A DNA stretch of 64,000 nucleotides, taken from Sipunculus nudus. Its lineage: Eukaryota > Annelida > Sipuncula > Golfingiida > Sipunculidae. Shown in pieces: positions 1-64,000 of the stretch (positions are counted from its first letter, which is position 1; every line of letters begins with the position of its first letter). Location of the stretch: NCBI GenBank assembly GCA_026874595.1, contig CM049313.1:80778659-80842658 (forward strand), in the 5' to 3' direction. The notes beneath the pieces are model-generated. The model saw only the letters and a program-made list of their open reading frames with translations, was not told the DNA's origin and made no database searches. A program made the position numbers and the translations under genes.

Positions 1-289
1 ACAATTGACCAGAAAAATTTGCCAGCACTTGGAAAGCTAACATAGTGAGGAATAAAAATGAGCTACAGATTATGCGGCTACGATTATTATTGACGAAGAT
101 ATGAAGAAAATAAAGATTTCAGGTTTTTTGGTGACCCTGACCTTGACCTTTGACCGATCATGACCAAAAACAATAGGCTCCGAGGAGAACAGATCTTACA
201 GTTTATGTATAAGTTTCAGAGCGATTGCTTAAAAACTGTGGCCTCTAGCGCGTGTACATACAGACAAACCAGACAGACAAACAAACAAA
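1..289 (-). repeat. A2-type unit, 5' part, inverted copy
   Basis: Read on the minus strand this is the beginning of an A2 unit: a short TTTG/TCTG microsatellite, the ACACGCGCTAGAGGCCACAG block, the TCCTCGGAGCC segment, the AGGTCA cluster (about 136-160 on the + strand), then the segment leading to the first X-box-like palindrome. The same order is found on the + strand at 48733-49030. It is cut by the window start. It abuts the CTAG end of the inverted C block just as A2' abuts C in HOR5. Confidence 0.85.
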
Positions 290-489
290 CTAGATGACCA
301 GAGGTCACCGCGCTTGCCGGAAGTGACCGGAAATAAGACAGACGAATTAGATGGACAGTTACTAGGCAGACAGACAGACAGGGAACATTCGGATCTGATC
401 AAATGAAAAACCTCTATCATGGGGGGAAACAGTAGCACATATGAAAAAGGTCTTGCTGATTTTCAAAAGTCAAAGAGGAGTAGACAGAC

Positions 490-538
<49 letters not shown>

Positions 539-2508
539 GGCAGAGAGACAGACAGCTGGAGACACATTATTAGTGTTATTATTAGTAGCTATCCTGTACA
601 GGACAATCACTTTTTGACAGAAATAAAAAATAATACAAATCCAACTGAATACTTCTTCTATTCTTGAGTGCTGGAAATAAGAAAAAGCGATGAAAATGAA
701 ACTTGAAGAGTTGAACGTCCAGAATGCCGAAATGCAAGCGAAGCCGCGTTCGTGTTAGACAGAGACCCGACATCTGGGTAAGGGAGACGTGACCTTTCAT
801 TCCTGGACAAGCTAGGTGCCTATCTAGACCATCCTTTAAGGTCTCGGCTTAAATTAGGGCTTTCCTTGAAGAAAAAAGGTTAGCCGGTCAGCCTGCGTCC
901 GGGAATTATAATATTCCAAGAAGTCCTGCCCCATCACGGATTAACTGTAATGTCCCCTTGGTGTAAGTTATCTGTAATGTGAAATTTAATATATGTTAAA
1001 AAATTGGAATCTTTGGTTAAAAAAGGAAATGCGGTGATTTTTAAGGAGTCTGAAATGGTAAGTAATAAGATAAAAAATTGTGAGTCCCTAGTTCCGTGGT
1101 GGGTTTGGACTTATATATAAAAATATATTCTGGCTTGAGAGAGGGGTGCTGTCAAATTTTTTGGCGCCTGCCGCACGTTTGTGAATAAAACGGTACACTT
1201 GACACGGGCGCGATGGAAATTTAAGAGGAAAGGTAGTAATCCCAAGCCGTAGTTGAGTTGTTTTGACCCCAGAGTTTGCAGTCCTAGCTGAAATAGGCAT
1301 GGGACGGGCTCTTTTTTAAAACCCGGAACGCCAGAAGAGGCTGGAGATTGAATGAAGGATTGGGCCATTTTTTTATCCGAAAAACCTGGGAATTGACAAT
1401 TAAAAAAAATGACAGGGACCTTCTTAGCCCGTTCCAGCTCAGGGAAACGGTATTAGAATATTGTCGGGAATCCATATTATCCTACCTGTGGGCTGGGACG
1501 GTCCAGAAAACCGCAATTATACGGGTATCCATAAAATTGTATTGTCAATTTTTGTCATTAATAAATACATATACATCTATAACGCGGACAGCTGGAGAAT
1601 TCGCGGAGAATTCATCATGATGATATTATTAAATGTGAGCAAAGGTTTAATTTATGTTTTGTATCATATTTCCTTAAGAACCTGTAAATTTGATATCCTG
1701 CATGGTTTTGTTACGGTTTGCACAGTAACCTGTTGAAAAAATATTATAGTGTTTAGCGTTTTCGTCTGATGTAAGATCGGTAGTCAATGTTAGCTGGTGA
1801 TCCAGATTGGTGTTAGTGGCAGTCCCACATTGTTTGCGCTGGTTATTATTTCGGAAATTTAACAGTGAATAAATGTCTTTAGAGTAATATAGTGGTAGAT
1901 TTTAAATGATTTTAACGTGTAATTAAAAGTATCATTGCATATAAAATCTCTCCGTGAATTCTCCCGGGAATTCCCCCGCGTTTACATATAAACGCATTTA
2001 CCAGCCGTATGAAAGTTTTTGTCCGCTTTCATAATGTTTGCCGTGCCCCGGACACAAATTTAAGAAGAGATGGACTAAACCCCCGCCCCGGTAGGATTGT
2101 TTGGACTCTGAAGAAACGAACCCTCGCAGGAAATGCGGTGGGACGGGCTCTTTCTTATTCGATGAACGCTCGAAAAGAGTGGTGAATGATTGAAAAAATA
2201 GGGGTCATTTTCCACTGTCATCTTGAATAACGGAATTAATATTTTTTTTTAAATTCATAGAGACTTGGTCATCCAATAACAGCAGAAAAAAATGTTCTTT
2301 CAAATGTTGTGTGGTGTCCATTGTACCCTCGCCCACCGCAGGGATCCAAAGAGAAGGCCTGGATTTTACTGCAAAAAAACACAACCACCCCCCCCCCCCC
2401 AAAAAAAAAACAAAAACAAAAAAACTTTTATTCATTTTATTTTTATTTTTTATTACTGGATGTAGTTGAATATCATGGTTTATTTATAAAAAAATAAGAT
2501 GCCAATTC
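290..2508 (-). repeat. C block, inverted diverged copy
   Basis: The reverse complement matches the C blocks found on the + strand (for example 7221-9393) along its whole length, but it is clearly diverged: many substitutions, a longer GTCT tract and small indels. Its terminal hairpin has arms TGACC/GGTCA (295-307) beside CTAG (290-293). It is cut at 2508 by the assembly gap, near the B-side edge of C. It is the only block in the window in this orientation. It may be a true inversion, a separate locus, or a scaffolding error. Confidence 0.85.
480..556 (-). repeat. (ACAG)n / (GTCT)n microsatellite
   Basis: This is a run of ACAG tetranucleotides, with interruptions at both ends, inside the inverted C block. 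It is longer than the equivalent tract in the + strand C blocks (about 9162-9212). Confidence 0.95.
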
Positions 2509-3008
2509 NNNNNNNNNNNNNNNNNNNNNNNNNNNNNNNNNNNNNNNNNNNNNNNNNNNNNNNNNNNNNNNNNNNNNNNNNNNNNNNNNNNNNNNNNNNN
2601 NNNNNNNNNNNNNNNNNNNNNNNNNNNNNNNNNNNNNNNNNNNNNNNNNNNNNNNNNNNNNNNNNNNNNNNNNNNNNNNNNNNNNNNNNNNNNNNNNNNN
2701 NNNNNNNNNNNNNNNNNNNNNNNNNNNNNNNNNNNNNNNNNNNNNNNNNNNNNNNNNNNNNNNNNNNNNNNNNNNNNNNNNNNNNNNNNNNNNNNNNNNN
2801 NNNNNNNNNNNNNNNNNNNNNNNNNNNNNNNNNNNNNNNNNNNNNNNNNNNNNNNNNNNNNNNNNNNNNNNNNNNNNNNNNNNNNNNNNNNNNNNNNNNN
2901 NNNNNNNNNNNNNNNNNNNNNNNNNNNNNNNNNNNNNNNNNNNNNNNNNNNNNNNNNNNNNNNNNNNNNNNNNNNNNNNNNNNNNNNNNNNNNNNNNNNN
3001 NNNNNNNN
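2509..3008. other. Assembly gap, 500 N
   Basis: There are exactly 500 N. A round number indicates a scaffolding placeholder and not a measured size. The left flank breaks inside an inverted C block and the right flank starts in the middle of an A1 unit, so the order and orientation across the gap are not demonstrated. Confidence 0.98.
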
Positions 3009-3505
3009 ATAGAAAGGTCTGGTGTTTGGCGTTAGACAGCATCCCTCTAGTTCTCAGTCATTCAATCGCAAGTCTCGTCATATCTCGCACCGTTTCTCGT
3101 GAAACGAGAACACGTGACCATTCAAAGAAATGCCTATAATTATGTCATTTTTCACGCTACAGACACATGGTTTGCAGCGCTGGATAGCGGCTGACACTCG
3201 CAGTCACATTCAGGGGTCACATTGTTAGTCTCGTCAAATCTCGCGCCGTTTTTCGCCAAACCACGAAGACACGTGCCGTCGCCGCAAGTGGCGGCAGGGT
3301 CCCTACGGTGGGCGGCCGGCGTGTGCAGCGTGCGTGACGGCCTCTCCGGGCCCCATCTATGATCATACATGTTGGAGGCACAGTCCAGACTTTATTGCTT
3401 GCCGAAATCTTCGATTTTCGCAAGCTGGTTGGTCAGTCGCGGATGTCTGTTTGTTGCTTGCCGGAAATCTTCGATTTTCGCAAGCATGTTGGTCACCCGC
3501 GTATG
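3009..3505 (+). repeat. A1 unit, 3' part (HOR0)
   Basis: This matches the 3' part of the A1 unit at 10207 onward: two TCTCG sub-repeats, the GC-rich block with GCCGC/GCGGC arms, then two copies of the 30-nt hairpin. The first hairpin copy, at 3397, lacks one G compared with other copies. The 5' part is lost in the gap. Confidence 0.9.
3397..3485 (+). repeat. Hairpin minisatellite, 2 copies
   Basis: Two copies lie about 60 bp apart (3397 and 3456). Each is a hairpin with outer arms GCTTGC/GCAAGC, inner arms GGAAATC/GATTTTC (one G-T pair), a one-base bulge and loop TTC. The first copy has lost one G in the left inner arm. They sit immediately before the TTTG/TCTG microsatellite. Confidence 0.85.
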
Positions 3506-3645
3506 TTTGTTTGTTTGTTTGTCTGTCTGTCTGTTTGTCTGTATGTACACGCGCTACAGGCCACAGTTTTTAAGCAATCGCTCTGAAACTTATACATTAA
3601 GTGTAAGATTGGTTCTCCTCGGAGCCTATTGTTTTTGGTCATGAT

Positions 3646-3670
3646 CGGTCAAAGGTCAAGGTCAGGGTCA
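3646..3670 (+). promoter_or_regulatory. AGGTCA half-site cluster (A2 type)
   Basis: Four consecutive GGTCA cores occur here: a direct repeat with 1-bp spacing, then directly abutting half-sites, the last reading GGGTCA. The DR1 arrangement and the TCAAGGTCA extended half-site are known nuclear-receptor recognition patterns. The match is sequence only, and binding is not shown. The cluster recurs in every A2-type and A-long unit. Confidence 0.5.
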
Positions 3671-4097
3671 CCAAAAAACCTAACATTTTTACTTTCTTCA
3701 TATCTTTGTCAATAATAATCGTAGCCCCATAATCTGTAGCTCATTTTATTCCTCTTTATGTTAGCTTTCCAAGTGCTAGCAAATTTTTCTGGTCGATTGT
3801 TACCATCGTAACGTATTTTTTGGGGGAAAATCAGAAAATTCGAAAATTTCACTAAAAATTTTTCATTTTTTAAGTTAGAGAGGTCTAGTTTTTTGCATTG
3901 TGTAGCATTTAATATGCTCTATGGAAAATTAACGGGAGTCTCGCAAAATCTCGTGCCATTTGTCGCCAAATGAGACTTTTCGAGATTTCATTAAAAACGA
4001 TTTAGAGGTGTCAGTTTTACAGCTAAGGTTCTAAAAGTGACATATTTTCTGTTTTTCTGTATTATCTCGAACTCGTTTTTTCATTTTTTTAAATTAG

Positions 4098-4110
4098 CCA
4101 CCAGGGGGCG
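4098..4110 (+). promoter_or_regulatory. CTCF-like core motif
   Basis: CCACCAGGGGGCG preceded by G gives 14 contiguous matches to the centre of the known bilaterian CTCF consensus. Flanks beyond the core match less well (TGG follows where CTA is preferred). It is one of 28 such cores in this window, all on the + strand. Confidence 0.5.
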
Positions 4111-4339
4111 TGGTACTGGAAACACTGCAACTTACCATTTTTCTGCAATACCAAAAAAAATATTAAACGTGGCACAATGTTTACTGTCTTATCTGAAACT
4201 AGGATCGTCGGCTTATTCCTGCGTACATGTAGCTTTGCGCTGCTGTTACCATGGTAACCAAATTTTGGGGTAAAACTTGGCAATCTGAAAATAATAAGTT
4301 TTTTGCTTCTATCTCTGTTAATATTTATACTACAAGTGT

Positions 4340-4900
4340 CTAGTTTTCTGCATGAGGTAGCATTCCCTTGCCACTAATGCAGTTAATTGCAAGTCTCGTA
4401 GAATCTCGCTCTGTTTTCCGTCAAACGAGAAATTACGAGATTTCACAGAAATGCATATAACTTGGTCACCTTTTCGGCTAAAGAGGAGCAGTTTTCAGCA
4501 TTTTGTTGCGTTTTGGGAGCTTAACAAGATAATAACTTATATCTCGCCACATCTCGTACCATCTCCCGCCAAACGAGAATATTCGAGAATTCGAACAAAT
4601 GTCAATATCTCTGTCATTTGAATGCAAGAGATTTTATTTTTCTATTGTTCGAGATTCACTTGACTAGTTTGAAGTGACAAAATTGAATATCTCGTCATAT
4701 CTCGCATCATTTCTTGTCAAACGAGAACATGGGACCATTCAAAGATACGCCTATAATTCTGTTATTTTAATGCTGAAGACCTTTAGTTTTCAGCATTCGA
4801 TAGCGTCTAACACTCTCGGTCACATTATGTGTTTATATTGTAAGTTTCGTCAAAATCTGGGATCGTTTTTTCTTCAAATAAAAAAGTACATCCTATTGCC
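4340..4900 (+). repeat. 148-bp degenerate tandem sub-repeats
   Basis: The monomer runs roughly: a TAGTTTTCTGCAT-like start, a GTAGCAT-like segment, a paired TCTCG..TCTCG motif, a TCTCGT..ACGAGA dyad, GAGATTTCA, and a TATAA..CTGTCATTTT-like end. AAACGAGA landmarks at 4423, 4571 and 4719 give two exact 148-bp steps, and the next, decayed copy is about 157 bp further on. The same block recurs in each A-long unit, near 12810-13370, 21280-21840, 31230-31790, 43705-44265 and 61050-61610. Confidence 0.8.
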
Positions 4901-4965
4901 GTGACCATAAGTGGCGGCAGTATGTGATAGTAAATGTCGGCAGGGGCATTACACTTGACAGTTGG

Positions 4966-5259
4966 AGCCGTGTTCTATGGGTGTGCGATGGCCCATGAAG
5001 AAGGACTTCTATTGTGTTGTTATCGTCTTCCTTTGATTGCTGCTTCGTAAGCTTCACAGACCAGCGCCAACCACCTAGTTGCCATGTGTCCTCAATGTAA
5101 ACAACCTTTGCTGTTTTCCTTTCCCTAAGATATGTATGGTAGCCTGTTCACTTGTCCTTAGATTGTTTATTGTTGGTGTATTGAAGTAAAATAAAATGCC
5201 AGGTTTTCCTGCATATTGATTGTAAATTGAATAAAATCATACAAGAACCAACCAATGTT
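4966..5259 (+). repeat. Spacer D (HOR0)
   Basis: This ~295-bp segment occurs once per HOR and shows no internal repetition. It contains two AATAAA hexamers (in AAAATAAAATGCC and GAATAAAATCAT), so it could derive from a transcript 3' end, but no gene is visible. The copy here has an extra base in the GAAGAAGGACT segment compared with other HORs. Confidence 0.7.
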
Positions 5260-7129
5260 CTATGACCACTATTTCAGATTTGAGATCAGAACAATTGATT
5301 TCTGCATAAACCACTATGACCAGATTTGATAAACTTTAAAGTGGTCTATATTTTTTTCTGAAGAAGTTGAGCTATATGCTTGGAGATGCCAGCCAGTGGG
5401 TGTGAATGGATTGCAATGAAACCCAAGCCAGGTGTTTGTGAAGAGTCTGGTGGAGATGAAGGGGGCCAAAACCTATTTGACTGTGTATAAGCATAAACTG
5501 GCCTGAAATCAGGTTTCTGGGGGCATGAAATTTTTGTTTGTGGGAACAGGGTAATATTATCTTGTTTCCCTGTATATACACCCTAAACTGGGCCTAATGA
5601 CACCAAAACCAGGTTTGTGGGACCATCAGTACAGATTTGAGGGGGGGGGGGGGGAAATAGATTTTCTCTGTATATCACTATGTTCACTGTGTCCAGATTT
5701 GGAAATTCAAACTGGCCCTAATTTTTTTTCTGAGGGAGTTGAGCCAAATGCTTGGTGATGCCAGCCAGTGGGTGTAAATGGATTGCAATGATACCCAAAC
5801 CAGGAGTGTGTGTTGAGTTTTGTGGGGATGAGGGGGGCCAGAACCTATTTGACTGTGTATAAGCATAAACTGGCCTGAAATCAGCTTTCTGGGGGCTTGA
5901 AATTCTTGTTTGTGTCAACAGGGTAATATTATCTTGTTTCCCTGTATATACACCTTGAATTGGGCCTAATGACACCTAAACCATGTTTTAGGGACCATCA
6001 TTACAGATTTGAGGTAAAAAAAAAATGGATTTTCCCTGTATATCACTATGTTCACTGTGTCCAGATTTGGGAATTCAAACAGGCCCTAATTTTTTTTCTG
6101 AGGGAGTTGAGCCAAATGCTTGGTGATGCCAGCCAGTGGGTGTAAATGGATTGCAATGATACCCAAACCAGGAGTGTGTGTTGAGTTTTGTGGGGATGAG
6201 GGGGGCCAGAACCTATTTGACTGTGTATAAGCATAAACTGGCCTGAAATCAGGTTTCTGGGGGCATGAAATTTTTGTTTGTGGGAACAGGGTAATATTAT
6301 CTTGTTTCCCTGTATATACACCCTAAACTGGGCCTAATGACACCAAAACCAGGTTTGTGGGACCATCAGTACAGATTTGAGGGGGGGGGGGGGAAATGGA
6401 TTTTCTCTGTATATCACTATGTTCACTGTGTCCAGATTTGGAAATTCAAACTGGCCCTAATTTTTTTTCTGAGGGAGTTGAGCCAAATGCTTGGTGATGC
6501 CAGCCAGTGGGTGTAAATGGATTGCAATGATACCCAAACCAGGAGTGTGTGTTGAGTTTTGTGGGGATGAGGGGGGCCAGAACCTATTTGACTGTGTATA
6601 AGCATAAACTGGCCTGAAATCAGGTTTCTGGGGGCATGAAATTTTTGTTTGTGGGAACAGGGTAATATTATCTTGTTTCCCTATATATACACACTATAGT
6701 GGGCCTAATGACACCAAAACCAGGTTTGTGGGACCATCAGTACAGATTTGAGGGGAAAAAATGGATTTTTTCTGTATATATCTATGTCCACTGTGTCCAG
6801 ATTTGGAAATTCAAACTGGCCCTAATTTTTTTTCTGAGGGATTTGAACCCAATGCTTTGAGATTCCAGCCAGTGGGTGTAAATGGATTGCAATGATAGCC
6901 AAACCAGGTGTGTGTGATGAGTCTGGTGGAGATGAGGTGGTCCAAAACACTATTTGCCTGTGTATAATAAGCCATATACTGTCCTCAGCTGAAATCAGCT
7001 TTCTGGGGGCTTGAAATGTTTGCTGGTGGGAACAAGGTAATATTATCTTGTTATCATGGATATACACCCTAAAATGGGTCTAAGAACACCAAATACATGC
7101 ATGTTGGACCATGAGTACAGATTTGAGGT
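5260..7129 (+). repeat. B array, five ~370-bp repeats (HOR0)
   Basis: The GTCCAGATTT landmark falls at 5318 (as GACCAGATTT), 5691, 6059, 6430 and 6795, giving steps of 373, 368, 371 and 365 bp. The first and last copies are the most diverged. Each copy seems built from three related ~120-bp pieces, around a CTGTGTATAAGCATAAACTGG-like and a GTATATACACCCTAAACTGG-like segment; this is tentative. Runs of 13-14 G lie between copies. The reverse-strand open frames here are short and repeat with the array. Confidence 0.9.
5641..5654 (+). repeat. Poly-G tract in B array
   Basis: A run of 14 G on the + strand between B copies. The equivalent run has 15 G in HOR1 and 12 in HOR2, and only about 5 in HOR3-HOR5. 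Length differences between otherwise near-identical HORs may be real slippage or homopolymer sequencing error. Confidence 0.9.
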
Positions 7130-7306
7130 AACAAACTGTCTGTCTATAAATTAAAAAAAATCAAATATCAAACTGTTATAAACATGTATCAATATATTTA
7201 ATAAAATCTCTTTTCATCCAATGAATTGCATCTTATTTTTTCAATAAATAAACCATGATATTCAATTACATCCAGTAATAAAAAATAAAAATAAAATGAA
7301 TAAAAG

Positions 7307-7361
7307 TTTTTTTGTTTTTGTTTTTTTTTTTGGGGGGGGGGGGGTGTTTGTGTTTTTTTTT
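7307..7361 (+). repeat. Poly-T / poly-G / poly-T tract in C
   Basis: Two T-tracts are separated by a G run of about 12 and then TGTTTGTG, and the last T-tract is followed directly by GCAG. Equivalent tracts lie near 15777-15832, 24238-24296, 34178-34230 and 46651-46703. The inverted copy at about 2370-2430 reads C-run then A-run. Length differs between copies. Confidence 0.9.
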
Positions 7362-7740
7362 GCAGTAAAATCCAGGCTTCTCTTTGGATCCCGGCGGTGG
7401 GCGAGGGTACAATGGACACCACACAACATTTGAAAGAACATTTTTTTCTGCTGTTATTGGATGACCAAGTCTCTATGAATTTAAAAAAAAATATTTATTC
7501 CGTTATTCAAGATGACAGTGAAAATGACCCTATTTTTTCAATCATTCACCACTCTTTTCGAGCGTTCATCGAATAAGAAAGAGCCCGTCCCACCGCATTT
7601 CCTGCGAGGGTTCGTTTCTTCAGAGTCCAAACAATCCTACAGGGGCGGGGTTTAGTCCATCTCGTCTTAAATTTGTGTCCGGGGCACGGCAAACATTATG
7701 AAAGCGGACAAAAACATTCATACGGCTGGTAAATGCGTTT

Positions 7741-8160
7741 ATATGTAAACGCGGGGAATTCCCGGACAATTCACGGAGAGATTTTATATGCAATGATACT
7801 TTTAATTACACGTTAAAATCATTTAAAATCTACCACTATATTACTCTAAAGACATTTATTCACTGTTAAATTACCGAAATAATAACCAGCGCAAACAATG
7901 TGGGACTGCCACTAACACCAATCTGGATCACCAGCTAACATTGACTACCGATCTTACATCAGACGAAAACGCTAAACACTATATATTTTTTCAACAGTTT
8001 ACTGTGCAAACCGTAACAAAACCATGCAGGATATCAAAATTACAGGTTCTTAAGGAAATATGATACAAAACATAAATTGTACCTTTGCTCACATTTAATA
8101 ATATCATCATGATGAATTCTCCGCGAATTCTCCAGCTGTCCGCGTTATAGATGTATATGT
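7741..8160. repeat. Imperfect inverted repeat inside C
   Basis: The left arm near 7749-7812 (AACGCGG, then GGACAATTCACGGAGAG, then an AT-rich part) corresponds to the reverse complement of the right arm near 8090-8145 (AACGCGG, then GGAGAATTCGCGGAGA, then an AT-rich part). About 280-300 bp lie between the arms. The same pair is found in every complete C block. It could be an old foldback/MITE-like insertion. No target-site duplication could be identified by eye. Confidence 0.5.
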
Positions 8161-9161
8161 ATTTATTAATGACAAAAATTGACATACAATTTTATGGATA
8201 CCCGTATAATTGCGGTTTTCTGGACCGTCCCAGCCCACAGGTAGGATAATATGGATTCCCGACAATATTCTAATGACCGTTCCCTGAGCTGGAACGGGCT
8301 AAGAAGGTCCCTGTCATTTTTTTTAATTGTCAATTCCCAGGTTTTTCGGATAAAAAAATGGCCCAATCCTTCATTCAATCTCCAGCCTCTTCTGGCGTTC
8401 CGGGTTTAAAAAAGAGCCCGTCCCATGCCTATTTCAGCTAGGACTGCAAACTCTGGGGTCAAAACAACTCAACTACGGCTTGGGATTACTACCTTTCCTC
8501 TTAAATTTCCATCGCGCCCGTGTCAAGTGTACCGTTTTATTCACAAACGTGCGGCAGGCGCCAAAAAATTTGACAGCACCCCTTTCTCATGCCAGTAAAT
8601 AGTTTTATATATAAAGTCCTAACCCACCACGGAACTAGGGCCTCACAATTTTTTATCTTATTACTTACTACTTCAGACTCCTTAAACATCCCTGCTTTCC
8701 TTTTTTAACCAAAGATTCCAATTTTTAACATATATTAAATTTCACATTACACGAAGGGGACATTACAGTTAATCCGTGATGGGCAGGACTTCTTGGAATT
8801 TTATAATTCCCGGACGCAGGCTGACCGACTGCCTTTTTTCTTCAAGGACAGCCCTAATTTAAGCCATCATCAGACTTGAAGATGTCCTCAGGCCGACCTA
8901 TTTGTCCAGGAATGAAAGGTCACGTCTCCCTTACCCAGAGGTCGGGTCTCTGTCTAACACGAACGCGGCTTCGCTTGCATTTCGGCATTCTGGACGTTCA
9001 ACTCTTCAAGTTTCATTTTCAGTGCTTTTCTTATTTCCAGCACTCAAGAATAGGAGAACTGCCAAGGATTCAGTTGGACTTCCTTTATTTTTATTTCTGT
9101 CCAAAAATGGGTTATCTTGTATAGGATGGCTACTAATAACAACACTATTAATGTCTCTCTA

Positions 9162-9164
9162 TCC

Positions 9165-9196
<32 letters not shown>

Positions 9197-9212
9197 GTCT
9201 CTCTGTCTACTC
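9162..9212 (+). repeat. (GTCT)n microsatellite in C
   Basis: GTCT repeats with TCTC interruptions. The tract recurs at about 17630-17680, 26094-26144, 36029-36079 and 48501-48551, and in inverted form at 480-556. A GTCY tract next to the 3' end is a known mark of mini-me/DINE-1 and pearl elements. Confidence 0.95.
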
Positions 9213-9375
9213 CTCTTTGACTTTTGAAAATCAGCAAGACCTTATTCATATGTGCTACTGTTTTCCCCATGATAGAGGTTTTTCATTTGATCAGATCCAA
9301 ATGTTCCCTGTCTGTCTGCCTAGTAACTGTCCATCTATTTCGCTGTCTTATTTCCGGTCACTTCCGGCAAGCGTT

Positions 9376-9393
9376 CGACCTCAGGTCGTCTAG
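9376..9393 (+). mobile_element. Terminal hairpin plus CTAG, end of HOR0
   Basis: Arms CGACC/GGTCG with loop TCA are followed by TCTAG, and the next base is T. A short hairpin close to a CTRR end, with insertion before T, is the known 3'-end signature of Helitrons. The same 18 bases close HOR1 (17844-17861), HOR2 (26308-26325), HOR3 (36243-36260) and HOR4 (48715-48732). The inverted copy has arms TGACC/GGTCA, so the hairpin is kept although the base pair changed. Confidence 0.55.
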
Positions 9394-9513
9394 TTTGTTT
9401 GTTTGTTTGTCTGTCCAGTCTCTACAGGTCGCAATTTTGATCCCATCGCTTTCAAACTTTCACAGTTTGTGTAAAATCAAAAATGCAAGAAGCCTATTGT
9501 TTTTGGGCAATAT

Positions 9514-9538
9514 AGGTCAAAGGTCAAGGTCAAGGTCA
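9514..9538 (+). promoter_or_regulatory. Four AGGTCA half-sites (A1 type)
   Basis: Perfect AGGTCA hexamers lie at 9514, 9521, 9527 and 9533. The first pair is a DR1. The last two hexamers are each preceded by TCA, giving TCAAGGTCA, the extended half-site known for ERR/NR5A (FTZ-F1)-type receptors. Every A1 unit has the same cluster. Function is not shown. Confidence 0.55.
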
Positions 9539-9974
9539 TCAAAAGTTCCTAAAGTGCTCTTTTCTTCATATCTCCATTACTATTTGTCATAGCCACTTCA
9601 AACAGGGCTCATTTTAATCGGCATTCCAAGGCCTTTCTTCTGATATATATGTTGCTGAAATCTGCTGTTTCTATGGTTACACATTTTGGGGGGAAACTCA
9701 TGATTTTCGAAAATAAAAGGCCTAATTTTTCTAACTTTGTCATTTTTAAAGCTAGAGAGTTCTAGTTTTTTGCATCAGATAGTACTAAATAAGCTTTTAA
9801 TTATACAAGTGAAAGTCTCGTAAAATCTCGCACCATTTCTCGTCAAACGAGAATTTTCGAGATTTCATTAAATATGGCTTACAGGTCGCATTTTTTAAAC
9901 TATGACTTTGAAAATGACATATTTTGTGTTATTTAGAAATATCTCGAAACCAATTTTTCATTTTTTGGAAATAG

Positions 9975-9987
9975 CCACCAGGGGGCG
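9975..9987 (+). promoter_or_regulatory. CTCF-like core motif (A1)
   Basis: The core is identical to the one at 4098, preceded by TTGGAAATAG and followed by TGGTAC. The surrounding ~40 bases are kept among A1, A2 and, more loosely, A4 units. Confidence 0.5.
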
Positions 9988-10121
9988 TGGTACATGAAAC
10001 ACTGTAACATATCATTTTTCTGCAATATCTCAAAAAATATTAAACGTGACACCATTTTTTGGGTCGTATCTGAAACTAGGAACATTGGCTTATCCCTTCG
10101 CACATGTTGCTTTGTGCTGCC

Positions 10122-10136
10122 GTTACCATGGTTACC
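10122..10136 (+). promoter_or_regulatory. X-box-like site
   Basis: GTTACCATGGTTACC resembles the RFX X-box (GTNRCC, short gap, RGYAAC) on its left half. A-long and A2 units carry the full palindrome GTTACCATGGTAAC. Each A unit has two related sites, both followed by an ATTTTGGGG-like segment, so they come from an internal duplication. Confidence 0.4.
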
Positions 10137-10293
10137 AAATTTTGGGGTAAAACTTGACAATCTGAAAATTCGGAGTTTTCCAGCTTCTCTCTCTGTTGAT
10201 ATTTGCGATAGAAAGGTCTGGTGTTTGGCGTTAGACAGCATCCCTCTAGTTCTCAGTCATTCAATCGCAAGTCTCGTCATATCTCGCACCGTT

Positions 10294-10308
10294 TCTCGTG
10301 AAACGAGA
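10294..10308. repeat. TCTCGT-GAA-ACGAGA dyad
   Basis: A perfect inverted repeat with 6-bp arms and a 3-bp centre. Variants of it mark each 148-bp sub-repeat (centre CAA or GAA). It is repeated in each A1 unit. Confidence 0.8.
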
Positions 10309-10662
10309 ACACGTGACCATTCAAAGAAATGCCTATAATTATGTCATTTTTCACGCTACAGACACATGGTTTGCAGCGCTGGATAGCGGCTGACACTCGC
10401 AGTCACATTCAGGGGTCACATTGTTAGTCTCGTCAAATCTCGCGCCGTTTTTCGCCAAACCACGAAGACACGTGCCGTCGCCGCAAGTGGCGGCAGGGTC
10501 CCTACGGTGGGCGGCCGGCGTGTGCAGCGGTGCGTGACGGCCTCTCCGGGCCCCATCTATGATCATACATGTTGGAGGCACAGTCCAGACTTTATTGCTT
10601 GCCGGAAATCTTCGATTTTCGCAAGCTGGTTGGTCAGTCGCGGATGTCTGTTTGTCTGTTTG

Positions 10663-11975
10663 TTTGTTTGTTTGTTTGTCTGTCCAGTCTCTACAGGTCG
10701 CAATTTTGATCCCATCGCTTTCAAACTTTCACAGTTTGTGTAAAATCAAAAATGCAAGAAGCCTATTGTTTTTGGGCAATATAGGTCAAAGGTCAAGGTC
10801 AAGGTCATCAAAAGTTCCTAAAGTGCTCTTTTCTTCATATCTCCATTACTATTTGTCATAGCCACTTCAAACAGGGCTCATTTTAATCGGCATTCCAAGG
10901 CCTTTCTTCTGATATATATGTTGCTGAAATCTGCTGTTTCTATGGTTACACATTTTGGGGGGAAACTCATGATTTTCGAAAATAAAAGGCCTAATTTTTC
11001 TAACTTTGTCATTTTTAAAGCTAGAGAGTTCTAGTTTTTTGCATCAGATAGTACTAAATAAGCTTTTAATTATACAAGTGAAAGTCTCGTAAAATCTCGC
11101 ACCATTTCTCGTCAAACGAGAATTTTCGAGATTTCATTAAATATGGCTTACAGGTCGCATTTTTTAAACTATGACTTTGAAAATGACATATTTTGTGTTA
11201 TTAAGAAATATCTCGAAACCAATTTTTCATTTTTTGGAAATAGCCACCAGGGGGCGTGGTACATGAAACACTGTAACATATCATTTTTCTGCAATATCTC
11301 AAAAAATATTAAACGTGACACCATTTTTTGGGTCGTATCTGAAACTAGGAACATTGGCTTATCCCTTCGCACATGTTGCTTTGTGCTGCCGTTACCATGG
11401 TTACCAAATTTTGGGGTAAAACTTGACAATCTGAAAATTCGGAGTTTTCCAGCTTCTCTCTCTGTTGATATTTGCGATAGAAAGGTCTGGTGTTTGGCGT
11501 TAGACAGCATCCCTCTAGTTCTCAGTCATTCAATCGCAAGTCTCGTCATATCTCGCACCGTTTCTCGTGAAACGAGAACACGTGACCATTCAAAGAAATG
11601 CCTATAATTATGTCATTTTTCACGCTACAGACACATGGTTTGCAGCGCTGGATAGCGGCTGACACTCGCAGTCACATTCAGGGGTCACATTGTTAGTCTC
11701 GTCAAATCTCGCGCCGTTTTTCGCCAAACCACGAAGACACGTGCCGTCGCCGCAAGTGGCGGCAGGGTCCCTACGGTGGGCGGCCGGCGTGTGCAGCGGT
11801 GCGTGACGGCCTCTCCGGGCCCCATCTATGATCATACATGTTGGAGGCACAGTCCAGACTTTATTGCTTGCCGGAAATCTTCGATTTTCGCAAGCTGGTT
11901 GGTCAGTCGCGGATGTCTGTTTGTTGCTTGCCGGAAATCTTCGATTTTCGCAAGCATGTTGGTCACCCGCGTATG
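10663..11975 (+). repeat. A1 unit, HOR1 copy 2
   Basis: Same body as the preceding A1, with one visible substitution near 11202 (TATTAAG for TATTTAG). It ends in two hairpin copies (11866 and 11926) instead of one. Its CTCF-like core is at 11244-11256. Switching to A-long happens at the microsatellite after the hairpins. Confidence 0.92.
11866..11955 (+). repeat. Hairpin minisatellite, 2 copies
   Basis: Copies at 11866 and 11926, 60 bp apart. The first is followed by a TGGTTGGTCAGTCGCGG linker and the second by ATGTTGGTCACCCGCG. The 30-nt hairpin itself is unchanged between them. Confidence 0.9.
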
Positions 11976-13434
11976 TTTGTTTGTTTGTTTGTCTGTCTGT
12001 CTGTTTGTCTGTATGTACACGCGCTACAGGCCACAGTTTTTAAGCAATCGCTCTGAAACTTATACATTAAGTGTAAGATTGGTTCTCCTCGGAGCCTATT
12101 GTTTTTGGTCATGATCGGTCAAAGGTCAAGGTCAGGGTCACCAAAAAACCTAACATTTTTACTTTCTTCATATCTTTGTCAATAATAATCGTAGCCCCAT
12201 AATCTGTAGCTCATTTTATTCCTCTTTATGTTAGCTTTCCAAGTGCTAGCAAATTTTTCTGGTCGATTGTTACCATCGTAACGTATTTTTGGGGGGAAAA
12301 TCAGAAAATTCGAAAATTTCACTAAAAATTTTTCATTTTTTAAGTTAGAGAGGTCTAGTTTTTTGCATTGTGTAGCATTTAATATGCTCTATGGAAAATT
12401 AACGGGAGTCTCGCAAAATCTCGTGCCATTTGTCGCCAAATGAGACTTTTCGAGATTTCATTAAAAACGATTTAGAGGTGTCAGTTTTACAGCTAAGGTT
12501 CTAAAAGTGACATATTTTCTGTTTTTCTGTATTATCTCGAACTCGTTTTTTCATTTTTTTAAATTAGCCACCAGGGGGCGTGGTACTGGAAACACTGCAA
12601 CTTACCATTTTTCTGCAATACCAAAAAAAATATTAAACGTGGCACAATGTTTACTGTCTTATCTGAAACTAGGATCGTCGGCTTATTCCTGCGTACATGT
12701 AGCTTTGCGCTGCTGTTACCATGGTAACCAAATTTTGGGGTAAAACTTGGCAATCTGAAAATAATAAGTTTTTTGCTTCTATCTCTGTTAATATTTATAC
12801 TACAAGTGTCTAGTTTTCTGCATGAGGTAGCATTCCCTTGCCACTAATGCAGTTAATTGCAAGTCTCGTAGAATCTCGCTCTGTTTTCCGTCAAACGAGA
12901 AATTACGAGATTTCACAGAAATGCATATAACTTGGTCACCTTTTCGGCTAAAGAGGAGCAGTTTTCAGCATTTTGTTGCGTTTTGGGAGCTTAACAAGAT
13001 AATAACTTATATCTCGCCACATCTCGTACCATCTCCCGCCAAACGAGAATATTCGAGAATTCGAACAAATGTCAATATCTCTGTCATTTGAATGCCAGAG
13101 ATTTTATTTTTCTATTGTTCGAGATTCACTTGACTAGTTTGAAGTGACAAAATTGAATATCTCGTCATATCTCGCATCATTTCTTGTCAAACGAGAACAT
13201 GGGACCATTCAAAGATACGCCTATAATTCTGTTATTTTAATGCTGAAGACCTTTAGTTTTCAGCATTCGATAGCGTCTAACACTCTCGGTCACATTATGT
13301 GTTTATATTGTAAGTTTCGTCAAATCTGGGATCGTTTTTTCTTCAAATAAAAAAGTACATCCTATTGCCGTGACCATAAGTGGCGGCAGTATGTGATAGT
13401 AAATGTCGGCAGGGGCATTACACTTGACAGTTGG
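11976..13434 (+). repeat. A-long unit (HOR1)
   Basis: Same structure as the A-long of HOR0 (offset about 8470). CTCF-like core at 12568-12580, perfect GTTACCATGGTAAC palindrome near 12715, and the 148-bp sub-repeat block near 12810-13370. Confidence 0.88.
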
Positions 13435-13727
13435 AGCCGTGTTCTATGGGTGTGCGATGGCCCATGAAGAAGACTTCTATTGTGTTGTTATCGTCTTCCT
13501 TTGATTGCTGCTTCGTAAGCTTCACAGACCAGCGCCAACCACCTAGTTGCCATGTGTCCTCAATGTAAACAACCTTTGCTGTTTTCCTTTCCCTAAGATA
13601 TGTATGGTAGCCTGTTCACTTGTCCTTAGATTGTTTATTGTTGGTGTATTGAAGTAAAATAAAATGCCAGGTTTTCCTGCATATTGATTGTAAATTGAAT
13701 AAAATCATACAAGAACCAACCAATGTT
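13435..13727 (+). repeat. Spacer D (HOR1)
   Basis: Non-repetitive internally, one copy per HOR, two AATAAA hexamers, no gene seen. Confidence 0.7.
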
Positions 13728-15599
13728 CTATGACCACTATTTCAGATTTGAGATCAGAACAATTGATTTCTGCATAAACCACTATGACCAGATTTGATAA
13801 ACTTTAAAGTGGTCTATATTTTTTTCTGAAGAAGTTGAGCTATATGCTTGGAGATGCCAGCCAGTGGGTGTGAATGGATTGCAATGAAACCCAAGCCAGG
13901 TGTTTGTGAAGAGTCTGGTGGAGATGAAGGGGGCCAAAACCTATTTGACTGTGTATAAGCATAAACTGGCCTGAAATCAGGTTTCTGGGGGCATGAAATT
14001 TTTGTTTGTGGGAACAGGGTAATATTATCTTGTTTCCCTGTATATACACCCTAAACTGGGCCTAATGACACCAAAACCAGGTTTGTGGGACCATCAGTAC
14101 AGATTTGAGGGGGGGGGGGGGGGAAATAGATTTTCTCTGTATATCACTATGTTCACTGTGTCCAGATTTGGAAATTCAAACTGGCCCTAATTTTTTTTCT
14201 GAGGGAGTTGAGCCAAATGCTTGGTGATGCCAGCCAGTGGGTGTAAATGGATTGCAATGATACCCAAACCAGGAGTGTGTGTTGAGTTTTGTGGGGATGA
14301 GGGGGGCCAGAACCTATTTGACTGTGTATAAGCATAAACTGGCCTGAAATCAGCTTTCTGGGGGCTTGAAATTCTTGTTTGTGTCAACAGGGTAATATTA
14401 TCTTGTTTCCCTGTATATACACCTTGAATTGGGCCTAATGACACCTAAACCATGTTTTAGGGACCATCATTACAGATTTGAGGTAAAAAAAAAATGGATT
14501 TTCCCTGTATATCACTATGTTCACTGTGTCCAGATTTGGGAATTCAAACAGGCCCTAATTTTTTTTCTGAGGGAGTTGAGCCAAATGCTTGGTGATGCCA
14601 GCCAGTGGGTGTAAATGGATTGCAATGATACCCAAACCAGGAGTGTGTGTTGAGTTTTGTGGGGATGAGGGGGGCCAGAACCTATTTGACTGTGTATAAG
14701 CATAAACTGGCCTGAAATCAGGTTTCTGGGGGCATGAAATTTTTGTTTGTGGGAACAGGGTAATATTATCTTGTTTCCCTGTATATACACCCTAAACTGG
14801 GCCTAATGACACCAAAACCAGGTTTGTGGGACCATCAGTACAGATTTGAGGGGGGGGGGGGGGAAATGGATTTTCTCTGTATATCACTATGTTCACTGTG
14901 TCCAGATTTGGAAATTCAAACTGGCCCTAATTTTTTTTCTGAGGGAGTTGAGCCAAATGCTTGGTGATGCCAGCCAGTGGGTGTAAATGGATTGCAATGA
15001 TACCCAAACCAGGAGTGTGTGTTGAGTTTTGTGGGGATGAGGGGGGCCAGAACCTATTTGACTGTGTATAAGCATAAACTGGCCTGAAATCAGGTTTCTG
15101 GGGGCATGAAATTTTTGTTTGTGGGAACAGGGTAATATTATCTTGTTTCCCTATATATACACACTATAGTGGGCCTAATGACACCAAAACCAGGTTTGTG
15201 GGACCATCAGTACAGATTTGAGGGGAAAAAATGGATTTTTTCTGTATATATCTATGTCCACTGTGTCCAGATTTGGAAATTCAAACTGGCCCTAATTTTT
15301 TTTCTGAGGGATTTGAACCCAATGCTTTGAGATTCCAGCCAGTGGGTGTAAATGGATTGCAATGATAGCCAAACCAGGTGTGTGTGATGAGTCTGGTGGA
15401 GATGAGGTGGTCCAAAACACTATTTGCCTGTGTATAATAAGCCATATACTGTCCTCAGCTGAAATCAGCTTTCTGGGGGCTTGAAATGTTTGCTGGTGGG
15501 AACAAGGTAATATTATCTTGTTATCATGGATATACACCCTAAAATGGGTCTAAGAACACCAAATACATGCATGTTGGACCATGAGTACAGATTTGAGGT
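13728..15599 (+). repeat. B array, five copies (HOR1)
   Basis: Same five-copy arrangement as HOR0, with inter-copy G runs of about 15 (near 14109) and 14 (near 14850). Confidence 0.9.
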
Positions 15600-17632
15600 A
15601 ACAAACTGTCTGTCTATAAATTAAAAAAAATCAAATATCAAACTGTTATAAACATGTATCAATATATTTAATAAAATCTCTTTTCATCCAATGAATTGCA
15701 TCTTATTTTTTCAATAAATAAACCATGATATTCAATTACATCCAGTAATAAAAAATAAAAATAAAATGAATAAAAGTTTTTTTGTTTTTGTTTTTTTTTT
15801 TGGGGGGGGGGGGTGTTTGTGTTTTTTTTGCAGTAAAATCCAGGCTTCTCTTTGGATCCCGGCGGTGGGCGAGGGTACAATGGACACCACACAACATTTG
15901 AAAGAACATTTTTTTCTGCTGTTATTGGATGACCAAGTCTCTATGAATTTAAAAAAAAATATTTATTCCGTTATTCAAGATGACAGTGAAAATGACCCTA
16001 TTTTTTCAATCATTCACCACTCTTTTCGAGCGTTCATCGAATAAGAAAGAGCCCGTCCCACCGCATTTCCTGCGAGGGTTCGTTTCTTCAGAGTCCAAAC
16101 AATCCTACAGGGGCGGGGTTTATTCCATCTCGTCTTAAATTTGTGTCCGGGGCACGGCAAACATTATGAAAGCGGACAAAAACATTCATACGGCTGGTAA
16201 ATGCGTTTATATGTAAACGCGGGGAATTCCCGGACAATTCACGGAGAGATTTTATATGCAATGATACTTTTAATTACACGTTAAAATCATTTAAAATCTA
16301 CCACTATATTACTCTAAAGACATTTATTCACTGTTAAATTACCGAAATAATAACCAGCGCAAACAATGTGGGACTGCCACTAACACCAATCTGGATCACC
16401 AGCTAACATTGACTACCGATCTTACATCAGACGAAAACGCTAAACACTATATATTTTTTCAACAGTTTACTGTGCAAACCGTAACAAAACCATGCAGGAT
16501 ATCAAAATTACAGGTTCTTAAGGAAATATGATACAAAACATAAATTGTACCTTTGCTCACATTTAATAATATCATCATGATGAATTCTCCGCGAATTCTC
16601 CAGCTGTCCGCGTTATAGATGTATATGTATTTATTAATGACAAAAATTGACATACAATTTTATGGATACCCGTATAATTGCGGTTTTCTGGACCGTCCCA
16701 GCCCACAGGTAGGATAATATGGATTCCCGACAATATTCTAATGACCGTTCCCTGAGCTGGAACGGGCTAAGAAGGTCCCTGTCATTTTTTTTAATTGTCA
16801 ATTCCCAGGTTTTTCGGATAAAAAAATGGCCCAATCCTTCATTCAATCTCCAGCCTCTTCTGGCGTTCCGGGTTTAAAAAAGAGCCCGTCCCATGCCTAT
16901 TTCAGCTAGGACTGCAAACTCTGGGGTCAAAACAACTCAACTACGGCTTGGGATTACTACCTTTCCTCTTAAATTTCCATCGCGCCCGTGTCAAGTGTAC
17001 CGTTTTATTCACAAACGTGCGGCAGGCGCCAAAAAATTTGACAGCACCCCTTTCTCATGCCAGTAAATAGTTTTATATATAAAGTCCTAACCCACCACGG
17101 AACTAGGGCCTCACAATTTTTTATCTTATTACTTACTACTTCAGACTCCTTAAACATCCCTGCTTTCCTTTTTTAACCAAAGATTCCAATTTTTAACATA
17201 TATTAAATTTCACATTACACGAAGGGGACATTACAGTTAATCCGTGATGGGCAGGACTTCTTGGAATTTTATAATTCCCGGACGCAGGCTGACCGACTGC
17301 CTTTTTTCTTCAAGGACAGCCCTAATTTAAGCCATCATCAGACTTGAAGATGTCCTCAGGCCGACCTATTTGTCCAGGAATGAAAGGTCACGTCTCCCTT
17401 ACCCAGAGGTCGGGTCTCTGTCTAACACGAACGCGGCTTCGCTTGCATTTCGGCATTCTGGACGTTCAACTCTTCAAGTTTCATTTTCAGTGCTTTTCTT
17501 ATTTCCAGCACTCAAGAATAGGAGAACTGCCAAGGATTCAGTTGGACTTCCTTTATTTTTATTTCTGTCCAAAAATGGGTTATCTTGTATAGGATGGCTA
17601 CTAATAACAACACTATTAATGTCTCTCTATCC

Positions 17633-17664
<32 letters not shown>

Positions 17665-17861
17665 GTCTCTCTGTCTACTCCTCTTTGACTTTTGAAAATC
17701 AGCAAGACCTTATTCATATGTGCTACTGTTTTCCCCATGATAGAGGTTTTTCATTTGATCAGATCCAAATGTTCCCTGTCTGTCTGCCTAGTAACTGTCC
17801 ATCTATTTCGCTGTCTTATTTCCGGTCACTTCCGGCAAGCGTTCGACCTCAGGTCGTCTAG
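15600..17861 (+). repeat. C block (HOR1)
   Basis: Same order of parts as the C of HOR0. The 54-codon frame is at 15880-16044 and the terminal hairpin plus CTAG at 17844-17861. Confidence 0.88.
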
Positions 17862-19130
17862 TTTGTTTGTTTGTTTGTCTGTCCAGTCTCTACAGGTCGC
17901 AATTTTGATCCCATCGCTTTCAAACTTTCACAGTTTGTGTAAAATCAAAAATGCAAGAAGCCTATTGTTTTTGGGCAATATAGGTCAAAGGTCAAGGTCA
18001 AGGTCATCAAAAGTTCCTAAAGTGCTCTTTTCTTCATATCTCCATTACTATTTGTCATAGCCACTTCAAACAGGGCTCATTTTAATCGGCATTCCAAGGC
18101 CTTTCTTCTGATATATATGTTGCTGAAATCTGCTGTTTCTATGGTTACACATTTTGGGGGGAAACTCATGATTTTCGAAAATAAAAGGCCTAATTTTTCT
18201 AACTTTGTCATTTTTAAAGCTAGAGAGTTCTAGTTTTTTGCATCAGATAGTACTAAATAAGCTTTTAATTATACAAGTGAAAGTCTCGTAAAATCTCGCA
18301 CCATTTCTCGTCAAACGAGAATTTTCGAGATTTCATTAAATATGGCTTACAGGTCGCATTTTTTAAACTATGACTTTGAAAATGACATATTTTGTGTTAT
18401 TTAGAAATATCTCGAAACCAATTTTTCATTTTTTGGAAATAGCCACCAGGGGGCGTGGTACATGAAACACTGTAACATATCATTTTTCTGCAATATCTCA
18501 AAAAATATTAAACGTGACACCATTTTTTGGGTCGTATCTGAAACTAGGAACATTGGCTTATCCCTTCGCACATGTTGCTTTGTGCTGCCGTTACCATGGT
18601 TACCAAATTTTGGGGTAAAACTTGACAATCTGAAAATTCGGAGTTTTCCAGCTTCTCTCTCTGTTGATATTTGCGATAGAAAGGTCTGGTGTTTGGCGTT
18701 AGACAGCATCCCTCTAGTTCTCAGTCATTCAATCGCAAGTCTCGTCATATCTCGCACCGTTTCTCGTGAAACGAGAACACGTGACCATTCAAAGAAATGC
18801 CTATAATTATGTCATTTTTCACGCTACAGACACATGGTTTGCAGCGCTGGATAGCGGCTGACACTCGCAGTCACATTCAGGGGTCACATTGTTAGTCTCG
18901 TCAAATCTCGCGCCGTTTTTCGCCAAACCACGAAGACACGTGCCGTCGCCGCAAGTGGCGGCAGGGTCCCTACGGTGGGCGGCCGGCGTGTGCAGCGGTG
19001 CGTGACGGCCTCTCCGGGCCCCATCTATGATCATACATGTTGGAGGCACAGTCCAGACTTTATTGCTTGCCGGAAATCTTCGATTTTCGCAAGCTGGTTG
19101 GTCAGTCGCGGATGTCTGTTTGTCTGTTTG
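17862..19130 (+). repeat. A1 unit, HOR2 copy 1
   Basis: 1269 bp, one terminal hairpin, CTCF-like core at 18443-18455. Confidence 0.92.
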
Positions 19131-20443
19131 TTTGTTTGTTTGTTTGTCTGTCCAGTCTCTACAGGTCGCAATTTTGATCCCATCGCTTTCAAACTTTCAC
19201 AGTTTGTGTAAAATCAAAAATGCAAGAAGCCTATTGTTTTTGGGCAATATAGGTCAAAGGTCAAGGTCAAGGTCATCAAAAGTTCCTAAAGTGCTCTTTT
19301 CTTCATATCTCCATTACTATTTGTCATAGCCACTTCAAACAGGGCTCATTTTAATCGGCATTCCAAGGCCTTTCTTCTGATATATATGTTGCTGAAATCT
19401 GCTGTTTCTATGGTTACACATTTTGGGGGGAAACTCATGATTTTCGAAAATAAAAGGCCTAATTTTTCTAACTTTGTCATTTTTAAAGCTAGAGAGTTCT
19501 AGTTTTTTGCATCAGATAGTACTAAATAAGCTTTTAATTATACAAGTGAAAGTCTCGTAAAATCTCGCACCATTTCTCGTCAAACGAGAATTTTCGAGAT
19601 TTCATTAAATATGGCTTACAGGTCGCATTTTTTAAACTATGACTTTGAAAATGACATATTTTGTGTTATTTAGAAATATCTCGAAACCAATTTTTCATTT
19701 TTTGGAAATAGCCACCAGGGGGCGTGGTACATGAAACACTGTAACATATCATTTTTCTGCAATATCTCAAAAAATATTAAACGTGACACCATTTTTTGGG
19801 TCGTATCTGAAACTAGGAACATTGGCTTATCCCTTCGCACATGTTGCTTTGTGCTGCCGTTACCATGGTTACCAAATTTTGGGGTAAAACTTGACAATCT
19901 GAAAATTCGGAGTTTTCCAGCTTCTCTCTCTGTTGATATTTGCGATAGAAAGGTCTGGTGTTTGGCGTTAGACAGCATCCCTCTAGTTCTCAGTCATTCA
20001 ATCGCAAGTCTCGTCATATCTCGCACCGTTTCTCGTGAAACGAGAACACGTGACCATTCAAAGAAATGCCTATAATTATGTCATTTTTCACGCTACAGAC
20101 ACATGGTTTGCAGCGCTGGATAGCGGCTGACACTCGCAGTCACATTCAGGGGTCACATTGTTAGTCTCGTCAAATCTCGCGCCGTTTTTCGCCAAACCAC
20201 GAAGACACGTGCCGTCGCCGCAAGTGGCGGCAGGGTCCCTACGGTGGGCGGCCGGCGTGTGCAGCGGTGCGTGACGGCCTCTCCGGGCCCCATCTATGAT
20301 CATACATGTTGGAGGCACAGTCCAGACTTTATTGCTTGCCGGAAATCTTCGATTTTCGCAAGCTGGTTGGTCAGTCGCGGATGTCTGTTTGTTGCTTGCC
20401 GGAAATCTTCGATTTTCGCAAGCATGTTGGTCACCCGCGTATG
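19131..20443 (+). repeat. A1 unit, HOR2 copy 2
   Basis: Two terminal hairpins 60 bp apart, CTCF-like core at 19712-19724. Confidence 0.92.
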
Positions 20444-21900
20444 TTTGTTTGTTTGTTTGTCTGTCTGTCTGTTTGTCTGTATGTACACGCGCTACAGGCC
20501 ACAGTTTTTAAGCAATCGCTCTGAAACTTATACATTAAGTGTAAGATTGGTTCTCCTCGGAGCCTATTGTTTTTGGTCATGATCGGTCAAAGGTCAAGGT
20601 CAGGGTCACCAAAAAACCTAACATTTTTACTTTCTTCATATCTTTGTCAATAATAATCGTAGCCCCATAATCTGTAGCTCATTTTATTCCTCTTTATGTT
20701 AGCTTTCCAAGTGCTAGCAAATTTTTCTGGTCGATTGTTACCATCGTAACGTATTTTTGGGGGAAAATCAGAAAATTCGAAAATTTCACTAAAAATTTTT
20801 CATTTTTTAAGTTAGAGAGGTCTAGTTTTTTGCATTGTGTAGCATTTAATATGCTCTATGGAAAATTAACGGGAGTCTCGCAAAATCTCGTGCCATTTGT
20901 CGCCAAATGAGACTTTTCGAGATTTCATTAAAAACGATTTAGAGGTGTCAGTTTTACAGCTAAGGTTCTAAAAGTGACATATTTTCTGTTTTTCTGTATT
21001 ATCTCGAACTCGTTTTTTCATTTTTTTTAAATTAGCCACCAGGGGGCGTGGTACTGGAAACACTGCAACTTACCATTTTTCTGCAATACCAAAAAAAATA
21101 TTAAACGTGGCACAATGTTTACTGTCTTATCTGAAACTAGGATCGTCGGCTTATTCCTGCGTACATGTAGCTTTGCGCTGCTGTTACCATGGTAACCAAA
21201 TTTTGGGGTAAAACTTGGCAATCTGAAAATAATAAGTTTTTTGCTTCTATCTCTGTTAATATTTATACTACAAGTGTCTAGTTTTCTGCATGAGGTAGCA
21301 TTCCCTTGCCACTAATGCAGTTAATTGCAAGTCTCGTAGAATCTCGCTCTGTTTTCCGTCAAACGAGAAATTACGAGATTTCACAGAAATGCATATAACT
21401 TGGTCACCTTTTCGGCTAAAGAGGAGCAGTTTTCAGCATTTTGTTGCGTTTTGGGAGCTTAACAAGATAATAACTTATATCTCGCCACATCTCGTACCAT
21501 CTCCCGCCAAACGAGAATATTCGAGAATTCGAACAAATGTCAATATCTCTGTCATTTGAATGCCAGAGATTTTATTTTTCTATTGTTCGAGATTCACTTG
21601 ACTAGTTTGAAGTGACAAAATTGAATATCTCGTCATATCTCGCATCATTTCTTGTCAAACGAGAACATGGGACCATTCAAAGATACGCCTATAATTCTGT
21701 TATTTTAATGCTGAAGACCTTTAGTTTTCAGCATTCGATAGCGTCTAACACTCTCGGTCACATTATGTGTTTATATTGTAAGTTTCGTCAAATCTGGGAT
21801 CGTTTTTTCTTCAAATAAAAAAGTACATCCTATTGCCGTGACCATAAGTGGCGGCAGTATGTGATAGTAAATGTCGGCAGGGGCATTACACTTGACAGTT
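20444..21900 (+). repeat. A-long unit (HOR2)
   Basis: CTCF-like core at 21036-21048, with the 148-bp sub-repeat block downstream as in HOR0. Confidence 0.88.
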
Positions 21901-22195
21901 GGAGCCGTGTTCTATGGGTGTGCGATGGCCCATGAAGAAGACTTCTATTGTGTTGTTATCGTCTTCCTTTGATTGCTGCTTCGTAAGCTTCACAGACCAG
22001 CGCCAACCACCTAGTTGCCATGTGTCCTCAATGTAAACAACCTTTGCTGTTTTCCTTTCCCTAAGATATGTATGGTAGCCTGTTCACTTGTCCTTAGATT
22101 GTTTATTGTTGGTGTATTGAAGTAAAATAAAATGCCAGGTTTTCCTGCATATTGATTGTAAATTGAATAAAATCATACAAGAACCAACCAATGTT
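21901..22195 (+). repeat. Spacer D (HOR2)
   Basis: Matches D of HOR1 as far as can be read; no gene seen. Confidence 0.7.
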
Positions 22196-24060
22196 CTATG
22201 ACCACTATTTCAGATTTGAGATCAGAACAATTGATTTCTGCATAAACCACTATGACCAGATTTGATAAACTTTAAAGTGGTCTATATTTTTTTCTGAAGA
22301 AGTTGAGCTATATGCTTGGAGATGCCAGCCAGTGGGTGTGAATGGATTGCAATGAAACCCAAGCCAGGTGTTTGTGAAGAGTCTGGTGGAGATGAAGGGG
22401 GCCAAAACCTATTTGACTGTGTATAAGCATAAACTGGCCTGAAATCAGGTTTCTGGGGGCATGAAATTTTTGTTTGTGGGAACAGGGTAATATTATCTTG
22501 TTTCCCTGTATATACACCCTAAACTGGGCCTAATGACACCAAAACCAGGTTTGTGGGACCATCAGTACAGATTTGAGGGGGGGGGGGGAAATAGATTTTC
22601 TCTGTATATCACTATGTTCACTGTGTCCAGATTTGGAAATTCAAACTGGCCCTAATTTTTTTTCTGAGGGAGTTGAGCCAAATGCTTGGTGATGCCAGCC
22701 AGTGGGTGTAAATGGATTGCAATGATACCCAAACCAGGAGTGTGTGTTGAGTTTTGTGGGGATGAGGGGGGCCAGAACCTATTTGACTGTGTATAAGCAT
22801 AAACTGGCCTGAAATCAGCTTTCTGGGGGCTTGAAATTCTTGTTTGTGTCAACAGGGTAATATTATCTTGTTTCCCTGTATATACACCTTGAATTGGGCC
22901 TAATGACACCTAAACCATGTTTTAGGGACCATCATTACAGATTTGAGGTAAAAAAAAAATGGATTTTCCCTGTATATCACTATGTTCACTGTGTCCAGAT
23001 TTGGGAATTCAAACAGGCCCTAATTTTTTTTCTGAGGGAGTTGAGCCAAATGCTTGGTGATGCCAGCCAGTGGGTGTAAATGGATTGCAATGATACCCAA
23101 ACCAGGAGTGTGTGTTGAGTTTTGTGGGGATGAGGGGGGCCAGAACCTATTTGACTGTGTATAAGCATAAACTGGCCTGAAATCAGGTTTCTGGGGGCAT
23201 GAAATTTTTGTTTGTGGGAACAGGGTAATATTATCTTGTTTCCCTGTATATACACCCTAAACTGGGCCTAATGACACCAAAACCAGGTTTGTGGGACCAT
23301 CAGTACAGATTTGAGGGGGGGGGGGAAATGGATTTTCTCTGTATATCACTATGTTCACTGTGTCCAGATTTGGAAATTCAAACTGGCCCTAATTTTTTTT
23401 CTGAGGGAGTTGAGCCAAATGCTTGGTGATGCCAGCCAGTGGGTGTAAATGGATTGCAATGATACCCAAACCAGGAGTGTGTGTTGAGTTTTGTGGGGAT
23501 GAGGGGGGCCAGAACCTATTTGACTGTGTATAAGCATAAACTGGCCTGAAATCAGGTTTCTGGGGGCATGAAATTTTTGTTTGTGGGAACAGGGTAATAT
23601 TATCTTGTTTCCCTATATATACACACTATAGTGGGCCTAATGACACCAAAACCAGGTTTGTGGGACCATCAGTACAGATTTGAGGGGAAAAAATGGATTT
23701 TTTCTGTATATATCTATGTCCACTGTGTCCAGATTTGGAAATTCAAACTGGCCCTAATTTTTTTTCTGAGGGATTTGAACCCAATGCTTTGAGATTCCAG
23801 CCAGTGGGTGTAAATGGATTGCAATGATAGCCAAACCAGGTGTGTGTGATGAGTCTGGTGGAGATGAGGTGGTCCAAAACACTATTTGCCTGTGTATAAT
23901 AAGCCATATACTGTCCTCAGCTGAAATCAGCTTTCTGGGGGCTTGAAATGTTTGCTGGTGGGAACAAGGTAATATTATCTTGTTATCATGGATATACACC
24001 CTAAAATGGGTCTAAGAACACCAAATACATGCATGTTGGACCATGAGTACAGATTTGAGG
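22196..24060 (+). repeat. B array, five copies (HOR2)
   Basis: Five ~370-bp copies with G runs of 12 and 11 between copies. Confidence 0.9.
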
Positions 24061-26096
24061 TAACAAACTGTCTGTCTATAAATTAAAAAAAATCAAATAT
24101 CAAACTGTTATAAACATGTATCAATATATTTAATAAAATCTCTTTTCATCCAATGAATTGCATCTTATTTTTTCAATAAATAAACCATGATATTCAATTA
24201 CATCCAGTAATAAAAAATAAAAATAAAATGAATAAAAGTTTTTTTGTTTTTGTTTTTTTTTTTGGGGGGGGGGGGGGTGTTTGTGTTTTTTTTGCAGTAA
24301 AATCCAGGCTTCTCTTTGGATCCCGGCGGTGGGCGAGGGTACAATGGACACCACACAACATTTGAAAGAACATTTTTTTCTGCTGTTATTGGATGACCAA
24401 GTCTCTATGAATTTAAAAAAAAATATTGATTCCGTTATTCAAGATGACAGTGAAAATGACCCTATTTTTTCAATCATTCACCACTCTTTTCGAGCGTTCA
24501 TCGAATAAGAAAGAGCCCGTCCCACCGCATTTCCTGCGAGGGTTCGTTTCTTCAGAGTCCAAACAATCCTACAGGGGCGGGGTTTAGTCCATCTCGTCTT
24601 AAATTTGTGTCCGGGGCACGGCAAACATTATGAAAGCGGACAAAAACATTCATACGGCTGGTAAATGCGTTTATATGTAAACGCGGGGAATTCCCGGACA
24701 ATTCACGGAGAGATTTTATATGCAATGATACTTTTAATTACACGTTAAAATCATTTAAAATCTACCACTATATTACTCTAAAGACATTTATTCACTGTTA
24801 AATTACCGAAATAATAACCAGCGCAAACAATGTGGGACTGCCACTAACACCAATCTGGATCACCAGCTAACATTGACTACCGATCTTACATCAGACGAAA
24901 ACGCTAAACACTATATATTTTTTCAACAGTTTACTGTGCAAACCGTAACAAAACCATGCAGGATATCAAAATTACAGGTTCTTAAGGAAATATGATACAA
25001 AACATAAATTGTACCTTTGCTCACATTTAATAATATCATCATGATGAATTCTCCGCGAATTCTCCAGCTGTCCGCGTTATAGATGTATATGTATTTATTA
25101 ATGACAAAAATTGACATACAATTTTATGGATACCCGTATAATTGCGGTTTTCTGGACCGTCCCAGCCCACAGGTAGGATAATATGGATTCCCGACAATAT
25201 TCTAATGACCGTTCCCTGAGCTGGAACGGGCTAAGAAGGTCCCTGTCATTTTTTTTAATTGTCAATTCCCAGGTTTTTCGGATAAAAAAATGGCCCAATC
25301 CTTCATTCAATCTCCAGCCTCTTCTGGCGTTCCGGGTTTAAAAAAGAGCCCGTCCCATGCCTATTTCAGCTAGGACTGCAAACTCTGGGGTCAAAACAAC
25401 TCAACTACGGCTTGGGATTACTACCTTTCCTCTTAAATTTCCATCGCGCCCGTGTCAAGTGTACCGTTTTATTCACAAACGTGCGGCAGGCGCCAAAAAA
25501 TTTGACAGCACCCCTTTCTCATGCCAGTAAATAGTTTTATATATAAAGTCCTAACCCACCACGGAACTAGGGCCTCACAATTTTTTATCTTATTACTTAC
25601 TACTTCAGACTCCTTAAACATCCCTGCTTTCCTTTTTTAACCAAAGATTCCAATTTTTAACATATATTAAATTTCACATTACACGAAGGGGACATTACAG
25701 TTAATCCGTGATGGGCAGGACTTCTTGGAATTTTATAATTCCCGGACGCAGGCTGACCGACTGCCTTTTTTCTTCAAGGACAGCCCTAATTTAAGCCATC
25801 ATCAGACTTGAAGATGTCCTCAGGCCGACCTATTTGTCCAGGAATGAAAGGTCACGTCTCCCTTACCCAGAGGTCGGGTCTCTGTCTAACACGAACGCGG
25901 CTTCGCTTGCATTTCGGCATTCTGGACGTTCAACTCTTCAAGTTTCATTTTCAGTGCTTTTCTTATTTCCAGCACTCAAGAATAGGAGAACTGCCAAGGA
26001 TTCAGTTGGACTTCCTTTATTTTTATTTCTGTCCAAAAATGGGTTATCTTGTATAGGATGGCTACTAATAACAACACTATTAATGTCTCTCTATCC

Positions 26097-26128
<32 letters not shown>

Positions 26129-26325
26129 GTCTCTCTGTCTACTCCTCTTTGACTTTTGAAAATCAGCAAGACCTTATTCATATGTGCTACTGTTTTCCCC
26201 ATGATAGAGGTTTTTCATTTGATCAGATCCAAATGTTCCCTGTCTGTCTGCCTAGTAACTGTCCATCTATTTCGCTGTCTTATTTCCGGTCACTTCCGGC
26301 AAGCGTTCGACCTCAGGTCGTCTAG
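24061..26325 (+). repeat. C block (HOR2)
   Basis: Same parts as C of HOR0. The 54-codon frame at 24344-24508 has an Asp codon where other + strand copies have Tyr (near 24427). Terminal hairpin plus CTAG at 26308-26325. Confidence 0.88.
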
Positions 26326-27594
26326 TTTGTTTGTTTGTTTGTCTGTCCAGTCTCTACAGGTCGCAATTTTGATCCCATCGCTTTCAAACTTTCACAGTTT
26401 GTGTAAAATCAAAAATGCAAGAAGCCTATTGTTTTTGGGCAATATAGGTCAAAGGTCAAGGTCAAGGTCATCAAAAGTTCCTAAAGTGCTCTTTTCTTCA
26501 TATCTCCATTACTATTTGTCATAGCCACTTCAAACAGGGCTCATTTTAATCGGCATTCCAAGGCCTTTCTTCTGATATATATGTTGCTGAAATCTGCTGT
26601 TTCTATGGTTACACATTTTGGGGGGAAACTCATGATTTTCGAAAATAAAAGGCCTAATTTTTCTAACTTTGTCATTTTTAAAGCTAGAGAGTTCTAGTTT
26701 TTTGCATCAGATAGTACTAAATAAGCTTTTAATTATACAAGTGAAAGTCTCGTAAAATCTCGCACCATTTCTCGTCAAACGAGAATTTTCGAGATTTCAT
26801 TAAATATGGCTTACAGGTCGCATTTTTTAAACTATGACTTTGAAAATGACATATTTTGTGTTATTTAGAAATATCTCGAAACCAATTTTTCATTTTTTGG
26901 AAATAGCCACCAGGGGGCGTGGTACATGAAACACTGTAACATATCATTTTTCTGCAATATCTCAAAAAATATTAAACGTGACACCATTTTTTGGGTCGTA
27001 TCTGAAACTAGGAACATTGGCTTATCCCTTCGCACATGTTGCTTTGTGCTGCCGTTACCATGGTTACCAAATTTTGGGGTAAAACTTGACAATCTGAAAA
27101 TTCGGAGTTTTCCAGCTTCTCTCTCTGTTGATATTTGCGATAGAAAGGTCTGGTGTTTGGCGTTAGACAGCATCCCTCTAGTTCTCAGTCATTCAATCGC
27201 AAGTCTCGTCATATCTCGCACCGTTTCTCGTGAAACGAGAACACGTGACCATTCAAAGAAATGCCTATAATTATGTCATTTTTCACGCTACAGACACATG
27301 GTTTGCAGCGCTGGATAGCGGCTGACACTCGCAGTCACATTCAGGGGTCACATTGTTAGTCTCGTCAAATCTCGCGCCGTTTTTCGCCAAACCACGAAGA
27401 CACGTGCCGTCGCCGCAAGTGGCGGCAGGGTCCCTACGGTGGGCGGCCGGCGTGTGCAGCGGTGCGTGACGGCCTCTCCGGGCCCCATCTATGATCATAC
27501 ATGTTGGAGGCACAGTCCAGACTTTATTGCTTGCCGGAAATCTTCGATTTTCGCAAGCTGGTTGGTCAGTCGCGGATGTCTGTTTGTCTGTTTG
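26326..27594 (+). repeat. A1 unit, HOR3 copy 1
   Basis: 1269 bp, one hairpin, CTCF-like core at 26907-26919. Confidence 0.92.
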
Positions 27595-29023
27595 TTTGTT
27601 TGTTTGTTTGTCTGTCCAGTCTCTACAGGTCGCAATTTTGATCCCATCGCTTTCAAACTTTCACAGTTTGTGTAAAATCAAAAATGCAAGAAGCCTATTG
27701 TTTTTGGGCAATATAGGTCAAAGGTCAAGGTCAAGGTCATCAAAAGTTCCTAAAGTGCTCTTTTCTTCATATCTCCATTACTATTTGTCATAGCCACTTC
27801 AAACAGGGCTCATTTTAATCGGCATTCCAAGGCCTTTCTTCTGATATATATGTTGCTGAAATCTGCTGTTTCTATGGTTACACATTTTGGGGGGAAACTC
27901 ATGATTTTCGAAAATAAAAGGCCTAATTTTTCTAACTTTGTCATTTTTAAAGCTAGAGAGTTCTAGTTTTTTGCATCAGATAGTACTAAATAAGCTTTTA
28001 ATTATACAAGTGAAAGTCTCGTAAAATCTCGCACCATTTCTCGTCAAACGAGAATTTTCGAGATTTCATTAAATATGGCTTACAGGTCGCATTTTTTAAA
28101 CTATGACTTTGAAAATGACATATTTTGTGTTATTTAGAAATATCTCGAAACCAATTTTTCATTTTTTGGAAATAGCCACCAGGGGGCGTGGTACATGAAA
28201 CACTGTAACATATCATTTTTCTGCAATATCTCAAAAAATATTAAACGTGACACCATTTTTTGGGTCGTATCTGAAACTAGGAACATTGGCTTATCCCTTC
28301 GCACATGTTGCTTTGTGCTGCCGTTACCATGGTTACCAAATTTTGGGGTAAAACTTGACAATCTGAAAATTCGGAGTTTTCCAGCTTCTCTCTCTGTTGA
28401 TATTTGCGATAGAAAGGTCTGGTGTTTGGCGTTAGACAGCATCCCTCTAGTTCTCAGTCATTCAATCGCAAGTCTCGTCATATCTCGCACCGTTTCTCGT
28501 GAAACGAGAACACGTGACCATTCAAAGAAATGCCTATAATTATGTCATTTTTCACGCTACAGACACATGGTTTGCAGCGCTGGATAGCGGCTGACACTCG
28601 CAGTCACATTCAGGGGTCACATTGTTAGTCTCGTCAAATCTCGCGCCGTTTTTCGCCAAACCACGAAGACACGTGCCGTCGCCGCAAGTGGCGGCAGGGT
28701 CCCTACGGTGGGCGGCCGGCGTGTGCAGCGGTGCGTGACGGCCTCTCCGGGCCCCATCTATGATCATACATGTTGGAGGCACAGTCCAGACTTTATTGCT
28801 TGCCGGAAATCTTCGATTTTCGCAAGCTGGTTGGTCAGTCGCGGATGTCTGTTTGTTGCTTGCCGGAAATCTTCGATTTTCGCAAGCATGTTGGTCACCC
28901 GCGTATGTTTGTTTGTTGCTTGCCGGAAATCTTCGATTTTCGCAAGCATGTTGATCACCCGCGTATGTTTGTTGCTTGCCGGAAATCTTCGATTTTCGCA
29001 AGCATGTTGATCACCCGCGTATG
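27595..29023 (+). repeat. A1 unit, HOR3 copy 2
   Basis: A1 body ending in four hairpin copies. CTCF-like core at 28176-28188. The linker after the third and fourth hairpins is of A2 type (ATGTTGATCACCCGCG), so the A1-to-A2 switch lies inside the hairpin minisatellite. Confidence 0.92.
28798..29003 (+). repeat. Hairpin minisatellite, 4 copies
   Basis: Copies start at 28798, 28858, 28918 and 28974, giving steps of 60, 60 and 56 bp. The shorter last step lacks one TTTG. The 30-nt hairpin is unchanged while the linkers vary. Confidence 0.92.
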
Positions 29024-30401
29024 TTTGTTTGTTTGTTTGTCTGTCTGTTTGTCTGTATGTACACGCGCTAGAGGCCACAGTTTTTAAGCAATCGCTCTGA
29101 AACTTATACATAAACTGTGAGATCTGTTCTCCTCGGAGCCTATTGTTTTTGGTCATGATCGGTCAAAGGTCAAGGTCAGGGTCACCAAAAAACCTAAAAT
29201 TTTTACTTTCTTCATATCTTTGTCAATAATAATCGTATCCGCATAATCTGTAGCTCATTTTATTCCTCACTATGTTAGCTTTCCAAGGGCTGGCAAATTT
29301 TTCCGGTCAATGGTTACCATGGTAACGTATTTTTGGGGGAAATTCAGAAAATTCGAAAATTTCCCTCCAAATTTCTCATTATTCAAGTTAGAGAGGTCTA
29401 GTTTTTTGCAATGCATAGCATTTAATATGCTCTGTGCGAAATTAATGTAAGTCTCGCAAAATCTCGTGCCATGTGTCGTCAAATGGGACTTTTCGAGATT
29501 TCATTAAATATGATTTACAGGTCGCAGTTTTACAGCTAAGGTTCTGAAAGTGACATATTTTCTGTCGTTCTGTATTATCTCAAACTTGTTTTTTCATTTT
29601 TCGGAAATAGCCACCAGGGGGCGTGGTACTGGAAACACTGTAACATATCATTTTTCCGCAATATCTAAAAAAATATTAAGCATATAACAATTTTTTTTGT
29701 CGCATCTAAAACTAGGATCATTGCCTTATTCCTTCGTACATTTAGCCTTGTGCTGCCGTTACCATGGTGACCAAATTTTGGGGTAAAACTTGACAATCTG
29801 AAATACGGAGTGTTCCTGCTTCTGTCTCTGTCAATATTTGCGATAGAACGCTCTGGTTTTTGGCGTTAGATAGCATTAGTTTACTTCTTAGTCATTCAAT
29901 AGAAAGGCTCGTCATATCTCGCACCGTTTCTCGTGAAACGAGAACACGAGACCATTCAAAGAAATGCCTATAATTCTGTCATTTTTTACGCTACAGACAC
30001 ACGGTTTGCAGCGTTGGATAGCGGCTGACACTCGCAGTCACATTCAGGGGTCACATTGTTAGTCTCGTCAAATCTCGCGCCGTTTTTCGCCAAACCGCGA
30101 AGACCCGTGCCATCGCCGCAAGTGCCGGCAGGGTCCTTATGGTGGGCGGCCGGCGTGTGCAGCGGTGCGTGTCGGCCTTTCCGGGCCCTGTCTATTATCC
30201 TACATGTTGGAGGCACAGTCACAACTTTATTGCTTGCCGGAAATCTTCGATTTTCGCAAGCATGTTGATCACCCGCGTATGTTTGTTTGTTGCTTGCCGG
30301 AAATCTTCGATTTTCGCAAGCATGTTGATCACCCGCGTATGTTTGTTTGTTGCTTGCCGGAAATCTTCGATTTTCGCAAGCATGTTGATCACCCGCGTAT
30401 G
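29024..30401 (+). repeat. A2 unit, HOR3 (1378 bp)
   Basis: It differs from A1 in the block after the microsatellite (ACACGCGCTAGAGGCCACAG), in having the full GTTACCATGGTAAC palindrome near 29314, and in many substitutions. CTCF-like core at 29611-29623. It ends with three hairpins (30232, 30292, 30352), which explains its greater length than A2'. Confidence 0.9.
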
Positions 30402-31850
30402 TTTGTTTGTTTGTTTGTCTGTCTGTTTGTCTGTATGTACACGCGCTAGAGGCCACAGTTTTTAAGCAATCGCTCTGAAACTTATACATAAACTGTGAGA
30501 TCTGTTCTCCTCGGAGCCTATTGTTTTTGGTCATGATCGGTCAAAGGTCAAGGTCAGGGTCACCAAAAAACCTAAAATTTTTACTTTCTTCATATCTTTG
30601 TCAATAATAATCGTATCCGCATAATCTGTAGCTCATTTTATTCCTCACTATGTTAGCTTTCCAAGGGCTGGCAAATTTTTCCGGTCAATGGTTACCATGG
30701 TAACGTATTTTTGGGGGAAATTCAGAAAATTCGAAAATTTCCCTCCAAATTTCTCATTATTCAAGTTAGAGAGGTCTAGTTTTTTGCAATGCATAGCATT
30801 TAATATGCTCTGTGCGAAATTAATGTAAGTCTCGCAAAATCTCGTGCCATGTGTCGTCAAATGGGACTTTTCGAGATTTCATTAAATATGATTTACAGGT
30901 CGCAGTTTTACAGCTAAGGTTCTGAAAGTGACATATTTTCTGTTGTTTTGTATTATCTCGAACTTGTTTTTTCATTTTTTGAAAATAGCCACCAGGGGGC
31001 GTGGTACTGGAAACACTGCAACTTACCATTTTTCTGCAATACCAAAAAAAATATTAAACGTGGCACAATGTTTACTGTCTTATCTGAAACTAGGATCGTC
31101 GGCTTATTCCTGCGTACATGTAGCTTTGCGCTGCTGTTACCATGGTAACCAAATTTTGGGGTAAAACTTGGCAATCTGAAAATAATAAGTTTTTTGCTTC
31201 TATCTCTGTTAATATTTATACTACAAGTGTCTAGTTTTCTGCATGAGGTAGCATTCCCTTGCCACTAATGCAGTTAATTGCAAGTCTCGTAGAATCTCGC
31301 TCTGTTTTCCGTCAAACGAGAAATTACGAGATTTCACAGAAATGCATATAACTTGGTCACCTTTTCGGCTAAAGAGGAGCAGTTTTCAGCATTTTGTTGC
31401 GTTTTGGGAGCTTAACAAGATAATAACTTATATCTCGCCACATCTCGTACCATCTCCCGCCAAACGAGAATATTCGAGAATTCGAACAAATGTCTATATC
31501 TCTGTCATTTGAATGCCAGAGATTTTATTTTTCTATTGTTCAAGATTCACTTGACTAGTTTGAAGTGACAAAATTGAATATCTCGTCATATCTCGCATCA
31601 TTTCTTGTCAAACGAGAACATGGGACCATTCAAAGATACGCCTATAATTCTGTTATTTTAATGCTGAAGACCTTTAGTTTTCAGCATTCGATAGCGTCTA
31701 ACACTCTCGGTCACATTATGTGTTTATATTGTAAGTTTCGTCAAATCTGGGATCGTTTTTTCTTCAAATAAAATAGTACATCCTATTGCCGTGACCATAA
31801 GTGGCGGCAGTATGTGATAGTAAATGTCGGCAGGGGCATTACACTTGACA
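30402..31850 (+). repeat. A-long unit (HOR3)
   Basis: The first part is of A2 type, matching the preceding unit closely to about 30930, then it changes to the A-long sequence. CTCF-like core at 30989-31001. The change of subtype within the unit is a sign of recombination between A variants. Confidence 0.85.
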
Positions 31851-32148
31851 GTTGGAGCCGTGTTCTATGGGTGTGCGATGGCCCATGAAGAAGACTTCTA
31901 TTGTGTTGTTATCGTCTTCCTTTGATTGCTGCTTCGTAAGCTTCACAGACCAGCGCCAACCACCTGGTTGCCATGTGTCCTCAATGTGAACAACCTTTGC
32001 TGTTTTCCTTTCCCTAAGATATGTATGGTAGCCTGTTCACTTGTCCTTAGATTGTTTATTGTTGGTGTATTGAAGTAAAATAAAATGCCAGGTTTTCCTG
32101 CATATTGATTGTAAATTGAATAAAATCATACAAGAACCAACCAATGTT
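31851..32148 (+). repeat. Spacer D (HOR3)
   Basis: Same segment as in the other HORs with a few substitutions (for example CACCTGGTTGCC for CACCTAGTTGCC); no gene seen. Confidence 0.7.
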
Positions 32149-34000
32149 CTATGACCACTATTTCAGATTTGAGATCAGAACAATTGATTTCTGCATAAAC
32201 CACTATGACCAGATTTGATAAACTTTAAAGTGGTCTATTTTTTTTCTGAAGAAGTTGAGCTATATGCTTGGAGATGCCAGCCAGTGGGTGTGAATGGATT
32301 GCAATGAAACCCAAGCCAGGTGTTTGTGAAGAGTCTGGTGGAGATGAAGGGGGCCAAAACCTATTTGACTGTGTATAAGCATAAACTGGCCTGAAATCAG
32401 GTTTCTGGGGGCATGAAATTTTTGTTTGTGGGAACAGGGTAATATTTTCTTGTTTCCCTGTATATACACCCTAAACTGGGCCTAATGACACCAAAACCAG
32501 GTTTGTGGGACCATCAGTACAGATTTGAGGGGGAAAAATGGATTTTATCTGTATATCACTATGTTCACTAGGTCCAGATTTGGAAATTCAAACTGGTCCT
32601 AATTTTTTTTCTGATGGAGTTGAGCCAAATGCTTTGAGATACTAGCCAGTGGGTGTAAATGGATTGCAATGATACCAAACCAGGTGTGTGTGTTGAGCTT
32701 TGTGGAGATGAGGGGGGCCAGAACCTATCTGACTGTGTATAAGCATAAACTGGCCTGAAATCAGGTTTCTGGGGGCTTGAAATTCTTGTTTGTGTCAACA
32801 GGGTAATATTATCTTGTTTCCCTGTATATACACCTTGAATTGGGCCTAATGACACCTAAACTATGTTTTAGGGACCATCATTACAGATTTGAGGTAAAAA
32901 AAATGGATTTTCCCTGTATATCACTATGTTCACTGTGTCCAGATTTGGGAATTCAAACTGGCCCTAATTTTTTTTCTGAGGGAGTTGAGCCAAATGCTTG
33001 GTGATGCCAGCCAGTGGGTGTAAATGGATTGCAATGATACCCAAACCAGGAGTGTGTGTTGAGTTTTGTGGGGATGAGGGGGGCCAGAACCTATTTGACT
33101 GTGTATAAGCATAAACTGGCCTGAAATCAGGTTTCTGGGGGCATGAAATTTTTGTTTGTGGGAACAGGGTAATATTATCTTGTTTCCCTGTATATACACC
33201 CTAAACTGGGCCTAATGACACCAAAACCAGGTTTGTGGGACTATCAGTACAGATTTGAGGGGGGAAAATGGATTTTCTCTGTATATCACTATGTTCACTG
33301 TGTCCAGATTTGGAAATTCAAACTGGCCCTAATTTTTTTTCTGAGGGAGTTGAGCCAAATGCTTGGTGATGCCAGCCAGTGGGTGTAAATGGATTGCAAT
33401 GATACCCAAACCAGGAGTGTGTGTTGAGTTTTGTGGGGATGAGGGGGGCCAGAACCTATTTGACTGTGTATAAGCATAAACTGGCCTGAAATCAGGTTTC
33501 TGAGGGCATGAAATTTTTGTTTGTGTTAACAGGGTAATATTATCTTGTTTCCCTGTATATACACACTAAACTGGGCCTAATGACACCAAAACCAGGTTTG
33601 TGGGACCATCAGTACAGATTTGAGGGGAAAAAATGGATTTTTTCTGTATATCACTATGTCCACTGTGTCCAGATTTGGAAATTCAAACTGGCCCTAATTT
33701 TTTTTCTGAGGGATTTGAACCAAATGCTTTGAGATTCCAGCCAGTGGGTGTAAATGGATTGCAATGATAGCCAAACCAGGTGTGTGTGATGAGTCTGGTG
33801 GAGATGAGGTGGTCCAAAACACTATTTGCCTGTGTATAATAAGCCATATACTGTCCTCAGCTGAAATCAGCTTTCTGGGGGCTTGAAATGTTTGCTGGTG
33901 GGAACAAGGTAATATTATCTTGTTATCATGGATATACACCCTAAAATGGGTCTAAGAACACCAAATACATGCATGTTGGACCATGAGTACAGATTTGAGG
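32149..34000 (+). repeat. B array, five copies (HOR3)
   Basis: The second copy is of a different subtype (GGTCCTAA, CTGATGGAG, GATACTAGCC) and G runs are only about 4-6 long. Confidence 0.9.
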
Positions 34001-36031
34001 TAACAAATTGTCTGTCTATAAATTAAAAAAAAATCAAATATCAAACTGTTATAAACATGTATCAATATATTTAATAAAATCTCTTTTCATCCAATGAATT
34101 GCATCTTATTTTTTTATAAATAAACCATGATATTCAATTACATCCAGTAATAAAAAATAAAAATAAAATGAATAAAAGTTTTTTTGTTTTTTTTTTTTTG
34201 GGGGGGGGGGGGTGTTTGTGGTTTTTTTGCAGTAAAATCCAGGCTTCTCTTTGGATCCCGGCGGTGGGCGAGGGTACAATGGACACCACACAACCTTTGA
34301 AAGAACATTTTTTTCTGCTGTTATTGGATGACCAAGTCTCTATGAATTTAAAAAAAAATATTTATTCCGTTATTCAAGATGACAGTGAAAATGACCCTAT
34401 TTTTTCAATCATTCACCACTCTTTTCGAGCGTTCATCGAATAAGAAAGAGCCCGTCCCACCGCATTTCCTGCGAGGGTTCGTTTCTTCAGAGTCCAAACA
34501 ATCCTACAGGGGCGGGGTTTAGTCCATCTCGTCTTAAATTTGTGTCCGGGGCACGGCAAACATTATGAAAGCGGACAAAAACTTTCATACGGCTGGTAAA
34601 TGCGTTTATATGTAAACGCGGGGAATTCCCGGACAATTCACGGAGAGATTTTATATGCAATGATACTTCTAATTACACGTTAAAATCATTTAAAATCTAC
34701 CACTATATTACTCTTAAGACATTTATTCACTGTTAAATTACCGAAATAATAACCAGCGTAAACAATGTGGGACTGCCACTAACACCAATCTGGATCACCA
34801 GCTAACATTGACTACCGATCTTACATAAGACAAAAACGCTAAACACTATATATGGTTTCAACAGTTTACTGTGCAAACCGTAACAAAACCATGCAGGATA
34901 TCAAATTTACAGGTTCTTAAGGAAATATGATACAAAACATAAATTGTACCTTTGCTCACATTTAATAATATCATCATGATGAATTCTCCGCGAATTCTCC
35001 AGCTGTCCGCGTTATAGATGTATATGTATTTATTAATGACAAAAATTGACATACAATTTTATGGATACCCGTATAATTGCGGTTTTCTGGACCGTCCCAG
35101 CCCACAGGTAGGATAATATGGATTCCCGACAATATTCTAATGACCGTTCCCTGAGCTGAAACGGGCTAAGAAGGTCCCTGTCATTTTTTTTAATTGTCAA
35201 TTCCCAGGTTTTTCGGATAAAAAAATGGCCCAATCCTTCATTCAATCTCCAGCCTCTTCTGGCGTTCCGGGTTTAAAAAAGAGCCCGTCCCATGCCTATT
35301 TCAGCTAGGACTGCAAACTCTGGGGTCAAAACAACTCAACTACGGCTTGGGATTACTACCTTTCCTCTTAAATTTCCATCGCGCCCGTGTCAAGTGTACC
35401 GTTTTATTCACAAACATGCGGCAGGCGCCAAAAAATTTGACAGCACCCCTTTCTCATGCCAGTAAATAGTTTTATATATAAAGTCCTAACCCACCACGGA
35501 ACTAGGGCCTCACAATTTTTTATCTTATTACTTACTACTTCAGACTCCTTAAACATCCCTGCTTTCCTTTTTTAACCAAAGATTCCAATTTTTAACATAT
35601 ATTAAATTTCACATTACACGAAGGGGACATTACAGTTAATCCGTGATGGGCAGGACTTCTTGGAATTTTATAATTCCCGGACGCAGGCTGACCGACTGCC
35701 TTTTTTCTTCAAGGACAGCCCTAATTTAAGCCATCATCAGACTTGAAGATGTCCTCAGGCCGACCTATTTGTCCAGGAATGAAAGGTCACGTCTCCCTTA
35801 CCCAGAGGTCGGGTCTCTGTCTAACACGAACGCGGCTTCGCTTGCATTTCGGCATTCTGGACGTTCAACTCTTCAAGTTTCATTTTCAGTGCTTTTCTTA
35901 TTTCCAGCACTCAAGAATAGGAGAACTGCCAAGGATTCAGTTGGACTTCCTTTATTTTTATTTCTGTCCAAAAATGGGTTATCTTGTATAGGATGGCTAC
36001 TAATAACAACACTATTAATGTCTCTCTATCC

Positions 36032-36063
<32 letters not shown>

Positions 36064-36260
36064 GTCTCTCTGTCTACTCCTCTTTGACTTTTGAAAATCA
36101 GCAAGACCTTATTCATATGTGCTACTGTTTTCCCCATGATAGAGGTTTTTCATTTGATCAGATCCAAATGTTCCCTGTCTGTCTGCCTAGTAACTGTCCA
36201 TCTATTTCGCTGTCTTATTTCCGGTCACTTCCGGCAAGCGTTCGACCTCAGGTCGTCTAG
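34001..36260 (+). repeat. C block (HOR3)
   Basis: Subfamily II C block. The 54-codon frame at 34279-34443 has Pro-Leu where HOR1 and HOR2 have His-Leu. Terminal hairpin plus CTAG at 36243-36260. Confidence 0.88.
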
Positions 36261-39200
36261 TTTGTTTGTTTGTTTGTCTGTCCAGTCTCTACAGGTCGCA
36301 ATTTTGATCCCATCGCTTTCAAACTTTCACAGTTTGTGTAAAATCAAAAATGCAAGAAGCCTATTGTTTTTGGGCAATATAGGTCAAAGGTCAAGGTCAA
36401 GGTCATCAAAAGTTCCTAAAGTGCTCTTTTCTTCATATCTCCATTACTATTTGTCATAGCCACTTCAAACAGGGCTCATTTTAATCGGCATTCCAAGGCC
36501 TTTCTTCTGATATATATGTTGCTGAAATCTGCTGTTTCTATGGTTACACATTTTGGGGGGAAACTCATGATTTTCGAAAATAAAAGGCCTAATTTTTCTA
36601 ACTTTGTCATTTTTAAAGCTAGAGAGTTCTAGTTTTTTGCATCAGATAGTACTAAATAAGCTTTTAATTATACAAGTGAAAGTCTCGTAAAATCTCGCAC
36701 CATTTCTCGTCAAACGAGAATTTTCGAGATTTCATTAAATATGGCTTACAGGTCGCATTTTTTAAACTATGACTTTGAAAATGACATATTTTGTGTTATT
36801 TAGAAATATCTCGAAACCAATTTTTCATTTTTTGGAAATAGCCACCAGGGGGCGTGGTACATGAAACACTGTAACATATCATTTTTCTGCAATATCTCAA
36901 AAAATATTAAACGTGACACCATTTTTTGGGTCGTATCTGAAACTAGGAACATTGGCTTATCCCTTCGCACATGTTGCTTTGTGCTGCCGTTACCATGGTT
37001 ACCAAATTTTGGGGTAAAACTTGACAATCTGAAAATTCGGAGTTTTCCAGCTTCTCTCTCTGTTGATATTTGCGATAGAAAGGTCTGGTGTTTGGCGTTA
37101 GACAGCATCCCTCTAGTTCTCAGTCATTCAATCGCAAGTCTCGTCATATCTCGCACCGTTTCTCGTGAAACGAGAACACGTGACCATTCAAAGAAATGCC
37201 TATAATTATGTCATTTTTCACGCTACAGACACATGGTTTGCAGCGCTGGATAGCGGCTGACACTCGCAGTCACATTCAGGGGTCACATTGTTAGTCTCGT
37301 CAAATCTCGCGCCGTTTTTCGCCAAACCACGAAGACACGTGCCGTCGCCGCAAGTGGCGGCAGGGTCCCTACGGTGGGCGGCCGGCGTGTGCAGCGGTGC
37401 GTGACGGCCTCTCCGGGCCCCATCTATGATCATACATGTTGGAGGCACAGTCCAGACTTTATTGCTTGCCGGAAATCTTCGATTTTCGCAAGCTGGTTGG
37501 TCAGTCGCGGATGTCTGTTTGTCTGTTTGTTTGTTTGTTTGTTTGTCTGTCCAGTCTCTACAGGTCGCAATTTTGATCCCATCGCTTTCAAACTTTCACA
37601 GTTTGTGTAAAATCAAAAATGCAAGAAGCCTATTGTTTTTGGGCAATATAGGTCAAAGGTCAAGGTCAAGGTCATCAAAAGTTCCTAAAGTGCTCTTTTC
37701 TTCATATCTCCATTACTATTTGTCATAGCCACTTCAAACAGGGCTCATTTTAATCGGCATTCCAAGGCCTTTCTTCTGATATATATGTTGCTGAAATCTG
37801 CTGTTTCTATGGTTACACATTTTGGGGGGAAACTCATGATTTTCGAAAATAAAAGGCCTAATTTTTCTAACTTTGTCATTTTTAAAGCTAGAGAGTTCTA
37901 GTTTTTTGCATCAGATAGTACTAAATAAGCTTTTAATTATACAAGTGAAAGTCTCGTAAAATCTCGCACCATTTCTCGTCAAACGAGAATTTTCGAGATT
38001 TCATTAAATATGGCTTACAGGTCGCATTTTTTAAACTATGACTTTGAAAATGACATATTTTGTGTTATTTAGAAATATCTCGAAACCAATTTTTCATTTT
38101 TTGGAAATAGCCACCAGGGGGCGTGGTACATGAAACACTGTAACATATCATTTTTCTGCAATATCTCAAAAAATATTAAACGTGACACCATTTTTTGGGT
38201 CGTATCTGAAACTAGGAACATTGGCTTATCCCTTCGCACATGTTGCTTTGTGCTGCCGTTACCATGGTTACCAAATTTTGGGGTAAAACTTGACAATCTG
38301 AAAATTCGGAGTTTTCCAGCTTCTCTCTCTGTTGATATTTGCGATAGAAAGGTCTGGTGTTTGGCGTTAGACAGCATCCCTCTAGTTCTCAGTCATTCAA
38401 TCGCAAGTCTCGTCATATCTCGCACCGTTTCTCGTGAAACGAGAACACGTGACCATTCAAAGAAATGCCTATAATTATGTCATTTTTCACGCTACAGACA
38501 CATGGTTTGCAGCGCTGGATAGCGGCTGACACTCGCAGTCACATTCAGGGGTCACATTGTTAGTCTCGTCAAATCTCGCGCCGTTTTTCGCCAAACCACG
38601 AAGACACGTGCCGTCGCCGCAAGTGGCGGCAGGGTCCCTACGGTGGGCGGCCGGCGTGTGCAGCGGTGCGTGACGGCCTCTCCGGGCCCCATCTATGATC
38701 ATACATGTTGGAGGCACAGTCCAGACTTTATTGCTTGCCGGAAATCTTCGATTTTCGCAAGCTGGTTGGTCAGTCGCGGATGTCTGTTTGTCTGTTTGTT
38801 TGTTTGTTTGTTTGTCTGTCCAGTCTCTACAGGTCGCAATTTTGATCCCATCGCTTTCAAACTTTCACAGTTTGTGTAAAATCAAAAATGCAAGAAGCCT
38901 ATTGTTTTTGGGCAATATAGGTCAAAGGTCAAGGTCAAGGTCATCAAAAGTTCCTAAAGTGCTCTTTTCTTCATATCTCCATTACTATTTGTCATAGCCA
39001 CTTCAAACAGGGCTCATTTTAATCGGCATTCCAAGGCCTTTCTTCTGATATATATGTTGCTGAAATCTGCTGTTTCTATGGTTACACATTTTGGGGGGAA
39101 ACTCATGATTTTCGAAAATAAAAGGCCTAATTTTTCTAACTTTGTCATTTTTAAAGCTAGAGAGTTCTAGTTTTTTGCATCAGATAGTACTAAATAAGCT

Positions 39201-41496
39201 TTTAATTATACAAGTGAAAGTCTCGTAAAATCTCGCACCATTTCTCGTCAAACGAGAATTTTCGAGATTTCATTAAATATGGCTTACAGGTCGCATTTTT
39301 TAAACTATGACTTTGAAAATGACATATTTTGTGTTATTTAGAAATATCTCGAAACCAATTTTTCATTTTTTGGAAATAGCCACCAGGGGGCGTGGTACAT
39401 GAAACACTGTAACATATCATTTTTCTGCAATATCTCAAAAAATATTAAACGTGACACCATTTTTTGGGTCGTATCTGAAACTAGGAACATTGGCTTATCC
39501 CTTCGCACATGTTGCTTTGTGCTGCCGTTACCATGGTTACCAAATTTTGGGGTAAAACTTGACAATCTGAAAATTCGGAGTTTTCCAGCTTCTCTCTCTG
39601 TTGATATTTGCGATAGAAAGGTCTGGTGTTTGGCGTTAGACAGCATCCCTCTAGTTCTCAGTCATTCAATCGCAAGTCTCGTCATATCTCGCACCGTTTC
39701 TCGTGAAACGAGAACACGTGACCATTCAAAGAAATGCCTATAATTATGTCATTTTTCACGCTACAGACACATGGTTTGCAGCGCTGGATAGCGGCTGACA
39801 CTCGCAGTCACATTCAGGGGTCACATTGTTAGTCTCGTCAAATCTCGCGCCGTTTTTCGCCAAACCACGAAGACACGTGCCGTCGCCGCAAGTGGCGGCA
39901 GGGTCCCTACGGTGGGCGGCCGGCGTGTGCAGCGGTGCGTGACGGCCTCTCCGGGCCCCATCTATGATCATACATGTTGGAGGCACAGTCCAGACTTTAT
40001 TGCTTGCCGGAAATCTTCGATTTTCGCAAGCTGGTTGGTCAGTCGCGGATGTCTGTTTGTCTGTTTGTTTGTTTGTTTGTTTGTCTGTCCAGTCTCTACA
40101 GGTCGCAATTTTGATCCCATCGCTTTCAAACTTTCACAGTTTGTGTAAAATCAAAAATGCAAGAAGCCTATTGTTTTTGGGCAATATAGGTCAAAGGTCA
40201 AGGTCAAGGTCATCAAAAGTTCCTAAAGTGCTCTTTTCTTCATATCTCCATTACTATTTGTCATAGCCACTTCAAACAGGGCTCATTTTAATCGGCATTC
40301 CAAGGCCTTTCTTCTGATATATATGTTGCTGAAATCTGCTGTTTCTATGGTTACACATTTTGGGGGGAAACTCATGATTTTCGAAAATAAAAGGCCTAAT
40401 TTTTCTAACTTTGTCATTTTTAAAGCTAGAGAGTTCTAGTTTTTTGCATCAGATAGTACTAAATAAGCTTTTAATTATACAAGTGAAAGTCTCGTAAAAT
40501 CTCGCACCATTTCTCGTCAAACGAGAATTTTCGAGATTTCATTAAATATGGCTTACAGGTCGCATTTTTTAAACTATGACTTTGAAAATGACATATTTTG
40601 TGTTATTTAGAAATATCTCGAAACCAATTTTTCATTTTTTGGAAATAGCCACCAGGGGGCGTGGTACATGAAACACTGTAACATATCATTTTTCTGCAAT
40701 ATCTCAAAAAATATTAAACGTGACACCATTTTTTGGGTCGTATCTGAAACTAGGAACATTGGCTTATCCCTTCGCACATGTTGCTTTGTGCTGCCGTTAC
40801 CATGGTTACCAAATTTTGGGGTAAAACTTGACAATCTGAAAATTCGGAGTTTTCCAGCTTCTCTCTCTGTTGATATTTGCGATAGAAAGGTCTGGTGTTT
40901 GGCGTTAGACAGCATCCCTCTAGTTCTCAGTCATTCAATCGCAAGTCTCGTCATATCTCGCACCGTTTCTCGTGAAACGAGAACACGTGACCATTCAAAG
41001 AAATGCCTATAATTATGTCATTTTTCACGCTACAGACACATGGTTTGCAGCGCTGGATAGCGGCTGACACTCGCAGTCACATTCAGGGGTCACATTGTTA
41101 GTCTCGTCAAATCTCGCGCCGTTTTTCGCCAAACCACGAAGACACGTGCCGTCGCCGCAAGTGGCGGCAGGGTCCCTACGGTGGGCGGCCGGCGTGTGCA
41201 GCGGTGCGTGACGGCCTCTCCGGGCCCCATCTATGATCATACATGTTGGAGGCACAGTCCAGACTTTATTGCTTGCCGGAAATCTTCGATTTTCGCAAGC
41301 TGGTTGGTCAGTCGCGGATGTCTGTTTGTTGCTTGCCGGAAATCTTCGATTTTCGCAAGCATGTTGGTCACCCGCGTATGTTTGTTTGTTGCTTGCCGGA
41401 AATCTTCGATTTTCGCAAGCATGTTGATCACCCGCGTATGTTTGTTGCTTGCCGGAAATCTTCGATTTTCGCAAGCATGTTGATCACCCGCGTATG
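36261..41496 (+). repeat. Four tandem A1 units (HOR4)
   Basis: Units start at about 36261, 37530, 38799 and 40068, with a period of 1269 bp. CTCF-like cores start at 36842, 38111, 39380 and 40649. The first three end in one hairpin. The fourth ends in four (41271, 41331, 41391, 41447), as at the equivalent place in HOR3. Confidence 0.93.
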
Positions 41497-42874
41497 TTTG
41501 TTTGTTTGTTTGTCTGTCTGTTTGTCTGTATGTACACGCGCTAGAGGCCACAGTTTTTAAGCAATCGCTCTGAAACTTATACATAAACTGTGAGATCTGT
41601 TCTCCTCGGAGCCTATTGTTTTTGGTCATGATCGGTCAAAGGTCAAGGTCAGGGTCACCAAAAAACCTAAAATTTTTACTTTCTTCATATCTTTGTCAAT
41701 AATAATCGTATCCGCATAATCTGTAGCTCATTTTATTCCTCACTATGTTAGCTTTCCAAGGGCTGGCAAATTTTTCCGGTCAATGGTTACCATGGTAACG
41801 TATTTTTGGGGGAAATTCAGAAAATTCGAAAATTTCCCTCCAAATTTCTCATTATTCAAGTTAGAGAGGTCTAGTTTTTTGCAATGCATAGCATTTAATA
41901 TGCTCTGTGCGAAATTAATGTAAGTCTCGCAAAATCTCGTGCCATGTGTCGTCAAATGGGACTTTTCGAGATTTCATTAAATATGATTTACAGGTCGCAG
42001 TTTTACAGCTAAGGTTCTGAAAGTGACATATTTTCTGTCGTTCTGTATTATCTCAAACTTGTTTTTTCATTTTTCGGAAATAGCCACCAGGGGGCGTGGT
42101 ACTGGAAACACTGTAACATATCATTTTTCCGCAATATCTAAAAAAATATTAAGCATATAACAATTTTTTTTGTCGCATCTAAAACTAGGATCATTGCCTT
42201 ATTCCTTCGTACATTTAGCCTTGTGCTGCCGTTACCATGGTGACCAAATTTTGGGGTAAAACTTGACAATCTGAAATACGGAGTGTTCCTGCTTCTGTCT
42301 CTGTCAATATTTGCGATAGAACGCTCTGGTTTTTGGCGTTAGATAGCATTAGTTTACTTCTTAGTCATTCAATAGAAAGGCTCGTCATATCTCGCACCGT
42401 TTCTCGTGAAACGAGAACACGAGACCATTCAAAGAAATGCCTATAATTCTGTCATTTTTTACGCTACAGACACACGGTTTGCAGCGTTGGATAGCGGCTG
42501 ACACTCGCAGTCACATTCAGGGGTCACATTGTTAGTCTCGTCAAATCTCGCGCCGTTTTTCGCCAAACCGCGAAGACCCGTGCCATCGCCGCAAGTGCCG
42601 GCAGGGTCCTTATGGTGGGCGGCCGGCGTGTGCAGCGGTGCGTGTCGGCCTTTCCGGGCCCTGTCTATTATCCTACATGTTGGAGGCACAGTCACAACTT
42701 TATTGCTTGCCGGAAATCTTCGATTTTCGCAAGCATGTTGATCACCCGCGTATGTTTGTTTGTTGCTTGCCGGAAATCTTCGATTTTCGCAAGCATGTTG
42801 ATCACCCGCGTATGTTTGTTTGTTGCTTGCCGGAAATCTTCGATTTTCGCAAGCATGTTGATCACCCGCGTATG
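41497..42874 (+). repeat. A2 unit (HOR4, 1378 bp)
   Basis: Counterpart of 29024-30401. CTCF-like core at 42084-42096; three hairpins at 42705, 42765 and 42825. Confidence 0.9.
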
Positions 42875-44322
42875 TTTGTTTGTTTGTTTGTCTGTCTGTT
42901 TGTCTGTATGTACACGCGCTAGAGGCCACAGTTTTTAAGCAATCGCTCTGAAACTTATACATAAACTGTGAGATCTGTTCTCCTCGGAGCCTATTGTTTT
43001 TGGTCATGATCGGTCAAAGGTCAAGGTCAGGGTCACCAAAAAACCTAAAATTTTTACTTTCTTCATATCTTTGTCAATAATAATCGTATCCGCATAATCT
43101 GTAGCTCATTTTATTCCTCACTATGTTAGCTTTCCAAGGGCTGGCAAATTTTTCCGGTCAATGGTTACCATGGTAACGTATTTTTGGGGGAAATTCAGAA
43201 AATTCGAAAATTTCCCTCCAAATTTCTCATTATTCAAGTTAGAGAGGTCTAGTTTTTTGCAATGCATAGCATTTAATATGCTCTGTGCGAAATTAATGTA
43301 AGTCTCGCAAAATCTCGTGCCATGTGTCGTCAAATGGGACTTTTCGAGATTTCATTAAATATGATTTACAGGTCGCAGTTTTACAGCTAAGGTTCTGAAA
43401 GTGACATATTTTCTGTTGTTTTGTATTATCTCGAACTTGTTTTTTCATTTTTTGAAAATAGCCACCAGGGGGCGTGGTACTGGAAACACTGCAACTTACC
43501 ATTTTTCTGCAATACCAAAAAAAATATTAAACGTGGCACAATGTTTACTGTCTTATCTGAAACTAGGATCGTCGGCTTATTCCTGCGTACATGTAGCTTT
43601 GCGCTGCTGTTACCATGGTAACCAAATTTTGGGGTAAAACTTGGCAATCTGAAAATAATAAGTTTTTTGCTTCTATCTCTGTTAATATTTATACTACAAG
43701 TGTCTAGTTTTCTGCATGAGGTAGCATTCCCTTGCCACTAATGCAGTTAATTGCAAGTCTCGTAGAATCTCGCTCTGTTTTCCGTCAAACGAGAAATTAC
43801 GAGATTTCACAGAAATGCATATAACTTGGTCACCTTTTCGGCTAAAGAGGAGCAGTTTTCAGCATTTTGTTGCGTTTTGGGAGCTTAACAAGATAATAAC
43901 TTATATCTCGCCACATCTCGTACCATCTCCCGCCAAACGAGAATATTCGAGAATTCGAACAAATGTCTATATCTCTGTCATTTGAATGCCAGAGATTTTA
44001 TTTTTCTATTGTTCAAGATTCACTTGACTAGTTTGAAGTGACAAAATTGAATATCTCGTCATATCTCGCATCATTTCTTGTCAAACGAGAACATGGGACC
44101 ATTCAAAGATACGCCTATAATTCTGTTATTTTAATGCTGAAGACCTTTAGTTTTCAGCATTCGATAGCGTCTAACACTCTCGGTCACATTATGTGTTTAT
44201 ATTGTAAGTTTCGTCAAATCTGGGATCGTTTTTTCTTCAAATAAAATAGTACATCCTATTGCCGTGACCATAAGTGGCGGCAGTATGTGATAGTAAATGT
44301 CGGCAGGGGCATTACACTTGAC
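42875..44322 (+). repeat. A-long unit (HOR4)
   Basis: Counterpart of 30402-31850, with CTCF-like core at 43462-43474. Confidence 0.88.
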
Positions 44323-44621
44323 AGTTGGAGCCGTGTTCTATGGGTGTGCGATGGCCCATGAAGAAGACTTCTATTGTGTTGTTATCGTCTTCCTTTGATT
44401 GCTGCTTCGTAAGCTTCACAGACCAGCGCCAACCACCTGGTTGCCATGTGTCCTCAATGTGAACAACCTTTGCTGTTTTCCTTTCCCTAAGATATGTATG
44501 GTAGCCTGTTCACTTGTCCTTAGATTGTTTATTGTTGGTGTATTGAAGTAAAATAAAATGCCAGGTTTTCCTGCATATTGATTGTAAATTGAATAAAATC
44601 ATACAAGAACCAACCAATGTT
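44323..44621 (+). repeat. Spacer D (HOR4)
   Basis: Same as D of HOR3; no gene seen. Confidence 0.7.
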
Positions 44622-46473
44622 CTATGACCACTATTTCAGATTTGAGATCAGAACAATTGATTTCTGCATAAACCACTATGACCAGATTTGATAAACTTTA
44701 AAGTGGTCTATTTTTTTTCTGAAGAAGTTGAGCTATATGCTTGGAGATGCCAGCCAGTGGGTGTGAATGGATTGCAATGAAACCCAAGCCAGGTGTTTGT
44801 GAAGAGTCTGGTGGAGATGAAGGGGGCCAAAACCTATTTGACTGTGTATAAGCATAAACTGGCCTGAAATCAGGTTTCTGGGGGCATGAAATTTTTGTTT
44901 GTGGGAACAGGGTAATATTTTCTTGTTTCCCTGTATATACACCCTAAACTGGGCCTAATGACACCAAAACCAGGTTTGTGGGACCATCAGTACAGATTTG
45001 AGGGGGAAAAATGGATTTTATCTGTATATCACTATGTTCACTAGGTCCAGATTTGGAAATTCAAACTGGTCCTAATTTTTTTTCTGATGGAGTTGAGCCA
45101 AATGCTTTGAGATACTAGCCAGTGGGTGTAAATGGATTGCAATGATACCAAACCAGGTGTGTGTGTTGAGCTTTGTGGAGATGAGGGGGGCCAGAACCTA
45201 TCTGACTGTGTATAAGCATAAACTGGCCTGAAATCAGGTTTCTGGGGGCTTGAAATTCTTGTTTGTGTCAACAGGGTAATATTATCTTGTTTCCCTGTAT
45301 ATACACCTTGAATTGGGCCTAATGACACCTAAACTATGTTTTAGGGACCATCATTACAGATTTGAGGTAAAAAAAATGGATTTTCCCTGTATATCACTAT
45401 GTTCACTGTGTCCAGATTTGGGAATTCAAACTGGCCCTAATTTTTTTTCTGAGGGAGTTGAGCCAAATGCTTGGTGATGCCAGCCAGTGGGTGTAAATGG
45501 ATTGCAATGATACCCAAACCAGGAGTGTGTGTTGAGTTTTGTGGGGATGAGGGGGGCCAGAACCTATTTGACTGTGTATAAGCATAAACTGGCCTGAAAT
45601 CAGGTTTCTGGGGGCATGAAATTTTTGTTTGTGGGAACAGGGTAATATTATCTTGTTTCCCTGTATATACACCCTAAACTGGGCCTAATGACACCAAAAC
45701 CAGGTTTGTGGGACTATCAGTACAGATTTGAGGGGGGAAAATGGATTTTCTCTGTATATCACTATGTTCACTGTGTCCAGATTTGGAAATTCAAACTGGC
45801 CCTAATTTTTTTTCTGAGGGAGTTGAGCCAAATGCTTGGTGATGCCAGCCAGTGGGTGTAAATGGATTGCAATGATACCCAAACCAGGAGTGTGTGTTGA
45901 GTTTTGTGGGGATGAGGGGGGCCAGAACCTATTTGACTGTGTATAAGCATAAACTGGCCTGAAATCAGGTTTCTGAGGGCATGAAATTTTTGTTTGTGTT
46001 AACAGGGTAATATTATCTTGTTTCCCTGTATATACACACTAAACTGGGCCTAATGACACCAAAACCAGGTTTGTGGGACCATCAGTACAGATTTGAGGGG
46101 AAAAAATGGATTTTTTCTGTATATCACTATGTCCACTGTGTCCAGATTTGGAAATTCAAACTGGCCCTAATTTTTTTTCTGAGGGATTTGAACCAAATGC
46201 TTTGAGATTCCAGCCAGTGGGTGTAAATGGATTGCAATGATAGCCAAACCAGGTGTGTGTGATGAGTCTGGTGGAGATGAGGTGGTCCAAAACACTATTT
46301 GCCTGTGTATAATAAGCCATATACTGTCCTCAGCTGAAATCAGCTTTCTGGGGGCTTGAAATGTTTGCTGGTGGGAACAAGGTAATATTATCTTGTTATC
46401 ATGGATATACACCCTAAAATGGGTCTAAGAACACCAAATACATGCATGTTGGACCATGAGTACAGATTTGAGG
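44622..46473 (+). repeat. B array, five copies (HOR4)
   Basis: Same subtype order as HOR3, at an offset of 12473 bp. Confidence 0.9.
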
Positions 46474-48503
46474 TAACAAATTGTCTGTCTATAAATTAAA
46501 AAAAAATCAAATATCAAACTGTTATAAACATGTATCAATATATTTAATAAAATCTCTTTTCATCCAATGAATTGCATCTTATTTTTTTATAAATAAACCA
46601 TGATATTCAATTACATCCAGTAATAAAAAATAAAAATAAAATGAATAAAAGTTTTTTTGTTTTTTTTTTTTGGGGGGGGGGGGGTGTTTGTGGTTTTTTT
46701 GCAGTAAAATCCAGGCTTCTCTTTGGATCCCGGCGGTGGGCGAGGGTACAATGGACACCACACAACCTTTGAAAGAACATTTTTTTCTGCTGTTATTGGA
46801 TGACCAAGTCTCTATGAATTTAAAAAAAAATATTTATTCCGTTATTCAAGATGACAGTGAAAATGACCCTATTTTTTCAATCATTCACCACTCTTTTCGA
46901 GCGTTCATCGAATAAGAAAGAGCCCGTCCCACCGCATTTCCTGCGAGGGTTCGTTTCTTCAGAGTCCAAACAATCCTACAGGGGCGGGGTTTAGTCCATC
47001 TCGTCTTAAATTTGTGTCCGGGGCACGGCAAACATTATGAAAGCGGACAAAAACTTTCATACGGCTGGTAAATGCGTTTATATGTAAACGCGGGGAATTC
47101 CCGGACAATTCACGGAGAGATTTTATATGCAATGATACTTCTAATTACACGTTAAAATCATTTAAAATCTACCACTATATTACTCTTAAGACATTTATTC
47201 ACTGTTAAATTACCGAAATAATAACCAGCGTAAACAATGTGGGACTGCCACTAACACCAATCTGGATCACCAGCTAACATTGACTACCGATCTTACATAA
47301 GACAAAAACGCTAAACACTATATATGGTTTCAACAGTTTACTGTGCAAACCGTAACAAAACCATGCAGGATATCAAATTTACAGGTTCTTAAGGAAATAT
47401 GATACAAAACATAAATTGTACCTTTGCTCACATTTAATAATATCATCATGATGAATTCTCCGCGAATTCTCCAGCTGTCCGCGTTATAGATGTATATGTA
47501 TTTATTAATGACAAAAATTGACATACAATTTTATGGATACCCGTATAATTGCGGTTTTCTGGACCGTCCCAGCCCACAGGTAGGATAATATGGATTCCCG
47601 ACAATATTCTAATGACCGTTCCCTGAGCTGAAACGGGCTAAGAAGGTCCCTGTCATTTTTTTTAATTGTCAATTCCCAGGTTTTTCGGATAAAAAAATGG
47701 CCCAATCCTTCATTCAATCTCCAGCCTCTTCTGGCGTTCCGGGTTTAAAAAAGAGCCCGTCCCATGCCTATTTCAGCTAGGACTGCAAACTCTGGGGTCA
47801 AAACAACTCAACTACGGCTTGGGATTACTACCTTTCCTCTTAAATTTCCATCGCGCCCGTGTCAAGTGTACCGTTTTATTCACAAACATGCGGCAGGCGC
47901 CAAAAAATTTGACAGCACCCCTTTCTCATGCCAGTAAATAGTTTTATATATAAAGTCCTAACCCACCACGGAACTAGGGCCTCACAATTTTTTATCTTAT
48001 TACTTACTACTTCAGACTCCTTAAACATCCCTGCTTTCCTTTTTTAACCAAAGATTCCAATTTTTAACATATATTAAATTTCACATTACACGAAGGGGAC
48101 ATTACAGTTAATCCGTGATGGGCAGGACTTCTTGGAATTTTATAATTCCCGGACGCAGGCTGACCGACTGCCTTTTTTCTTCAAGGACAGCCCTAATTTA
48201 AGCCATCATCAGACTTGAAGATGTCCTCAGGCCGACCTATTTGTCCAGGAATGAAAGGTCACGTCTCCCTTACCCAGAGGTCGGGTCTCTGTCTAACACG
48301 AACGCGGCTTCGCTTGCATTTCGGCATTCTGGACGTTCAACTCTTCAAGTTTCATTTTCAGTGCTTTTCTTATTTCCAGCACTCAAGAATAGGAGAACTG
48401 CCAAGGATTCAGTTGGACTTCCTTTATTTTTATTTCTGTCCAAAAATGGGTTATCTTGTATAGGATGGCTACTAATAACAACACTATTAATGTCTCTCTA
48501 TCC

Positions 48504-48535
<32 letters not shown>

Positions 48536-48732
48536 GTCTCTCTGTCTACTCCTCTTTGACTTTTGAAAATCAGCAAGACCTTATTCATATGTGCTACTGT
48601 TTTCCCCATGATAGAGGTTTTTCATTTGATCAGATCCAAATGTTCCCTGTCTGTCTGCCTAGTAACTGTCCATCTATTTCGCTGTCTTATTTCCGGTCAC
48701 TTCCGGCAAGCGTTCGACCTCAGGTCGTCTAG
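46474..48732 (+). repeat. C block (HOR4)
   Basis: Same subfamily as HOR3. 54-codon frame at 46751-46915; terminal hairpin plus CTAG at 48715-48732. This C is followed by A2' and not A1, as in the inverted copy at 1-2508. Confidence 0.88.
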
Positions 48733-51700
48733 TTTGTTTGTTTGTCTGTCTGTCTGTTTGTCTGTATGTACACGCGCTACAGGCCACAGTTTTTAAGCAA
48801 TCGCTCTGAAACTTATCCATAAACTGTAAGATCTGTTCTCCTCGGAGCCTATTGTTTTTGGTCATGATCGGTCAAAGGTCAAGGTCAGGGTCACCAAAAA
48901 ACCTTAAATCTTTATTTTCTTCATATCTTCGTCAATAATAATCGTAGCCGCATAATCTGTGGCTCATTTTATTCCTCACTATGTTAGCTTTCCAAGTGCT
49001 GGCAAATTTTTCCGGTCAATTGTTACCATGGTAACGTATTTTGGGGGGAAAATAAGAAAATTCGAAAATTTCCCTCCAAATTTCTCATTTTTTGAGTTAG
49101 AGAGGCCTAGTTTTTTGCAATGCGTAGCATTTAATATGCTCTATGCGAAATTAATGTGAGTCTCGCAAAATCTCGTGCCATTTGTCGTCAAATGAGACTT
49201 TCCGAGATTTCATTAAATATGATTTACAGGTGGCAGTTTTACAGCTAAGGTTCTGAAAGTGACATATTTTCTGTTGTTCTGTATTATCTCAAACTTGTTT
49301 TTTCATTTTTCGGAAATAGCCACCAGGGGGCGTGGTACTGGAAACACTGTAACATATCATTTTTCCGCAATATCTAAAAAAATATTAAGCATATAACAAT
49401 TTTTTTTGTCGCATCTAAAACTAGGATCATTGCCTTATTCCTTCGTACATTTAGCCTGGTGCTGCCGTTACCATGGTGACCAAATTTTGGGGTAAAACTT
49501 GACAATCTGAAATACGGAGTGTTCCTGCTTCTGTCTCTGTCAATATTTGCGATAGAACGCTCTGGTTTTAGGCGTTAGATAGCATTAGTTTACTTCTTAG
49601 TCATTCAATAGAAAGGCTCGTCATATCTCGCACCGTTTCTCGTGAAACGAGAACACGAGACCATTCAAAGAAATGCCTATAATTCTGTCATTTTTTACGC
49701 TACAGACACACGGTTTGCAGCGTTGGATAGCGGCTGACGCTCGCAGTCACATTCAGGGGTCACATTGTTAGTCTCGTCAAATCTCGCGCCGTTTTTCGCC
49801 AAACCACGAAGACCCGTGCCATCGCCGCAAGTGCCGGCAGGGTCCTTACGGTGGGCGGCCGGCGTGTGCAGCGGTGCGTGTCGGCCTTTCCGGGCCCTGT
49901 CTATTATCCTACATGTTGGAGGCACAGTCACAACTTTATTGCTTGCCGGAAATCTTCGATTTTCGCAAGCATGTTGATCACCCGCGTATGTTTGTTTGTT
50001 TGTTTGTCTGTCTGTCTGTTTGTCTGTATGTACACGCGCTACAGGCCACAGTTTTTAAGCAATCGCTCTGAAACTTATCCATAAACTGTAAGATCTGTTC
50101 TCCTCGGAGCCTATTGTTTTTGGTCATGATCGGTCAAAGGTCAAGGTCAGGGTCACCAAAAAACCTTAAATCTTTATTTTCTTCATATCTTCGTCAATAA
50201 TAATCGTAGCCGCATAATCTGTGGCTCATTTTATTCCTCACTATGTTAGCTTTCCAAGTGCTGGCAAATTTTTCCGGTCAATTGTTACCATGGTAACGTA
50301 TTTTGGGGGGAAAATAAGAAAATTCGAAAATTTCCCTCCAAATTTCTCATTTTTTGAGTTAGAGAGGCCTAGTTTTTTGCAATGCGTAGCATTTAATATG
50401 CTCTATGCGAAATTAATGTGAGTCTCGCAAAATCTCGTGCCATTTGTCGTCAAATGAGACTTTCCGAGATTTCATTAAATATGATTTACAGGTGGCAGTT
50501 TTACAGCTAAGGTTCTGAAAGTGACATATTTTCTGTTGTTCTGTATTATCTCAAACTTGTTTTTTCATTTTTCGGAAATAGCCACCAGGGGGCGTGGTAC
50601 TGGAAACACTGTAACATATCATTTTTCCGCAATATCTAAAAAAATATTAAGCATATAACAATTTTTTTTGTCGCATCTAAAACTAGGATCATTGCCTTAT
50701 TCCTTCGTACATTTAGCCTGGTGCTGCCGTTACCATGGTGACCAAATTTTGGGGTAAAACTTGACAATCTGAAATACGGAGTGTTCCTGCTTCTGTCTCT
50801 GTCAATATTTGCGATAGAACGCTCTGGTTTTAGGCGTTAGATAGCATTAGTTTACTTCTTAGTCATTCAATAGAAAGGCTCGTCATATCTCGCACCGTTT
50901 CTCGTGAAACGAGAACACGAGACCATTCAAAGAAATGCCTATAATTCTGTCATTTTTTACGCTACAGACACACGGTTTGCAGCGTTGGATAGCGGCTGAC
51001 GCTCGCAGTCACATTCAGGGGTCACATTGTTAGTCTCGTCAAATCTCGCGCCGTTTTTCGCCAAACCACGAAGACCCGTGCCATCGCCGCAAGTGCCGGC
51101 AGGGTCCTTACGGTGGGCGGCCGGCGTGTGCAGCGGTGCGTGTCGGCCTTTCCGGGCCCTGTCTATTATCCTACATGTTGGAGGCACAGTCACAACTTTA
51201 TTGCTTGCCGGAAATCTTCGATTTTCGCAAGCATGTTGATCACCCGCGTATGTTTGTTTGTTTGTTTGTCTGTCTGTCTGTTTGTCTGTATGTACACGCG
51301 CTACAGGCCACAGTTTTTAAGCAATCGCTCTGAAACTTATCCATAAACTGTAAGATCTGTTCTCCTCGGAGCCTATTGTTTTTGGTCATGATCGGTCAAA
51401 GGTCAAGGTCAGGGTCACCAAAAAACCTTAAATCTTTATTTTCTTCATATCTTCGTCAATAATAATCGTAGCCGCATAATCTGTGGCTCATTTTATTCCT
51501 CACTATGTTAGCTTTCCAAGTGCTGGCAAATTTTTCCGGTCAATTGTTACCATGGTAACGTATTTTGGGGGGAAAATAAGAAAATTCGAAAATTTCCCTC
51601 CAAATTTCTCATTTTTTGAGTTAGAGAGGCCTAGTTTTTTGCAATGCGTAGCATTTAATATGCTCTATGCGAAATTAATGTGAGTCTCGCAAAATCTCGT

Positions 51701-54700
51701 GCCATTTGTCGTCAAATGAGACTTTCCGAGATTTCATTAAATATGATTTACAGGTGGCAGTTTTACAGCTAAGGTTCTGAAAGTGACATATTTTCTGTTG
51801 TTCTGTATTATCTCAAACTTGTTTTTTCATTTTTCGGAAATAGCCACCAGGGGGCGTGGTACTGGAAACACTGTAACATATCATTTTTCCGCAATATCTA
51901 AAAAAATATTAAGCATATAACAATTTTTTTTGTCGCATCTAAAACTAGGATCATTGCCTTATTCCTTCGTACATTTAGCCTGGTGCTGCCGTTACCATGG
52001 TGACCAAATTTTGGGGTAAAACTTGACAATCTGAAATACGGAGTGTTCCTGCTTCTGTCTCTGTCAATATTTGCGATAGAACGCTCTGGTTTTAGGCGTT
52101 AGATAGCATTAGTTTACTTCTTAGTCATTCAATAGAAAGGCTCGTCATATCTCGCACCGTTTCTCGTGAAACGAGAACACGAGACCATTCAAAGAAATGC
52201 CTATAATTCTGTCATTTTTTACGCTACAGACACACGGTTTGCAGCGTTGGATAGCGGCTGACGCTCGCAGTCACATTCAGGGGTCACATTGTTAGTCTCG
52301 TCAAATCTCGCGCCGTTTTTCGCCAAACCACGAAGACCCGTGCCATCGCCGCAAGTGCCGGCAGGGTCCTTACGGTGGGCGGCCGGCGTGTGCAGCGGTG
52401 CGTGTCGGCCTTTCCGGGCCCTGTCTATTATCCTACATGTTGGAGGCACAGTCACAACTTTATTGCTTGCCGGAAATCTTCGATTTTCGCAAGCATGTTG
52501 ATCACCCGCGTATGTTTGTTTGTTTGTTTGTCTGTCTGTCTGTTTGTCTGTATGTACACGCGCTACAGGCCACAGTTTTTAAGCAATCGCTCTGAAACTT
52601 ATCCATAAACTGTAAGATCTGTTCTCCTCGGAGCCTATTGTTTTTGGTCATGATCGGTCAAAGGTCAAGGTCAGGGTCACCAAAAAACCTTAAATCTTTA
52701 TTTTCTTCATATCTTCGTCAATAATAATCGTAGCCGCATAATCTGTGGCTCATTTTATTCCTCACTATGTTAGCTTTCCAAGTGCTGGCAAATTTTTCCG
52801 GTCAATTGTTACCATGGTAACGTATTTTGGGGGGAAAATAAGAAAATTCGAAAATTTCCCTCCAAATTTCTCATTTTTTGAGTTAGAGAGGCCTAGTTTT
52901 TTGCAATGCGTAGCATTTAATATGCTCTATGCGAAATTAATGTGAGTCTCGCAAAATCTCGTGCCATTTGTCGTCAAATGAGACTTTCCGAGATTTCATT
53001 AAATATGATTTACAGGTGGCAGTTTTACAGCTAAGGTTCTGAAAGTGACATATTTTCTGTTGTTCTGTATTATCTCAAACTTGTTTTTTCATTTTTCGGA
53101 AATAGCCACCAGGGGGCGTGGTACTGGAAACACTGTAACATATCATTTTTCCGCAATATCTAAAAAAATATTAAGCATATAACAATTTTTTTTGTCGCAT
53201 CTAAAACTAGGATCATTGCCTTATTCCTTCGTACATTTAGCCTGGTGCTGCCGTTACCATGGTGACCAAATTTTGGGGTAAAACTTGACAATCTGAAATA
53301 CGGAGTGTTCCTGCTTCTGTCTCTGTCAATATTTGCGATAGAACGCTCTGGTTTTAGGCGTTAGATAGCATTAGTTTACTTCTTAGTCATTCAATAGAAA
53401 GGCTCGTCATATCTCGCACCGTTTCTCGTGAAACGAGAACACGAGACCATTCAAAGAAATGCCTATAATTCTGTCATTTTTTACGCTACAGACACACGGT
53501 TTGCAGCGTTGGATAGCGGCTGACGCTCGCAGTCACATTCAGGGGTCACATTGTTAGTCTCGTCAAATCTCGCGCCGTTTTTCGCCAAACCACGAAGACC
53601 CGTGCCATCGCCGCAAGTGCCGGCAGGGTCCTTACGGTGGGCGGCCGGCGTGTGCAGCGGTGCGTGTCGGCCTTTCCGGGCCCTGTCTATTATCCTACAT
53701 GTTGGAGGCACAGTCACAACTTTATTGCTTGCCGGAAATCTTCGATTTTCGCAAGCATGTTGATCACCCGCGTATGTTTGTTTGTTTGTTTGTCTGTCTG
53801 TCTGTTTGTCTGTATGTACACGCGCTACAGGCCACAGTTTTTAAGCAATCGCTCTGAAACTTATCCATAAACTGTAAGATCTGTTCTCCTCGGAGCCTAT
53901 TGTTTTTGGTCATGATCGGTCAAAGGTCAAGGTCAGGGTCACCAAAAAACCTTAAATCTTTATTTTCTTCATATCTTCGTCAATAATAATCGTAGCCGCA
54001 TAATCTGTGGCTCATTTTATTCCTCACTATGTTAGCTTTCCAAGTGCTGGCAAATTTTTCCGGTCAATTGTTACCATGGTAACGTATTTTGGGGGGAAAA
54101 TAAGAAAATTCGAAAATTTCCCTCCAAATTTCTCATTTTTTGAGTTAGAGAGGCCTAGTTTTTTGCAATGCGTAGCATTTAATATGCTCTATGCGAAATT
54201 AATGTGAGTCTCGCAAAATCTCGTGCCATTTGTCGTCAAATGAGACTTTCCGAGATTTCATTAAATATGATTTACAGGTGGCAGTTTTACAGCTAAGGTT
54301 CTGAAAGTGACATATTTTCTGTTGTTCTGTATTATCTCAAACTTGTTTTTTCATTTTTCGGAAATAGCCACCAGGGGGCGTGGTACTGGAAACACTGTAA
54401 CATATCATTTTTCCGCAATATCTAAAAAAATATTAAGCATATAACAATTTTTTTTGTCGCATCTAAAACTAGGATCATTGCCTTATTCCTTCGTACATTT
54501 AGCCTGGTGCTGCCGTTACCATGGTGACCAAATTTTGGGGTAAAACTTGACAATCTGAAATACGGAGTGTTCCTGCTTCTGTCTCTGTCAATATTTGCGA
54601 TAGAACGCTCTGGTTTTAGGCGTTAGATAGCATTAGTTTACTTCTTAGTCATTCAATAGAAAGGCTCGTCATATCTCGCACCGTTTCTCGTGAAACGAGA

Positions 54701-57700
54701 ACACGAGACCATTCAAAGAAATGCCTATAATTCTGTCATTTTTTACGCTACAGACACACGGTTTGCAGCGTTGGATAGCGGCTGACGCTCGCAGTCACAT
54801 TCAGGGGTCACATTGTTAGTCTCGTCAAATCTCGCGCCGTTTTTCGCCAAACCACGAAGACCCGTGCCATCGCCGCAAGTGCCGGCAGGGTCCTTACGGT
54901 GGGCGGCCGGCGTGTGCAGCGGTGCGTGTCGGCCTTTCCGGGCCCTGTCTATTATCCTACATGTTGGAGGCACAGTCACAACTTTATTGCTTGCCGGAAA
55001 TCTTCGATTTTCGCAAGCATGTTGATCACCCGCGTATGTTTGTTTGTTTGTTTGTCTGTCTGTCTGTTTGTCTGTATGTACACGCGCTACAGGCCACAGT
55101 TTTTAAGCAATCGCTCTGAAACTTATCCATAAACTGTAAGATCTGTTCTCCTCGGAGCCTATTGTTTTTGGTCATGATCGGTCAAAGGTCAAGGTCAGGG
55201 TCACCAAAAAACCTTAAATCTTTATTTTCTTCATATCTTCGTCAATAATAATCGTAGCCGCATAATCTGTGGCTCATTTTATTCCTCACTATGTTAGCTT
55301 TCCAAGTGCTGGCAAATTTTTCCGGTCAATTGTTACCATGGTAACGTATTTTGGGGGGGAAAATAAGAAAATTCGAAAATTTCCCTCCAAATTTCTCATT
55401 TTTTGAGTTAGAGAGGCCTAGTTTTTTGCAATGCGTAGCATTTAATATGCTCTATGCGAAATTAATGTGAGTCTCGCAAAATCTCGTGCCATTTGTCGTC
55501 AAATGAGACTTTCCGAGATTTCATTAAATATGATTTACAGGTGGCAGTTTTACAGCTAAGGTTCTGAAAGTGACATATTTTCTGTTGTTCTGTATTATCT
55601 CAAACTTGTTTTTTCATTTTTCGGAAATAGCCACCAGGGGGCGTGGTACTGGAAACACTGTAACATATCATTTTTCCGCAATATCTAAAAAAATATTAAG
55701 CATATAACAATTTTTTTTGTCGCATCTAAAACTAGGATCATTGCCTTATTCCTTCGTACATTTAGCCTGGTGCTGCCGTTACCATGGTGACCAAATTTTG
55801 GGGTAAAACTTGACAATCTGAAATACGGAGTGTTCCTGCTTCTGTCTCTGTCAATATTTGCGATAGAACGCTCTGGTTTTAGGCGTTAGATAGCATTAGT
55901 TTACTTCTTAGTCATTCAATAGAAAGGCTCGTCATATCTCGCACCGTTTCTCGTGAAACGAGAACACGAGACCATTCAAAGAAATGCCTATAATTCTGTC
56001 ATTTTTTACGCTACAGACACACGGTTTGCAGCGTTGGATAGCGGCTGACGCTCGCAGTCACATTCAGGGGTCACATTGTTAGTCTCGTCAAATCTCGCGC
56101 CGTTTTTCGCCAAACCACGAAGACCCGTGCCATCGCCGCAAGTGCCGGCAGGGTCCTTACGGTGGGCGGCCGGCGTGTGCAGCGGTGCGTGTCGGCCTTT
56201 CCGGGCCCTGTCTATTATCCTACATGTTGGAGGCACAGTCACAACTTTATTGCTTGCCGGAAATCTTCGATTTTCGCAAGCATGTTGATCACCCGCGTAT
56301 GTTTGTTTGTTTGTTTGTCTGTCTGTCTGTTTGTCTGTATGTACACGCGCTACAGGCCACAGTTTTTAAGCAATCGCTCTGAAACTTATCCATAAACTGT
56401 AAGATCTGTTCTCCTCGGAGCCTATTGTTTTTGGTCATGATCGGTCAAAGGTCAAGGTCAGGGTCACCAAAAAACCTTAAATCTTTATTTTCTTCATATC
56501 TTCGTCAATAATAATCGTAGCCGCATAATCTGTGGCTCATTTTATTCCTCACTATGTTAGCTTTCCAAGTGCTGGCAAATTTTTCCGGTCAATTGTTACC
56601 ATGGTAACGTATTTTGGGGGGGAAAATAAGAAAATTCGAAAATTTCCCTCCAAATTTCTCATTTTTTGAGTTAGAGAGGCCTAGTTTTTTGCAATGCGTA
56701 GCATTTAATATGCTCTATGCGAAATTAATGTGAGTCTCGCAAAATCTCGTGCCATTTGTCGTCAAATGAGACTTTCCGAGATTTCATTAAATATGATTTA
56801 CAGGTGGCAGTTTTACAGCTAAGGTTCTGAAAGTGACATATTTTCTGTTGTTCTGTATTATCTCAAACTTGTTTTTTCATTTTTCGGAAATAGCCACCAG
56901 GGGGCGTGGTACTGGAAACACTGTAACATATCATTTTTCCGCAATATCTAAAAAAATATTAAGCATATAACAATTTTTTTTGTCGCATCTAAAACTAGGA
57001 TCATTGCCTTATTCCTTCGTACATTTAGCCTGGTGCTGCCGTTACCATGGTGACCAAATTTTGGGGTAAAACTTGACAATCTGAAATACGGAGTGTTCCT
57101 GCTTCTGTCTCTGTCAATATTTGCGATAGAACGCTCTGGTTTTAGGCGTTAGATAGCATTAGTTTACTTCTTAGTCATTCAATAGAAAGGCTCGTCATAT
57201 CTCGCACCGTTTCTCGTGAAACGAGAACACGAGACCATTCAAAGAAATGCCTATAATTCTGTCATTTTTTACGCTACAGACACACGGTTTGCAGCGTTGG
57301 ATAGCGGCTGACGCTCGCAGTCACATTCAGGGGTCACATTGTTAGTCTCGTCAAATCTCGCGCCGTTTTTCGCCAAACCACGAAGACCCGTGCCATCGCC
57401 GCAAGTGCCGGCAGGGTCCTTACGGTGGGCGGCCGGCGTGTGCAGCGGTGCGTGTCGGCCTTTCCGGGCCCTGTCTATTATCCTACATGTTGGAGGCACA
57501 GTCACAACTTTATTGCTTGCCGGAAATCTTCGATTTTCGCAAGCATGTTGATCACCCGCGTATGTTTGTTTGTTTGTTTGTCTGTCTGTCTGTTTGTCTG
57601 TATGTACACGCGCTACAGGCCACAGTTTTTAAGCAATCGCTCTGAAACTTATCCATAAACTGTAAGATCTGTTCTCCTCGGAGCCTATTGTTTTTGGTCA

Positions 57701-58837
57701 TGATCGGTCAAAGGTCAAGGTCAGGGTCACCAAAAAACCTTAAATCTTTATTTTCTTCATATCTTCGTCAATAATAATCGTAGCCGCATAATCTGTGGCT
57801 CATTTTATTCCTCACTATGTTAGCTTTCCAAGTGCTGGCAAATTTTTCCGGTCAATTGTTACCATGGTAACGTATTTTGGGGGGGAAAATAAGAAAATTC
57901 GAAAATTTCCCTCCAAATTTCTCATTTTTTGAGTTAGAGAGGCCTAGTTTTTTGCAATGCGTAGCATTTAATATGCTCTATGCGAAATTAATGTGAGTCT
58001 CGCAAAATCTCGTGCCATTTGTCGTCAAATGAGACTTTCCGAGATTTCATTAAATATGATTTACAGGTGGCAGTTTTACAGCTAAGGTTCTGAAAGTGAC
58101 ATATTTTCTGTTGTTCTGTATTATCTCAAACTTGTTTTTTCATTTTTCGGAAATAGCCACCAGGGGGCGTGGTACTGGAAACACTGTAACATATCATTTT
58201 TCCGCAATATCTAAAAAAATATTAAGCATATAACAATTTTTTTTGTCGCATCTAAAACTAGGATCATTGCCTTATTCCTTCGTACATTTAGCCTGGTGCT
58301 GCCGTTACCATGGTGACCAAATTTTGGGGTAAAACTTGACAATCTGAAATACGGAGTGTTCCTGCTTCTGTCTCTGTCAATATTTGCGATAGAACGCTCT
58401 GGTTTTAGGCGTTAGATAGCATTAGTTTACTTCTTAGTCATTCAATAGAAAGGCTCGTCATATCTCGCACCGTTTCTCGTGAAACGAGAACACGAGACCA
58501 TTCAAAGAAATGCCTATAATTCTGTCATTTTTTACGCTACAGACACACGGTTTGCAGCGTTGGATAGCGGCTGACGCTCGCAGTCACATTCAGGGGTCAC
58601 ATTGTTAGTCTCGTCAAATCTCGCGCCGTTTTTCGCCAAACCACGAAGACCCGTGCCATCGCCGCAAGTGCCGGCAGGGTCCTTACGGTGGGCGGCCGGC
58701 GTGTGCAGCGGTGCGTGTCGGCCTTTCCGGGCCCTGTCTATTATCCTACATGTTGGAGGCACAGTCACAACTTTATTGCTTGCCGGAAATCTTCGATTTT
58801 CGCAAGCATGTTGATCACCCGCGTATGTTTGTTTGTT
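48733..58837 (+). repeat. Eight tandem A2' units (HOR5)
   Basis: The period is 1262 bp for the first five units and 1263 bp afterwards. CTCF-like cores start at 49320, 50582, 51844, 53106, 54368, 55631, 56894 and 58157. Each unit has one hairpin, the full GTTACCATGGTAAC palindrome (49022-49035 in the first), and GTTACCATGGTGACC (49467 in the first). The extra base in units 6-8 is a seventh G after the first palindrome (near 55353, 56616 and 57879). Confidence 0.95.
49022..49035. promoter_or_regulatory. Perfect X-box-like palindrome
   Basis: GTTACCATGGTAAC fits the RFX X-box consensus GTNRCC-N2-RGYAAC on both strands. It recurs in each A2-type and A2' unit, for example at 50284, 51546 and 52808. 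The match to consensus is direct; binding is inference. Confidence 0.45.
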
Positions 58838-58865
58838 GCTTGCCGGAATCAGAGATTTCGACAAG
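58838..58865 (+). repeat. Variant hairpin at A4 left edge
   Basis: Arms CTTG/CAAG and CGGAATC/GATTTCG (one G-T pair) with loop AGA. The stem is kept although the sequence differs from the standard hairpin. The same element stands at 60113-60140 on the right edge. Confidence 0.8.
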
Positions 58866-59295
58866 TATGTTGATCAGTTCCGTTTGTTTGTTTGTCTGTA
58901 TGTCCCCGCTCTACAGGCCACAATTTTGCACCAATCGTCCTGATACTTATAGATAGAGTGTATAATCGGTTCTTCTCGGAGCCTATTGTTTTTGGTCATG
59001 ATCGGTCAAGGGTCAAGGTCAGGGTCACCAAAAAGCTCAAAAACGGTTTTTTCTTCACACCTTCGTCAAAAATAGCCGTAGGCACCTAATCTGTAGCCCG
59101 TTTTATTTGCCACTGCATGGCCACTTCCAACACTGCAAAATTGCCTCATTTCGCTGTTACCATGGTTACGCAATTTTGGGGAGAAATCATGGAATTTCGT
59201 GATATTTTTCAAATTTGCAGCAATTTTACTGATTCTGAGATATTTTATGTAACATAAGAATATCTCGAAACGGGTTATTCAGATTTTGGAAATGG

Positions 59296-59308
59296 CCGCC
59301 AGGGGGCG
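59296..59308 (+). promoter_or_regulatory. CTCF-like core, A4 first
   Basis: CCGCCAGGGGGCG, within GGAAATGGCCGCC. It sits at the place homologous to the core of A1 and A2, preceded by an ATATCTCGAAAC..TTTTGGAAA context. Confidence 0.5.
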
Positions 59309-59752
59309 TTGCAGATGAAAAAACATGAAAATTTGTTTTGGTGCTATACCTCCAGAACTATTAAACATTGGGCCATTTCCATCACAGCACCTTAAACTAG
59401 GGTCCATGGGCTTATTTTTGCGCATAGGTGCCAAAGTGCGCTATTGCCAGATTTCTCTATTTTTGGGGGTAAAACCTTTGAATTTTGAAAATATGCAGTT
59501 TTCAGCTTCTAACTCTGTCAGTTTTTATGCTAGAGAGGTCAAAATTTTTGCATCTGGTAGCCCTTGGTGAGTTCTCGGTGATCCAACCAAAAATCTTGCA
59601 AAATCTCGCACCGTTTCTCGTCGAATGAGATTTCGCGATTTCACGGTGACATGCCCTATAGGCCACAGATATGCAGGCATCCTTTTGAAACTGATACATG
59701 TTACGTCATACACTAATATCTCGAAAGCAATTGTTCAGTTTTTGGAAAATTA

Positions 59753-59769
59753 CCGCTAGGGGGCGCTGC
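59753..59769 (+). promoter_or_regulatory. CTCF-like core, A4 second
   Basis: CCGCTAGGGGGCGCTGC is preceded by a second copy of the ATATCTCGAAA..TTTTTGGAAA context, so A4 has an internal duplication of the core segment. Its 3' flank (GCGCTGC) fits the extended CTCF consensus better than the A1/A2 cores. Confidence 0.5.
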
Positions 59770-60112
59770 ACTGCAACCCCGTACCTACTATCATTGTTTA
59801 ACCATATCTCCAAAACTACACATTTTAGGTACATAAACTGTACACCATATGAATTGGCGTTTCATGGCCTTTCTGCCCATGACCTCTTTTGTTTAATCAT
59901 ACACGGTCCCCACAAATTTTAGCAACTTTGTAAAAATTAAAACCCGCATGCACAAATACATATGCCATCACGCATGCATGCACGCGTTTTAGTATGAAAG
60001 ACAGACACGCTTTCCCGTGACTGCAAAAATTATAGCGTTCGCCGTATAAAATAAGTGACCACAGGCACTCTTTGCGGGCCGGTTTGCCATTTCTGTCGCG
60101 TTATAGTTTATT

Positions 60113-60193
60113 GCTTGCCGGAATCAGAGATTTCGACAAGTATGTTGATCAGTTCCATTTGTTGCTTGCCGGAAATCTTCGATTTTCGCAAGC
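60113..60193 (+). repeat. Variant plus standard hairpin
   Basis: The A4-type hairpin at 60113-60140 is followed by the standard 30-nt hairpin at 60164-60193, then the microsatellite of the next A unit. Confidence 0.85.
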
Positions 60194-60213
60194 ATGTTGA
60201 TCACCCGCGTATG

Positions 60214-61670
60214 TTTGTTTGTTTGTTTGTTTGTTTGTCTGTCTGTTTGTCTGTATGTACACGCGCTAGAGGCCACAGTTATTGAGCAATCGCTCTGAAA
60301 CTTATACATATACTGTAAGATCTGTTCTCCTCGGAGCCTATTGTTTTTGGTCATGATCGGTCAAAGGTCAAGGTCAGGGTCACCAAAAAACCTAAAATCT
60401 TTATTTTCTTCATATCCTCGTCAATAATAACCGTAGCCGCATAATCCGTAGCTCATTTTATTCCTCACTATGTTAGCTTTCCAAGTGCTAGCAAATTTTT
60501 CTGGTCAATTGTTACCATGGTAACGTATTTTTGGGGGGAAATCAGAAAATACGAAAATTTCCCTCCAAATTTCTCATTTTTTAAGTTAGAGAGGTCTAGT
60601 TTTTTGCATTGTGTAGCATTTAATATGCTCTACGGGAAATTAATGTAAGTCTCGCAAAATCTCGTGCCATTCGTCGTCAAATGAGGCTTTTCGAGATTTC
60701 ATTTAATACGATTTAGAGGTGGCAGTTTTACAGCTAAGGTTCTAAAAGTGACATATTTTCTGTTTTTCTGTATTATCTCGAACTTGTTTTTTTCATTTTT
60801 TGAAATTAGCCACCAGGGGGCGTGGTACTGGAAACACTGCAACTTACCATTTTTCTGCAATACCAAAAAAAATATTAAACGTGGCACAATGTTTACTGTC
60901 TTATCTGAAACTAGGATCGTCGGCTTATTCCTGCGTACATGTAGCTTTGCGCTGCTGTAACCATGGTAACCAAGTTTTGGGGTAAAACTTGGCAATCTGA
61001 AAATAATAAGTTTTCTGCTTCTATCTCTGTTAATATTTATACTACAAGTGTCTAGTTTTCTGCATGAGGTAGCATTCCCTTGCCACTAATGCAGTTAATT
61101 GCAAGTCTCGTAGAATCTCGCTCTGTTTTCCGTCAAACGAGAAATTACGAGATTTCACAGAAATGCATATAACTTGGTCACCTTTTCGGCTAAAGAGGAG
61201 CAGTTTTCAGCATTTTGTTGCGTTTTGGGAGCTTAACAAGATAATGACCTTTATCTCGCCACATCTCGTACCATCTCCCGCCAAACGAGAATATTCGAGA
61301 ATTCGAACAAATGTCTATATCTCTGTCATTTGAATGCCAGAGATTTTATTTTTCTATTGTTCAAGATTCACTTGACTAGTTTGAAGTGACAAAATTGAAT
61401 ATCTCGTCATATCTCGCATCATTTCTTGTCAAACGAGAACATGGGACCATTCAAAGATACGCCTATAATTCTGTTATTTTAATGCTGAAGACCTTTAGTT
61501 TTCAGCATTCGATAGCGTCTAACACTCTCGGTCACATTATGTGTTTATATTGTAAGTTTCGTCAAATCTGGGATCGTTTTTACTTCAAATAAAAAAGTAC
61601 ATCCTATTGCCGTGACCATAAGTGGCGGCAGTATGTGATAGTAAATGTCGGCAGGGGCATTACACTTGAC
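60214..61670 (+). repeat. A-long unit (HOR5)
   Basis: A2-type start, then the A-long body. CTCF-like core at 60810-60822. It is more diverged from the other A-long units than they are from each other (CTGTAACCATGGTAACC near 60955, AATGACCTTTATCTC near 61245). Confidence 0.87.
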
Positions 61671-61969
61671 AGTTGGAGCCGTGTTCTATGGGTGTGCGAT
61701 GGCCCATGAAGAAGACTTCTATTGTGTTGTTATCGTCTTCCTTTGATTGCTGCTTCGTAAGCTTCACAGACCAGCGCCAACCACCTGGTTGCCATGTGTC
61801 CTCAATGTAAACAACCTTTGCTGTTTTCCTTTCCCTAAGATATGTATGGTAGCCTGTTCACTTGTCCTTAGATTGTTTATTGTTGGTGTATTGAAGTAAA
61901 ATAAAATGCCAGGTTTTCCTGCATATTGATTGTAAATTGAATAAAATCATACAAGAACCAACCAATGTT
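61671..61969 (+). repeat. Spacer D (HOR5)
   Basis: Same segment as in the other HORs; no gene seen. Confidence 0.7.
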
Positions 61970-63813
61970 CTATGACCACTATTTCAGATTTGAGATCAGA
62001 ACAATTGATTTCTGCATAAACCACTATGACCAGATTTGATAAACTTTAAAGTGGTCTATATTTTTTTCTGAAGAAGTTGAGCTATATGCTTGGAGATGCC
62101 AGCCAGTGGGTGTGAATGGATTGCAATGAAACCCAAGCCAGGTGTTTGTGAAGAGTCTGAAGGGGGCCAAAACCTATTTGACTGTGTATAAGCATAAACT
62201 GGCCTGAAATCAGGTTTCTGGGGGCATGAAATTTTTGTTTGTGGGAACAGGGTAATATTTTCTTGTTTCCCTGTATATACACCCTAAACTGGGCCTAATG
62301 ACACCAAAACCAGGTTTGTGGGACCATCAGTACAGATTTGAGGGGGAAAAATGGATTTTATCTGTATATCACTATGTTCACTGTGTCCAGATTTGGAAAT
62401 TCAAACTGGTCCTAATTTTTTTTCTGATGGAGTTGAGCCAAATGCTTTGAGATACCAGCCAGTGGGTGTAAATGGATTACAATGATACCAAACCAGGTCT
62501 GTGTGTTGAGTTTTGTGGAGATGAGGGGGGCCAGAACCTATCTGACTGTGTATAAGCATAAACTGGCCTGAAATCAGGTTTCTGGGGGCTTGAAATTCTT
62601 GTTTGTGTCAACAGGGTAATATTATCTTGTTTCCCTGTATATACACCTTGAATTGGGCCTAATGACACCTAAACCATGTTTTAGGGACCATCATTACAGA
62701 TTTGAGGTAAAAAAAAATGGATTTTCCCTGTATATCACTATGTTCACTGTGTCCAGATTTGGGAATTCAAACTGGCCCTAATTTTTTTTCTGAGGGAGTT
62801 GAGCCAAATGCTTGGTGATGCCAGCCAGTGGGTGTAAATGGATTGCAATGATACCCAAACCAGGAGTGTGTGTTGAGTTTTGTGGATATGAAGGGGGCCA
62901 GAACCTAATTGACTGTGTATAAGCATAAACTGGCCTGAAATAAGTTTTCTGGGGGCATGAAATTTTTGTTTGTGGGAACAGGGTAATATTATCTTGTTTC
63001 CCTGTATATACACCCTAAACTGGGCCTAATGACACCAAAACCAGGTTTGTGGGACCATCAGTACAGATTTGAGGGGGGAAAATGGATTTTCTCTGTATAT
63101 CACTATGTTCACTGTGTCCAGATTTGGGAATTCAAACTGGCCCTGATTTTTTTTCTGAGGGAGTTGAGCCAAATGCTTGGTGATGCCAGCCAGTGGGTGT
63201 AAATGGATTGCAATGATACCCAAACTAGGAGTGTGTGTTGAGTTTTGTGGGGATGAGGGGGGCCAGAACCTAATTGACTGTGTATAAGCATAAACTGGCC
63301 TGAAATCAGGTTTCTGGAGGCATGAAATTTTTGTTTGTGGGAACAGGGTAATATTATCTTGTTTCCCTGTATATACACCCTAAACTGGGCCTAATGACAC
63401 CAAAACCAGGTTTGTGGGACCATCAGTACAGATTTGAGGGGAAAAAATGGATTTTTTCTGTATATCACTATGTCCACTGTGTCCAGATTTGGAAATTCAA
63501 ACTGGCCCTAATTTTTTTTCTGAGGGATTTGAACCAAATGCTTTGAGATTCCAGCCAGTGGGTGTAAATGGATTGCAATGATAGCCAAACCAGGTGTGTG
63601 TGATGAGTCTGGTGGAGATGAGGTGGTCCAAAACACTATTTGCCTGTGTATAATAAGCCATATACTGTCCTCAGCTGAAATCAGCTTTCTGGGGGCTTGA
63701 AATGTTTGCTGGTGGGAACAAGGTAATATTATCTTGTTATCATGGATATACACCCTAAAATGGGTCTAAGAACACCAAATACATGCATGTTGGACCATGA
63801 GTACAGATTTGAG
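61970..63813 (+). repeat. B array, five copies (HOR5)
   Basis: Five copies of subfamily II type. A short deletion removes GGTGGAGAT-like bases from the first copy (near 62158). Several private substitutions make this array distinct from HOR3 and HOR4. Confidence 0.9.
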
Positions 63814-64000
63814 GTAACAAATTGTCTGTCTATAAATTAAAAAAAATCAAATATCAAACTGTTATAAACATGTATCAATATATTTAATAAAATCTCTTTT
63901 CATCCAATGAATTGCATCTTATCTTTTTATAAATAAACCATGATATTCAATTACATCCAGTAATAAAAAATAAAAATAAAATGAATAAAAGTTTTTTTTT
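63814..64000 (+). repeat. C block start (HOR5), cut by window end
   Basis: A/T-rich lead of the C block up to the first T-tract. The rest lies outside the window. Confidence 0.85.

Follow-up and report, generated by a model that had tools for sequence, protein, structure and literature searches.

A non-autonomous Helentron as a carrier of probable CTCF sites, and its co-oriented tandem arrays

CTCF sites carried by transposons have been described chiefly in mammals, where the retrotransposons carrying them are SINEs, and a Helentron seems to have done likewise in the genome studied here. The ISX Helitron of Drosophila miranda reportedly spread dosage-compensation binding sites, for which functional proof is reported to exist; it resembles the present case as a Helitron spreading sites for a chromosome-wide regulator, while protein and motif differ. 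In the mammalian case (PMC3368268), a mobile element likewise spreads many sites. That case concerns a retrotransposon and includes ChIP, whereas here a rolling-circle DNA transposon of a non-mammal is concerned and the evidence is that of the motif only.

Cg_HINE/pearl-type Helentrons of the Pacific oyster share several features with the elements described here (PMC7492417): a 5' subTIR with an inverted repeat (IR), a 4-nt GTCY-like microsatellite, satellite-like central repeats, a 3' subTIR, a 3' palindrome and genome-wide dispersal. CTCF is mentioned zero times in the text of that article. In contrast to Cg_HINE, the elements found here have a CTCF-like site in the central repeat and form long, 3'-truncated tandem arrays. 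Tandem units with CTCF sites are also known from DXZ4, FIRRE and ICCE on the mammalian X chromosome (PMC6985041, PMC3491370). These loci are bound and anchor a boundary or superloops on the X, whereas the arrays described here are candidates for binding; the single polarity of the CTCF sites stated for Dxz4 (PMC6985041) is found here within the window. Unlike in DXZ4, FIRRE and ICCE, the repeated unit is a transposon, and arrays are located on several chromosomes.

Anatomy and arrangement of the HINE units

The window (the whole 64-kb stretch of DNA analysed) contains A arrays of tandem HINE units on the plus strand at 3009..4920 (array 1, cut by an N gap), 9410..13389 (array 2), 17878..21857 (array 3), 26342..31760 (array 4), 36277..44233 (array 5) and 48777..61631 (array 6, with diverged A4 units). 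The first-pass annotation had described them as a satellite. The tandem arrangement holds, but the unit is, by its anatomy, a rolling-circle transposon: a HINE, which is a non-autonomous Helentron, is repeated in tandem as the A units, most of them truncated at the 3' end. The order of features in the unit (5' subTIR/IR hairpin, microsatellite, core-bearing central repeat, 3' subTIR, palindrome) agrees with the descriptions in PMC7492417 and PMC4067079.

The 5' subTIR and its adjacent complementary IR form the hairpin TTGCTTGCCGGAAATC-TTC-GATTTTCGCAAGC (-8.8 kcal/mol), which is matched 35 times in the window; one pattern match, at 10593..10631 on the plus strand, is followed by a TGTC/TGTT microsatellite. 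Such microsatellites are located in the left flank of the HINE units. The strict hairpin pattern was also matched in the loci C2, C4a, C4b, L101 and L105 and not in L100, L102, L103 and L104, of which L103 has a decayed form. Some HINE units have several 5' hairpins. The 3' subTIR is TTCCGGCAAGC, which has the minimum length of 11 bp required of a HINE and is complementary to its 5' counterpart; it occurs five times in the window and also in C4a, C4b and L100. Its strict pattern had no match in C2 and L101 to L105, with decayed forms in L103 and L104. At the 3' end matched at 9362..9393 (plus strand), TTCCGGCAAGC is followed by the palindrome CGACCTCAGGTCG, which folds, and then by CTAG; further 3' ends start at 17830, 26294, 36229 and 48701. 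Central repeats of about 330 bp were found in C2 and among L100 to L104.

Further sequences accompany the arrays. A B block (5351..7128, plus strand), consisting of 4.8 copies of a repeat of about 365 bp, recurs in the array period. No strong CTCF-like site was found in this B block, the best one scoring 8.8 bits with the ad hoc matrix described below. The C module (7129..9410, plus strand) is 2.28 kb long and terminates in a HINE 3' end.

The CTCF-like motif and its candidate reader in the host

For the window, 28 CTCF-like cores had been annotated, all on the plus strand. BLAST returned 28 core-spanning homologues, each at one of these places, in a count that would pass over any unit without the core-bearing stretch. 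Within the 64-kb window, 26 of the 28 are exact copies of CCACCAGGGGGCG; the minus strand has zero exact copies. The 19-bp motifs with an exact core, all on the plus strand and supported by the matrix score as well, are located in A1 units (4095..4113, core at 4098; 12565..12583, core at 12568; 21033..21051, core at 21036), in A2 units (9972..9990, core at 9975; 11241..11259, core at 11244; 18440..18458, core at 18443; 19709..19727, core at 19712; 26904..26922, core at 26907; 28173..28191, core at 28176; 36839..36857, core at 36842; 38108..38126, core at 38111; 39377..39395, core at 39380; 40646..40664, core at 40649), in A3 units (29608..29626, core at 29611; 42081..42099, core at 42084; 49317..49335, core at 49320; 50579..50597, core at 50582; 51841..51859, core at 51844; 53103..53121, core at 53106; 54365..54383, core at 54368; 55628..55646, core at 55631; 56891..56909, core at 56894; 58154..58172, core at 58157) and in A1-like units (30986..31004, core at 30989; 43459..43477, core at 43462; 60807..60825, core at 60810). 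The two others belong to diverged A4 units, also on the plus strand: 59293..59311 with the core CCGCCAGGGGGCG at 59296, and 59750..59768 with CCGCTAGGGGGCG at 59753. The spacing of about 1.27 kb given at first applies inside the arrays (1,262-1,435 bp), but not between successive arrays, which are parted by about 5.86 kb, nor to the final core interval of 2,653 bp, into which both A4 variants fall. All copies are descended from one motif; the 28 cores are therefore a single inherited motif and not 28 independent events.

All bit scores refer to an ad hoc CTCF matrix. With this matrix the exact cores score 21.3 bits each and the A4 variants 22.1 (CCGCCAGGGGGCG) and 22.3 (CCGCTAGGGGGCG), compared to an average best site of 15.0 bits (maximum at most 21.1) in 30 Markov-1 control sequences of 64 kb. 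The 13-mer CCACCAGGGGGCG occurs 3,767 times in the genome, its reversed control 0 times. A core-free flank pattern was matched at 9,049 places compared to 350 in the control, which gives approximately 8,700 family copies. CCACCAGGGGGCG is an A-type relative of the family consensus TGGCCGCTAGGGGGCGCTG, which reaches 25.3 of 29.5 bits on the ad hoc matrix and matches CTCF at all 19 positions. Among 40 copies examined, one of which (L090) is a chance match, 37 score at least 12 bits and 30 at least 18 (ad hoc matrix).

The carrier animal encodes a CTCF-like protein: an ORF on C11 has 11 fingers, with 56% identity to human CTCF across the finger region and ZF3-5 contact residues identical to the human ones. 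It was matched with an E value of 4.9e-109, compared to 9.6e-56 for the next-best match; its orthology to CTCF is based on the best hit and the finger anatomy. The ORF suggests a candidate host CTCF able to read the motif. Outside the HINEs, the CTCF variant CCASYAGATGGCRS, which is foreign to them, has 1,556 genomic copies (18 in the control). An upstream module that the search pattern did not require appeared in 40 CCASYAGATGGCRS sites and was largely repeated in 20 more; the count for the whole set is 344 of 1,556. This module is host-specific, and we take it to differ from the vertebrate one. The HINE units fit it equivocally: at positions -15 to -11, six of the seven HINE unit types have module scores of 1.0-1.9 and one has -2.0; the replication host sites average 1.56 and the discovery sites 2.85, with a 90th percentile of 1.08 for random and 1.85 for A/T-rich random sequence. 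Across the genome, the host CTCF evidently makes use of this type of motif. The full 19-bp match, the 11-finger ORF and the over-representation of this motif class outside the HINEs together uphold the earlier description of the cores as CTCF-like, and the objection that the host might have no CTCF fails.

A G-rich-binding C2H2 protein other than CTCF might read the motif, both within HINEs and at the host sites. The many C2H2 genes would allow for such a reader (the CTCF fingers have 320 matches in the genome, and a single gene often accounts for several of them), as would the host module being unlike the vertebrate one. Among the matches listed, however, only the C11 ORF spans all fingers at a high score with identical ZF3-5 contacts, and the diverged ZF9-11 of the host CTCF would fit a different upstream module, which makes another reader very improbable.

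The reading adopted here, with moderate confidence, is that a HINE central repeat with a near-consensus CTCF site was scattered and tandemly amplified and that the host CTCF binds at least some of the copies. Helentron transposition would have scattered the putative site through the genome. The head-to-tail arrays would have arisen by tandem amplification, either during rolling-circle replication or through unequal exchange at a later time; co-orientation and even spacing would thus be by-products of tandem copying. The transposon thus spreads probable CTCF sites. The data show the anatomy, the copy number, the motif match, the CTCF-like gene of the host, the use of the motif elsewhere and, in the larger samples, its slower change; CTCF binding, a role in transposition and any effect on chromatin are inferences.

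The terminal array of scaffold C8

To the right of the window, the array extends for 27 kb more and reaches the end of scaffold C8. Together with the 26 exact and two variant cores of the window, six cores to the right make up an unbroken stretch of at least 34 co-oriented cores, 32 of them exact. At the left, a scaffold gap of 500 N (2509..3008) is preceded by at least 20 kb of the array in reverse orientation, where two exact cores lie on the minus strand, so that the annotated plus-strand orientation of all cores holds within the window but not left of the gap. Since the orientation flips at the gap, the relation across it is a scaffolding choice.

At this locus, the likely result is a group of co-oriented candidate CTCF sites that could stall cohesin or act as a sink for CTCF, with a geometry that is DXZ4-like by analogy. 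If the C8 end worked as a chromosome-scale boundary or as a loop anchor, in the manner of mammalian DXZ4, this would agree with the length of the array and its many strong co-oriented motifs, and in Dxz4 the shared polarity sets the contact direction (PMC6985041). The flip at the gap argues against it, and A units are also found on C1, C2, C4 and C15, so that the C8 locus is not singular. In addition, studies of sea urchin and sea star (PMC13317027) and of squid (PMC10658182) saw no rules of CTCF orientation in these animals. A boundary of this kind is quite improbable. How orientation and number of sites affect loop extrusion outside vertebrates is treated as an open question in PMC13317027 and PMC10658181. 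With isolated elements at one end and at least 34 co-oriented sites (32 exact) at the other, the HINEs provide a natural dosage series for motif number and orientation.

Rate of change of the motif

The core had been expected to change more slowly than its flanks. In the larger samples, both without core-selected loci, this is the case: the motif changes at 0.52 of the context-matched expectation in 38 copies, the 19-bp frame being the slowest of 120 windows compared, and at 0.49 in 51 copies, where it is second-slowest of 121. It is less clear in small samples free of flank selection, with rates of 0.70 (rank 7 of 121, 19 copies) when flank-pattern copies were left out and, for the 64-kb window and L021-L035 only, of 0.67 (rank 18 of 121, 11 copies) and 0.62 (rank 16 of 121, 14 copies). 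Taken by itself, the 13-bp core ranks 7-18 and is in no set the slowest window. Conservation is much lower at GC-matched positions than in the motif (0 of 20,000 draws, in a set including core-selected loci). The slowed change suggests, short of proof, that CTCF binding or some other use of these 19 bp was of importance to the lineages which spread.

Such another use could be that the block is kept for the transposon itself, as a binding site of the Helentron Rep/helicase or of a replication factor, and merely resembles a CTCF site. Positions 9-14 change slowly while 5, 6, 8 and 17 do not, and the same repeat has slow blocks at -38, where the rate equals or undercuts that of the motif, and at -22. 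This explanation seems improbable, however, given a consensus that fits CTCF at all 19 positions and the host's use of the same motif class outside the HINEs.

Substitutions in the motif do not clearly follow CTCF tolerance. In 73 copies the mean score change was -3.13 compared to a null of -3.35 (p 0.34; types p 0.10), and information content correlated with conservation at rho 0.25 (p 0.34). The tree-based values were rho 0.06 (p 0.79) and a mean change of -2.95 compared to -3.65 (p 0.04, set including core-selected loci). Position 5 changes freely, although only one position of the ad hoc matrix has a higher information content. These observations speak against the reading adopted here, and the want of clear CTCF-like steering would fit a motif that is a passive hitchhiker, present by chance in the HINE ancestor and copied with it without selection, the copies being young or gene-converted and some perhaps bound by CTCF. 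Nine unique C5->T and nine G6->A events match the expectation for neutral CpG decay, copies with the damaging CTG change went on to multiply, some A units show 99.7% identity from one locus to another, and the rates of 0.62-0.70 in the small samples are unexceptional (ranks 7-18 of 121). Against a hitchhiker stand the larger samples and the GC-matched draws, and it is regarded as a tentative, somewhat unlikely alternative to a HINE-borne site bound in part by the host CTCF. A bolder version of the latter, regarded as distinctly unlikely, holds that the Helentron kept the site since CTCF/cohesin docking favoured its spread, with the arrays acting as DXZ4-like directional cohesin barriers or sinks; if true, thousands of oriented CTCF sites would have been seeded, with barriers or sinks e.g. 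at the end of this chromosome. Among 38 homologous places in the other loci examined, damage affects four cores of A-type or A4 units (an insertion of 1 base, the loss of a G, CCACCAGGGGCCG and CCGCGAGGGGGCG), and six central-repeat monomers also have variant cores.

Co-oriented motif copies in the array

The first-pass annotation had placed 28 CTCF-like cores in the window, and all 28 coordinates hold: 26 are exact copies of the 13-bp core CCACCAGGGGGCG on the forward strand, and those at 59296 and 59753 are variants. The reverse strand of the window has no exact copy. The proposed scan with a CTCF matrix gave 21.3 bits for the 26 exact cores and 22.1 and 22.3 bits for the variants, while the best sites in a Markov-1 control (30 x 64 kb) had a mean of 15.0 and a maximum of 21.1 bits. 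Genome-wide, the exact 13-mer occurs 3,767 times and its reversed control not once, which together with the Markov control rejects chance as an explanation of the motif copies. The motif repeat is real; its function is putative.

Rightward of the window (G000:C8:80778659-80842658 in the 1.43-Gb genome), the array goes on for 27 kb, up to the end of scaffold C8. Leftward of a 500-N gap (2509-3008), at least 20 kb of array run in reverse and carry two exact cores on the reverse strand, so that the uniform forward orientation claimed earlier is true inside the window but not beyond the gap, and thus describes one side of it. The gap joins oppositely oriented pieces of one array, and scaffold order or orientation may be wrong there. 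At the other end, the array (48701-64000 together with loci L021-L023) ends with the scaffold, at a place that may be subtelomeric or a stopping point of the assembly. Close copies of the A unit were found elsewhere on C2, at two places on C4, and on C15. Those of scaffolds C1 to C17 that were sized all measure at least 61 Mb and C18 to C22 52 to 92 kb, which makes 17 chromosomes likely. The mollusc haemocyanin domain PF14830 matched nothing in the host, but the control for it gave no match either, so that the result carries no weight on the host phylum.

The B block, a non-A part of the array period (5351-7128 in the window, and its homologues), consists of repeats of about 365 bp, with 4.8 copies per period and about nine in one period of the reversed left array; its matches to the CTCF matrix (8.8-8.9 bits) were rejected as background level. 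Rfam yielded no match in the window at gathering thresholds. Stop-to-stop ORFs of at least 120 amino acids number 48 in the window; they look like frames of repeats, and six merely span the N run.

The carrier of the motif and its spread

In the A units, a hairpin (TTGCTTGCCGGAAATC-TTC-GATTTTCGCAAGC) is followed by a TGTC/TGTT microsatellite and then by the core-bearing body. The C module, which precedes the A arrays, has at its end TTCCGGCAAGC, the palindrome CGACCTCAGGTCG and CTAG, an ending found at five places in the window. Hairpin matches numbered 35 (several in some units) versus five 3' ends. The anatomy of the A units plus the end of the C module matches that described for HINEs, which are non-autonomous Helentrons, in the oyster (PMC7492417) and in arthropods including Drosophila (PMC4067079); in tandem whole elements, according to the introduction of the oyster paper, inner copies often lack the 3' end (PMC7492417). 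We infer that HINEs repeated in tandem make up the array, from which the co-orientation of the cores would follow. An ordinary satellite was dropped in favour of this reading after subTIRs and the palindrome turned up: of the satellite said to have amplified the cores, the tandem repetition stands, but its units appear to be HINEs bearing these features. Six further copies on C1 (L100-L105) were taken with wider flanks. The strict 5' pattern was present in L101 and L105 and the strict 3' pattern in L100, and neither was found in L102, L103 or L104. On inspection by eye, the 5' hairpin is seen in L101 together with the microsatellite and central repeats; in L100 central repeats accompany the 3' end, and L103 has both ends, though decayed.

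Among the 100 matches of the 13-mer listed, 20 sites were inspected (partly picked for differing spacings), of which 17 belong to the A family and three lie in unrelated DNA. A flank pattern that leaves the core free and fixes, besides flank bases, a single terminal G of the 19-bp motif (the core with flanking bases) has 9,049 places against 350 for its control. Among the matches listed (100, all on C1), these are mostly A-type units, with the motif TAGCCACCAGGGGGCGTGG, and central repeats, with the consensus TGGCCGCTAGGGGGCGCTG and a spacing of about 327-331 bp. With the same matrix this consensus scores 25.3 bits (matrix maximum 29.5), and 37 of 40 fetched copies reach at least 12 bits, 30 of them at least 18; one of the 40 (L090) is a chance match, which was dropped before another count. 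The broad pattern CCRSYAGRKGGCRS, whose last letter shuts out A-type sites, occurs 15,544 times genome-wide (control, 150). Of its first 100 matches listed, 84 lie within 6 kb of another listed match, and 41 fall on one of 62 places taken from the flank-pattern list. At G000:C1:7645231-7652888, seven CTCF-pattern sites are spaced by exactly 1,274 bp and form one more array, whose unit length differs slightly.

The geometry of these putative CTCF sites is like that of mouse Dxz4, where CTCF sites have one polarity and inversion swaps the contact direction (PMC6985041). Echinoderm TAD borders are described as enriched in the CTCF motif without orientation (PMC13317027) and squid borders as having a CCCTC-like motif, its directionality not identified (PMC10658182). 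Among the papers listed on CTCF with Helitrons, satellites, molluscs or bivalves, mostly outside subscription journals, no title or abstract opening describes a Helentron with CTCF sites. Transposon-borne CTCF sites and DXZ4-like geometry are already known, while a rolling-circle transposon as carrier and a non-mammalian host would be new.

Rate of change of the motif

Copies were gathered by flank-only profile HMMs (129 pairs) and deduplicated, a tree was built from the flanks alone, and motif changes were set against context-matched flank rates, CpG included. One of 129 copies was dropped (short context or N), as were loci selected through the core itself (L036-L055, 16 copies) and L105, which covers a place found by both patterns; 111 copies were left. 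Since Poisson values ignore rate variation among sites, window ranks were used instead. In samples that include copies found by the flank pattern, which fixes bases adjoining the core, 38 copies had 61 changes in the 19-bp frame where 116.6 were expected, the lowest rate among 120 windows, and 51 copies had 65 versus 132.1 (second of 121). With L105 kept and L036-L055 out, the rates were 0.48 and 0.45; an earlier third sample including the flank-pattern places in L100-L105 gave 0.53 (rank 2 of 121). Without flank-pattern copies, 19 copies had 42 changes versus 60.3 expected (0.70, rank 7 of 121), and the window and L021-L035 alone gave 0.67 and 0.62 (ranks 18 and 16 of 121, 11 and 14 copies). 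The suggested comparison of core and flanks thus gave a slowing that is clear in the larger samples; in the small ones free of flank-pattern copies, at 0.62-0.70 and ranks 7-18, it is no more than modest. Taken by itself, the 13-bp core had ranks of 7 to 18, and a window at -38 changed as slowly or more slowly.

We lean towards the reading that Helentron transposition and tandem amplification would have spread a CTCF-like site, some copies of which are probably bound by host CTCF. The rates in the clean samples speak for a passive hitchhiker, that is, a chance motif in the HINE ancestor copied along with nothing selected, and those in the larger samples speak against it; we regard it as rather unlikely. 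That the HINE retained the site as docking favoured its spread, with arrays acting as directional cohesin barriers or CTCF sinks, seems quite improbable. The weaker rates slightly lowered our confidence in the first and last of these and raised it for the hitchhiker.

Host CTCF-like gene and sites outside HINEs

The possibility that the host lacks CTCF, named earlier as refuting, fails: a C2H2 ORF on C11 (G000:C11:67037578-67038510) has 11 fingers with 56% identity to human CTCF ZF1-11 (E 4.9e-109; second-best match to the human fingers, E 9.6e-56). At the contact residues (-1, 2, 3, 6), ZF3, 4 and 5 are identical to human CTCF, ZF10 differs at one of four and the remaining fingers at two or more, with Q(-1) retained in ZF6, and R(-1) and D(3) in ZF7. 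A cluster of many C2H2 zinc-finger ORFs, weaker matches in the same search, lies on C16.

Substitutions within the motif show no clear agreement with what CTCF tolerates, which counts against the CTCF reading. In 73 copies (27 of 100 rows among the matches listed having been removed as A-type or chance matches), the mean score change was -3.13 versus a null of -3.35 (p 0.34; substitution types, p 0.10), and on a tree of 42 copies including the core-selected loci it was -2.95 versus -3.65 (p 0.04). Information content failed as a predictor of conservation in both sets (rho 0.25, p 0.34 and rho 0.06, p 0.79, respectively). Motif position 5 is free to change, and CTGC copies have spread. The slowest stretch lies in the AGGGGGCG half. 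CTCF reads this half mainly through ZF3-5, whose contact residues in the host equal the human ones; on this post hoc reading, the diverged ZF6-7 would take the freely changing half.

A CTCF variant foreign to HINEs, CCASYAGATGGCRS, occurs 1,556 times genome-wide versus 18 for the control. The contexts of 40 fetched sites are mostly unrelated (three weakly similar pairs), and two HINE flank models gave 0 and 1 matches in them. They match the matrix at five positions left open by the pattern, as high a match being reached in none of 5,000 null draws. Upstream, at positions not set by the pattern, the sites share a module: T(-15) was present in 28 of 40, G(-13) in 20, T(-12) in 32 and T(-11) in 23; in 20 further sites the first three recurred (14, 13 and 16 of 20), and T(-11), at 9 of 20, was not significant. 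TNGTT stands at this place in 344 of the 1,556 sites, against roughly 0.5% expected by rough arithmetic from base composition. The TAGTT-like module of the non-HINE sites (L120-L179, C1) spans -15 to -11 relative to the core, 10 bp before it. In vertebrate CTCF, ZF9-11 read the upstream part of the site, and by analogy the host module looks like this part with a host-specific sequence. Six of seven HINE unit types score 1.0-1.9 for the module and one -2.0, as compared to a mean of 1.56 in the 20 replication sites and a 90th percentile of 1.08 in random and 1.85 in A/T-rich random sequence.
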